A DNA stretch of 64,000 nt, taken from contig CP126203.1 in assembly GCA_030272155.1 (NCBI GenBank), positions 1-64,000 on the forward strand, read 5' to 3'. Shown piece after piece: positions 1 to 64,000 of the stretch. The position numbers were made by a program, and so were the translations under genes. Positions within the stretch are counted from its first letter, which is position 1; the number at the start of each line of letters is the position of its first letter. The notes beneath the pieces were generated by a model that searched no databases, was not told the origin of the DNA, and was given only the letters and a program-made list of their open reading frames with translations. This stretch comes from Tetradesmus obliquus. Taxonomy: Eukaryota > Chlorophyta > Chlorophyceae > Sphaeropleales > Scenedesmaceae.

Positions 1-299
1 CCCTAAACCCTAAACCCTAAACCCTAAACCCTAAACCCTAAACCCTAAACCCTAAACCCTAAACCCTAAACCCTAAACCCTAAACCCTAAACCCTAAACC
101 CTAAACCCTAAACCCTAAACCCTAAACCCTAAACCCTAAACCTAAACCCTAAACCCTAAACCCTAAACCCTAAACCCTAAACCCTAAACCCTAAACCCTA
201 AACCCTAAACCCTAAACCCTAAACCCTAAAAAAAACCCTAAACCCTAAACCCTAAACCCTAAACCCTAAACCCTAAACCCTAAACCCTAAACCCTAAAA
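1..299. repeat. Telomere, (CCCTAAA)n
   Basis: About 40 tandem copies of the heptamer CCCTAAA, i.e. TTTAGGG read towards the chromosome end. It is the plant/green-alga telomere type. The array is almost pure: one six-base unit (CCTAAA) near 141-146 and an eight-A run near 228-235 break the phase, and the last unit ends in extra A residues. The orientation means the chromosome terminus is at base 1 and the rest of the window is subtelomeric. Confidence 0.98.
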
Positions 300-310
300 A
301 TGATGGTTCC

Positions 311-2936
311 ATGCTGGTGCTGCTGCTGCTGCTTTTCGCGTTACATGCTGTTGGCCATTGCGCACTGCAGTTCAGGCCTGGACCTGGCCCAAACGCAATC
401 ACAGTCGTCAATGCGTCTTCGCTTTCCTGGGACTGCCTGGAATGTGTACTGAGCAGCGACAGCTTGGTTGCACCTGCGCTGCCGCAGCCCGTGCCAGCGT
501 TCATGGAGCTGCCAGCCAATGGTGGTGCTGCTCCACTGGTGGTGCAAGTGTACTCGTGTGAATCCATCAAGGTGGGCTGAAGCTGCCCACTGCTGTTGTG
601 TCGCACTTGTCGTGTTCAGCCGGTGCACAATGTGGCTGAGCTGTGCCTTGCAGGCATGCCAAGTGCTGAGCTGGTGTCATGTCACCCACGTACACTTTGG
701 TCCACCTCTGCTGCTGCTGTTGCTGCTGCCACAGGCGGCCATCCTGCAGCAGACCATCCCCAGCAGGCTGCACGTGTGGCTGATGACAGCCTCAGTGGAC
801 CTGGGCGCAGCGGGCGCCAGCCAGCAGCTGCCACCCGGGGCTGCGGCTGCAGACGCGCGCAGGCGTGCTGGCCAGGGCGGCGCCCTGAGGGAGGCAGCAG
901 CAGGCCCGCCTGCAGGCAAGCCCCTGGCTGCAGCAGACCCGCGCCCCACCTGCCTCGGCAGTTACCCCATCATAGAGTACCGCACACAGGTATGGCACAA
1001 CAGACACTTGAGCGCACAGTTGTTAGTTCTGTAGGGCTGCTGCTGTTCCTGGGGCGTTGCCAGGGCAATGTTGCAGCCTGTTAACTGCCAGTGATGTCCC
1101 GCAGTGAGGAAGGTGCATGCATAGCTTTCAGCTTTCAGCGCTTCGAAACACTGTATGCAAGTATGTTCAAATCAGTAGTGAGCATATGGGTAGGTGTTGC
1201 TGTGCAGCTGCTGTGTTTCTGTACAGGTGCGGGGCCTGCAGCGCAGGCAATGGCGGGCATGTCATGTTGCTGCCGCTGCGCTCCTGGCCGTGCCGCAGGT
1301 GCGTGGCGCCATGCCTGGCCAGGCCTACGACAGCGCGCCCGAGGTGGGGCCCAAGCAGCCGGCGCGCCTGCAGGGCATGGCCAGGCTGGGCTTTGCGTAC
1401 ACGCGCAACGCCATCATCCTGCCCTCGCAGCAGCCGGGGCAGCTGCTGTTTGTGGGCGTGGTGCTGTGGCAGCTGCCGCAGGGCGCGCCCCCAGCAGCGC
1501 TCGCGGCGGACGCGGCCAGCGGCATGCTGCCCTCGCAGGCGTGGACCGTGCTGCTGTGGTCGGTGAACAGGTGTGGCGGCAGCTGGTGTGGGCGGCATCT
1601 GCATGCACCCTGCTTGATATGCACACTGCGCAGTGCGGCCACAGCTTCAGCAGCAGCCAGCATGGCAGCGTGGCAGCCCAGGCGACGATCCTGTCCTTGC
1701 GCGCCAGAGGCTTTTTGTAGATGCACTCGCAATGTCGGCAGCTGCTCTCGTTCTTCTAGGGGTGTAGGCTGGCTGTGTCGCCTGTGGGTCCTTGCTTGCG
1801 CTGCCCCTGGCTCACTGCTTGCCATGTTTCCGCCGCACGTTCTGCAGCTCGCTCACTGCGCGTGCGCTGCAGTTCCGCAACTGCGTGCTGATGCTGCCTG
1901 AGCCGGAGTATGCGCAGCTGGCGAGCATGGCTGCACGCAACAAGGCCTTCATGATTGAGCTGCATGGTGAGCCGGCAGTGGCGGCAGCTGCGCTTGATAG
2001 GCATCAGCGTTCAGGGCACTGCCGCTTGCTTGTTATGTTTGTGTGTGTCATGTGCGCTGCTCATGGTGGGCATGCCACGCAGGCGCAGCTGGCACACGCA
2101 CATTGCTGAAACATGCATGAGTTTCATGCGCTTCACGCCAGGCAACATGTAGTTTTGTGACAGCAGCGCGCTGCCTCTCCTGCTGCTGGGCGCAGACCAC
2201 CCTGACGCGCTCACCTTCAAGGACGCCAGCCAGCACGGCAGCCACCTGCACGTGGGCTGGGTGGAGGGCCCAGGCATTCTGGGCGAGAACCTGACGCTGC
2301 TGGCGGACGCAGACGCGGAGCGGGACATGCCAGGTGGGCAGGCAGGCGCGGCTGGCGGGCAGGCTCGTGACGTGTACAGCACCGCACGCAGCACGCAGGC
2401 AGGGTCCAGTGCTGGCTGTACCATTGTGCGCTTGGATTGCAGCTGAAGATGCAGGTGCCATGTGGCTGCAGTGTGCTTGGGGAAAGTGAGGTTGCTGCTG
2501 CTGAGTGTGTGTGCGTGTGCGTGCGCTATTGTGCCATGTCGCTATTATGGTTATAATGCTCTTGCCTTGCTGACTCCCCTATTGTGGGTCTGTTGTCTGC
2601 AGGTGGCTACTTCTTTGATGCGAGTGCAGCTGAGAGAGCCTCCAACGCCGAGGGCTATCGCCACAAGCCAGTCAAGCCGCAGGTGCTGGCCCCTGCCATT
2701 GTGGTGTCTGTGGTGGTGCTGCTGGCCTGTGGCGCAGCTGCATTCGTGTGGAGCCGCCGGCGGCGGCGGCAGCAGGGCCAGCTGCGCGAGCCGTACCCTA
2801 CAGCAGCCGCAGCCGAGCGCGCCAGCAGCTCCCGCACCTCTGAGGACGCGCTGTACCGGCTGCACAGCCTGCCTGACACGTCAGGCAGCGGCTGTGGCAG
2901 CAAGAGCACAGGTCAGCAGCGGCCGTTTGATCAGCA

Positions 2937-2975
<39 letters not shown>

Positions 2976-5900
2976 CTGGAAAGGCAGCAGTGCTGCCGGC
3001 AGTGTCGGTGCTGGCGAATATTCAGCTGGAGCAGTGTCAGAGGTGGGTACCGATGTGCGGCGAGTCGTTGTGCCCCTCTTCACCACTCCATCCATGGCAG
3101 GTGCTGCTGCTGGCGCTGCTGCTGCCGGCAGCAGCAGCATGAGCAGTGTCTCGCGCAGCCCGGACCCTCCACGAAAGCACTCTTACGACAGCAGCAGAGT
3201 CTCAGCGTCGCGGTTTGGGCCACCTGCAGCAGATAATGGTGCAGCGCCGCGCGCCCTTGCCTCGGCAGCTGCAGCGAGCAGCCCCTCGAGCAGCTCTGCC
3301 CAGGGCTCATCAGCAGCAGGCAACACCGCTGCAGCGGCACCCGTGGACAGCAGCGTGGCGTCCGGCTTGCAGCGCTGGAGGTCAGCAGTCAGCAGCACAA
3401 CTGTCAACCTGATACAGCGGCGCTTGGCTGGCACTGACAGCGAGGGCGCCACCAGCAGCAGAACCGGGCCAGGCGGGGCAGCGCAGGCAGGGCAGCAGCC
3501 ATCATCTGGCGGCAGCAGCAGCGAAGCTGGCGGGGCAGCTGACTCGACTCCAAGGCATGCGCGTGGCCGGCTGCTGCCTGGTGCCAGTGCGTCTCCTGCT
3601 GCAGCAGCAGCAGCGGGCAGCCTTGCCGCAGCCGGCTCTGGCGGGCTGACGCTGCGGCGGCAGCTTGGGCAGGTGGGCGGCTGGCCACAGCAGGAGCTGC
3701 ATGTCACCCGGTTGCCATGGCTTGAAATGCTTCTGTACATGTGCACCGCCACTGTTGTCTTGTCAAAGCAAGCCGCTTCCTGCATGCACAGCCCAGCTGC
3801 GTGTAACCAGCCCAGCCGCTGTCAAGCCAAGCATGCATCATGTAGGGCAGCCGGCACCACCCTGCAGCTGCACGCAGGCCCGCACCTGCAACGCTATGCC
3901 CACCTGCTACGCTGTGTCCTTGGTGCGGGGTGCAGGGCAGCTTTGGCGCGGTGTACCTGGGCAGCTGGCAGGGCAACAACGTGGCGGTCAAGGTCATGAA
4001 CCTGCCCGCGGACTTCCTGGAGGACAGGGACGCCTGGGACGGCTCGCCACAGCAGCAGCAGGCGCAGCAGCAGCAGCGGCAGCGGGGTGGCGGCGACGCG
4101 CCCGCCTGTCTGCCGCACTACGCCATCATTGAGGCTGTGCTGTCCAGCATGATGAGCCACCCCAACATCGTGCAGGTGAGGCCCCAACATCGTGCAGGTG
4201 AGGCGCGGCACCGCAGTGGCTCCATATATGTGTGCGTGCATGAGTGGCGACAGGTCACCCAGCAGGCATGAGCAGCACAGGTCCACGGGACTGGCTCAGC
4301 TCGCTGGCTGCTGCTGCTCAGGTCTGCCTTGTTGACTCACACTAGAGCCTGCAATGCTGCCCAGGCCAGGCCGGTCATCTGTGATGAGCAGCAAGCAGCA
4401 GGCTGACCGTGGCAAGCGCCAGGCCTGAACCTTACGTGTGGCATTACGATCTGTGCCCGCAGGTCTACACATTCAAGCTGACACCTATGCTATCACCCAA
4501 AGCTGCCGGGGAGGCGGCTGGCAGCAGCAGCAGTAGCAGCAGCGCCAGTGCTGGCTGCGGTGGGGCCAGCGCAGGCCGCGTGGTGGGCGAGCCAGGGCTC
4601 GGCTCCACGCTGGCTGACATGGCCGCGGCTGCGCGCGCTGCCGCACCGAAGGGCGCTGCTGTGACCGGCTGGGCGCTGAAGCTGGTGATGGAGTACTGCG
4701 ACGAGGTGGGACGCACGGCTGCGGCCCTGCTGTGCCACAAGTGCGATACCCGTGCTCCTCTTGCTGCACAAGTGTGTAGCAAGCGCACATGCCGCTGCAC
4801 CCGACATGACCCGCAGTATGCAAGGGTTGGGTGCCTCTTCCAGCTGCGCGCGCACCTTCCAGGGCACCGCCACAGGCCAGGTGCTGCTGCCCACTGCTGT
4901 GCACCTGATGGCGGCCTCAAGAGCTATGCATCATACCTGCATTGCCTAATTTTTGCGCTGCCCCTGCATGTGCTGCGTGCTGCCTGCTGCAGGGCACGCT
5001 GCGTGAGGCGCTGGACAGGCGGCGGCTGCTGCAGCCCGGGCAGGCGCTGGTGGCGCCTGCTGCAGCGACGCTGCTGCTGCGGGACGTGGCGGCGGCCATG
5101 CTGCACCTGCACAGCGAGGGCGTCATCCACGGAGACCTCAAGGTCGCCAATGTGAGGGCGGCGATGGCTGGGCAGCTGCTGGCGCTGCAGTCTGATGCAG
5201 CTCGTGTGTGCTGGGGAGGGGGGGCTTCCTGCTACATTCCTGGCTGCGCTGACAGATGGCTGATGCAGATGAACATCTCGGTGCTGCTGCTACTCGCTGT
5301 GTTGATGCAACAAAGCATTCTGTACGGCTTGTCCATTAACGCTGTGCAACATATGTTGTGCACTCACCTGCTGGCTGCCCCTGCTGTGCGTGCGTGGCCG
5401 CAGGTGATGCTGAGCAGCGGGCGCAGTGACCCTGACGCGCTGTGGGGCCCGGGGCTGGGCCCGCGCCTCACCGCCAAGGTGGCAGACTTTGGGCTGGCGG
5501 TGCCGCTGGGCCCTGCAGACAGCCACGCCAGCCTCACCGCGCGCGGCACGCCCACGCACATGAGCCCAGAGCTGTTCCTGTCAGGCCGCGTGAGCAAGGC
5601 CAGCGACGTGTACAGCTTCGGCGTGTGCGTGTTCGAGCTGGTCAGCGGGGCCCGCGCCTTTGCCGGCGTGCCGCTGCCGCTGCTGCCGCACGATGTGGCG
5701 GTGGGGGGGCTGCGCCCGCAGTGGCCGGCTGACCTGCCCCCAGGCTACAGCCGGCTGGCGGCCATGGCTGAGGCGTGCTGGGCGCATGATGCACGGGACA
5801 GGTGCGGCCAGCGCGCTGCTGTTCAACTAACCTTGCTGGGCACTCACGAGACGCAGCAGGACTCGCCTCTTGTGTTTGACTGAGAGCACTGCACCTTGTG

Positions 5901-6475
5901 TGCAGGGCTTTGTGGTGAGCCTCCCATGAACCCTGACATTGGCTGCTGGTGTGTGCTGCGCCTGCAGGCCCAGCTTTGAGCAGATCTTTGAGGCGCTGCA
6001 GGGCTGGGCAGTGGGCAGGCAGGAGCAGCTCGCGCCCTGGGAGGCGCAGCGGCAGCAGCAGCAGCAGCAGCAGCCTGTGCTGCCAGGACAGCAGCAAGCG
6101 TCACCGCAGCAAGTGCAGCAGCAAGCTGGTGCCGCCCGCGTGACGTTCCAGGCCATGCAAGCACGGCAGTTGCAGCAGCACCAGCAGTGGCTGGCGCAGA
6201 GGCAGCAACAGCAGCAGCAGGTGGAGCCGCTTGGCTTAGCTGCAGAGGCGGCACAGTCATCTGCGGCGCCAGCCGCTGCTGCTGCTGCCGCTGCTGACAG
6301 CAACGCTGCGCTGCCGCGGCCTGCGCCTGCTGGCGGGCTGTCGCGCTTCGGCCAAATCGCCTGGAGCGAGGTCAGCTTTGAGGCCATGGCAGCGCAGCAG
6401 GGCGCCAGCGGCAGGCAGGACGGCAGCAGCCATGCTGCGCAGGTTGAGGCAGCTGGTGATGTGCAGCCGAGTTGA
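311..6475 (+). CDS. Receptor-like protein kinase (signal peptide, one TM, TKL-type kinase)
   Basis: Model of 11 exons: 311-571, 735-989, 1299-1570, 1848-1966, 2196-2333, 2603-3672, 3936-4175, 4463-4705, 4993-5151, 5404-5801, 5968-6475; about 1220 aa, all GT-AG and in phase. Start 311 opens with a Leu-rich signal peptide (MLVLLLLLFALHAVGHC). Residues 20-375 are an ectodomain I do not recognise. One membrane helix lies at about 376-398, followed by RRRRR. A long low-complexity linker with a polyQ tract (2935-2974) precedes the kinase. Kinase landmarks: glycine loop LGQGSFGAV around 704-711, Lys724 in VAVK, HGDLKVAN with catalytic Asp914 (HGD instead of HRD), DFG 947-949, SPE in place of APE, and RPSF near the end. 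A Gln/Ala-rich tail follows the kinase. It probably phosphorylates Ser/Thr in response to an extracellular cue; ligand unknown. The acceptor of exon 3 could also lie at about 1228 (same frame). Confidence 0.86.
4161..4203 (+). repeat. Tandem duplication across the exon 7 donor of the kinase gene
   Basis: A 21-bp unit containing the exon end and its splice donor is repeated with a period of 22 bp (4161-4181 and 4183-4203). It gives two identical CAG|GTGAGG donors, at 4176 and 4198. Use of the second would add 22 nt and shift the frame. Confidence 0.9.
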
Positions 6476-8949
6476 GGGCACTGGGTGTGCACGGTAGCGT
6501 GCATTGAAGTATCATTCATGCAGCAGGCCTTGCTGCCAACTGATGTCATGATCTTGAGTGGGTTGCTGTAGCAGCTGCAAACTCAGCAGATGTGCAGCTG
6601 TCAAACTGGGTGTGGTTTCACTACTTCTTGCCGTCCTTCGGCGTGTGACCCTGGGCTGCTTGGCCATTGAGTTGTGGCGCGTCCCTGCTCTGTTGGCTGC
6701 CAGCACGTAGGTCCTTGCGCTGCCGTATTCGTTGTATGACCTGTGGATATTCTGGCGCACTACGTGCCATACATACTGTGAGGGCTGCGCAGCAGATGTG
6801 CCTCGCAGCACAGCGTGGGGTGTGTGTGGACAAGAACTCCATCTGCCCTTGTGCCAAGTGCGTGTAGTGCTGGTGTGGCGTTGCCCATGATAACATGGGT
6901 GTTGCTTATTTCGATTTTCAGGGAGACGCAGCTGATTGCGCGCGCTCACAAGTGCTGCGCAGCTGCCTGCGCTTTCCAGCTAGGCTTGTGCCTGCGCTGG
7001 TTGCTGCAGCATGGCACCTTCACCGGTTGATTTGCCGTACGCTTTGAGTGCAAGTGGAGCGCTCCTAGCAGCCGAGGTCCCGGATACGTCTGGATACTCT
7101 GCCCCCTACACCCTTCACCCTGTACGAGAACAGCGGAGTGCTTGCGAGGTTATCAGTTGTGCCGAACAGCACATATGTATGTGGATCTGTGACACCTGCT
7201 GACGGCAGACAGGTCAAGCTCACCGGCTGCTGGTGGTGGCAGGCAGCGGCCGCTGTGGCAGCAGGCAGAGCTGCCGCCGCTGTCCCTGGCCATGCACGGT
7301 GCAGGGCTGCAGGCGCTGCGTGTGGCCTGCAGTCTGGTGCTGCGTGTGGCAAAGGTCGTGGTGTGGTGCAGTGGCGCAACACTGTCTTGCGTGCAGCAGG
7401 TGCTGTGCACGCCACGTGCCACACCAGCAAGCAGTGGGACTGATGCGAGCCGCACATGCTTTTTGTGTGATGAGTTGTAGTGCTGGTGTCAAAACAGTTG
7501 GAGAGTGATGCATAGGTTGATTCGCCTCAGCAGCGGCACCGTGTCCAGCTGCAGTGGCCAGGCCTGGCACGGATGCTGGCTGCGGGTGCTTCACCACGCC
7601 CTGGATGCTGCTTGGCAGCAGGCAGTGTTGCTGTCTTCAGGCCATACTTCCATAATCGACACTGGGTGTCCTCATGTGTGCTGCGTGCTGGACCTGCAGA
7701 TGTGACAGTGCATGGGCGTTCGTTGCGCATGCTGTGGCGCTGGCATGACCGCAGAGTCTGAGCACACTGGATGCGCGAGCATTGGACGCGTTGGACTTAC
7801 GCATCCCTGCCATGCGCGGTAATACCCCAAGGTTTTATGCACACTGTCATCTACAGGCGTTGCCCTGGTGGGGCTCGCCATGCACAGACACTTGCATACT
7901 CACTGTCGCTGACATCTGCTGCAGCACTGTCGTGCGCTTGTCTTATAATGCCGCAGCAGCTGACGACCCAGCTGCCTCCATGGGTGTGTGTGTAACGGCT
8001 GTTGCGGTGAGGGCCGCTGAAGAAGTGGCGGCTCAGGTGTGTGGCTGCTTGACAGCAATGGGGCAGAACAGCAGGTTACTGCAAACACTTGTGATACACG
8101 CACAGAGCGTGCACACTTCTGTACATGGGTGTGGCGCAGGCCAAAGGGATACACTGCACGTCCCACATGCACGTTTGAGAAGGACGTGGAACTAGCATCG
8201 AGATGGCACTTGTACCGCAGGAATGTGCAGTGCTGCATGCCAAAAATTTCAACCGCAGATCATGCACCCCTTGGGTCGTGTCATGCACCCCTTGGGTCGT
8301 GTCTTGGTGGAGTGTGCTGTATGCTTGTGCCCGGCAGCGCCCGGCCACCTGCGGACGTGCAGGCCTAGGCCTGCCTGGCTGAGCATGTGCCTGCAACAGC
8401 GCCCCCGCTGTGGGATGCTTGGGGTGCAGCGCAAGTTACGTTGCTGCTTTCAATGCCGTTGTTGTGCATGGCAGCACTGGGGTGAGGCCTGCCAGGGCTG
8501 TGATGGCGCCGTACAGCGTGGTGCTCCGGCGTGGTGTGCACGCGATGTGATAACACGTTGCTAGTCGCTGTACGGCACAGCTTGGCGACTCGTCTTGCAG
8601 CTTTCCGTATATGTGGAACAGTCGCATCACTGGCACCTCCTTCTCGCATCGTATAGGCGAGGCCGGTGGGCTTTCTTGGTGACCTGGATGACAGTGCCAA
8701 ATCTGTCACTGACAACCTGGACGAGGCCTGGCCTTCAAGGTTGACACCATGTTACCTACGTGTCAGGTTGAAACGGCCATTGGCAACAGAATCGCCACTG
8801 TCTGTAAGAACAAGCATCAGGGCGCGTTATGCGCACGCCTGTCCTGCACGCAGGCCCACCAAACCTTCACCTATGATTGGCTGATCAGGATTACCCCAGA
8901 CCTGAACAGTACCAAGTAAACGCATTTCGGGAAAAAGTTATTTGACACG
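6476..8949. other. Intergenic, no gene seen
   Basis: Between the kinase stop and the CYP97 start I see only short frames in several phases without matching splice sites or recognisable protein. It presumably holds the 3' UTR of the kinase gene and the promoter of the next. A 21-bp perfect tandem duplication lies at 8261-8301. Confidence 0.6.
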
Positions 8950-11900
8950 ATGCTGGCCAGCCAACCACGGATTCAGGGCCACCACTCACCCTGCAGCACT
9001 CGCACCCGCAGCATAGCCTTGGCTCCTTGCTCTGCCAGGCAGCTCTCGATACCACGCAAACAGTTTATAGCATCGGTTGGTAACGGGTCTGTAGACAATG
9101 AGGACCAGAAGAAAGCAGATGACTTGTCAGAACGCATCCTGTCTGGCGAGTTCACGGACTCTGGCAGCACCAAGGAGAAGCTCACGCGGCCCGTGCGCAA
9201 GCTGTTGGCACAGGACCCAGTGGGAATAGGTGAGCAAGCAGGGCTGGGCGATGGTTTGAGTCAGGCAGTGCAGCAGGCCCCCACACGCCCACCACACACC
9301 AGAAATGCAGCAGCCACCCTGCAGAGTAAAGGCAATCCACGAAACTTCTTGTCGGTGCCCAATGTGCAGTTCAGGCAGCAGGCAGTGCCGTGGTCTCAAT
9401 GCTTGATGCACCAGGCACCCCAGCAAGGCAACACGCGACAGTGCCAGCACAGAGTGCAGCAGCGTGCATTGCACGGCATTGAACCCCTACCCTTACATAA
9501 CACCGCATGCTTTGGAGCGTGCGCTGAGGCCTCAGAACACGCATGCAGCGTTCAATTCACAGGCTGAGTAGTACAATGCCCATCACCCATGTATACCAGC
9601 CAGCAAAGGCGTGTTGTTGGCACATGACTGGCACAGACAGCACATGTGCTACGGAGATTGTCACGCCATTAACACTGTTCAGCAAATCCATGTAGCTTTT
9701 AGCATCGGGCTTCATTGTGCTTCGAGAAGAAGATGGCTGCAGCAGCAGGCAGCCACAGCAGGTTGTGGCATCGGTGCTGCGTTGTGCGCACAATGCTCTG
9801 CTGCTTGCGCCGCCCACACCAGCGCCAGGCCTGCAGGCAGCGCCAGGGCCTGGCCGTGGCCACCGCCTGCCTTGCAGCAGGGCTGTCACTGATGCTGGAG
9901 CCCTGTGGTGTGAGGGCTTGAATTGAACACCAAGCATCCGGCTTGAGCCCAGCAGCCAGCCTGCTGCCTCAGCAGCTGCCCGCCAGCCTAGCAGCGCGCC
10001 ACACACAACAACCTGGCCCATGTGTGCTGCCTGCCCTGTGCTGCTGGCTGTTGCTGCTGTCCCAGGGCGGCTGATGGCGCTGGTCCTGGCGCGGGCGGGC
10101 CGCGAGTGGCGCGCGCAGGCTGCTGCGCGGCTGCCCACAGCCACTGGCGACATCCGCGAGATCGTGGGTCAGCCCGTGTTTGTGCCGCTGTACAACCTGT
10201 ACCTGCGCTACGGCAAGATCTTCAAGCTCAGGTAGGGGCAGCGGGGCGCTGAGGGGGCAGCAGCAGGCTGGCTGCTGAAATGCCAGCTGGGTCAGGCATC
10301 AGCGCCATGTGCCCAGTCAAGCCGCAGCAGTGCTTGGAGCATGCACTACACTGAGCAGCTGCACCGTGGCAGGCTAAAGTGCAGTGCACTACAGGCAAGT
10401 GTTGCAGCTGCATATGTGTTCGTGGTGTTGATGGTGTTACTGCATGTGCAAGGATACCAGCAGCACCTGCGCTTCCAGCCAGCCAGTGCATGCTGCACAT
10501 GTAGCAGCCGGCAGTGGCAAGCCAATGTGACGCAGGTGGCTGCCAAGGGCGCGCATCCCTGGGTGACTGTCTGTTTGCGCACCTGCTGCTGCTGCTGCCG
10601 CAGCTTTGGCCCCAAGAACTTCATCATCATCTCCGACCCCGGCTACACTCGCCAGATCCTGCAGACCAACGCAGACAAGTACAGCAAGGGCATCCTCAGG
10701 TGGGGGGGGGGGGGGCTGAGAGGCACACAGCTACGCCTGAGCGGAGGTGTGCGTGCGCAGCAGCATCACCATGTGGCTTGCGCTGGGCGGTCGGACACAA
10801 AGCACATGCTGACATGCGCTCGTTTGGCGTGCCGCTGACCCAAGCTCGCCCTGACCTTGCGCTGCGCTGCTGCTGCCCTGCTGCTGCCCTTTGCTGCCGT
10901 GCTGCAGCGAGATCCTGGACTTTGTGATGGGCCAGGGGCTCATCCCTGCTGACGGCGAGGTGTGGAAGGTGCGGCGCAGGGCCATCGTGCCCGCGCTGCA
11001 CAAGAAGTACGTGGCCAGCATGGTGAGCGGGGCGGCGGCGGTGGCAGCCCGTGACCTGAGCGCAAGGCTATGAGGCATCAATGCTGGCAGCACCAGCAAC
11101 AGCAGCAGCAGCAGCATGCTGGCTGCTTGTGCAGGATACCGGCAAGCAACAGTGCAGCTGCGCTGGCGCAGCGACATACAATTGCAGGCAGGCAGCAGCA
11201 CCTGCCCTCGCTGCAAGCAACTGGCGGGGTGCTGGCCGGCAGCTGCAGCAAGGTTGTGCAGGCGGAAGCCCTCTCATGCTGCGCTGCACATGTGCCATGT
11301 TGTCTGCTGCACACCGTGTGTGAAGCTGGCAGGGTGCTGCCTGATCTACTGGCCACAGCTGATGCTCTGTGTGCGCCTGGCAGCTCTGGCTGCATCCACC
11401 CACCCTGCCTCACTGTGTGTGCTGCTGCGTGCTGTGCTGGCCAGGTGCACATGTTTGGCGACTGCGCCGTGCACGGCGCTGAGGGCAAGCTGGCTGAGGC
11501 TGCCGCCAGCGGGGAGCCTGTGGAGATGGAGAACTACTTCAGCCGCCTGGCGCTGGACATCATCGGCAAGGTGGGGGGAGGAGGGGACAAGGCGGCACAG
11601 CTGCGCAAGCTGCATGATCAAGTAGCAGTTGCTGCTCTGTGCTAGTGGGGCGCGTTGAGTCCAATGTAAGCCTAGCGCCAGACCGCCTGACGTTGCTGCT
11701 GCCGCTGCTGCTGCGTGCAGGCTGTGTTTAACTATGAGTTTGACAGCCTCACGCACGACGACCCCGTCATCGTGGCCGTGTACACCGCGCTGCGCGAGGC
11801 TGAGTACAGGTGGGGTGGCTGGGACCTGGCTGCGCCTGACAGCCCCAGCCTCGCCTCTGGGCAGTGCCTGAGTTCAACGCAGCTGATGCTGTGTGTATGA

Positions 11901-14852
11901 GCTCGAGGCGTAGCAGTGTTGTTGGCTCCACATATGTATGTGCAGTGTGATGCAAGCTGCCTTGCATTTGCTGCAGCCCCTTGCGTTGCCTATTGTGCCA
12001 AAGCATAACCTGATCTGCTCTCTGCCGCCCCCTCCCTGCGCCCCCCACCCCACCCCACCCCACCCCACCCCACCCCACCCCCCCACCCGCCCCTGCAGGA
12101 GCACCGCGCCCATCCCCTACTGGAACTTCCCTCCGCTGCGCTGGCTGGTGCCACGCCAGCGCCGCTGCCAGGACGCACTCAAGGTGCGGCGGCCGCCAGG
12201 GCTGCGGGGGTGCAGCACGTTGCATGCATCGCTGCTTTGGAGCACATTGGTGCACCGCTGCGTGCATATGCCAGGCGATGCTGTGTTTCACCTAGCTGTG
12301 CATGTGTTGGGGTGGCAGGCAGGCAGACACCTCCGCAAAGGCATGCTGCTGCGCCCCACCCTCCCCTCTTTCGCCTCGGCCTGACTTGCCCCTGCTGCAC
12401 TGCCCCGTTGCTCCGCCCGCCCCACCCTTGAACAAACCATAACCGCCGCCAGGTCATCAACGAGACGCTTGACGGGCTGATCGCCAAGTGCAAGGCGCTG
12501 GTGGAGGAGGAGGGCGCAGACTTTGGCGAGGACTTCCTCAGCGAGCGTGACCCCAGCATACTGCACTTCCTGCTGGCCTCAGGTGGGGGTGGGGTGGCGG
12601 GTGGGGCCAGCATACTGCACTTCCTGCTCGCCTCAGGTGGGGGGGTGGGGGGGGCAGCAGCAGCGTGCGCAGCTGACACTGTAGGTGAAACAGGGTCGGG
12701 GCGTGTGCTGCGCTGCCTGCTGGCCTGTGGGGCGTGTGCTGCGCTGCCCGACCTCACTCAATGGCGGCAAGGGCTTGCAGCAGTACTCGCCAGCTGGTGG
12801 CTGCAGCTGGTGTGCACCTGGGGGGGAAGCGGGTGTGCATGCGCGCTCACCCACTTGGCTCTGAGCATACGCTGCCTGCCCTGCGTTGCGCTGCAGGCGA
12901 CGAGATCAGCAGCAAGCAGCTGCGTGACGACCTCATGACGCTGCTCATTGCGGGCCACGAGACCACGGCAGCGGTGCTGACCTGGACCATGTACCTGCTG
13001 GCGCAGCACCCAGAGGCGGTGGAGCGCATACGCGCAGAGGTGAGGCGGGAGGCGGCTACACAGCTAGCATGACATGCCTGTCTGTGCCAGCTGCAAGTCT
13101 CATGCAAAACCAGCACGTGCATGTCACGTGCTGTGATGCATCGCGTGCAACTGCAAGTTGTCCTGACTCTGACGCCTCACCCACTGCCCGCGCCCCTCCC
13201 TGTGCCGCCGCCCCCGCTGCTGCTGCCCCCATAATGCCCCCAGGTTGACGCCGTGGTGGGTGACGGGCTGCCCACCGTGGAGCAGCTGCGTGAGCTGCGC
13301 TTCACCACGCGCGTCATCAACGAGAGCATGCGCCTCTACCCGCAGCCACCAGTGCTCATCCGCAGGTGCGTGGACGCGCTTCTGCGAGTGCTGCCTGAGC
13401 CGATGCCGGCAACCCCCGGTGGTGTAGGCTGCCTTGTGTCGTGCACAGCCAGCTCTGCTCCCATGTGGCTGTGCCAGCCTGCGCAGTGCTTGTGCATCTT
13501 GGCCGCAGCATGCTGCACGCACGCAGGCTCATGGTGTGCTTCATGCATGTCAGTCAAGCCACCAGCAAGGGGCATTGGTCTCTCCACTAACACCACACGC
13601 CACTGCCACTGCCTCTGCTGCGTCCCCCGCAGGGCGCTGGAGGACGACGTGTTTGACGAGTACACCGTGCCTGCTGGCAGCGACATCTTCATCAGCGTGT
13701 GGAACCTGCACCGCTCCCCGCAGCTGTGGCCTGAGCCCAACGCCTTCAACCCCGACAGGTTTGGGCCTCTGGACGGGCCCATCCCCAACGAGGTGAGCTG
13801 CGGCAGCAGCAGCAGCAGCGCCAGCAGCAGCAGCAGCAGCAGAGCAAGCAATGTGGTTGTCGATTGCGTCCATTCATCCAGCAGCAGCAGCAGCAGTAGC
13901 AACAGCTGCTGGGGTGTCGGGGCAAGTGGGCTTGAAGCACGATGATGGTTGCAGCAGCTGCTGAAGCTGAGGGGCATGAGGCGCGGATATGGTCAGTTGG
14001 CGACTCCAGAGAACAGCGCACGGCTTGCTCGTCTGTGGGTGAAAACCATTCCTCCTTCTCACGTATGTGCATGCTGCGCCGCCCCTGCGCTGCCACCCCT
14101 CCTCCTCCCCCTCCCCCCTGCCCCGCCAGATCACGGAGGGCTTCTCCTACCTGCCGTTTGGTGGCGGCCGCCGCAAGTGCATCGGCGACCAGTTTGCGCT
14201 GTTTGAGGCCATCACGGCGCTGGCGGTGCTCATGCGGCGCTACGACTTTGCGCTGGCCCCGGGCAAGCCCGAGGTGGGCATGACCACAGGTGAGTGGCTG
14301 TGTGTCTGGGCTGCGGGAGGCGCAAGGGTCTGCGGCTGCAGCAGCAGCGATGAGCTGCGGCGTGGCAGCACAAGTGCGCATGACGCACTTGCTAGAATGG
14401 TTGCTGTGTATTTGCACGTGTGTGCGAGCCGGGCGCGTTTCCGCCGGCAAAGAGTATGGCAGCTCTATAGGAACCCTGCCGATGTCACAGCGTTTGCTGA
14501 CACATTGCTGTTTAAATGTTTTGCTGCTGCGTCAGGCGCCACCATCCACACCGTCGCGGGGCTGTGGATGAATGTGAAGCCGCGCGCAGACGTCCCCGCA
14601 GCACCACACAGCAATGGCAGCGTGGTGCTGCCTGTGTCACCCCTCAGCAGCAGCACAGCAGCAGCAGCACCAGCAGCGCCCAAGGTGCCTGTGGGGGCTG
14701 CCTTCACAGATGGCAGCAGCAGCAGCGACGCAGCAGCAGCAGCAGCAGCACCAGCAACAGCTGGCAAGTGCCCGTTCAGTGGCGCGCTGGGCATGCTGAA
14801 AGGCAGCGATGAGGCCAAGCAGCAGGGCGGGGCAGCTGCAGCCGCGCTGTAG
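8950..14852 (+). CDS. CYP97A: Carotenoid beta-ring hydroxylase, cytochrome P450 CYP97A (LUT5-like)
   Basis: 13 exons: 8950-9229, 10066-10231, 10604-10699, 10908-11022, 11445-11570, 11721-11809, 12099-12183, 12453-12582, 12897-13039, 13244-13365, 13633-13792, 14130-14289, 14536-14852; 662 aa, all junctions GT-AG and in phase. The protein follows plant CYP97A/LUT5 from end to end as I recall that family: a plastid-transit-like N-terminus, then [43 protein letters not shown], the I-helix AGHETT (381-386), ExxR (437-440) and the heme loop [10 protein letters not shown] with Cys521. It should hydroxylate beta-rings of carotenes (lutein/zeaxanthin route) at the chloroplast envelope or thylakoid with a plastid electron donor. 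The C-terminal ~90 residues are an Ala/Ser-rich extension beyond the P450 fold. Exon 8 ends in a duplicated donor (see 12553-12643). Confidence 0.95.
12553..12643 (+). repeat. 54-bp tandem duplication across the exon 8 donor of CYP97A
   Basis: The exon end coding [10 protein letters not shown] and the following GTGGGG donor are copied 54 bp downstream with one mismatch (12553-12589 and 12607-12643). The donors are at 12583 and 12637. The spacing is 18 codons with no stop, so the second donor would give an in-frame insertion repeating [10 protein letters not shown]. Confidence 0.92.
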
Positions 14853-17209
14853 CGTGGCGACGCGTGGCGTGTGACGAGTTCAAGGCATGCAGCAGCAGGC
14901 CGCAGCCTTGATTGTTTCGCTAGCATGCAGCAGCATCTGTTGTGCATCAGCAGGGTTGGCACCAGCAGTGGATGTTTGCCAACAGGCAGCAGCTGGCAGC
15001 GTGCTCTGATGCTGCAGCTGGCTCGCTGCTCGCCTGCTGGTCGCTCGCGTGCAGAGCCTCTGCCCTTGTGTTGCCTGATGCAGCCACAGTCGGCTGAAAC
15101 ATGCAGTTTAGGAGCTGCAGGTAGTGGCTCTCATCAGAGTTTTTTGGGAGGAAGTGGCGGGAGGCGGTGCTGTGGCAGCAGGATGTCACGCGTGTGTGTG
15201 GCTGCTGGCCGCATTGGCAGGCTCAACCAGTGTGGGGTGCTGCTGATGGAACCAGCACAGCTTGCGTGTGTTACTTTCTACTACTCAGATGACAGACGTC
15301 ATCCTGACGCATCATCGTGGCACCGCACAGTAGCGCTGTCTGCAGGCAGCAACAAGCAGGTGCAGGGCGGGACCTGCTGCCCTAGCCTACATTGACCTTG
15401 GCAGCATGCGCTTGAGGCCGCTGCACCCGGCACTGCCGCCTGCTGCTGGTCGCTGTGCCAGCCGTGGGCCTCTGCCCCGGCTTTTCGTGCGTGGCCTTGT
15501 ACACTGCAACACTGCCGTTCTGCTGCATTGAATTCATGCAGTCACGAACTTGTGAATGAATAGCTACGGCCACTCGGAGGTGCGGGTGCGGGTCGGCCCG
15601 GTTCCTGGGCGCTGTTCCTGCTGCTGTGGCCGCCCCTTTTGCTGCTGCTCAACTAGCAGTGCTGCATGCGCAGTACGCAGTGTGAGTGTGCTCTGGTACA
15701 GGCTGAGGATCAGGGGCAGCGTGCCAGGCCCGCACCATAGTCGGGATGCAGCGTTGCGCCGCCCTGGGCCAGGCTGCGGTGTGGCAGGACTGGCGCGGGG
15801 TATTGAGCCGGGCCCCAGCATGACTCAAGCTGCCAGGCAGCGCACACATAGACAGCATGTGCACTTGGATGATGTGCGTGCTGTGTTGGCCGTGTAGGGT
15901 TGTGCCGCGCCATTAACTGGCGTGTGCACATTGTGCTTGCCTGGCGTGCCTGCTGCATGCTGGGCAGGCATCTTTTTTTGGCAGGTTTTCCTTTACAGCT
16001 GCTTGTTGACGGCTGTGATATTATAACACCGGGGGTTGAGGTTGCCCGCAGCGTCGCATTTGTAGCTTTAGGGTATTAGGACGAGGGTGCCGTGCTGGCG
16101 GTGGTGCCGGAAATGAAGTCACATTTTGGAGTGTGCGGTCATCAGTGTGCAGTTAGTGTGTGATGTGCCAAGTGCGCCGTGGCCTCTTATGTTGTGGCTG
16201 ATTTGGATGTTCTGTTTGGGTGACGGCGTGTGTTGGTCCAGCTTGTGTCATCTCTTGCAGCGCTCTGCAGCCGCCAGAGCATGGCTGCCAAAGAAGGCAC
16301 TGCAGCGTGCCGTGGCGTGCTTGCTGCAGGTTCAAGAAGTAAGTCTCAGCTCAGCGGGTTGAACCCACGCGGCTGGCGCAGATATGCACGGCACGTTTGC
16401 CGGCGGCTGTTGCTGCCGGGATTATTGTCAGTTCTGGAAGGTCCTTTGGGGGGAGGACAGCTGCACTTCAGCAGGCAGCAGGTGGCAACCCAGCAGGCTG
16501 CTGCTGCCTCTCTGGGGCCATCTGTGTGATGCTGGCGGATGCATGCGTCAGCCATAAGGTTGGCTGTGATTTCTTCCAGTTGTTTGATCTCCACGCAACA
16601 AGTGCTTGCGTGCAGGGCTGGTGCTTGTTGCATGGCCATGACTGCATCAATAAGCTCTGGGAGTCACAGTCCTCAGTCGCAGTGGATGTTAACAATGTGC
16701 TCGTGTTGCTATTAATCTTTACGCATTGATATGCAGCACTGTGGTCTGCATCCCGGACTCTGGTCTTGTAAACGTTTCCTGTGCTATCTCTAGTCATCAT
16801 GGGTCTTGTCAGCTTGGGTCATTGCGTGCCAGTGCGATCTGCAATGTCTTTCCTGCAACTCATAATAATATTGCGTGGCCTGCTGGCTCGTGGGGAGCCT
16901 TCAAGCAAGTTGCTCACCAGGTCTGGCATGTAGAATCACACGACTGCAGATCCTCTGATGCTGAGATGTGCTTTGCCAATACAGCTGAGCAGCACAGTGA
17001 CGCCCGAACAGGGATGTGTTGCTGGATTTCGTGGCGCGTCTGCCGCACCATCGAGGGCTAGGCCCGCTTCGTTTGGACTCGAGCAGGCCTAGGGTTTCGT
17101 TTAGGTAACATGCCAATGCGATTGCTGGCCGACAAAATTGTTGCCTTCATCTGCCGCGAATCTTCTAAACACAGATATATATGTGACGCTGCCGTCCTGA
17201 TCAAGCGCC
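14853..17209. other. Intergenic, no gene seen
   Basis: No frame here combines codon quality, splice sites and family resemblance. It should include the 3' UTR of the CYP97 gene and the promoter of the MYND gene. Confidence 0.55.
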
Positions 17210-18892
17210 ATGTCTGGCAGCTACAGTACGCCCTTGAGCGATGCCAAGCGCCGTGGTGGCGACTACCACAACGGCTACTGGTATCCAACCCGCTGTGAAC
17301 GACCTGGCTGTGGGTAAGCAGAAGTAACAGCAAAAGGAGCAGCGGCAGCAACAGCTGTAGCAGCAGCAACACCTCCTGCTGCTCTGGCAGATGTACAGCA
17401 CCTCAACTGGAATCACGGCAGTACAATGCTGGATGTGTCCATATCTCGTGCACGGGCTCCATACATCCATGATCACTGGCCGCGTGCTCCATCCAACCAC
17501 CATGATCACCACTCACGCGATTCAGCTAAAGCTGGTGCAGTGCACGCTGTGTTGAGCGGTGTCTCTTGTGGCCTCGCTGTGGCCCCTTGTGCTGCCTGCA
17601 GGGTGGCTGACCAGCAGCAACTGAAGAAGTGCTCAGCATGCGAGATGGTGAGCTCAGCTGCTCAGGCTGCAGTTGTCAGCTGCGCACCTTGACGCCCAGC
17701 GTGTGGTGTGGGCGGGGCGCCCAGCGTGTGGTGTGGGCGGGGCGCCTGACGCTGCTGCTGTGCTGGCTGTGCTGCAGGTGCAGTACTGCTGCGAGCGCCA
17801 CCAGCGTGATGACTGGCCACAGCACAAGCCTGGTGAGGCAGGCACTGCACCAGCCTGCTGCTGTTGCTGATGTGAGCATTGCTGCAGCAGACAGCAGCAC
17901 ATGGACCAGCTTTGCTTGAAGTTGCGCAGCTGTGCATTTGATGCGTAGTTCGGTCCTTGTACATGACAGGCCGATGCTTGTAACAGCGTTCCTGAGCGGC
18001 GCTGATAGCAACGACAGGTAGGGTTTCACCTGTTTTTGCCACAAGCAGAGTTGTCAGTGCTGGCAGCTGTGCATCTGCTTGCCAACAAGTACGGGCCCCT
18101 GTCACTCTGCACAACACTGCTGTGCGCCCTGCTCTGTGTGTGCGGTGCAGTGTGTGCCAGAGTGCAAGGCCTTCAGGGCGCTGGGCCTGCGCGCCACCTT
18201 CTACAGGGATGAGGACATGCTGGCCGCCTTCCCGCTGCAGTCCCACAGGGCAGCACGCAGCAGCACGCCGCCGCCAGTGCCAGGTGGGACCAGCCTGCAG
18301 GCAGGCACACGCAGCGCAGCAGCTGCACCAAAACATGCTGCGCATCCCACAAAACAGCACTGCCGAATGCTGCGTGCAGTTGACAATGCAGTATCTTGGG
18401 CTGCTATTGTTGCAGCAACGTCGTGCGACATTAGAGCAAGCACCACCACCACAGTTACCTTTGCTGAAGTGACATGGGTGATGTTGCTGCTGCTGATGCT
18501 GCTGATGCTGCTGCTGCGCGCAGCTGGCGCCAGCTGCCCCATCTGTGGCAAGGGCGCGGGCCAGGCGCCCCTCACCCGTACACCCTGCTGCCAGCAGCTG
18601 GTGTGTGACACCAACGCACGCTACCAGATCGGCAGCTTCAGCCGGGACATCTGCCCCCGCTCCCATCAGCGCTACACGCTGTGTGGGTGAGAGGCAGCCA
18701 GCACTGCACAGCAGCAGCACACCCCGTATGCGGCACTGCCCTGCGCTGCAGCTTTGGCTCAGCTGCAAAGGCGGGGGCAGACCGTACAGGACGTCTCAAG
18801 TGTCGTCATGGTTTGTTTCCAAACATGGTCCTCCTGAATGCAACCACTGGCATTAGTGGTCCCTTTCCTCGCGCTGCATGGCATGCTGAGTG

Positions 18893-18935
<43 letters not shown>

Positions 18936-19580
18936 ATTCTACTGCATGAACCATGGTGTCGAGGACAAGTGTGACAAGAGCAAGGACTGGCGGCAGTGCA
19001 AGGGGTGGGTGGGCACACACCAGCAGCAGCACTGTGAGCACTGACATGCATGGTGCTGCTGTTGCTGCAGCCATGCGCACACTTGCTGATGACGTACACA
19101 TGCAAGGTGCACACCGCTTTGATCACTGCTTGCATTGTCTGCATGCAACATTGTGATGATCGCCACTTCCATATGATGCTAGTGTGCGGACCTGTGCGAG
19201 CGGCAATGCTTGCGTTGTTGTGCCGTACTGCACTGTCTTGCTGCAGCTGTGTCAAAGTCAGCGACCCGTCCGACGCGCCGGACATGCTGTGGCGCGGCCT
19301 CAACGCGTACAACCACTGCCCGCTGCTGGCCAAGGATGTGCCGCGCCACAGCCTGTGCGAGGCCTGCGCCAGCTGCGGGCGCCGCTTCCTGGGCGGCGTG
19401 GAGGGCTACAGCCGCGGCACGGCCGGCAGCCTGCACTGCGCCGACTGCAGCGACAGCGGGCGGGGCGGCTTCTTCCGCGTGACCGGCAGGCTGGGCGCAG
19501 CCATGCCGGCTGCGGGTGTGCAGGCGCAGGCAGCGGCGTTTGCGGCGGGTGAGGCGCGGGCCAGGTCGCCCTTTCTGTAG
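17210..19580 (+). CDS. MYND zinc-finger protein with C-terminal Cys-rich domain
   Basis: Supported exons: 17210-17313, 17602-17647, 17778-17832, 18151-18283, 18524-18686, about 18936-19004, 19247-19580. The first three join in phase to give YPTRCERPGCG, then KKCSACEM, then VQYCCERHQRDDWPQHK. That is a CxxC...YCC...HQ..DW..HK MYND finger (last Cys less clear), usually a protein-interaction module. The last three encode a second Cys/His-rich region: CPICGKGAG, TPCCQQLVCD, SHQRYTLCG, CKGC, WRGLNAYN, CEACASCGRRF. It resembles a zinc-binding family I recall from fungi (RYTLCGYHH / WYGTNEYN motifs). Two gaps remain. The link from 17832 to 18151 needs at least one unresolved exon, perhaps near 18046-18088. 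The exon near 18936 lacks an AG acceptor because a (CTG)n tract runs into it. Confidence 0.72.
17695..17745 (+). repeat. 25-bp tandem duplication inside intron 2 of the MYND gene
   Basis: A GC-rich 25-bp unit beginning CCCAGCGTGTGG occurs twice in direct succession within the 130-bp intron between 17648 and 17777. It contains no splice junction of the gene. Confidence 0.85.
18897..18935 (+). repeat. (CTG)n microsatellite at an exon boundary of the MYND gene
   Basis: About twelve CTG units immediately precede the Cys-rich exon that reads YCMNHGVEDKCDK. In the exon frame the tract ends in a stop (18934-18936) and no AG lies between it and the first good codons. The acceptor is therefore non-canonical here, or the repeat length differs from that of the working allele. 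Confidence 0.7.
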
Positions 19581-20672
19581 CTGCGCGGCCAGCACGGGTG
19601 ACGGCGCTGTTGTAGCTGTCACAGCACAGTGTGTGGGTTGGCGGCACTGATGCACGCAGTGCAAGAGGGCTGGGCATGGCTGCGCAGCATGCACCATGCA
19701 CCATGCATCTGCGATGAGTGGCTGGTTCTGGTGGCTGTCATGCAGTCAACCTGACTTCACAGGCAGTGCAATGCTTCAACGTGAAGAAAAGTCTGCGAAG
19801 TGCTGGTGAAGAATGTCGGGGGGCACGCCTCCTGCTTGGTCCTGGCGTGGTGTGGTTGCTGTGCGTTGCATGTTTCTGCCGACGCATGCATCACCACAGA
19901 CGGTGGCCAACCGTGACGGTGCCACCAATCAACCCACAGCAGCAGCGCTGCTGGCATTTACTGGTCGGTAAGCTGACTCAACTGATGTGATGCTGGGTCA
20001 AATTTTCAAATGTTGCTTTCCGCAGCAGCAACAGGAGGAGCAGTGGTGGTAGCAGGTGCACCTCCACGTGCACGTGGTGGTCACGGTGACCGGTAGGTAG
20101 TTCAGTGGTATGATCCCGTCTGGCCATGCAAGCGCTGTACTTGCATGGTTGTTCTGTCTTTATTAGTCATGCAGCTGGCGATACCTTGGCCATGGCTCTG
20201 TGATGTTACCTTGGGTATACCCATCCCCTTATTACGTAATTGATGGGGATCACATGGGGATCACGATCGCAGAGTGAAGTTCTGGTTGGCATGGCAGGAA
20301 TTGTCTTGCTGGCACTCGCATAATAGACTCGCCGATACAAACATGTAATCCATAGAGCCGAGCCCTCCGTGAACAGCGTCATATCCGTGCCAGGCCAATC
20401 GTCAGGCGTGGTTACGCCATGTGTATGGCAGTGCGAAAGGTATGTATCATCAACGTGCTTCAAAGCTGGGTGAGTCGGTTGCTTGTTTGTTATCTTATAC
20501 TCTATTAATTAAGCCAACAGCATATCAGGGCGTGCGTGGAAATTCCCGTTGCGTATAAACTTTCGGAAGTGCACATCATGTCGCGCCGTCTACTACAGCT
20601 GCAGCAGTGGTATAATGTTGACTTCAGGTATTGTAGCAGCGCATGTAGAAGGGATTTGCACCGTCTGCGGTG
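19581..20672. other. Intergenic, AT-richer stretch with one doubtful frame
   Basis: Base composition falls towards AT at about 20100-20550. A minus-strand open frame of 85 codons (20206-20463) begins with TTG rather than ATG and matches nothing I know. It could be a decayed insertion or chance. No other gene seen. Confidence 0.45.
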
Positions 20673-23600
20673 ATGTGGGCCGTGGCTACCATACTGCTGC
20701 TCTGCCTCCTGTTGTCAGGTGGGAAACAGCGTGGAGGTATGGGCAGAAGCGCAACCGTTGTGCCGCTGAAACTGATGAAGCTATAGCAGAAGTTATGTGC
20801 TGTGATGCTGCTGTGTGTATTGAGCAGGGGCTGATGCAGCGCTGGGCAGTGCAGCCAGAAGGCACAGCAGGAGCAACAGCAGCAGCAGCAGCAGCACCAC
20901 CACCACCACCACCAGCAGCAGCAGCAGCAGCAGTAGCAGCAGCAGAACACGGAGGCGTGCCTTACACTTGGCGCCAAGTGATGGTGTTGAAGCAGTTCAA
21001 GCCAACAGTACTGGGGTAAGGCCGCACACTGCGCTCTCTCTGTCTGAGCAGCAGCTGCTGTCTGACTAATACGCGGGCAGGCTGCAGCCAGCGCAGCCTG
21101 CAGGCCAAACTATTGTGTCAGCAGCAGCAAGCGCGCAGCAGTACACCTGGGCCAAGCCCGAGTGGGGCCAGTACAGGCGGCGCGCTGTGGTGCTTGCCGA
21201 CCCAAGCGGCCGCAGCGAAGGCTTCAGCATATGGGCTTGGGACATCGTGCCAGAGGTGAGCACACACTGCATGGCTGGCCTCTTGGTCTTATGCAGCTCC
21301 CAGCTGCAGCGCTTCTGCCCTGCAACAACTGTTCTGGCACATGCTGCATGTGCGAAGCTAAGCTGTACTCATGATCATGTTGCTGGCACAGCATGCGAAG
21401 GGTCAAGGCAGGCCAGCCCAGCCCAACCTGCCCAGCAAGCATCCCAGCTGCACAACGCACTGCTGGCACAGCGCTGTGCCTGGCAGCCCTGTTTCGCTAG
21501 GCCCTGCTGCAGCTGTGCTTTCAATGTAATTTTTTTGGCAACCACCGAACTGCTTGATTTATGGTCAAGCCACATAATTGACCAGGCACACGCTGCGCCA
21601 CGCTGCCGTGCAGTCAGCCGTCAACATAACGTTGGCAGTGCTGTCGGCGATCGTGGGCGAGCTGCAAGACGATGCGCGCAGCCGGCTGGCAAGCTCCAAC
21701 CCGCCCAGCAAGTTTGCGCTGATACAGCGCCCGCAGCAGGTGTGGACGGACATCCCTGAGCAGAGCGTGTGGAAGGGCACAGCCATCGGCGCCAAGGACT
21801 ACGCAGGTAGGCAGGGGGAGGGGAGGGGAGGAGCGCCTGGGTGTGCCAGCTGCAGGCGTGGCTGTGCTGGTGCCGCCCGGCCTCAGGGTTTGTTGTGCCT
21901 CTGTTGTACGCTCACCAGGTGTCTGAGTGAGTGTGTTCCAGCACATTTGCAGCGCCCGCAGCTCCTGCTGCAAGGCTCTGACTGGTGCTGCGTGTGCTGC
22001 ATTGCGTGGCCCAGGTGTGGGCGGCACTGCCTACCTGCCCGTCACCGTGTGTGACAGCCGCAACGTGCTGGAGACAGCCGATGACCCCTACTGGTTCGAA
22101 TCCATCCTGGTGAGCAGGGCAGAAGTCTGCATGGTGCATGCCTCTGATGCATGGCTGCAGCTGATCCGTTTTGGATGATGCGCGTGCATGCGCTCAAGTG
22201 GTGGCGGCACATGCACTTCGCGGAGCTACTGCTGCAATCGCAAGCAGCAGCAAGCCACCACAGCCCAGGCGACACGGCTCTTCTCCCGCTGCGTTGCGGC
22301 ACAAGGCATGTGCATGCCTCTGATGCGGCACAAGGCATGTGCATGTGGTCGCTCGCAGCTGCCAGCCAGCACTGGCAGTGACACCCAGGGTAGCACGACA
22401 CTCCCACTTTGGGACATTTGGAATGTTCTGAATAGCTGCGCCACAACCATTCGCAACTGTATGCGCAGGTGCACGAGTTTGCGCACCACATCCACGCCGT
22501 GGCACTGTCAGGCTGTGAGCAGGCAGCTGTTGACGGGGCCTACGCCAGTGCGCTGGCCGCTGGCTCCTACAGCCGCGGCATCTACATGATGAGCACCGTG
22601 TACGAGTACTTTGCATGCGCGGCGGAGGGCTGGTTCCAGGTAGGCAGGCAGTCCCGTCGGGGGTGCTGACCTCCCTGCACACGCTGCAGCCTGGTAGCTG
22701 ACCTGCAGCAACAGCCAGATTATCCCAGCATACGTATGTATGCTGACAGGACAGGCTGACAGTTCAGAATACTCTGACAATCATAAGTATATCGACAGAG
22801 CAAGGGTACTGCGTTGTCTCAGCAGCCCCCACTGATGGCCAGGCCCTGCAGGCTGGCGCCCTGCTGGCCTGCTTTCCAGTTGCATCGTAGGCGCCGCATC
22901 CGTGATACCACTGATATAATGTGTAAGTGCAGCACCAAACCTTGCTGGCACTTGCCATGTTTGCTGCAGGGCACATGCCGCGATGACGTGAATGACGGCA
23001 TCATCAGCAGGCCCCGCCTGCTGGTGAGAGACCCTACGCTGTTCAGCCTGTTCAGCTTCATCTTCACAGCCGATGTGCAGCGCTTTAGCTACAGAAGCTT
23101 GTGCCCCAACTGCAACAGCAACTTCAGGGCTGAGGCGGACGTGCGGCTGCCGCAGCAAGCTGCGCCGGTGAGCGTCAGGCTGCATGCGGCATATGCAGCT
23201 GCAGGTGGCGCTGAGCTGCCGTCAATTGATTGGAACACTGCAACTGCTGATGCACTGCAATCCATGCACCGCTTACTGCTGATTTGCTTGAGCTCCAGTT
23301 GTTGCTTCTATCTGAGATGGTCACAACATACACAGTCCATCTTACCCTACCAAACTGCTGGTATCTACGTGTACATATGCATTTGCCGCCCTGCCTGCTG
23401 GTGTTGTAGGCACCCCTCATCGACCTACAGCTGGAGAAGTGTGCAACAAGCGCCAACAACTGGCGGCCCGTGCCCCACAATGCGCCCGACTGCAGTGACA
23501 AACAGCCAGGCTGCAGGGCACGCGCCATAGCCGGGCAGTGTGACACGCATGCGGACATGCTGACGCACTGCCAGCTGGCGTGTGGTGTGTGCCGGCAGGT

Positions 23601-24886
23601 CAGCAGCAGTGCGGGCTGCATTGACCGTGATGCTTCCTGCTTTGTGGCGGCCAGCGTGCAGGGCAGGTGCCAGAGTGACGCAGCAGGCATGGGGCCGCAG
23701 GGCATGGGCTGCCTGCTGTCATGCGGCAATTGTGATGGCAGCCCCTCTCACAGCCCAGATGTGCCCCGCCCCTCACCTGATCCAAGGTGGGCCAGCATCT
23801 GGCAGGCACCACGCACATTCAGATATCATGGCATCCGCTTTTAGATACTCAAAGCTGTGCTGCATGCTGCACACTGTGGCGACCCCTCTTGACTGCACAG
23901 ATGCTTCAAGCACGATGCACGCCAGCTGGATGCATGGCAGCTGGTTGTGAAACGTTTCAGAGGCCTGAGGCGTCCGCAGCTTGCAACCACACCCACTGCA
24001 GCTTGCACCCACACCAACTGCGTTTACTGACAAGGTTGAGCTGCTGTCACTGCTGCCCCATCCTGCAGCCCCTTGCTGCCGTCACCATCACCCGTCCCAA
24101 GGTGTGCACAGGCGCACGGCTTTCACACAATGACATCTTTAGCAGGAATGACGTTGGCACGGGACATGCATCAAATGCATGGCAGCAAGTGCTGTAAAGT
24201 CGACAAGTACACCATGGGGCAGCTGAACGTGTGAGCTGCATCTTATCGCTGCTCTGCTGCTTCCATGGCTTGCTTACCGTGCTATTCCGCCGTTTTTTGC
24301 ATGCTTGCTTGCCTGCAGCCCCTGCGGCACATGCGCCAGCAGGCACTGCACAGCCCGGCAGGGCTGCTGCCTTGACCACAGCGACCAAGCACACCTCACA
24401 TGCACCTGCAACAGCAGCAGAGGGCTGGAGCCGTCCCCAGCAGGCAACAGCAGCGCCCCATCAGGCGGCGCCGCCCCCTCCTGTGGGTGGGCGCTGCGCA
24501 TGCGCAGCAGGCACTGGCAGCTGCCCGCGGATGCAGCGGTGGCGCTGCCCTTCTGGCTGGCCGGGCCGCGCGCTGCTGGCGCCGCTGCAGCAGCCACACC
24601 TGTGTGCCCTCCCCAGGGGCTGGCGGTCTTTGCTGGCAGCAAGGGCAGCAACCCACTTGGCGCGGGCTTGGTGTTGCAGCGCAGGGTGGAGTGCCGGGCC
24701 TCAGGCTGGGCGAGGCTGCAGCCGGCAGTGGGTGCTGCTGCCCTTGGCGAGTTGTGCGCAGCAGGGCGCAGCTCGCTGCTGTTCAACACGAGCCTGCCTG
24801 TGGGTGGTGTCAGGGGCGACTGTTGGCTGGTGCTGCTGAGGCTGGCAGACGGCAGCAGGCAAAGCATGACCTGGATGTTCTACTGA
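20673..24886 (+). CDS. Secreted zinc metallopeptidase with two ShKT domains, paralogue A
   Basis: Exons: 20673-20718, 20828-21015, 21088-21255, 21614-21806, 22015-22109, 22469-22639, 22970-23167, 23410-23786, 24069-24101, 24319-24886; about 678 aa. Exon 1 is a signal peptide (MWAVATILLLCLLLSG). The catalytic motif is HEFAHHIH (232-239), with a downstream EYFACAAEGWF where a third Glu ligand (276) is expected, as in gluzincin-like proteins. GVGGTAYLPV and the DDPY-before-HExxH arrangement recall bacterial proteins annotated as zincin-like. Two six-Cys ShKT-type modules follow (380-413, 422-460), then a Pro/Ser hinge and a ~190-aa C-terminal region that paralogue B lacks. Exons align one-for-one with B (27533-30451), with the same phases and near-identical lengths. 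The difference is the extra 72-bp intron 21016-21087, which removes a TAA at a position that is Tyr in B. The role is probably extracellular matrix proteolysis; substrate unknown. Confidence 0.8.
21016..21087 (+). other. Candidate new intron spanning a stop codon in metallopeptidase A
   Basis: 72 nt, a multiple of three, phase 0, donor GG|GTAAGG and acceptor GGCTGCAG|C, with CTGACTAAT as a possible branch site. Paralogue B is plain exon here and reads DYYAGKL. A reads D-stop-YAGRL, with TAA at 21067-21069. Splicing out this segment keeps the ancestral frame. Confidence 0.6.
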
Positions 24887-27532
24887 GAGCATGCTACAGT
24901 CCCGTGTTTTACTGGTGCATGCAGGGTGGTCTGCACCCGCTGGTGCCTGAGCTTGGTTTGACATTCAAGAACATTTGTGATCCAAGACTGGTGTTTGCAT
25001 TGTGCATGTAGTTGCTCCAGACCTGGTTGTTGCATGTACCTCTGAGCATAGTGTGTGAATGTAATGGTGGGATGCAAGATTTCCTGGGCCGCAATGCCCA
25101 TCTCTGCTGGGCATTGCACTTGTGCGCTGAATGCACATGCACTGCTGCATTGCTGGCGCATTTCACTCCTGCCTGAGGCAGGCTCTTGTACAAAACAAGT
25201 ACTTTGTGTTGCATCGTGTTGCAACATCGTCAGGTGCTCTGAACCCTAGTGTTACACTTGCCTTGAACCAATGCTTGGTGATCGCAGGCGTTGCACAGCA
25301 GCAAGGGTATGACTCGTCATCAAGCGGTCTTGAAGACATGCAGCACTGCAGCATGAACTGCACCTGGGTGCTGGCGGCCGCTGTCATGGTCTGTGCGGTG
25401 ATGGCGCACACCATTCATGAGCTGAACTGCACACATGCTTACCCAAAGTGCTGTGTCATAGGGTGTAAGAGCGGTGGAATTTCAGGGTGGGGGTGCAAGA
25501 TGCTCAAGATTGCATCAAGTTGACTAGATAAGGTGTGGGGTGCTGCCTCGTCACGTTGGCAGTGGTGGCAGTATTGAGGCTCTGACCTGTTGTTTGGCAT
25601 CAACACCTTAGGCATGCTGCATAGAGATGGGATAGTACATGCAGCTAGGATGTACTGCAATTTGTAGCATGACCAAGCAGCATGAAACACCACATGTTTT
25701 GTGCATGACAAGTCACTGCCAACGACTTCGGGGTATAAGCACAGCATGTTTGTGTGGCAGAGCAGCTAATGTGTGTGCGAGGCTGCAGAGGGTCCAGCAC
25801 TCAGCGCAGGAAGCTGCGCTGCGCTTGCTGACTGCAGCTGCATGCAGCCGTGCTGCCGTAGTATGCGGGCTGCCATGATGCAGGCTGGCACTGAAGGGCG
25901 CCAGGGAGGTTGCGCCAAGCGAAAGAACTGCATTTTTTTGATGATGATTTTGCACGTGACAATGATAAATGCGTGCCTGACTTGATAGTGTGCAGCTTGA
26001 ACATTGCATTCTGCTGTGTGAGATGCACTTGAGCTTGGCACAGCTACTGTTCAGGCAGCATCAGCTGCTGGCAGCCGCACTCACCAATCCTGCTTTTCTT
26101 GGCGCACCGCCACCCAATGAGTCTGCCTTGCGTTGGCATCAGCGCAGTTCAGCATGTCTCAACAAGCTTTCTTGATGATTATGCTGTTCTGCAGATAGTA
26201 CGTTGCATCGTGTTGATACTTTGTTCAATTCGCAGTGTCCCAGCACTTGTCAGCCATCGCATCTCAGCAAACCTGTCAGCTGACCAACAGCCTGCAGCGG
26301 TTGTGGGTGGTATCGCGCACAATCCAAGGTGATGGGCTCTGTGCACACTGCATGATCATCATGGCATGTGTGTGTCATCACCATGCAAGAGGCGGCTACA
26401 CAGATTGCGCAACCAGGTGCATCCGCGTTGTCCACTGTGACACGGGTTGCCATCTCACACATCTGTCTTGCTTGTGTTGTCCAGGATCGTTGTACTGTGC
26501 TTTCTGAAGCAGAAAGGCGTCAGTAGTGCTGCACATAGCCAGCGGTGTGTGGCAGCACATCATGCTGACGACGTGTCAGCAGCCTTTGTGTGAGATTCGG
26601 CGGTGCGTGCGCAATCAGCGGCTGCCCAAGCTGACATTGCTGACACTGCAAGCATCCTTTTTGCTGACACACACACCATGTGCTGTGTAGTCTAGGTGGG
26701 CGCAGACTACTAGTTTGTGCCTGGTAGGTGGCCGCCACCGTAGCAAGCAGCTGCTGCTTGGCAAGCAGCGGCTTCTTGCTACTGTGGGTCTGTTTGGCTG
26801 ACCTGACTGTTGCTCTTGACCCAAGACCATGACGGCTTCTTGTGTTGCACGCCTGGCGCCAGGCTACCTTGCTTGCTATTGTCTGTGCCCTGGTTGAACC
26901 TGCCACTAGTGCAGCTGTCTGCAGTACAGTTGGCGGTGTACACCGGCATGTCGCGCTGCAGCGAGCCGTACACAACATCAGTGGTGGGCGGCCGCCAGCC
27001 TGGCGGGATGCTACGCATGACTGCAGCTACCACATGCTAACCACCCGTTGGAATGGCTTGTCCGGGCAAGCGCCTGCTCCGTTACACCAATGTGTGATCT
27101 GCTCAGCATGCCATGCTGCGCAGCCACACTTTGCTTGGGGATCCGCACCGCAGCAGACCTTCTCAACCATGGAGATGAAAGCATGCAATTTAGGCCTTCA
27201 CAGGCACGCATTGTGGCTGTTGTTGGGCTGTTGACTGATCAGCAAAGGGTGGTTGGCACCGGCAGGCGGTGTTGGTCAGCACTGGCCCAGTGGGGAAGGG
27301 TTTGCGATTCCGTCGTTGGTGAACACCCCTGGCGTGCATACCGTCTCAACAGTATTTGAAGCAAGGACGGAACAAAATTGGTGACTTGCACAAACGTTTC
27401 TCGTTCAGGACAGTGTACGAGTCGCAAGTCGTCAACGCGCTCTGCTGCTGTTGCTGCTCTACGAAGCACGCCAACTCGTCTACCTGCTCCAATTTCACGT
27501 ATGATTTGTTAAAATGCAACAAGGGGGCTTCC
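24887..27532. other. Intergenic spacer between the paralogues
   Basis: No supported gene. A minus-strand frame at 26779-27033 contains the plausible stretch PPGWRPPTTDVVYGSLQRD and a few Cys, but I could not join it to flanking exons. It may be a lone exon fragment. Confidence 0.45.
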
Positions 27533-29624
27533 ATGACAGTGGCACGACTGGTTCGGTCTCTGCTACTCCTGTGCTGTTTCTCAGCAGGTGACCAGAGCAG
27601 CAAGCTTTGGCCAGGCAGAAGCATGAAGCGATTAAAGCTGTCACTAGCTCGTATCACTGTTTTCTCATTCTTTCGCTTGTTGTGGCTTTCTGGGTTGTTC
27701 CTGCAGGGGAGCCCACCACAGCAAACACAGCTGCCAGCAGCAGCGGCACCGCAAAGAGCAGCAGCATTAGACAACCTACATGGGGCACTGGCAGGCAGAA
27801 CCGACATGCTGACATCAGGCCACGGCACACAACTGCAACTGCGCAGCGGCTGCTTGCGGACTACTATGCGGGCAAGCTGCGCCCAGCACTGCCAGCAGCA
27901 GTTGGGAAGGTGATACGAGAAGCAAGCGCGCAGCAGTACGCATGGGCCAAGCCGGAATGGGGCCGCTACAGGCGGCGCGCTGTGGTGCTTGCTGATCCAG
28001 CAGGGGCCGGGGAGTTTGCAATATGGGCGTGGGACGTTGTGCCAGAGGTAGGCGCAGCGCCAGCAGGCCCTGGCTGCCATGACTGCAGCAGCAACCCACC
28101 TGCGGCTCTGGATGCGATCAGATGCATGATGTCGACATGCTTGCCTGCATGACTGACAACCACGTCACCCGATGCCGGCGTCGCATGTCGTAGCGAGCTG
28201 CACAATGCGCAGCCATGCTCATGCTGATCTGCAGACTGCGCAGTCATGCCACTGCTGCCCTGCGCTGCGCTGCTGCCCAGGCTGCCGTGCAGCAGGCGCT
28301 GCGTGTGCTGTCGGGCATGGTGGGCGAGCTGGCGCCAGACATTCGGCAGCGCCTGGTGGGTGGCGTGCAGCCCAGCAAGGTGGCGCTGTTCAAGCGGCCT
28401 GAGCAGGTGTGGACGGACATCCCCGAGCACAGCATCTGGAAGGGCACCGAGTTTGGCGCCAACGAATGGCTGTCAGGTGAGCAGCCCAGCCGGCAGGCGA
28501 TGCAGTGGCATTGCCCCTGTCATGTGGTGCATCCGGCCTGCGTTCTGTGGTGCCACACCAGGTGTTTTCAATGGACCGAGGACAGCAGCGGCGCCACCAC
28601 GATTGTAGGGCACCACCTTGATGATCATGCTTGTACGCCAGAGTGCCAAGCGCAATGGCATCAGCATGCATGGCATGCGTAGTGGCGCTGCCCACCAGCC
28701 TCTGCGCGCCGTGCCCTGTGTGGCGTGCTGCAGGTGTGGGCGGCACCAGGGCTGTGCCCGTGTCGTCCTCTGACACCCGCAACGTGATGGAGGCGGCTGA
28801 CGACCCGTACAGGGAGGAGAGCGTGCTGGTGAGGACGCTGGGGGTGCAGCGCTGCACCGCGCTGGGCTTCCACACTGGGTTTTGTTGCGCAAGTGGCTGC
28901 AATTATTCCTGTTGTGGCTGCAGCCTCTGCAAAAGTGACAAGTGGACAGGCACGTATCTGCTTCCCACACTTGCGCAAGGTCTCCGCATGACGTGTTACA
29001 TGTGCCTGTGAGAACACGCAGGGCAGCTGCCTGCATTACTTGACCAGCAAGCACACCATGCTTCAGGTGCATGAAATCTGCATACACGGTTGTGTGGCAA
29101 GGTACAGGCCACATTTGCACGGCTGTGGATATGCCACGTGTGTTGCTGTACATGTATACACTGTGTCCGCCCCCCTGCTGCCGCAGGTGCACGAGTTTGG
29201 CCACCACATCCACAACCTGGTGCTGCCCGACTGCGTGGCCCGCGCTGCTGACGTGGCACATGCACATGCTGTGGCCTCTGGCTCATACAGCCCGGGCAGG
29301 TACATGGTCAGCTCTGTGTTTGAGTACATGGCCAACGGGGCAGCAGCCTGGTTCCAGGTGAGGCGGCACCCGCAGCAGCTGCTGCAGTGGTGCATGCAGA
29401 GGCGTGCCACTCAGCACCAGAGGCCAGCCAAAGCAAGGCCGCCACTGGCAGCAGTGGCACGCAGCGCATGCAGGCCTCCAAGCCTCGCCACTTCTGTGAT
29501 GAAGTGTTATAGCTTCAGCCAGCAATTGTATGTTGCATGCAGCGTCCTATTTAAAGCGGCCAGTCCAGATCCTTATGTCGCCTTTCTGCAAATGGGCTGC
29601 TGCTGCTGCTGGTGCTGGTGCCGG

Positions 29625-29666
<42 letters not shown>

Positions 29667-30451
29667 AGGGCACATGCCGCAGTGATGTCAATGACGGCAT
29701 CATCAGCAGGCCCCGCCTGCTGGCCAGAGACCCCACGCTGTTCAGCCTGATGCAGTACATCTTCACGCCCAGTGTGGCGCGCATGAGGTACCGCAGCCTC
29801 TGCCCCGCCTGCAGCACCAAGTGGAGCCCTGAGGCGGCTGTGCCGCTGCTGGAGCCAGGCCCACCAGTGAGTGGCGCGCATTGCGATGTGCAGTGTGTAT
29901 TGCTGCATGAGCAGCGTCAGGAGTGCGCTGCTAGCACAGATCACAGAATGTTTTCGGCATGGCGCGATGCATTGGTGAGCCTTAGGTCTTGAGTGATGCC
30001 CGCAGTGCTGTCAACAGAGGCATTGCACGTTGCTTGTGAGCGTTCTGTGCTGCATGGCGCTCATACCTCACGGCTGTCTTCTGGTCCAAATATTCTGCAA
30101 ATGTTGCAGGCGCCGCTCATCAAGCTGCCGCTGGACCAGTGCATCAGCGCTGCCAGCAGCTGGCGGCCCGTGCCCCGCAATGCGCCCGACTGCAGCGACA
30201 TGAAGTCAGAATGCAGGGCACGGGCCATAGCAGGGCAGTGCGACACGCATCCGGACATGCTGACGCTATGCCAGCTATCGTGTGGAGTGTGCCGGCAGGT
30301 CAGCAGCAGCCCCGGCTGCCTTGACCGTAACGCGTCCTGCTTTGTGGCAGCCAGCGTGCAGGGCAGGTGCCAGAGTGACGCAGCAGGCATGGGGCCGCAG
30401 GGCATGGGTTGCCTGCTGTCATGCGGCAATTGCACAGCAGCACGGATATAA
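27533..30451 (+). CDS. Secreted zinc metallopeptidase with two ShKT domains, paralogue B
   Basis: Exons: 27533-27587, 27707-28047, 28281-28476, 28734-28828, 29187-29357, 29669-29866, 30110-30451; about 465 aa. Exon 3 could instead start at 28293, in the same phase and four residues shorter. Exon 1 encodes the signal peptide MTVARLVRSLLLLCCFSAG and ends in phase 1 like its counterpart in A. The catalytic HEFGHHIH is at 231-238, and Glu275 in VFEYMANGAAAWF is the likely third zinc ligand. Two six-Cys ShKT modules lie at about 379-412 and 421-459, and the protein stops six residues later, so the long C-terminal region of A is absent. Exon lengths 95, 171 and 198 nt are identical in A and B, which shows a tandem gene duplication. 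The last-but-one intron ends in a CTG-rich tract that forms its acceptor region. Confidence 0.87.
29597..29668 (+). repeat. CTG-rich microsatellite forming a splice acceptor region
   Basis: CTG-rich tract, with interspersed CTGGTG and CCGGTG, running directly into TGCTGCAG| before the GTCRSDVNDG exon of metallopeptidase B. It replaces an ordinary polypyrimidine tract. Confidence 0.8.
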
Positions 30452-31420
30452 AAGTTGATTCTCTGTGGCGCTACTGGTGTTGGTGGTAAAACTGTTTCTC
30501 ATCAGCGGTTCAAAGACGCGGCGTTCGCTGTGATTTTTTCCAGTACGATGCTATTGCTGTATGTGCATGCAGCTGGGACTTAACGCAGCCGCCCTTGCAC
30601 GTTGCCAGCTGTTTTGAGTGACATGCGCTGCGCAAAGGCGGCAGGGTGGGTCCACAGCAGCCTTGACAAGAGCGAAAGCAGTTCCAAAAAAAAAGCAGTT
30701 CACTTGATGCAACAGCTGTCAGCAGGCATGTCTGGTACTGCCAAGCTTAGAAATGTCACCAACACCATGTTACCCGCACTGGCGCACGCACATATGATAC
30801 AATTGTGGCTTCACCCGCCACACGTCACTCATCATCACCGTGTTCCAAGCCACAATAAAACGTCTAACGCCTCGGTACACAGCCATGCTCACCCAGCTGA
30901 CGCAGCTGCACGTGTAGTACAGGAACACAGCAGCTTGCCGACTACGGGCGGCTTCAGCCTGAGTAGCACAGTGCACAACAACGCGTGGTGCAGTGTGAGC
31001 AGCCCCAGGGCCTCTACTCTCTCTCTCTCAAAACACACCAGCCTTGGTCCACCCTGCAGGCCTGCTGCCGTCTGCTTAACAGCTGTATGCTGTGAGCACT
31101 TCACCACAGCTGCAAGATGGTGCTAGCCGCCCTGCGTGCCGCCACTGGCCAGTTCACGCGGCAGCATGCTGCTGCATCACGCTGGCTGCCATGATGCATG
31201 CCACCCAGATCTGGACCCAGATCCAAAGCCCACCGTGAAAAACTCCACGGGTTGTCCACTCGCTGTCAATTCAAGTACAACACATGGCGTGCACGTCACT
31301 GCTACTACTTGATGTACAACCTGCAGTTGCTGCCAACACAGCCGGCATCACTGCTTGCATGCGCTGCAGCGTTGCAGCATTCCTAGTGCCGCAGCGCCGC
31401 CCACACGCCAGCTGTGCTGC
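30452..31420. other. Spacer between convergent genes, no gene seen
   Basis: Lies between the stop of metallopeptidase B (+) and the stop of the mTERF/HA gene (-). It should hold both 3' UTRs. No further coding signal seen. Confidence 0.6.
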
Positions 31421-34400
31421 TCATGACAGCGGGTCGGCGCCGCTCCAGTCAAATTCTATGCTGTTGAGCAGGTCCAGCTGGCGGCGGCTCAGCACCTTGC
31501 ACCTGCACACGGCAAGGCAGGGCAGCAAGGCAGGCTGTCTGAGCGCTGGCAGCTACGCAATGCGCAGGTTGTGCACCCAAATCACAGCAGAGCTGCTGGG
31601 TTCAGCTTGTACACAGCTGCCTGCAATCTTGTGGCGATCATCGTAGGTGCAGGCACAGCAGACATCGCTGCCACTCAGGCATGGGCAAGCAAAGGTTGCA
31701 GTGCATCAAACGCATCAACATCCTGCTGCCACGCTGCTGCTGCTGCTGCCTGGCTCACCGGTGTGCCACACGCTGCACTGAGCACCAGTTGATGAGGTAG
31801 AGGTCGGCGCCCGCTGACAGGCTCATGGGGCTGGCGTGGCCGTGAGCCTCCTTGAACCTGACAGGGGTGGGGCAGCAGCAGCAGGACAGCAGCAGCAGCA
31901 GCTGTCACAGGACACCTTTGATCACAGCAGCTGCTGCAGCAGGCTTGGCTCCTCAAGGCAACAACGATAGGCAGGCAGGCCTCGGCTGTCGCAGCCACAC
32001 AGGGCATGCTGCTCACTTCAAGGCACCCTGTCAACTGCATTTGGTGTGTGCACTTACAGCAACACCATCCCTGCAAGCTGCCTCCTCAGCCTGCTGCCGC
32101 CCAGCCCTGCCCTGCCCCTGCCCTCATCCTCACACGCACACCCACCGAGCCAGGTCAAGGAACCAGCGCAGCCACTCCGCCTCAGTCTCATCCGGCTCAA
32201 AGCGCAGCTCCTGCAGCAGCTCAGCCTTGGCGGGGGCCAGCAGCCCGGCAGCCAGGTCGCGCCGCTGCTTGTTGGCCCACCTGCACAGCCAGCAGCGGCA
32301 GCAGCGGCGGCAGGCAGCAGCACACAGCAGCTGCTGAGGAAGACTGTCAATGGCAACATCTGCCACTCCCATCCGTCACAGGACAGCCGACCTGGGACAT
32401 ACTGCAACGCGCACCGCGCCTACGCTGGCAGCGTATGGCTCTTTGAAGCATGTCTTGTGACTGTCTGCCGCTACTATTGAAGCGAATTACAGCCGGCCTG
32501 CTGGCATTGCGGCCTGAAGTGGTCCTTGTAAACATGCACAGGCAGCCGCTGCTCTCACCACGCCAGCTGAGGGTCATCGCCCTCTCACGCTGCAGCTACA
32601 GGTGACGCACAGATCTCTTGCTGCCTGGCATATCACACACCGCTGGCCCATCACGTGCCCCACACGCTCCCTCACCGTGCCAGCTCAGGGTCGTCCCCTT
32701 CCCGCCATCCCACGCTGGTGTCGCCGTGCTGCCGGTGGTACGCCCGCAGCTGCACAGCGCGTGCCTGCCACTCAGGGTCGCTGTCGGACGCCACGCCCTG
32801 CTCCCAGCCCTGCGGGAGGATGGCAGCAGCAGCAGGCGGGTGGGCAGCGCAGCATGAGGGGGCATAGGTGCAAGGAGCAGCGATGCTGTGGGCCGCTGCT
32901 CTGCTGGCGCAAGGACTGCATGCTGGCGCCTGGCTAAGGCCTGGCAGGGAGCGGCCAGGCCCTGTGAAGGGCTTCCTGAGTGGCCTGCAATGGCTGGAGG
33001 AGGCTGCAGTTTATGAAGTGCACAGCAACTGCGCTGCACATCGGGGGCTGTGTGTGGCACTGCAATCCTCCCTTGGTGCATGGCAGGCGCCGCATGCACA
33101 GCGTGCCTTGCTGAACAATGCAAGTCATGCACAGCAGGCATGCCAGGGCATGTTGCCCCCCCCCCCCCCCCCCCACACCTTGATGAGCTCCGCCAGCTCC
33201 TCAGGGGCCAGGCGTGCCCAGTCAGCCAGCGGGTTGCCCTCATCCAGCAGCAGCAGGCTGGGCTGAGCCTCCACCACCTTGACCACGTCAACGCCAGCAG
33301 TGGCAGACGCCAGCTGCGGCCCAACAGCAGCAGCAGCGGCAGCAGCAGCAGGCAGGGCATCGTCAGTTGTTCTGCTAGCAGGAGTCTTCCACAGCGTCAA
33401 CAGCAGCTGCAAGGCCCTGGGCATCCCTGGCTGCAAGGCAGATGGGGAGCACTTCCCAGCCTGCATACTGCCCAGGCTGCCAGGCACAGCAGCACACGAC
33501 CTTCACCAGCCGTGTGCCAGCACACCGCCTAGCAAACCGTTGCCAGCTGGCAACTGCTGCACGGCTGCATGCGCCTGCAGCGTCACACCACAGCAACCAG
33601 CCTGCTGCAGCTGCCCAGCCCCTGCCGCCCCGCCCCTCACCCGCATGGCCATGAGCCTGCTCAGCAGCTGCTGCCTGCTGGCCGCCAGCAGCTGAGGCTC
33701 CCGCGTCACCATCCACACCACGTCCACGTCAGCGCCCCCACCCAGCAGCGCATGCAGCTCCAGCAGACGCCGCGACACGCCCGCGATCTGCACATGCAGG
33801 CAGACAGGCGGGCAGGCAGGCGTGTCAGTTGTTACAGCCTGGTGGTGATGAGCAGGCATGCGTCACAATCTGCTGCGCTAGGCTCCGCCCCACATGATGA
33901 TTGCCCTCCCCAATAGCAAAACTCCTGCCAGCAGCCGTCCCCCCCCCTTAATTGTGTCTTTGGGGACCTGCCCTGCTGCTGCTGCTGCTGCTGGCAATGC
34001 AGCAGTCGCACCTCCACACACTGCCGACTAGCACTGTGACACACTACTCCTGCTGAGCTGCTGCTGCTGCTGCCGCGTCATGCTGGCTGCTGCGCATCAC
34101 CAGGGCTGCTGCTGCATGCCGCAAGGCTCCCACCTCTGGCACGCTCTGGTTGAGCGCCCAGGTGGTGGGGATGCCCGGCAGCGGCGCGCCCTCAGCCAGC
34201 TGCAGGGGCGGCGCAAAGTCCTCGTCAAGGCTGCCCTCATCAGCGCCGCCTGCGCCAGCAGCGCGCAGGGGCGGGGTCACGCCGGCATAACACGTCAGCA
34301 GGAGCAGGGCGGCGCTGAGCAACAGCTGCGGAGCAGGGACAGCCACTGCCGCTGCATTGCCTGCAGTGACTTGGCCCTACCTACAGCTGCTGTTGCTGGC

Positions 34401-35318
34401 TCACCAGCAACATGGCTGTGAAGTCATTTGATGCTGCTTGCTGTTAGCAAGTAATTCATGATGTTGCTGATCAGTTTGCGGCTGCATATCCGTCCATACA
34501 TGCATGCTGTACAGCTGTACAGCTGGCACATGCCTGTGGCAAGCGCTCATGCATGTAATGCTGCTGTTGTTGCTGATGCTGCTGCTGCCTCCGCATCACC
34601 TTGCAGCGGCAGCGCCTTGGCTAGGCGCACCAGCTCCTGCCGCTGTGCGGGGTCAAACACGCCACGCGCCTGCAGGATGCAGCAGCAGCAGCAGCGCCAC
34701 CAGGAGAGCAGTGCTATGTTGTGTTCGCAGGCATACACGCCGCTGATCCTCAACGTGGCGAGGCGAGGCGTCGACACACCAACAGCCGTGGTTTACCTGC
34801 CCAGCGCTTGAAGACAGCGCTGGACCCGCATAGCGGCAGTGCAGCCCTATCGTCCGCGCCGCAGCCTTGTGCAGCTGCTTGTGTCTTAAAGCTACTTCAC
34901 TGCTGGCTGGGCATGCGCATGTGCCTGACTGCAATGCACACCGAAGCGTGTGCAGAATATTTGTTGTGCCTGACCCCTGCACGGTGTATGTTTTTTGCAG
35001 CAATGTATAGGCAGCTGGCAGCATGCTGCCTATACATTGCTGAAAGCATGTTGGTGAATGGCCTGACAAGTGCACTGCTGCATGTGACGCAGCTGCAACC
35101 GCAGCAGCAGCAGGCCTCACCTCCCAGAAGCCCTCCAGCAGCTTGTCAACAGGTGATGCTGCTGCTGCAGGAGCCTGCGTGAAGTAACCAGAGCGACACA
35201 CATGCCGCTGCCTGCATTGCTGCCTGCTCCTGCTGCCGCTGGGGCCTGGCCTTGGCGCTGACTTGCTGCTCCTGCTCGCGCCAACTTTGCCAGCCAGGGG
35301 CCGCAATGCCCCAATCAT
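31421..35318 (-). CDS. Organelle-targeted mTERF-like protein fused to helicase-associated (HA) domains
   Basis: Nine exons, from 5' to 3' on the minus strand: 35318-35121, 34669-34600, 34249-34134, 33787-33641, 33313-33179, 32809-32676, 32280-32146, 31857-31759, 31502-31421; 371 aa, all in phase. The N-terminus (MIGALRPLAGKVGASRSSK, rich in Arg/Ser/Ala and poor in acids) looks like an organelle transit peptide. Residues 129-222 carry two motifs of mTERF type: VDVVWMVTREPQLL and VDVVKVVEAQPSLLLLDEGN. From 223 on come HA-domain repeats with Y-HG and WxxxQR signatures (AYHRQHGDTS, WANKQRRDLAAGLL, FKEAHGHASP, WCSVQRV) ending in RRQLDLLNSIEFDWSG. mTERF proteins bind organellar nucleic acid and HA domains are thought to do likewise. 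The combination suggests an organellar RNA/DNA-binding factor. An upstream in-frame Met at 35417 is possible but gives no better leader. Confidence 0.8.
32551..32588 (-). repeat. Decayed copy of exon end plus donor, mTERF/HA gene
   Basis: On the minus strand this reads GATGACCCTCAGCTGGCGTG|GTGAGA. It mirrors the true exon end GACGACCCTGAGCTGGCACG|GTGAGG, which finishes at 32676. The copy lies 117 bp downstream inside the following intron and keeps a usable donor. Confidence 0.75.
34998..35042. repeat. Perfect 17-bp inverted repeat (hairpin) in intron 1 of the mTERF/HA gene
   Basis: CAGCAATGTATAGGCAG at 34998-35014 is followed after 11 bases by its exact reverse complement at 35026-35042. RNA from either strand would fold into a perfect 17-bp stem. 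No coding or transposon context is visible. Confidence 0.9.
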
Positions 35319-37100
35319 GGCACAGCTAGTTGTACAACTAAACTGACAGACAACAAGATACCGTATTAGCAGTGGATACGTGCCAACAGAACGGTGTTGT
35401 AGATGTTCCCACTCCACGTGCGACTTTGCAGTGAATACCCCGTAGATTGCTTAATCAAGGTTTCGTGTAAAGTTTATTTAGTTGGGTGCAATCCTCGGGT
35501 CGGATCAACGTCAAGCGTGCCCTGCTTCGGCAGACCTTGAGGGGCTGGTGACAAAATGGACTACACCAGAGCCCAACCTGCTATAACTGCCGCCGCTGAA
35601 CACCAAAGCCCTGCTGCCAGAGTAGAACCAGAGCATGCGCTCAGAACGACCAAATATACACTCTCATCCAACGCCCCAGACTCACAGCAGCAATACGGGG
35701 CACACTACAGAAGCTCTCAGCCCCCGGCCCTCGCAGGGTCGCCAGCTGGCGCTACCTGGCCACTTGCTGGCTGGCCTGTGCACCAGCCCATGCAACCCAC
35801 CGCACCAGTGGCAGCCGGCCAACACTAAGGCTGTGCATAAGCAATGCACTCATCACATGCTGGGTGGACACAACTTGTGTACCCCTGCGACTGCACAGCG
35901 CCCACACTCACACCCACCGATGGGCCATGTGGCATGCACTACCCGACCAACATAATCTGTGCAAGGTGCGCCTGCTGCTGCCAGCTCTGGCCGTATAAGT
36001 AACAGAAGCACACAAAAGCATAATCAAATCCGCACAGTCTGGTTAAGAGGCAGTGCATGATGCATGGCAGGCCTACGGCACTCCGCGCTGTGCTTACTGG
36101 CGACCTCAGGAAAACGCCGCCATCATGGCACAGCCCGGCACTGCATCGCTGCAGCACACATGACGCTGCTCTGTAAAGGACCCAAGGCATCTGCTAGCAG
36201 CACAGCATCTCACATGCCTGGCCTGCGGCAGGCAAGGATAGGGCAGTGCCCGGCAGGGCCTCTTAGGGGCCCTGACAGCACAAGCCTGCCTCCTGTGGTG
36301 CAAGGATAATTGGAGGCGGAACGCAACCCTCCAGAGTCATGTGCATCGTGTACAGCCACAACTGTGGACTGAGCCTGAGATGTAACCGCACCCGTCTACA
36401 AAAAGCATTGATACTAGTAGCCAAAGCAGCTGCATCAGGTGGACTCAGCATAGCTGCTGAGGCATCGCTGGCTGCATGGCGGCGGCAGTTCCCAGCCACT
36501 CGCCACAGCAAGACACGGCCGGGGCATGCCTGTACACACGCAAGGCTGCTGCGCTGCACAGCAATGGTCATGGCCCTTGCAAAAAACTAAGAGGCAGGGC
36601 TTACCAGCATGCCGGCTACAGGAATGATGACAAACACAACAGCCATCTAACTGCAGCCGTCGTGTTCAGTGCACAGGTGCCCCTAATGGGAATGGCAGAG
36701 CAGCATGGCCCTGCCACACACCAGTGGAGCCTAGGACGCGGTTGGTGGGTGATGTATCACGCCTGCAGGCATGGCTGCTGGTGCGCACATGCCTCCGTGC
36801 CACCGCCTCGAGCACAGCATAAGCCATTCCAAATGTGCAGCGGGGCACGCCACACCCCCTCACCCAGCATGCGACGCTGTCGAAGCCGTGCAGCCATTTT
36901 GCCTCTGGGAAGGGCGGCGACAAATGTAAAAAACACGCATGCAGTGTGCTAGTGCTTGGCCATGACCCAAGGTTGATCACGCTACCCATGTATCACTTTA
37001 GTACTTGAAGCCTAAACACCAGGTATTGGCTGCTCTTGCGCCAAACACTGGTTCGGTGAAATAGGATTCCTTTTAATGCTGCCGCCTTCGCGCTGCCGCC
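35319..37100. other. Intergenic, no gene seen
   Basis: Lies between the start of the mTERF/HA gene and the stop of the SulP gene, both on the minus strand. It should include the promoter of the former and the 3' UTR of the latter. No supported coding region. Confidence 0.55.
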
Positions 37101-39393
37101 TCACAGGCCCAGTGAGGCGCCAGCAGCAGCGCCGGGGGCCACGGGGCCGCCGCCGTGGCTGCCTGCTGCCGCTCCGTTTGGCCCCGCGCCTCCCTCACTC
37201 TGGAACACAGGACTCACCATGCCCATGGGCTGGCGGGGGGGGGGGGGGGGGGCAGCAGAGGCATGGGACAGTTGGCGGCAAGCGTCAAGCACTGCAATAG
37301 GGGATTTGTGTCGCAGGCACAGGCTGTGCACTACGCCGCGGAGGTACAAAGGCTGTGCAGTTCAGGTTTACAATAAACCACCCGACTGCACGCTCGATGG
37401 CAATGCTGCACTGACCACTGCAGTGACGTTCACTTGTGCCACTCTGTGCAGTCACTGCAACACAAGTGGCTGCTGGAGCTTCAGCGCCACCGACCACACC
37501 ATTCCACTTGGCTGGCACTCATCCTGCTGCTGCTGCTGCTGCTGCTAGCCACTGCTCACCTGCCATGTGGGTGTGGCAAGTGAGCCTCCCGCCTCCATCT
37601 GCATCAGGCTGCGCTGGCAGTTGACCACCTGGGGGGGGGGGGGGGGGGCAGTGCGGCCATCGGGGACAGGCGTGGCGTCAGTCAACAGCTCTACTGTCAC
37701 ACGCGCTGAAACGTCAGCAACTCAGTACGTGCCCAAAAGCAGTCCACAGCGTTCCAGCAATGCACCGTGCATTGCTGTTGAAGGACATGTCCACAGAGCC
37801 AGGGCCTGGCAAGAAACTGGCCGGCTGCATGAACACAGCAAGGCGCCCCACCCCCTGCAGGCATCAGGTGCAGTGTGTCACGCTCATCATCGGCGCTGCG
37901 CCACCTCACCGCGTCGTGCACTCTCACAAAAATCCAGTCCCGGCCGATCTTTGCGATGAGCCCGGACCGCTCCATGAGGCGCACCACGCGGGGCGAGGGG
38001 TTGGTCAGGATGAGCTGAATGCCGCGCGCCTTGTAGGACTGTGTGTGGGGGGGGGGCAGCAGCAGCAGGGAGGGCAGCAGAGGCAGCAAGGGTCACAGAG
38101 TGAGCTGGAAGGGGCGAGATTCAGCGAAAGAGCTGGTAGGCAAATGGGGATGGTCTGAAGCAGGAGGGCCACCTCCAGCATAAATGGCACTGTGACATGC
38201 AAGCATGTCAGCATGCAGGCGCGCATACCACAAGCAACACAGGCATGGTAAGCAAGCTGTCTGTGACGTCTTCAACAACTTGCACCCACAGCCCCCCCCC
38301 CCCCAAGCCACGCGCACCTGGTGCAGCTCCTCCAGGAAGTGTGCCCCCATGGAGTCCATGTGCGGCACGGGGGTCAGGTCCAGGATGATGTACTCCACGC
38401 GGTCGATGCCGTTGGCGCGCGCAAAGCTGCAGGGGGGACGGCAGCGGGCAGACAGCCACATGATCAGTACATGTACACACACCGCTGATGATCCGCGCTG
38501 CGCAGGAGACAGCAAAGCAGCAGAACAGCAAACGCACACCAGCACGCAGTCGCAGTCATAGGCCCAGAAGGCCCAGAAGGCAATGTGCCTGCCAAGCATC
38601 AGCTGCAGCAACACAAACTGCAAACAGCCGGCAGCTCTCGGCGCCTCCACACTCCTGCCTGTTCCTTCACCTAAAGCAGCAGGAGCCCCCCCCCCCCCCC
38701 CGCCAAAAGAAAAGCCGCCCCCCCCCCAGTCCCCCCCCCTCACCGCAGCGCCTCCGCCTCGTAGGCCACCAGCTTGTCCTCCATCCACTGCACGTTGGCA
38801 AAGTACACGGGCGCGTCCAGGCGCACCACCAGCACCCCGGGCACCATCTCAGCGCCAGGGTACTGCTCCACGTTGCGGTACACCTGGTGAGGGGCAGCGG
38901 CAGCAGAAGGCAGACGTGTCAGCAGAGCGCCTGTGCACGATAAACCATTCCGGCGGATCAAGCGCTGCAGTGCTGCGCCATGAAAACAGCCGTCACCAGC
39001 AGGCCAACCGCCGCTGGAAGGCCCCAGAGCAGCAGCTTTGGTTTCTCCAGCAGAGACAACAGCCTGATGCAAAAGGCTTAGCGAGAGCAGCAGCAGCTTC
39101 TCAGCAGCCCCACCGTGGGGCAGTCAACCAGCCCAGGCACCACAAGCAGTCGCAGCAGGCGTGCGCATTGCCAGCAGCAGCAGATGTGATGAAGAGGCCA
39201 CAGTTGTGCTTCCCAGCCCCCTCACCGTGGTGCGGTCCACGCGGCCCAGCACCGCCGTGTGTGGGAAGGCGCTCTCAAAGATGACGATGAGCAGCGCCAG
39301 GCCTATGGCCGCGGCCAGGCCCAGCTCAATGCCCAGGAACAGCGTGGCCAGAAAGGCCACCAGCCACACCGCAAAGTCACGCAGGTGCGTCTG

Positions 39394-39448
<55 letters not shown>

Positions 39449-42400
39449 GTGACAAAGTTAGCAACAGCTTCAACAAGGGTGGGTTGCTCAGGCAGAGCCA
39501 TGCAGTGAGAGGGGGGCGGGCGAGCTGCGGGCAGCTGGCCGGGCAGCAGCAGCAGCAGCAGCGGCCACGCGCCATTCAGCAGGTGCCTCGCAGCAGGGCA
39601 GCGTGCCCGGCAGCCATCCTTGGGCCACTGCTGCGCTGTACAGGAGTTCCACCACCTGAGCACCTTCCGCCGCCTCCACCACCGCCACATACACACACAA
39701 ACACACCCTGTCCCGGGTATCCACCACCACCACATACACACACAAACAGCCCTGCTGCACTGCAGCAGCTGCACCTGCACAGCCATGCCGCCCGCCAAAG
39801 GGCGGCTGCTCCTGTGGCTGCCTTTTCTCGAGTTTGAGCTGTTACCCTTTCAAGCCCTGCTGCGCAGGGCACAGCCCACCCCACCTTCATCAGGAAGATG
39901 GCGCTGTCCAGCTCCACCATCTGCGCCCCTTCCCCCGCCTCCACCACCACCACCACCACCACATACGCACACAAACACACCCTGTCCCCCCTCCCCCTTA
40001 CACACCTTCATGAGGTAGATGGCTGTGTCGAACTCCACCAGGCCCATGACGCCCGCGATGATGATGGCGGCCATGGTGTTGTAGGGCAGCAGCTCAAAGA
40101 CCTTGGTCAGGAACAGCAGCACAAACATGACCACCATGCTCGTGATGAAGCCGGCCAGCTGCGTCTTGGCGCCTGCAGCAGCAGGCAGCAGCAGAGTGGC
40201 GTGTGAGGTGCTGTCACAACTACAAGGAGGCACCTGCTGCAAAACATGTAGCAACATGTCCATCGACAGCCGCAGCGCGACGAGGCCCTCCCGTGCGGCA
40301 CAACTGTTACCGCCTCGTCACGCCACCCACCTGAGCTGTTGTTGACTGCGCTGCGTGAGAAGGAGCCCGTGGTGGTGTAGCTGTTGAACATGGCGCCCGC
40401 AAAGTTGGCGATGCCCAGGCCCACGATCTCCTGGTTGTAGCTCAGCTCGTAGCCGTTCTTGCTGCAGGGGGGGGGGGGGCAAGATAGAACGGGCAGAGGG
40501 CAAAGATATACACGTGAAGTGGACTCGCTGATGAGGAAGGTTGCTGGCAGCCAACACCACAGGGTCCGGCGCTGCTTGGGTTGACAGGGCTGTTGCCAGA
40601 CTGAGCACGCAGATGCAGCGCCAGGCGTCTTGAACATACATGCAGCACGCTGGAATCGCAGCAAGCCAGTAAGCAGGGCCACAGCACGCATGCGATCAGG
40701 ACACTGCCGTCTCCAAACTGCTGCAGCCCTAGCCTGCCCGTTGCTGCTCTGCTGGTGCTGCCCCTCACCGTGCCAGTGCTCGCGCGGTGCTGGTGGACTC
40801 CAAACACACCAACAAACAGCAAAAAAAAGCAGAAAAGCAGACCACTGCCCCTCACCGTGCCAGTGCCCGCGCAATGCTTGTGCTTTCCAGCAGGTCCACC
40901 AGCATCACCACTGCGCTCAGGCCCAGCATGGGCCCCAGGTTGTTGACGGGGGCCCACCAGCCAATGGTGGGGGACGGCAGCCCTGGAGGCAGCAGCAGCA
41001 GCACATCACAAGCGACCTGGTCAGCCTCAGTTGCAGGAGGAAGCTAGGTGCCACATGGAGTGCACACAGACCATGTTGGGCACCAATGTTGGCGATGCAC
41101 GCCACCGACAACAGCCGCCAGCACCACTGCCTGCTGCGCTGCCATACCTTGCCAGCAGCATCCTGCAGCATCCAGCACATCCAACAATCGCCATGCCCCA
41201 GCTGATGGTGTTGTCCCCCCCCCCCCCCCCTCACCCTGCGGGATCTTTTCCACAATCTTGTGCATGCTCCCACTCCCCCTCCGCCTTCCCCCACCCTCCC
41301 AATACACACATCAGTTCTAGACTGAGCCTTGCTGCCCCCTTCCACACACGCTCACCCTGCGGGATCTTCTCCACCACCTTGATGCCGCGCCTGTCCAGCT
41401 TGCCCGCCACCACCGCAATGATACTAATAGCGCACGCCATGATGGGGCCCAGCGCAGCCAGCCAGTGCAGCTTCTTCACACGCTTTGAAATGACCTTCAA
41501 ACCAATCAGGAAGCCCAGCATGGCCAGGCCCATCACGCACTCCTTCCACTTGAAGCCGGCACGGCCCGCAATGAGCACCTTGATGATCTCGTGCAGCGAG
41601 TCCATGCGCGGCACCTGGACACGGCAGCAGCAGCAGCAGCACGATGAGCAGGCTTTCAAGCAGTGACGTGGCGATAATGCAAGGTGCAGCAGCTGCAGGA
41701 AATGGGTACAGCAAGGCGAGCGCTACTGAAACATGCTGCGCAACCTGTTATCGTTGCTGACGTTGCAATGAGTGGGCGGCTGAGGTGGAAGCTGCAGTAG
41801 GGCATACAGGAAGCTCTGCCACATTACAGCAACAGGAATCCAAGCCGCATGGGCCCTCCTGCCTATCAGCTGCTGAGCTGCATGTGCTGCTGCTGCAGCA
41901 TGCGGCTGTCGGCCGCTCACCTTGTAGCCAAGGATGTAGCGGACCTGCGGCAGCAGCAGGAGCAGCAGGAGGCATGTCGGTACGATTACAGCAAGGAAAC
42001 CAAGCATTTTTGCGGTACTGCGCGGTAGGTGATGAGCCACAGCCGCCCCTGGGTCCAGCCCACTCGCTGCTACTGTTCAATGACAGCGGCTGCACCAGCA
42101 ACGCAAACACATGACATGCCACACATCCACAGGCATGCCCCACAGCAGCGCTGCCCATACCTCCAGCTTTATACATGCAGCCCACACCTAGCACACGCGC
42201 ATTTTCACCGGTGCATCACCCCAAGGCCATAGCAACAGCGCCACCTGACCCTGCACCCTGCTGCAGCATGCCCATGCGACGCGCCCACTCGGCTCACGCC
42301 AATGACGACCCCCGCCCGGAGATGCAGCGCGGCCACACCATATCATCCACCAGCAATGCGCAACTTGCAGGCACTGCAACAGCGCCAGCAGCCCCCTGCA

Positions 42401-44347
42401 CCCCACAACAGTGTGAGGCGCTGCCTTACCTGGCTGATGCCGCCGCCCCGGATGTTCACCAAGTAATCACGCTGTGGCTGAGGAGGTGCTCGATGAAGCC
42501 CAGCCGCAGCAATGCACACACACAACACGCCGCATCCCCACAGACACGCCGCATAGCAGCGCTGCCTGGCTCGTGCCGATCAGTATCATGCCAGAATTGG
42601 AAGCAAGCGCAACACCAGCTTATCCTACTGGTCCTGGCGCCTCAGGTGTATAGCCCATATCCTCAGCTGCGCCTCGTGGGGATATGGTCCTGGCAACTCA
42701 GGTGTACAGGCCATATCACTCCTGGTTCCCCAAAACCAGAAGGATAACTAGTTCATCAGCCACTAGCCCAAGTAGGCGATATCAGGTGGGGTGCAGCGCA
42801 CCTGGCTCATGCTGATGATGACCGCCGCCCCCCTGGTGAAGCCCGTGATCACGCTGTGGCTGAGGAAGCGCACGATGAAGCCCAGCCTCAGCGCGCCCAC
42901 GCCCGTGTACATGCACGCCACCAGGAATGCCACCTGGATCACCTGCAGGATGGCACACACAGCAGCAGCAGCAGCACAGTCGAGGGTCACGCAGAGAGGG
43001 CTCCGGCAGCAGCATGCAAGGCACCAGCAGGCTGTGGCTCCAGCCAGGAGGCTGGCCGCGAGCAGCAGGGCTGGCAGGCAGCCAGTGGCCCAGAAACAGT
43101 GCATGCACAGCAGCGGCAGCAGCAGCAGCAGCAGCAGCGGCGCTCTGCAAGCTACATGCCCCCCCCCCCCCCCCACCTTGTGGTTGTAGATGTCCTGCAC
43201 CCCCGCAAACTCGCCGGGGTTGTTGGGGTTGTCGATGTTCTCACTGCCCGGCACCATGGCGCGGATGCCGTTGCCTATGAGCAGGCTGGTGACGGCCACT
43301 GGCCCCACGCCCAGCTGCTTGCTGCTGCCCAGCAGCGCGTACACAGCCAGCGGCAGGAACGCGCCGTACAGCCCATACACGGAGGGGACACCTGGCACAG
43401 CAGGGCAGGCGCAACGCACACAACAGAAAGGTGCAAGCAGGTGCAAGGTGAACGAAGACACTCCAGTGTTATCCTTATCGAGCTAATGCCATAACGCACA
43501 GGCTTCGACAGCTTTGTTGCTGACAGGTGCAGTGGCGCATGCAGCACAGCAGGTGAGGCGCACACCACCCCGCGCGGGCCCTCACTGTGGGCGCCAGGCA
43601 CTGCAGCTGCCCGCTGCGACCGCTGCATGTGTCGACATGTGACGCCAACGTCCTCTTGTTGTTCGCGGTTGCCGCTGCTCCAGGGCTTGCTGCAACTCAG
43701 CCTGGACATCACATGCACTGCTGCACCTGCCGCCACTCCTCACAACACCCCCCACACCTCCCCACCACCACCACGCACACCTGCCCGCCCACCTGCTATG
43801 TTGGCGTAGCTCATGCTCTGCGGGATGATCATGAAGCCCACACTGATGCCCGCCAGCAGGTCCCACTGCCAGCAGCAGCAGCAGCAGCAGCAGCGATGAT
43901 GCCAGCCAGGCAGGAAGGCAGCATCAGGTAGCTGCGTCAGCTGAGGCAAGCGCATCTGCCGACTGCCACGCGCCACCACCTGCCATGAAGGATGAGGCTG
44001 CAGCAATGTGTGTGCACTGGGTGAACAGCTGCAGCATCAAGCACCCGCCATGCAGTGCAGGGCGCCAGCAGGCAGCAGCGCAGTGCATGGCCGCATTCAC
44101 GCCCCCCCTCCCTCTCCCTGGTTGCTGCTGCTGGCACAGCAAGCTGAGCCCCCTATCATGCACTGCTGGCTCTCTCCACCTGATCCTGCTGCCCCGCCCC
44201 CCGCCTCCCCACCCCCTCTCACCAGCAGCCACTCCTTGACGCGGTAGGTGCGCAGCCAGCGCAGGCAGGGCAGGAACAGCGCGGCCCAGTCAAACGGCGT
44301 GAACTCGCGGAACGCCTTGCTGCCGCTACAGTGGGGGGAGAGGCAAA

Positions 44348-44379
<32 letters not shown>

Positions 44380-45099
44380 GCACAGCCAGCGGCGTCGGGC
44401 AAGGTCAGGTGGAGCGAGCCAGCAGTGCATGTGACAGGGGACGCAGCTCAGCTGAGCTGGCTACGCCAGCAGCAGCAACCACCTGTTGCATCTGGCACAA
44501 GTCAGCTGCTGTACCTGTGGTGCATAGCTGCTGTTTTCATGTGTGCAGAACAGGCAGGCACCAGATGTTCATCCCCTGCCATGACTTGTTGCTGCTGCTG
44601 CTGCAACTGCTGCTGCTGCCTCTTCACTCCTGGCAGCCTGCTGATGCTGCTGCCCACCTGTCGCGGGTCTTCTCGACCCAGTTCTTGAGGCCTGCGGGAA
44701 AGACAGGTCACGTGAGCAAACAAGGCAGCTGGTTGTGCAGAAGCTGTCGCTGCAAGGACAGCAGTAACACCACCAGCAGCCGATCCTATGACAGCACGCT
44801 TGACCACGCATTGGATTTGAACTACACTTTATAAATGATCGTTGCTGCTGGTTGTCCCAGCTAGGCGAACGCTGACTGGGGGAACACCGGCAAGGGACGG
44901 GAACGGTGGTTGCAGCTGGTTGAATCCGAAGCCTGATCTCAGTCTAGGTTCAAAACCTAAATGTATCGCCATTGCTTGTGCTGCTGATGCAGCTCTGGCC
45001 GGCAGAGCTGCTCTCACCGTCCAGTTCTTCCACATAGCTGGGCTGTGCGCCTGTGCCATGATGCCACGGGAATAGGATACCCTCCTTTTTAGTTGCCAT
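37101..45099 (-). CDS. SulP family anion (sulfate-type) transporter with STAS domain
   Basis: Seventeen exons, 5' to 3' on the minus strand: 45099-45018, 44691-44658, 44325-44223, 43865-43793, 43391-43177, 42942-42802, 41944-41921 (an eight-codon microexon), 41614-41356, 40982-40856, 40461-40331, 40172-40006, 39390-39226, 38883-38744, 38426-38318, 38038-37910, 37628-37560, 37229-37101; 698 aa, in phase throughout. The start [15 protein letters not shown] is spliced to [11 protein letters not shown]. Family marks: [73 protein letters not shown], then hydrophobic helices to about residue 500. A C-terminal STAS domain (about 508-655) has [17 protein letters not shown] and [14 protein letters not shown], ending in [11 protein letters not shown]. 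It should be a plasma-membrane proton-coupled or exchange transporter; substrate most likely sulfate but not proven. Intron 6 and others contain decayed exon copies. Confidence 0.92.
39611..39929 (-). repeat. Copies of SulP exon 11 end plus donor in the next intron
   Basis: A good copy at 39882-39929 encodes [11 protein letters not shown] and keeps a donor (AAG|GTGGGG), against the true [16 protein letters not shown] ending at 40006. The offset is 121 bp. A more decayed copy at 39611-39665 reads [11 protein letters not shown]. Spacers between copies share a CCACCACCACATAC-type minisatellite with CACACAAACA. Confidence 0.78.
40759..40801 (-). repeat. Copy of SulP exon 9 end plus donor in intron 9
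   Basis: Encodes [10 protein letters not shown] followed by CG|GTGAGGGGCA. The genuine exon end encodes [10 protein letters not shown] with the same CG|GTGAGGGGCA and finishes at 40856. Offset 87 bp downstream on the minus strand. Confidence 0.85.
41231..41266 (-). repeat. Copy of SulP exon 8 end plus donor in intron 8
   Basis: Encodes KIVEKIPQG then GTGAGG. The true exon end encodes KVVEKIPQG then GTGAGC and finishes at 41356. Offset 121 bp. A run of C (G on the minus strand) follows the copied donor. Confidence 0.85.
42430..42510 (-). repeat. Decayed copy of SulP exon 6 in intron 6
   Basis: About 80 bp matching the second half of exon 6 (LRLGFI...LSHSVIT...ISQ) with small gaps that break the frame. 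It ends in a good donor CAG|GTAAGG. It lies about 370 bp downstream of the true exon end (42802). Confidence 0.82.
42630..42720. repeat. Imperfect direct repeat in SulP intron 6
   Basis: Two related units each run GGTCCTGGC..CTCAGGTGTA then CC(C)ATATC, separated by about 55 bp. They are intronic, between the true exon 6 and its decayed copy. Confidence 0.6.
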
Positions 45100-47480
45100 G
45101 CCTGTCTGATCGCCCCCTTGGGTGGACCTGCGATGCATGAGGCACCACCACCCCGACGCAGCGCCCTCTCTGCTGCTGGCGCTCTGCGATTAGCGATAAT
45201 CACCACTACTTCGACTGTTACGGGGAGAAGGATCACAGATTACACACGGCTTGGTCTGAGTGGTTGCTCTTAGCGTTCCAGATGGAAGGAATGCAGGACG
45301 GCTGGGCCCTAACACACGTGATCAGGTAGTAGGTAGGACGCAGCTGGCAGCGATCATCAACGGTGAAATTCCAAAAATTTGTTATCGTTGGCCTATCAAA
45401 AGTCTACGCTGCCCTTGCCGTTCGCAGCCGTCCACAAGGCGGTAAGGGGAAGTCCTCCTCACTAAACTACTTTTGCCACTCAGCCTGAGCCCACCTGAAC
45501 TGTATGCAGCTCATGCAAAAATAACCATGTAGGACCAGCTTTATCTTACTGTCACACTTGATGTATCACCAGCCGCCAGGTCTCCTGGCAGCTCAAATGA
45601 TGTGTTAGCACCACTAGCGCCGCCATAGTTGCACTAAACGTTTCAATTGAAACGAAACGTTTCGTTTCTAAACGCGTTTAAAACGCCAGTGCCTTGACTG
45701 AAACGCTGCTGAAACGCTGCTGAAACGCCATGTCACAGTATGCACTGTAGAGGCATGTAGAGGCCAGGTACACCTATGCTTTGCCTTTTAAATGCTTTTA
45801 TATCATTGTTTCCAGTCTTTATAGTCAATACTTGACCCCAGAACTGTGCCTGCCGGGCTTTGAGGGCTGTCAAGGTAGTTGACAGCAGTACGGCTATAAC
45901 ACTTGAACATACTTGGCGATTGTCGCATGACACATCTTCACAAAGTCACGATGAATCAACGTGGCAGTGCGTGGTCTACTGATTACACATTATATCATGT
46001 GAGTGTGTTGATGGTCACGGACCACGTGCCGCGAGGCACCACTGCACAGCAGCTGGAGGGCTGCTCGGCGTAAGAGGGATGAACTTCATACCAAACGTCA
46101 CGCAGAGAAACACACTGGCGACATCAATACAGCAGCAGTTGAGTCTCTTACCGAGAAAGCAGCGACCACTGGTTACAGGAACACAGCTGAGCAGCCTGCA
46201 CACCTCCTGCTGCACACACAAGCTATTGTAAAATATGTTGCATAGTCACACATTTAATGTCACCATGTTGATGTGCTGGACTCAATGCACAATCATCCAA
46301 ACCTCAGCCTTCTTGCCCATACTGGTGACTGATGGGACAACAAAAGGTGTTCAAACAACATCAACGATACAAAGTAAATGTTATGAATATCCCCGAGTAC
46401 CTGAACGGGCCGCTAGGCCGAGTAACAAGGGGTTCTGCATTCAAACGCCTGAGCCCCACTAGAGCTGCCGTTTAGATACAGCGTTTCACACTGAAAGCGT
46501 TTAAAACGCACGTTTTAAACGTTTCGTTTCGTTTCATAAACAGCCTGACCCCACGTTTAGTGCAACTATGCGGCCCGCTAGTCTAGCGGGTGCAAACTAT
46601 AAACTTGGCTTTAAAAGCCCAGGGCGGCCCACCACTTTGGGTGCACCACTGGCTGCTGCACCAGCCGCTCAGCGCCATGGCCAGTAGCCCAAGTTTGATA
46701 TGTGTCTGGCCTCCCAATCTTCATATACAAACCTCCCAATGATTAGGTCAATGAATATCATACAGGCTATTGCTAGAGGCAGCTGTAGGCTGAGACATCA
46801 TTGGGAGCTAGCTCTGACAGCTCCTTGGTGAGTGTCAATACTGTGGCAGCGCAGCAGGCATGCAGGCTGGACATCCGACTCTGCAGCTGCAGGGCGCGCT
46901 GGCTGGTGGGCGCCCCGCCTGCCGAACCGCTGGCACAGGTGCACAGCAGCCCTTGCCAGCAAGGCCGTTGCATGGCCGCCAGTGCGGCGCACTGCACACT
47001 TCGACTGTGCCACAGTTGAGTCATACACAGTGTGTATGGCAATGGACTGCAGCAGCTCGCCAGCTGCAGTCGGCAAGCTGCCAAGGTTGAAACCTTGGCA
47101 AGGACAGTGCCGTGGTGGTTGCATGCAAATCAGCCATGTTTTACAACATGTGCTGCCATATCTTGGCAACCCTCGGGCAACGCCTCTGTCAGCAGCGCTT
47201 CAGTGGCATGAACCACCACAGTGACATGAACCGCACCAGGAGGGTGCAGAAACACCCAGTACCTGTGACAGAGTTGCATGTGTTGAAAAAGCCGAGATTT
47301 CAATGCTTCATACGAGAATGCACTTGTTACAACTCAAGCAAGCCCAGCTACATTCAGCATCAAGGACTCACTCCTCAGCTGCACTGTGAGAAGCAACAGC
47401 AGTAGCAGAGCATGCAACTGGTTACAACCGCTTCCACACACTGTTTTTGAGGATCGACACTTACTTGTTGCGTTCGGCAG
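45100..47480. other. Divergent intergenic region (promoters of SulP and AAA genes) with a MITE-like insertion
   Basis: The minus SulP gene and the plus AAA gene start at its two edges, so both promoters lie here. Apart from the inverted-repeat element at 45625-46569 I see no gene. A short hairpin (CCAAGGTTGAAACCTTGG) sits at 47083-47100. Confidence 0.6.
45625..46569. mobile_element. MITE-like non-autonomous DNA transposon with terminal inverted repeats
   Basis: The left end begins ATAGTTGCACTAAACGTTTC and the right end finishes with the reverse complement, CGTTTAGTGCAACTAT. The ~70-bp termini share an unusual set of GTTTCGTTTC / AAACGTTT / GCGTTTAAAACG words in mirror order. The 945-bp interior is AT-richer than its surroundings and carries no transposase-like frame. 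The similarity extends a few bases outward (ACTAGCG..CCGC), so the exact ends and target duplication are unclear. I cannot name the superfamily. Confidence 0.75.
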
Positions 47481-47788
47481 ATGCTTCGCCGGAGTCTGTA
47501 CGCTGCGATCCTACAGTCTCGGGCCCTGCACGTCGCCCTGCCTGCACTGTCCAGCGTTCCCAACTCGCTGCTGCGGCCTCTCGGAAGCAGCAACGCTGCT
47601 AGTTTTCATGCACCAGCTGCGGCGGGCACTGCTGGAGTTGCTAATGGCCATGCAGTAGGTGCTTCCAGATGGGCACCAGGAAGCAGTAGTGCTGCTGCTG
47701 CACAGCTGGCAGCAGCAGCAGGAGGCACATCAAGCTGTCCAAACAAGACTCTACTGAGAAGCTTTGTGCCTTTCCTGTCCAGTTGCTA

Positions 47789-47819
<31 letters not shown>

Positions 47820-48270
47820 TGGCTGTCATGGCTAGGCTTTGCTGCTGCTGGGCTTGTGGCTCAGGGCAGCGTGCTGGCGCATGCAGATGCCGCTGCCGGC
47901 CCGCACGACCCGGTGAGCAGGGCAAGCCCACCTGCAGCAATGCAGCCAGCGCGGTTGCACACAGCCTGCAGCTGCACTGGCATGTGCATGCATGCTCCCA
48001 GTTGCAACCTAAGCATGTAGCCTGTGCGCCACAACCGCACACAGCCGAGGCCTGCTGTACTGCACTTGCGCTGCGTTGTGTCGCGTCTGGCGGTCATGGC
48101 TGCACCTGCACATCATGGTCCTTCACTTTATACTAACTCAGCCTGCTACTGTTATGCGCGTACACTCAATCTGCGTGGCGCCAGGTGTGGGCTGCCGCGC
48201 TGTCATCTGCTGAGCTGGCAGTGGCAGAGGCCTTCCAGGAGGCACTGCTGGACTACGACAGGGCGGCAGC

Positions 48271-48316
<46 letters not shown>

Positions 48317-51300
48317 GACACGTCAACCGCAGCAGCACCACCAAACACCAGCAGCAGCAACAGGCCGCAGCAGCCTCAGGTGGAGCTGCAGGGCCACCTG
48401 CTGTCAGTGGCCATACCCATTCTGCCAAATGCTGACGTGGCGGGGCTGGTGGGCCTCATAGAGGAGGGCCTGGATGCCCTGGCAGCCGCCAGCAGCAGCA
48501 GCAGCAGCAGCACGTCCAGCCGCCTGCTGGGCACCTCGCGCGTGGTGCAGTGGGAGAGCAGCAGGACGGTGAGGCAGCCGCCACACGCCGCACCCGGCAG
48601 CAGCAGCAGCAGCAGCAGGGAGGAGCTGCGTGTGCAGGTGATGGTGCCCCTGCAGCACGGCTCGCCGCATGAAGACAGCAGCAGCAGCAGCGGCAGCAGC
48701 AGCAGTAGTGTGTCGGGCTACGGGCGGCTGTCTGTGGTGAAGCCCGGCAGCCCCTTCACTGGTGATGAGCTGGCGCTGCTGGCACGGCTGGTGGCCGCTG
48801 CCAACAGGCCTGGCGGGCCGGGGCGGGTGAGGGGCGCTGCCAGCTGTAGCAGCTGCTGCTGTGGAGTGGGCAGGGCAGCTGGCTGGCTGGGTGGCTGCAT
48901 GCTGCGGCAGCTGCTTGATGCCCAGTGCTATGGCAGCTTGCAGCAGCCAGAACAGCAGCGTCCAGCCACATGGCATGCATTGTAGCGTACTGCACTGCTC
49001 AGCTGACACACATCGACAACAGCTCTGCCTCACACTTGCTGATGTGCTGCAGGGTGGTGATAGCCTGCTGCGGCCTGGCTGGGGCTCTGGCAGCAGCAGC
49101 AGCAGGCACCCTTTCAGCGGCCGCAGCAGTGACCCGCTGTCTGCCAGCCCGCTGGCGAGGCTCTTTGGGGGGCTGGTGGCGGGGCTGGCTGGTGACCTCA
49201 TCGGTGGCATGGCGGGTGACGCCGCTGGCGACGTGGCTGGCGGCCTGGCCGGTGACGTGGCCGGTGACGTGGCGGGTGACCTGGCGGGTGACCTCACTGG
49301 CTACTCTGCTGACGACCTGGTTGGTGACCTGGCGAATGACATTGCTGGCGCCATGAAGGTGGGGCAGGCTGGGGCGCTGCACGCCTGACCGCTGTGATGT
49401 TTGTGTTCTTTTCTCTGCGTCAGGTGCCAGGCAGTGAGATCAATGTGCTGGCAGTGAGGCCTAAAGGCATGAGCCGCATGCTATCCTGACACATGCAGAA
49501 AGCCTGCTGCAGCCAGGCGAGCTTGCATCACACATGGTTTCAAGCAGTTTGCCGCTTGCCGTGCCCGTGCTGCCGCCACGCTCCACTCCCTGCAGTCTGA
49601 GCTGCAGCGCAGCTGGAAGACGCTGCTGGACGACCTGGGCGGCGGCAGTGGCAGCAGTGACAACTTTGGCAGCGGCAGCAGCAGCAGCAGCAGCAGCGGG
49701 CGCTTCAGCAGCTTTGAGGAGCTGGAGGAGCACATTGAGGCGCAGCTGAGGGAGCTGGCCCCACCCGAGCTGCTGACATGGCTGCAGCAGTTTGAGCAGC
49801 AGGCGCGCCAGCAGCAGCAACAGCAGCACCAGCACCAGCAGGACTTCCCTAGAAGCAGCAGCAGCAGCAGCGAAAGCAGCAGGTATGGGGGCAGCAATGG
49901 GCATGGCCCCCCGCCGCCTGCCACCCAGCAGGCGCAGGCGCCGCCTCAGCAGCTGCAGCCGTGGCAGCAGCCGGCCGCCCGTGCTGCTGTGCAGCAGCTG
50001 CAGCAGCTGGGCGCGCAGGTGTACCTGCCTAGTGCGGCCGCGCTGGCCAGCCAGCAGCAGGACGGCACAGCTGCTGCTGCTGCTGGCGATGATGGTGGTG
50101 GTGGCGAGTGTGGCTGGGGCAGCCTTGCCGGCTATGAGTCCCAGAAGCAGGCGCTGGAGGACTACCTGCTGCTGCCACTGAAGCACCCAGAGGTGGGCGC
50201 AATGGTGAAGTCTGAAGTGAAGATGTAGAAGTGCTGAGCTTGGGGTTCAGCAATGGATGGCAGTGTGTTGAGGGTGGGAGCATGAGGCGCGCGCTGGGGG
50301 TTGGTATCAAGCGATGCCTGGGCCAGGCTGTTTACGGGTACAGTGGTGCATTTGCTCTGCTGGGTGGAGTCACGCATTGAGATGTGCATGGATGCTTCTA
50401 GGCTGTTGCCAGTTGCCTGCGCTGCTGCTGCCCTGCTGCTGCCCAGGTGTTTGAGCGTGTTGCGTCGCGCACGCGCAAGACTGCCCAGCCGGGCGGCAGC
50501 AGGCCGCGTGCTGTGCTGTTTGAGGGGCCGCCAGGTGGGCTGCCTGCTGGGCGGGGCTGCTGCAGCCACATGGTTCTGATTGGAGGCATTAGGGCTGTGC
50601 AGAACAGCCTGCTGCGCTGGTGACTTGTAGCTCGCAAACTGAGCTGAGCAGCGTGTAACATATTGTGGATCCTGCAGAAGCTAGCCTTGCACGTTATATA
50701 TGGTCACAGCCTGTTGTTTGCTGGGCTAGTGCCTGGGGTCGGGTTCAGTCCTGAAGGTGTATTGTATTGTGTATTGTTGTCTAGCGGTTCAGTGCCGCAG
50801 CTATCATCAATCTCCCCAAGGTACCCTGCAGGCATGCAGACAAGCGCTGTGACGTCATCTGTTTCTGTTGCTCATTGCAACTCCTTTGCACCAGCTGCAC
50901 CCCACAGCCGCCCTCCATGTCCTGCGCTTGTGCTCGCTGCTGCTGCAGGCACCGGCAAGACCAGCAGTGCACGGGTGCTGTCCAGCCGCGTGGCGCTGCC
51001 GCTGGTGTATGTGCCGCTGGAGGGCCTGACCAGCAAGTGGTACGGGGAGAGCGAGCAGAACATGGCCAAGGTGGGAGGGGTGGGGCCGGTTGCTGCAGGG
51101 CGGCCAGTTTGTTTCACTGCGTGCAACAGCACCTGCTCCAACTGCTGCTGGAACGAACGTTGAGGGCTGCACTGCTTTTGCTTATTTGTGGTGCGGTGAG
51201 AGTGAGCAGAACATGGCCAAGGTAGGGGCATGAGGGAGAGGGCCTGGACACTAAACTCATTATGCATCAGCTATGGTACAGAGGGTGTCAAGCGATGGCT

Positions 51301-52448
51301 GCTTGGTGGGCATGTAACACAACCAAGCAGCTATCTGCAGCCACTCAACTCTGCATGTGTTGCAGGCCACTTGACCCTGACTGTGCAGCTGTCGAAGTCG
51401 TGCAAGGCGCTAGGCGGCTGCGGCAACGTCTGCATTGCAGCAACCCGAATCTGAGCATGTCGTGCTGACCCAGCGCTGTGCTCTCTTTGCAGCTGTTTGA
51501 GGTGTGCGGGGCGATGGGCGGCTGTTTTGTGCTACTAACATAGTATGCCACCTTCATTCTCACCCTCCTTCTAAATTTGCGCCGCCTGCAGCTGTTCAAG
51601 GCGTGCGAGGCGCTGGGTGGCTGCGTGATCTTCCTGGACGAGCTGGACAGCCTGGCGGGCAGCAGGGAGCGACCCGACATGCACGAGGCCAGCAGGAGGC
51701 TGCTGGGAGTGCTGCTGAGGGAGATCGACGGCTTCGACAACATCAGCGTGGCGGGCGGCAGCAGCAGCAGCAGCAGTAGTGGAGCAGGGAGTGGAGGGGC
51801 TGGGGGTGGCTTTGTGCAGCAGCAGCAGCAGCAGCGAGGTGCTGCCAGCCGCCGCAGTGTGCTGATCGGCGCCACCAACAGGCGGCAGGACTTGGACGCT
51901 GCGCTGCTGAGCAGGTGGGTGAAGCAGCCAGCAAACTGAGTTTGTGCTGCCTGCTGCAGAGTGGTAATGGCTTAGCAGGAGGTTCACCTTACATATTGTA
52001 CCTGTCTTCATGACTGCAAAACAACACCCTGTTGCTGCCATGCTTGCCATGCTCCTGATGTGCACAAATGCCGTGCTTGCCAACCACTTTGCGCCGTTGC
52101 TCCCCGCCTGCCAGGTTCGACCTGTCCATCCACTTCGGCCTGCCCGATGAGGCCTGCCGCGCAGCCATCCTGCAGCAGTACGCGCAGCACCTGCCGGCAG
52201 ACGCGCTGGGCCGCATCGCAGCACAAACGCAAGGCTTCGCAGGACGTGACCTGCGTGACGTGTGTGAGCAGACTGAGCGGCAGTGGGCCAGCCGCATCAT
52301 ACGGGGCCAGGTGGATGAGGCGCAGCTGCCAGGGGAGGCCGACTACCTGGCCGCTGTGCAGCAGCGGCGGCAGGGCGCGGGCGGCGGCGGCGGCAGCGCT
52401 GGTAGGCAGGCGCCGTGGCTGGATGGCGGGCAGGTGCTGCAGATGTGA
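47481..52448 (+). CDS. AAA ATPase, probably mitochondrial membrane-anchored
   Basis: Nine exons: 47481-47912, 48185-48826, 49053-49358, 49424-49453, 49548-50192, 50447-50534, 50949-51070, 51592-51914, 52115-52448; 973 aa. The N-terminus (MLRRSLYAAILQSRALHVAL) looks like a mitochondrial presequence. It is followed by a Ser tract and a hydrophobic segment (WLSWLGFAAAGLVAQGSVLA, about 113-132). A long Gln/Ser-rich region includes polyQ (48270-48316) and a Gly-Asp repeat in exon 3. The single AAA domain has Walker A GPPGTGKT (712-719), pore-type KWYGESE, Walker B CVIFLDELDS with Asp771-Glu772, sensor-1 GATNRR (Asn851) and the sensor-2 region FAGRDLRDVCEQTERQWASR. A Ser/Gly/Gln insert separates DGFDN from sensor 1. 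It resembles plant AAA proteins with MHEA.RR.L.VLLR.IDGF. It likely extracts or remodels proteins. Introns 6-8 hold decayed exon copies. Confidence 0.88.
49190..49345 (+). repeat. Coding minisatellite (Gly-Asp-hydrophobic-Ala repeat) in the AAA gene
   Basis: Units of 12-15 bp around GGTGACCTGGCG or GGTGACGTGGC are repeated about ten times. They encode GDVAGD/GDLAGD-like runs in exon 3. All units keep frame. Confidence 0.8.
51198..51227 (+). repeat. Copy of AAA exon 7 end plus donor in intron 7
   Basis: GAGAGTGAGCAGAACATGGC, then CAAG|GTAGGG, repeats the true exon end at 51047-51076 with few changes. The true donor is at 51071 (GTGGGA). The copy is 151 bp downstream. Confidence 0.88.
51389..51531 (+). 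repeat. Two decayed copies of AAA exon 8 start, each with its acceptor
   Basis: TGTGCAG|CTGTCGAAGTCGTGC (exon copy from 51389) and TTTGCAG|CTGTTTGAGGTGTGC (from 51491) precede the true CCTGCAG|CTGTTCAAGGCGTGC (from 51592). The three are spaced 102 and 101 bp apart. The copies read LSKSCKALGGC and LFEVCGAMGGC against the true LFKACEALGGC. Confidence 0.88.
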
Positions 52449-54135
52449 GGGGCTGCTGGCCGCGGTGTGTGCTGTGCGGCATGTTGAGGTGGTGCAGGAG
52501 TTGTGAGGGTGCCGCGAACAAGTTGTGCACTTGCAGTGGCAAGCAAGTGCCGTTGGCTTTGTATACGGCATGACTGCAATCAACCATTGATAACATGTGA
52601 CAAAGACTTGGCTGAAGGCAATGGGCGGCAGACTGTGATGGTTCATCTGATGGTTCATCTGTGCAGGCAGTTGCAGGCAGTTGCATGCATGCTATGGACG
52701 TGATGGCCGCGCCTGCAGTTGCAGTGACAGCTGCCATTGCAGACCAGTTGCTTGCAAACTATTGCATTGGCCCCACTATTGCACTGGGGCTGGGTGACCA
52801 TATGCGTACTGCAGCACCGCTGATCAGCATCATGATGCGAGCAGTGGCCGAGAACACAGTGTGACGATGGGATGGCAAGCTGATGCAATTACAAAGCGTT
52901 GCTGCACATGATCACTTTTGCAGCCACACACAGACCACAGGCAACAGTACTAACAACTAGTCGACGCTCCCTGATGCCAAATGTGAGCACATATAACCCC
53001 AAGGCGCACACGTCACGTCCAGGCGCAACCATCAGGCTGCGCAGCTAGACGCTAGCTCAGCAGGCTGCTGAGCAGCGTGTACAAGCGCACCAATGTGCCG
53101 TGCCGCGCATGCGACTGCATGCTAACTAGCACTCATTCGTCTTAGCCTCAATCAATCCTTGACTGAGGTACTGTCCAGGCGCGGTGGCCACGCAGGCAGT
53201 CCGTCACAGAGTGCGGACCAATTCCAACATGCAGTGCTGTGCCTTTTGACACTGCTGGCAACTGCTCCCTGAGTGTGCTGTGTGCAAGGGGTCCATAATG
53301 CCAGTCAGAGTTTGAGTGCTGATCATGTAATCATGAGCAGGCAGCGTGATCGCCACTAACATGGCAGCGCCACACATCACAGCCCGCATGGACTCAGCCC
53401 ACACAGCGCACAACCCGTATGGCATCAGCAATTCTGATGCCACATCTATATGACAAGCACAGGCTGCTCCCAGATAACTTCAACTACACCATCTTGATGG
53501 CACGCGCACCAGACGGCACGCACATAACAATGCACTTGGGGCATCTGTCTGCTACCAGCTTGGATGGCAGTTGCCGGCAAATGCTGCACTAGCATCAGCG
53601 AGCTGACAACTGCGTGCCACACATTGGACAGCCCTGCCAGAGGGCAGCCGTGGCGCTGCAATGGCGCTGCTTGCTGGAGCACACAGGCACGCTGCCGGAC
53701 TCGCCAAGATGCACTGGAGGTTTGGTTGCACTGAGGCTACGCAAATAGGACAAGTCTATAAATGGAACGCATGCAAGGGAACCACAGGCACGATCGAGCT
53801 ACATGTCCGCAGCAAACCGCTAGGTGCTCAACAGCTAAACGAGCGCACAACGCTCTGGACTGCTGCGAGCACATATCAAAAGCAGTACGTGTATTGCTGC
53901 TGCAGTGTACGCACACTTTGGTGGTGGGATGCAACCACCAAGTGGGCTGTCAAACTATTACCCTGACGGCAGCTGAGTGGCGTGATGCAGCTGACCGGAT
54001 AGCTCGACGGTGGTGCCAGTTCAAACGGCAATGGCGGTGTGACACTGCAGTGCCTGTTGCCAGAGGCACCCAAAGCTGACAGCAGCGCATCTATTTTGCC
54101 ACGCAAGACATCCACTCTCTGCAATTGCACTGTCC
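52449..54135. other. Spacer between convergent genes, no gene seen
   Basis: Lies between the AAA gene (+) and the coiled-coil gene (-). It should contain both 3' UTRs. The only open frames are short and unsupported. Confidence 0.55.
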
Positions 54136-57100
54136 CTACTGCATCTCCACTGTCTTGGGAGCCAGGCACGTGAACAGGCGGGAGAACAGGTCGTGCTGCT
54201 GGCGCTGCGGCTGCTGCATGTCCTGCTGCATGTCGGGCGCCTCCTCAGCGTTGAACAGCTTGCGGGGCGACCTGGCCACAACCTTGGACAGCCGCTCCGC
54301 TGCTGCCATGCCTGCTGCCTGGCCCTGCAAGCCACCGCCAGGCCCCGTCTGCCTGCGGCTGGTCGGCCTGCTTGCTGTCAGCGGCCCTTTTGCCATGTCC
54401 ATGCCAGCAGCAGCAGTGCCTGCACCGCTGCCCACTGCCAGTTTCAGGGCTGCAGCGTCACCGCCAGCACTGGTGGTGACGGCGGCAGTGGCACCAGCCA
54501 TGGGTTCTGGGCTGCCAGGTGCATCCAGGTGGGCTGCTGCTCCTGCTGCCACGCTGCTGTCCTCCTGCGCAAGCACCACAGCATCAGGACAGGCCTGGGG
54601 CAGCACCCCCAAGCAGACGCACCATGAGGAAGGCAGCACACGTCAGCCTTTAACACACATACACGCAACAAACCCAGTGTCATACAGAGACTGCATGATC
54701 ACACCTACTGTACATGCACGCACCCCTTAACTCCTGCTGTTTGCAGCTGCATGTCGACGACACCCGCTGCTGGGCTGAGCTTCCATGCACGCCCACCTGG
54801 CCGTGTGTGCCATCCTCAGGCCAGTGCTGCGAGGCTGCGCCAGCACCAGACCCTGACACAGGTGCTGCGCCTGATGCCCGTGCAGGCAGCTGGGACGTCA
54901 TGGGGCTGAAGCTAGACGGCTCGCCTGCTGTGCTGCTGCCGGCAGCTGCTGCTGGCACCGCAGGAGCAGCTGCTGTCCCGCTGCCACTGCTGCCCGCAGC
55001 TGGCTTGCTGCCGGTGGCGCTGGTGCCGCCTGTGGTGCTGCTGCTGCCCTTGCGCCATTTTGACAGCGGGCTGCCCTGCTTGCTCTTGCTCTGCTGCTGC
55101 TCCCTGCAAGTTCAGGCACACAACACACCTCTTGGTACATGCGCATATATGTCCAGGCGTTGACAAGGACTGCCAGCTGACTGCAGAATGCATGGCTTAA
55201 GGCGGCATGCCGAGCTATAAGCAGTTTGCCTGCTAACCTCTGCCACCCCCTGCACCCACCTGAGGAGTGACAGCTCGCTCATGAGCTCGCTGTTCTGCAC
55301 GCGCAGGCTGCCACCCATCTCGCTGCTGTTGGCCAGCTGGCTGCTCAGCTCAGCCATGCGCGCCGTGAGCGTGTCCACGTTGACGTTGGCGCGATCCAGC
55401 TCCGCCTGCAGCGCGCTGTTGGCGGCGGTGGCCTCACCCAGCTGCACCTCCAGTTGGCGGCGCAGCTCAGCGCCACCAGACAGCTGCAGCGCACATTCAA
55501 CAAGAGGTGGTGAGCCACATGTGGCGGCACTACTTGGGCAATTGCTGCTGTGCAGGGCCAGCCGCCAGACAACCAGCAGGAGGCCCCACGGGTACCTTGC
55601 TGCGCCCTAGGGATCAGTGAGGATGGTAAGAGGTGTGAAGGCGCATGGGGTATCCTCATCGTCACACACACCCTCCCTTGACTACGCGGGTGGCGAGTTT
55701 TAACACACCACGCGTAGCTCATTCATTCATTCACCAGCAGGATGAACAGCTGTCGCCTGACACAATGGTGTGTTGCAATTGCCGATATTAGCGCCCAAGG
55801 CAGCCAGCAAAACTCCGTCGTGTACAGGAGCAGCACTGTGTTGTGTGCAGTATGAGTGCACCCCCTGCAACTCATGCCCCTGCTCACCTCAGTACTGAGC
55901 TCCAGGTTCTCCTCCTGCAGCAGCGTCACGCGCGCCTCCAGCTGCTGCTGCTCGCCCTCCAGCTCACGCAGCCGGCCCAGCGCGGCCTCCAGCCCGCTGT
56001 GCGCCTGCTCTGCTGCTGCCTCCAGCCCGCCCATCTTCTCGTCCCTGCTGTCTATCTCCGCCTGCAGCGCTGAGGCCTGGCTGGTGAGCGATGCCAGGTC
56101 TGCCAGCATCTCCTCGCGCTGGTTGCGCGCCTCGGCAAGCTGCAGCCGGGCAAACGGGCAGCACGGCATAGCACATCACACCACATTATCGCATGTGCTG
56201 CATTCAGAGATGGACGGCAGAGTGGCCGTGCAATGCGCCTCAGGGATGACAGCAGCGCTGCTGCAGCACTGAAGGTAGCCAGATTCATGCCGCCAGTGCA
56301 TGCTGCTGCCTGCACACACGACAGCCTCACCAGCTGCTGCGCGTCTGCGGCCGAGTGAGCTCCTACAGTCGAATCAAGCCACTGGTCCTAACTTATAGCT
56401 GGCAGTCTCAGCACCCACCTGTGCCTGTGCTGTGACCAGCTGCGCCTTTGCTGCCAGTGCTGTGTGGTGCAGCTCGTCGTGCTCCTGCTGCAGCCCCCTG
56501 TAGCGCTCCTCAGACTCCTCCAGGCTGTTCTGCTGCGCGCCACACAGCTCCTCTAGCTCCTTGACCTGCGGCGCAAAGCACGACAGCATTGACCAGGCAG
56601 CACGCAAAGCAGGGACATGGCTTGATTTCACGCAGGGCTAATGCCACCAAGCAGCCCAATTCCAACGGTTATCTAGCTGATTGACAGTGCCACGCACCCA
56701 CCCACAGGTTCAATGAATGGTAAAGGCTGCAATGACAGCTGCTGGTGACTGTTGCTGCACACAAAACGTCTATCAACCCTCTGCAGATGTCGCACGCAAG
56801 TGCAGTGCCTGCCTGCCTGCAAGGCCGCCGCACCTGCTTCATCAGCGCCTGCTCCCTGCTGTAGCTCTCCTGCAGTGCAGCCTTGACCTGGCCATGCAGC
56901 TCCTTCAGCCGGTCACGCTCAGACTCAGCACTGTCACGCTCGCTGCGCGTGGTGGTCAGCGCAACAGTCAGCTCGTGCACCTGCAGCAGCGGAAGGGTGC
57001 CGATTACAGGGTGGTGTCTGACATTATTGCAACTGGTGGGCCAGACATGTTGCCCTACCAAGACAGCAACACCTCTGCCATAAGCAGCCAACTGCTGCTG

Positions 57101-58312
57101 TGGCACAGCCAGTGGCTGCAAACCCATGCAGTTGTGTACAGGTGCAACGCCTCCATCTGCGTCCTGCAACCCACCTGGTTCACCATGTGGTCGCGCTCAG
57201 CGCGCAGCGTGCCCACATCATGCCTGTAGGTTGCCAGGTCCCGCTCAGTCAGGTCTGCGCGCTCCTGCAGCATGCCCATCTCAAACCTGCGCCAGCATAC
57301 CACGCACGCTGTGTGAGCGCAAGGCAGATGCTAGCATGCTGTAGCCGCAAGCCTGATAATATTCAATAGCCCTCTCACAGCCAGCATGCTGGCAGGGCTG
57401 GAAGGCCGTTGCTGCTGCTGCGACCTGGTTGAGCAGGATTGCAGGAGCGGGTATATACTGGCTGGCGCAGCAATGAGCTACGAGATGGCACGAGAACAAT
57501 GAGCAGCGCAGCGGCTGCTGCTGCATTGGCGCACATGCCATCTCAGGCAGCCAGTGTTGTCTCCCTGCACTGCTGCGCAAGCCTACTAGGTGCCCAGCCG
57601 TACCTGAGAGCATCCAGCTCAATTTGCTTGCTCTTCTTGTTCTTGTTCTTGAACATGCCTTTCAGTGTGCTTTTTCCGCTGCCGCCTCCGTCCTCGTCGC
57701 CCGCCCTGCTGCCCAGGTCATAGCGCATCGACATCCTGCTGCCGCGGCCCATCTCAGATGCCACCTCAGACTCTGCATCGTCTGCTGGCGCATGCTGCTG
57801 CTGACTGCACAAGCTGGCTGCGCTGGTAAAGTCTGCGCCCACTGAGCTGGACAGAGTGCGAGTGTGGTGGTGCTGAGGTGCTGCTGGCACGCCCTCACCA
57901 GCAGCTGCTGTTGCAGGTGCCTGCACAGGCAACATGTGCAGGGCATGTCAGCAGCTGCTGAGCATAGCTGCACATGCCATGCATTGGAATACACTGCTGC
58001 CTGATGATTTACTCCTGCAAAGTGTGACACTGGCCCCTGGTCACTGTTCAGCAGCACCAGCACCAGCAGTACTGTAGTGCTGCAGCTGGCACCTGCAATA
58101 CTCACCTCTCCATGAGGCTTGCTGTGCGTGTTGGCTCCAACCATCTTTTTGAGCTTCTTCCATGTGCTGGATTTTTTGCTGTTGTAGAAGCCCTCGGGCC
58201 CGGCTGTGCTAAACGTTTCAGTTGCCTCTGTTCCAGCTATTGACTGTGCATCGTGTTCATGGTCTTCTGCTGGACCATCCAGCTGCCCCTCCACCTCCAG
58301 CATGTCAGCCAT
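54136..58312 (-). CDS. Coiled-coil protein of unknown function
   Basis: Nine exons, 5' to 3' on the minus strand: 58312-58106, 57920-57604, 57286-57175, 56980-56834, 56565-56419, 56139-55888, 55483-55260, 55103-54797, 54594-54136; 723 aa, in phase. It starts MADMLEVEGQLDGPAEDHEH with a basic patch (STWKKLKKMVG), then a Ser/Gly segment and KGMFKNKNKKSKQIELDAL. Residues about 175-425 are almost continuous heptad-type coiled coil: LRAERDHMVNQ, RSERDSAESERDRLKELHGQ, KELEELCGAQQNSLEESEER, LQEENLELSTE, LTARMAELSSQLANSSEMG. The C-terminal ~290 residues are Ala/Ser/Pro-rich and disordered, closing with SKVVARSPRKLF and a Gln-rich end. Several coiled-coil exons are exact multiples of three (147, 147, 252), so they could be skipped or repeated without shifting the frame. 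A scaffold or cytoskeletal/vesicle tether is possible, but I recognise no family. Confidence 0.82.
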
Positions 58313-60079
58313 TGCTATAGGCTGCGACAACAGGCAACAAAGCCGATGGCTGAGCTGTGCTACGGAGAAGGCCCCGCAACCTACGGATGACAGAGGACCT
58401 TGTGCATCATAGTTTTGTGGCGTATGCACCCATAATGTGTTTATACTGCAGGTATGCAGGTGTCAGGAAGGTGTGCAGCTACGCGAAGTGATTGCACCTG
58501 TCTGACTCGTTGAACAGGTTGTTCCTCCTAGGTCCTGCACTTGCTGAACCTGCTGTCAAGCAGTAGGGTAGTCATGATACTAAATAATCATACAAATTCC
58601 TTGTTGAAGGCAAAGCACTCGCGGTAATCGCAAAATGTCTTTGACTCGTGGCAGGGACAAGATGTCGGTGAGATAGTTGTATGTTATTGTAAGTGTTTCA
58701 GCCAAGATTTTAGATCCAGGCAGAAATAGGGAGAACGAGCGTGGCGCAGATGAGCAGCTTCGGTTATTGTACAGCTGCAGCTCGATGCGTGCACGTAGTG
58801 ATATGGTGGAGATGTTTTGCAACCATTTCGATCTTGTGATACTTAAGTGGACGCTGCTGGCACCCCACTGAACCCAGCTGTCACTTCAACTGACCGCGGT
58901 TCGAAGTGCCCACTGAGGTAGGGTTGTGGCAGCACTGCAAAAGCTGTGCCGTGCAGCGCATCGCCTGATTTGAGCATTGCTTCGTGATCATGTCCATCTG
59001 CATGTATATGTCACAGGCTGCAGCTGCATCACTGCCACCAGGATAGAATTGTGTGCAGGCGTCCAGGCCATGAACAGTTGCCAGAAGTTGTTGCCAGTGG
59101 CTCTTCCAAGAATGCTTGCCCCATGAGCTTAAAATCATACTCTGAATGGCCTGCTACATCGGTGCTCCTACGATAAGCTTATTGAAAGAGGTATTAGGGG
59201 ATTGTGACTGCATTCAGTGTACGGACAACTTTTGCAGGCATATGCCTGCCTCGCAGTTCTCGCAGTGCCACTTGTTAGTGACAAGCCGTTGAATTCTTAT
59301 CAATGCTTGCAGTACTAGTAGTTCTGACAAACATGTACATGATTAGAACTTCAAAAAATGTTCCGGAATGTGGGGTACGGGCCAAAAGTTGGAGGCGTAA
59401 CTCAGCAGGCAGGTGTAACTTGAGTCCGCTGGGCCCCAAGTACACTAGATCGGCACCCCTGGCCAGGTGTACCAGTAGTACAGTACCACTGCAGCACTGC
59501 CACCAGTACAGATTTTTACAACTCGCTTACAACCACAAGCGTTGTTGTAAGCCGGTTGTAAGCCGGTTGTAAGCGGGTTGTACACTGAAAGTTGTAAGCA
59601 GGTTGTATAAAAGTGGGACTTGTAAATATGTTGTAAACATCAGTTGTAAGCAAGTTGTAAGCATGGTACAGTGTTACAAATTTTGTAAATATGATGTGCT
59701 GTGCCACTGAATAATATCGCATTTACATGCACAACCAGTCATGTGGTCCTCTGACAGCAGGTAATACATGGCCAGTGGCTGGCCACATGCCGGACAGCAT
59801 GAGCCACGCAGCGCATATGCATGCATGCACCATGCACCGACTTAGTGAGCAAGTGTAAGTGCCACCACACATACCGATAAACACTGCGCAACTCTGTACA
59901 AGGCGTATGCAATCAAACGCTTTATAGAAGTGACTTTCATCTGCTGTGCAACTTGTGCAAAAACACACAAGCACAACTGCTGCACAACAACAAGGTGTAA
60001 CAATTTGTGCGTAAACATCAACAACAATGCTGATCACGCCGCACAGGCCGCCTCAACACCACACACTCCACGATTGTGC
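58313..60079. other. Intergenic, no gene seen apart from a hairpin repeat
   Basis: Upstream of the coiled-coil gene start. It includes its promoter and the GTTGTAAGC repeat at 59512-59680. No supported coding region. Confidence 0.5.
59512..59680. repeat. GTTGTAAGC hairpin repeat, copy 1
   Basis: Short TTACAAC / GTTGTAA words in both orientations (TTTACAACTCGCTTACAACC ... GTTGTAAGCCGGTTGTAAGC) are repeated many times, so the segment can fold on itself. A related segment in the same orientation lies at 62041-62112. Confidence 0.75.
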
Positions 60080-60698
60080 CTAGTCTGACTTCGGCTCATT
60101 GCTGCTCTTGCCTTTGCTCTCGTCACTGCTGCTGCCACTGCCACCGCTCTGGTGTTCTGTGCCGGATGCCTTGGACCCTTCGCTGGCCTGATCTTCCTCA
60201 TATCCCTCATGCCAGCTTGCACCTGCAGGCTGCCTGCATGTGGCACATGCTGCATTCGTGTGCTACGAACACAAGAAGCAACCTCCTTTGCCGGGCCTGC
60301 TGCTGCTCTTGCTACACTTGCTTCAACAAAACATGGCACCTGCAGCCTGACCAAGCCAGGAAATGAGACAGCAACGGCAGCAACATGTTTGGCACACTCA
60401 TGCTCGCAGTATAACTTTGTCATTTTACATGTTGTAGTGCAACAGGGCAGCAAAAAGTGTCGCTGCAGTTTCTCACGAAGGGCAACAGCTGCGTGTTGAA
60501 TTTGGTTCTACTGAGCTGTGGTTGCGCCACATGCTGCTGAGCAAGTCATGGCACATGCCTGCACAGCTGACACAGCAGGTAGTACACTGCCAGTTGCTAA
60601 TCACCCACCTGGCAGCACACCAAAGCTGATGCAGCCGTTCTCGTGCAGGAAGTATAAGGCATCCTTGGTGACAGCTAGAGCAGCGTCATCAATCTCAT
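60080..60698 (-). CDS. Partial gene: end of a SWIRM-like domain and an acidic C-terminus
   Basis: Two exons stand out on the minus strand. 60698-60609 encodes EIDDAALAVTKDALYFLHEN then GCISFGVLP between good AG and GT sites. It resembles the last helix of SWIRM domains (compare AYNFLLEHGYINFGLAP in plant LSD1-like proteins, from memory). 60222-60080 encodes ASWHEGYEEDQASEGSKASG followed by a Ser/Gly/acidic tail and ends PKSD-stop. I could not join them in phase: an intermediate exon, perhaps in 60290-60380, is unresolved, and so are the 5' exons. No amine-oxidase domain follows, so this is not a complete LSD1-type demethylase. It may be a small SWIRM protein or a broken gene. Confidence 0.4.
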
Positions 60699-62742
60699 CT
60701 GCGGACAAGGCGCAGCAGCAGACACGGTCGCAGCCAGGCAACAGTTGCAAGGCAATGCCTGCAACACGTGCACCAGGAGACTTGGGCAGGCGTCTTCTGG
60801 TCCAGCATTGCTTGAAGGTGCGGCAGCTATGCACCTACCACGGTCCTTTGGCATCCTGGAGCCATATGAATTCGTCCTTTTGCACGTGTGTGAGCAGGAG
60901 GTGTCATGCGGCTGCCACTGCAGATCACAGACAAGCACATCTATCCCACACCGCCACCAGAATGTTTTGAAAGTGCTGAAATGTGCATGACCACGGCAAC
61001 CCACCTGATTCTGCAAAGCACTGCTGTTGACTCCTGCAGCTGCATCCTGCAGGATGCTGTTGCTGCAGCAGCAGCTGGTGCTGCTGTGCCGGATCAGCAC
61101 TGCTGCTACTGCAGCTTCAGCAGCACGTGGTGCTGTGCCAGATCAGCCCAGATCTGACATACATGGCCATCTAAAAGGCACCAGCACCAATTGTAAGCTG
61201 ATTCGCTGCAGCGTAGTGCAGGCTGGCCTCGCTTGGTGCCTGTGAAACAGCGTGCAGTTGCTGCGTAACGTGCTGCTGCTTGATCTGCCCAACATACTGC
61301 GTTGATCGATAAACAAAGCCATGTTTGTCGCTTCGCCAAGAGTGATAAAGAGACGCTGACGGAGAAATGCCTTCGGGGAGGCAGCAATACTGATGTGTCT
61401 CGCCCACGTACGTAGCACCAAACAAGCTGAATATAATCCGTATGTAAAGATCAACGACGGCATTGAACCATCATAGAAGCTATGATCGCTGCCAGATCAT
61501 TTAAAGTATAACAAATGACTGACATGACACGACAGGTCTCCCCTTCGAACCCGGGGGGTTCACATGGCGTGTGGTGTATCTGCACCTACCCAGCTGGGTA
61601 CCTGCAGCGGCAGCATGATACCGACATAGTGCTGCATAATGCAGTTAGTGCCACATAGAGCCACATATTGCCAGTTAGTGACCCTTACTGCGACATAGTG
61701 GCCTGTAGCCCTAGTGTGCCATGGCCCCCTGTAGTGGGGGCCCCCACCGGGCCGCTCATCCACGCATGCTTAGTTTTAATTCTGAACAACACTATCAGAC
61801 TGGTGTTGAATAGCATATGTTCGAAATAGTTATTTGTGCGCCAGTGGATCAACTGGCAGCAGCAGCAGCAGCAGCAGCAGGTGCTGGTCAGGCATGGCCA
61901 GATTGTGCAGCGGTCCAGCTCACTGAACAAAAACATAACTACGTATATTAAACATGTTTTTCTGTTGTCAGGAGCGTCACACAGCCCAGTTTGAGCATGT
62001 TATGAGGCAAGCAGGTGCAGTACTTTACAATATGTTTTAAGTCCTTACAACTCGTGCTTACAACTTGGCTTACAACATGTGGTTGTAAGCCGGTTGTAAG
62101 CAAGTTGTAGGAATTCTGCCTTCCCACAGTGCAGGCTGGCCAACCTCAGGTCCCCTGCTGTCCTTCCGATTAACTCGCGCTTTACCCTTCACTGTGGAGT
62201 GGACAACAATAGCACGACTGTTACGGGACGAGTGTTTTGTGTTCTGTCATTGCTGCTGTCGCAGACAACTTTGACGGAACCTTCCGAATTGCAAGGCAGC
62301 GGCCTTTGTCAGGATCAAACAATGTCACAGCTGCGAGGTTGAACGTGTTCTATCGGTGCATCTCGGAGGCAAGACTTCCCTGACAAGACCCAGTGGTCAG
62401 TTGGCACCTTGGAGCGAGCCTGCTCGCCACCTGGCAGGCGATTCGTAAGAGAAGCAGGTACACAAGTGCATGCTTTGCACATTATAGGGTTGTAAACAGT
62501 TGATCGAGCTGCCGGTGCACTTGGTGCGCCGATCAAACAAATCATGCGCGACTGCAATGCATCGGCCACTACGTTATCTGCCCTGCTTGATTGCATTGAC
62601 AAGCACAAAGAGCACCGTTTAGAACCCGGTAGTCACTACGACATGCCCGTCGTACAACACTTGCGTGCTGATATACTGCTGATGCAGGTGCATCCACTGC
62701 CTTCCGTGCAGGCTCCCTTCACCAACCACAAAACTCCCGAAT
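60699..62742. other. Unresolved stretch: possible 5' exons of the SWIRM-like fragment, then non-coding
   Basis: From 60820 to 61200 there are minus-strand open segments that could be upstream exons of the SWIRM-like fragment, but splice phases do not close. From about 61450 to 62740 the sequence is AT-richer. It contains repeated (A)CATAG / CAGTTAGTG words at 61620-61700, a CAG tract near 61858-61880, the second GTTGTAAGC repeat, and no gene. Confidence 0.4.
62041..62112. repeat. GTTGTAAGC hairpin repeat, copy 2
   Basis: CTTACAACTCGTGCTTACAA ... GGTTGTAAGCCGGTTGTAAG: same words, order and orientation as copy 1 at 59512-59680. The two copies bracket about 2.4 kb containing the SWIRM-like fragment. 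Confidence 0.75.
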
Positions 62743-63215
62743 ATGAAGCCAAGTAGCCTCTACACGGTACTGCTGTGCTTGTCAGCTGCGGCTGCAGCAA
62801 CGGCAGCAGCACCCAGGCAGCTGGCGGCAGCGCAGCGGCCCCCAGTGGCTGCCACTGTGGTCATGTTTGGCTGGCCGGACTGGAAGCTCGACCCAGCCAG
62901 CAACTCATCCAAGTGCATCGAGCAGGTGAAGCGTGTGGCCAGCAGGCTGGGCGCACCCAGCAGCAGGAGCAGGTGAGAGGCTGCGCCTCTAATCCACAAA
63001 ACGTAAGATCTGCATGCAGCGACCTCAGCTCCGCAGTGCTGTGGAAGAGGCTTGGCAGCACATGCTGCCGATTTGCTGCCAGCTGGAGGACGCCAGGCAG
63101 ATCTCACTGCTTAGAAAGTCTCAGCAGTCTATAATGTGTCGGTGCCCTGCTGCTCACCGACTGCATGCTGCACAGCCGTGCGCCATGTACGGCAGCAAAT
63201 GCCAGCAGTAGCAGC

Positions 63216-63247
<32 letters not shown>

Positions 63248-63629
63248 TATCTTCCCCATGCCTTGCCACTTGTGACCTGCTGACCGTCGCTCTGCCATTT
63301 TTCCCACCTGGCGCCCCTGCAACTCTGCCCCTGCCTGCCCTCGCACCCCCGCAGCATCAAGTTTGCGCCCTACTTCTTCTACACCTGGGCCATGCCGGCC
63401 AACGCGCAGACCAACGAGGACAAGCACTTCAGGCACAGCGTGGTGCAGTGGCTGGTGCGCGACGCCTCATATGCGCAGGTGGAGCCCACAGCCGCCCATG
63501 TGGCGTCCTTCACGGCCGACTTTGCGCAGTGCGTGGCGGCTGCGGTGTCGCTGGGCTTCGCCAACATCTACCTCAACCCCATGATTGATGCTGACTACAA
63601 GCAGCCCGACTGCTGCCCCTGGAGGTGAA

Positions 63630-63666
<37 letters not shown>

Positions 63667-64000
63667 CGGCACCACGGCCACACAGCAGCAGGCGGCCCTG
63701 CATAACAGCACAACAAGTCCAGCAGTCTGGCGATGCCTGCTGCCGCTGATGGCAGTCACGTAAGCTTGATTGCTGTGGATGGCTCGCCAGTAAAACGTCA
63801 CTCCCCTTGGTGATTAACAAAGAACAATCAATTGCCTGCTGCTTGCAGGAACGCCGCCGAGTTTGACCCCACAGTCAACCTGAACGGCAGCACCACCAAG
63901 CTGCCCTGGTCCTATGAGAGCCTGGTGCTGCGCCTTACACTGGCCGCAGCCAAGGCAGCAGTGGGCTTCAACCGCAACATCACCATCAGCTTTGGCCTGG
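62743..64000 (+). CDS. Secreted protein, possible TIM-barrel enzyme (3' end outside window)
   Basis: Exons 62743-62972, 63355-63624 and 63849 onward join in phase; the gene is cut by the window end, with about 217 codons visible. It begins with a signal peptide (MKPSSLYTVLLCLSAAAAAT, cleaved near AAA/PRQ). Visible motifs: VVMFGWPDWKLDP, IKFAPYFFYTWAMPANAQTN, CVAAAVSLGFANIYLNPMID, PWRNAAEFDP, SYESLVLRLTLAAAKAA, then NITISFGL. The alternation of short hydrophobic strands and amphipathic helices, with FGW, IYLNPMID and WRN..EFDP, suggests a beta/alpha barrel of glycoside-hydrolase type. That is by general appearance only; I cannot name the family. It is probably extracellular or in the secretory path. 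Confidence 0.75.
63628..63663 (+). repeat. CAG microsatellite in intron 2 of the last gene
   Basis: About eleven CAG/GCA units directly after the donor of exon 2 (63625). They are intronic. A similar CAG tract lies upstream in intron 1 (63205-63248). Confidence 0.85.

Follow-up and report, generated by a model that had tools for sequence, protein, structure and literature searches.

Exon edges and their splice sites are duplicated into the adjoining intron of Tetradesmus obliquus genes at a frequency above that expected from chance or from uniform duplication. The sequence was taken from the forward strand of contig CP126203.1 (assembly GCA_030272155.1); the window designates its positions 1 to 64,000, and the survey covered 244 kb of the contig. 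Junctions were modelled by a home-made gene finder using fixed priors and no RNA evidence. A copy of the intron's own exon edge was detected at 49 of the 506 modelled junctions, corresponding to 40/253 introns (approximately one in six), 30/253 donors, and 19/253 acceptors, before six of the 49 rows were set aside as mis-modelled or whole-exon repeats (79643 twice, 172679 twice, 155623, and 196785). By comparison, the exon-edge probes matched other introns in 13/10120 (donor) and 0/10120 (acceptor) cases, and probes from exon interiors gave matches in 5/415 cases. These results confirm the recurrent copying proposed in the preliminary description and indicate that it is concentrated at exon edges. 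Sliding the probe across both edges gave a maximum at the junction (28/178 at donor position -15 and 16/176 at acceptor position +15) and zero matches from 90 nt into the exon on the donor side or 60 nt on the acceptor side. No inverted copies were detected with the 506 junction probes on the reverse strand at a score of 20 (0/253 donors and 0/253 acceptors), and introns on the wrong side of the exon gave 0/322 matches. Chance similarity as the source of the copies was ruled out by these other-intron, reverse-strand, and wrong-side controls and by the null draws described below. Low-complexity CAG/CTG runs were also rejected as a source, being masked in the edge tests. As proposed, donor copies were located downstream (20 versus 0 upstream) and acceptor copies upstream (12 versus 0 downstream) for the edges of 161 exons; this placement, and hence the location of the copies in introns, would arise geometrically with any duplication across a junction.

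The high density previously attributed to the 64-kb window was not borne out, since the automatic test detected copies in 2/86 window introns versus 38/167 in the next 180 kb; this test misses cases seen by eye if the gene model places the junction at another position or if little exon sequence matches. On other contigs, four 10-kb stretches selected blindly had copies at 2/38 junctions, and a C14 stretch that was picked because copies were visible there had them at 7/20.

Nine junctions of the window had been reported to carry a copied exon edge with its splice site, and reading back the coordinates located copies at all nine. For each junction, 45 nt of exon and 8 nt of intron were compared with same-length pieces of other introns in 20000 draws. 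In this masked test, eight of the nine matches were never equalled by the control (0/20000 draws each); the ninth, at SulP 41356, failed. The window was also compared with itself using TRF and ungapped self-matches, and a search of the window against Rfam gave no matches. On the forward strand, a gene with a Pfam kinase domain contains the last 16 nt of an exon, ending at 4175 in the gene model, and the donor GTGAGG (4160-4181), followed in the intron by a perfect 22-bp tandem copy (4182-4203). In the CYP97A gene, the exon edge and donor (12553-12589; exon end at 12582) recur at 12607-12643 with an offset of 54 and one mismatch in 37. In the gene with a Pfam AAA domain, the exon edge and donor at 51037-51076 (exon end at 51070) are copied at 51188-51227 (offset 151). 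The acceptor junction of the latter gene (51587-51625; exon start at 51592) has two upstream copies, the first consisting of TGCAG and the exon head (51384-51422) and providing the null-test match, the second (51488-51526) found by ungapped self-comparison and lying outside that match. The AAA junction positions used in the null test were 2 and 5 nt off, which did not affect the match.

The remaining junctions are on the reverse strand. The gene previously called mTERF/HA retains the second part of this name only, as Pfam finds only a helicase-associated domain in the partial model; its exon edge (32676-32706, junction 32676|32675) has a decayed donor copy at 32554-32584. In the SulP gene, which corresponds to the annotated protein P0001, the last 91 nt of exon 42802-42942 (42802-42892) have a long decayed copy with the donor GTAAGG at 42424-42511 (offset of about 381; BLAST identity of 80.5% over 77 bp, E=4e-11). 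A second short copy, absent from the preliminary description, is located at 42283-42317; this copy, and not the long one, was the null-test match. The junction at 41356 (41350-41381) has a copy at 41229-41260 (offset 121), a 31-bp ungapped match of score 22. This match is one of 16 non-repetitive pairs with a score of at least 17 in the 64 kb when unmasked and is weak when low-complexity sequence is masked (656/20000 draws). The junction at 40856 (40845-40889) is copied at 40758-40802 (offset 87), with a match ending 11 nt into the intron. The junction at 40006 (40000-40040) is copied at 39879-39919 (offset 121), and its unit recurs as a further decayed repeat at 39633-39714 (offset of about 268 from 39901-39988; 78% over 91 bp). 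Copies in all states from perfect (kinase) to decayed (HA-domain gene and SulP 42802) are therefore present, as had been stated.

The duplicated unit ranges from 22 bp to about 380 bp, is commonest at 100-140 bp, and typically comprises 25-60 nt of exon and roughly 45-120 nt of intron. Arrays of units were also observed. Duplication of the whole unit occurred at 4160 (22 bp), at C14:2163687 (three nearly identical 240-bp units), at 112960-113442, and at 156150-156390, where the intron part is by eye more alike than the exon part; a whole short exon is covered in two events (172679-173100 and 159051-159428). Direct observations comprise the copies and arrays, with their sizes, strand, side, and anchoring at junctions, as well as some whole-unit duplications including intron sequence. 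The spacer resembled the sequence beyond the copy in 20/45 testable events (p<0.05; approximately 2/45 expected by chance) and in 13/20 young events. A simulation of neutral tandem duplication, which scored donors only and used fewer null draws than the observed data, predicted homologous spacers in 82-84% of detected events and 86-92% of young ones. Spacer homology was undetected in 25/45 events. Among these, the exon copy at the acceptor of 105399-106056 matches at 45/46 positions, and the copies at 80489 and 161347 are short and perfect (20/20 and 22/22, respectively). The two longest perfect matches of 40-45 nt probes on C13 (112960 and 172679) have homologous spacers. On the intron side, ungapped homology averaged over the events, leaving out introns 79643, 172679, and 155623, dropped to background by about 10 nt from the junction. 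Short spacers were observed, with a minimum of 31 nt in the survey measurement, 6 nt in the kinase gene, and 24 nt in the CYP97A gene.

Intron-only duplications numbered 4 versus 43 edge events, and a uniform simulation predicts 1.5-2.2 per edge event. Counting all mid-intron matches, including those of introns with edge copies, gave 20 versus 43, with 1.9-2.7 per edge event predicted. Intron-only duplications are thus 4 to 24 times rarer than under uniform neutral duplication, depending on counting, the deficit being only 4-6-fold when every mid-intron match counts. The intron-only count left out 79643, 65348, 151404, and 223169 (a coding repeat and minisatellites), two of which are long enough for intron-only arrays. 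A mid-intron match was present in 22/120 introns, mostly those with edge copies. Short minisatellites are present inside introns. Matches were also obtained at 7/38 CDS ends, of which, judging from the printed sequence, four are mis-split junctions or arrays and one is a minisatellite, and at 2/18 CDS starts, both in array regions. Copying at CDS ends is therefore likely in about two cases, one array and one probable single copy beyond stop codons; such copies indicate that the process does not depend on splice sites as such.

Splice-site, divergence, and frame counts were based on 43/49 events, leaving out 79643, 172679, 155623, and 196785; one C14 event was added for the divergence comparison (40/44 listed), and the synonymous count also dropped 90131, 192728, 106160, and 83937 (eight introns in total), leaving 37 events. 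In this last set, the differences between young copies and their own exon were chiefly synonymous (36:19, p=0.0001). Without dropping rows, the counts were 39:21 in 29 young copies and 55:100 in 20 older ones. For copies under 90% identity, the synonymous fraction was 0.40 versus a neutral 0.39 (12 events); old copies fit neutral decay, and protein-coding constraint on them was rejected on the basis of this neutral level. Several events combine a nearly identical exon copy with a spacer differing by 15-30%. The pooled ratio of divergences was 1.7 versus a neutral 1.6 in the 17 events with clear spacer homology, and 2.6, calculated by hand on otherwise the same rows, without the two events of poorest exon alignment.

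Protein comparisons were made for SulP and CYP97A, two of the five genes, and show that the original splice sites are those in use. The SulP protein P0001 and the CYP97A relatives P0121, P0133, and P0135 are without the copy, the latter three being continuous across the junction; use of the copied CYP97A donor would add 18 in-frame residues, which are absent from P0121. An annotated isoform pair from another strain (P0037/P0038) differs by a 42-residue repeat, which leaves room for inclusion of a copied stretch.

With a confidence only slightly above even, we favor recurring short tandem duplications across exon edges, with the outer site staying in use and the copy becoming intron and decaying. 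A short tandem duplication, with a unit usually of 100-140 bp, would span the exon edge, and the spliceosome would stay with the outer, original site, thereby turning the second unit into intron and leaving the protein unchanged. Units would re-duplicate to form arrays, and the copy would decay in the intron. Selection would remove duplications within exons and most of those that leave the real site with insufficient adjoining intron, an argument that is weakened by the short spacers observed. Because intron-only duplications are too rare, some exon anchoring would be needed, perhaps through repair or recombination begun in exonic DNA. Our confidence was lowered because the deficit is only 4-6-fold with every mid-intron match counted. 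Against this explanation stand spacer homology below the simulated range (20/45 overall and 13/20 in young events), the synonymous bias of young copies, which is unexpected for a neutral copy, and near-identical exon copies beside diverged spacers.

A possible, if rather unlikely, reading is that exon edges are homology cliffs for recombination or repair between alleles with highly diverged introns, which pair in exons only. Exchange would leave the exon for a non-matching intron and resolve out of register, the product being a tandem exon-edge copy with an intron stretch often from the other allele. Such a process would anchor copies at donors and acceptors and, once or twice, at CDS ends, would give few intron-only and no inverted copies, and would leave near-identical exon parts next to diverged spacers; it would also confine the synonymous excess to young copies. 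On this view, introns would lengthen by failed allelic exchange. It is doubtful that tandem duplication is uniform and that purifying selection removes exon-internal events, junction events being noticed since one copy is conserved. Whole-unit duplications, the near-neutral pooled ratio, intronic minisatellites, and copies beyond stop codons agree with uniform duplication, but intron-only events are too few (4 or 20 versus 43) and spacer homology too rare. It is improbable that the duplications are old and that gene conversion maintains the similarity of the exon part as the spacer drifts. Such homogenization would suit the paralogous introns 105399-106056 and 112960-113442, in which copy boundaries and spacer ends are common (by eye) yet each copy set matches its own exon. 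It would also suit the SulP paralogs on C13 and C14, whose copies have nearly equal left boundaries (at most about 3 nt apart for the long 42802 copy) and are each closer to their own exon, the C13 copy being C13-like at 10, C14-like at 4, and neither at 2 of 16 diagnostic sites. A C14 event with 1/64 differences in the exon part versus 9/45 in the spacer fits as well. However, spacer-homologous events are young enough that intron-only duplications of equal age should be visible, so that conversion alone does not account for their rarity. In addition, the 85745 array has about the same divergence (by eye) in the exon and spacer parts of its copies 2 and 3, and independent origin at a common breakpoint hot spot is possible. 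No relative of the SulP gene was found in viral contigs.

Templated insertion of the polymerase theta type or RNA-templated repair, copying the exon edge without duplicating the spacer, would explain the background homology close to the junction and the 25/45 events without spacer homology, 45/46, 20/20, and 22/22 copies included. We hold it to be quite improbable: random templates should yield inverted copies (0/506) and copies of exon interiors, which are hardly copied, and the longest perfect C13 matches (112960 and 172679) have homologous spacers. The earlier suggestion that the copies act as decoy or alternative sites found no support, and selection for this function is very unlikely. Copied donors keep GT or GC in 24/27 cases and acceptors keep AG in 11/16, and the P0037/P0038 difference is in line with such a role, but donor retention is not above the neutral expectation (0.774, p=0.25), copied sites score lower than real ones, their use would cause a frame shift or stop in 39/43 events, old copies fit neutral decay, and copies also occur past a stop codon. 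An assembly or gene-model artefact is even less credible: the models are home-made and 79643, 155623, and 196785 proved to be mis-modelled repeats, but the controls rest on identical models, the SulP and CYP97A junctions agree with P0001 and P0121, and copies differing in divergence are not assembly duplicates. We give hardly any credence to the idea, also raised earlier, that introns are born when exon DNA containing AGGT is duplicated in tandem. There are many junction copies with AG and GT, and the signature matched 6/253 introns, of which 90131, 114685, and 176901 are still candidates, but the copied AG was not the acceptor in the cases inspected. The other three matches were rejected: the gene finder had mis-modelled arrays of donor copies (155623-155743) and acceptor copies (156242-156365) as introns, and 196785-196925 is a stop-codon array.

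Transposons, slippage, and drift are the usual explanations for intron length and for new splice sites. Copying of exon edges offers many natural experiments on intron growth, on how near-perfect copies of splice sites are passed over by the spliceosome, and possibly on exon anchoring of recombination. Duplicated or mutually exclusive exons also repeat exon sequence within an intron, as complete, open, and constrained copies with both splice sites; in contrast, the present copies are mostly incomplete, with a single splice site and commonly 25-60 nt from the edge of a longer exon, the two whole-exon events being exceptions, and older copies are at the neutral expectation. Insertions templated by polymerase theta draw on both orientations of sequence close to a break, whereas reverse-strand probes gave 0/253 donor and 0/253 acceptor matches.

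In the tandem-duplication model of intron creation, as far as the accessible parts of the sources describe it, the copied AG becomes the acceptor of the new intron, and in potato the unit spans an existing intron-exon structure (PMC3443670; PMC4974935). The present events are likewise short within-gene tandem duplications of sequence bearing splice sites, but they lie in existing introns and, where checked, the original sites are used. Like introner elements, as presented in the available text of PMC9860276, in which neither Tetradesmus nor Scenedesm occurs in the main text, the process shapes introns genome-wide; unlike them, the copy comes from its own adjacent exon and not from a shared mobile family, similar copies in other introns being limited to 13/10120 and 0/10120 versus 30/253 and 19/253 in the 244 kb. 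At staggered breaks, fill-in synthesis by CST and Pol alpha-primase produces small tandem duplications, introduced as short (<100 bp) insertions in the portion consulted of PMC8355091; these are also small, direct, and tandem but are without exon anchoring. Among the matches listed in a literature search of titles and abstract starts, which covered few subscription papers, none reported such exon-edge copying.

The genome assembly (G000) comprises 104.66 Mb in 17 contigs, and the window, C13:1-64000, is a chromosome end with a CCCTAAA telomeric array at 1-298. Gene models were obtained by a self-trained gene finder, run on the DNA sequence alone, for 244 kb of C13 (the window and the following 180 kb); all counts refer to predicted junctions, and most data come from this one contig. 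The gene finder provided 253 introns of at most 2 kb between confident exons, with a median length of 288 nt. Position +2 of the trained donor matrix was about 11% C (C13:1-244000, all models), which suggests many GC donors or over-prediction. Pfam confirmed the kinase, P450, sulfate permease/STAS, HA, and AAA genes. The SulP protein was listed at 100% identity and coverage against Tetradesmus obliquus OEZ86_008861; sulfate transporters of Scenedesmus acutus are the subject of PMC8780407. The model agreed with the annotated SulP protein, P0001, at 4/4 copied junctions, the copies being absent from P0001, which is two residues longer than the model at one upstream SulP junction. The copied CYP97A junction was read straight through in the relatives P0121, P0133, and P0135. 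Twice, the gene finder mistook window copies for exon, using the copied CYP97A donor and calling the copy at 39885-39938 an exon. The adjoining predicted genes at 21104-24799 and 26915-30451 are similar, carry a HEFAHHIH/HEFGHHIH motif, which we take to be zinc-protease-like, and probably form a tandem pair; Pfam returned no match for a 251-residue segment of the former.

The preliminary description reported copies of the exon edge with its splice site, inside the adjoining intron, at nine junctions (kinase, CYP97A, the HA-domain gene, SulP 42802, 41356, 40856, and 40006, and an AAA donor and acceptor). Copies were present at all nine, and eight junctions were unmatched by any of 20,000 null draws. 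SulP 41356 was matched by 656 of the 20,000 draws in a masked test. At SulP 42802, the null test picked up a second, shorter copy, the long one being visible in BLAST. The intron stretch 42701-42756 matches C5, C16, and C13:370154 at 88-91% and is a candidate short interspersed repeat.

To assess enrichment, 45-nt exon-edge probes were compared with their own intron (score of at least 20). Copies were detected for 30/253 donors and 19/253 acceptors, versus 13/10,120 donor and 0/10,120 acceptor probes in length-matched other introns, and 4/206 and 1/209 for probes located 45-90 nt inside the exon. The reverse strand gave no match at this score (0/253 for donors and for acceptors). The 49 rows, six of which were later set aside as mis-modelled or whole-exon repeats, fell in 40/253 introns, 2/86 in the window and 38/167 in C13:64001-244000; the window's subtelomeric location or errors in the gene models may contribute to this marked difference. 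Copy-bearing introns were longer (median of 441 versus 258 nt), a partly circular comparison. Among 29 introns of other contigs, eight donors and one acceptor matched (other-intron control, 0/1160; reverse strand, 0), although seven of these nine matches were on a C14 stretch picked for visible copies, two of the seven being one array. Four blindly picked stretches had 2/38 copied junctions (one in C3, one in C6, none in C1 and C10). The proposed polarity also held: among 161 exons with both flanking introns modelled, donor edges had 20 copies downstream and none upstream, and acceptor edges 12 upstream and none downstream.

The exon part of a copy was usually 25-60 nt (median of 43), and the offset was 100-140 bp in 22 of the 43 kept events. 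Donor copies began 31-238 nt into the intron (median of 91; 28 events) and acceptor copies finished 58-302 nt ahead of the real acceptor (median of 90; 16 events), the spacers at the kinase and CYP97A junctions being just 6 and 24 nt. The intron 105399-106056 contained, by eye, two donor and three acceptor copies. In a SulP paralog on C14, the exon edge corresponding to 42802-42892 of the window is repeated in an array of about five 240-bp units (C14:2163601-2165320; L009:8601-10000 and L010:1-320), most with one long and one short exon-end copy, the first three units being almost identical.

Copying was concentrated at the exon edge. A sliding 45-nt donor-side probe found copies for 28/178 positions centred 15 nt inside the exon, 3/159 at 60 nt, 1/146 at 75 nt, and none at 90 nt or more; on the acceptor side, the maximum was 16/176, with zero from 60 nt. 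Mean ungapped intron-side identity across events was at background about 10 nt beyond the junction. A window test placed duplications around 29 donors and 18 acceptors (151 introns), and mid-intron matches were present in 20/118 testable introns, only four of which lacked an edge copy. Simulated uniform duplication with neutral decay over a range of indel rates, scored like the real data, gave 1.5-2.2 intron-only events, or 1.9-2.7 mid-intron matches of any kind, per edge event, versus 4 (leaving out two minisatellite introns) and 20 observed for 43 edge matches. The deficit was 16-24-fold for intron-only events and at least 4-6-fold for every mid-intron match, factors resting on the unit-size, uniform-age, and selection assumptions of the simulation. 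We thus regard uniform duplication as improbable. The best supported reading, which we judge somewhat likelier to be right than wrong, is that tandem duplication recurs in exon-anchored form and that splicing then hides the copy within the intron. An array of a gene's last codons and stop codon past the CDS end (C13:196486-197164; L024:2486-3164) represents this process in the absence of a splice site and, together with a likely second CDS-end copy near 147.7 kb, indicates that splice sites as such are unnecessary for copying.

Whole units were clearly duplicated at the kinase 22-mer, 112960-113442, C14:2163687, and 156150-156390, where intron parts were, by eye, more alike than exon parts. 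The spacer resembled the sequence past the copy in 20/45 testable events and 13/20 young ones, versus 82-84% and 86-92%, respectively, expected from a neutral tandem model simulated for donors only. Plain duplication and decay therefore fails to explain a subset of events. In 17 events with clear homology, spacer divergence was 1.7 times that of the exon part, close to the neutral 1.6, and 2.6 times after dropping the two poorest exon alignments; the extreme event had 1/64 differences in the exon part and 9/45 in the spacer. At the acceptor of 105399-106056, a 45/46 exon copy lacked detectable spacer homology, as did a few short perfect copies. Copies of less than 90% identity showed the differences from the exon expected under neutral change (27 synonymous and 40 non-synonymous differences; synonymous fraction of 0.40 versus 0.39 expected; 12 events). 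In contrast, copies of at least 90% identity had mainly synonymous differences, in a ratio of 36:19 (0.65 versus 0.39; p=0.0001; 25 events), or 19:13 outside the 102-120 kb gene family (p=0.014), the young-versus-old difference being significant (p=0.007). In their differences, a young copy and its exon thus resemble two working alleles. Unequal exchange between diverged alleles pairing only in exons is a candidate that would fit such odd features. Gene conversion and templated insertion are possible contributors. Paralog copies had boundaries in common, yet each matched its own exon, a pattern compatible with homogenisation, with copies derived from an allele, or with a hot spot for breakpoints.

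The suggestion that copies act as decoy or alternative splice sites found no evidence. Splice dinucleotides were retained in 24/27 donor (GT/GC) and 11/16 acceptor (AG) copies, donor retention not exceeding neutral expectation (p=0.25). Copied sites scored lower than real ones (p=0.0007 for donors, p=0.03 for acceptors), and their use would introduce a frame shift or stop in 39/43 cases. The annotated isoforms P0037 and P0038 of a SulP paralog from another strain (T. obliquus OEZ85_001360) differ by a 42-residue near-perfect repeat, indicating that occasional inclusion of a copied exon is possible.

Intron birth by tandem duplication, also proposed initially, is described in PMC3443670 and PMC4974935 as using the copied AG, a defining step not found in these introns. 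Introners, as presented in PMC9860276, are set apart since the copies reported here are not common to different genes. A plausible elementary step of the copying is the formation of small tandem duplications where breaks are staggered, as outlined in PMC8355091.
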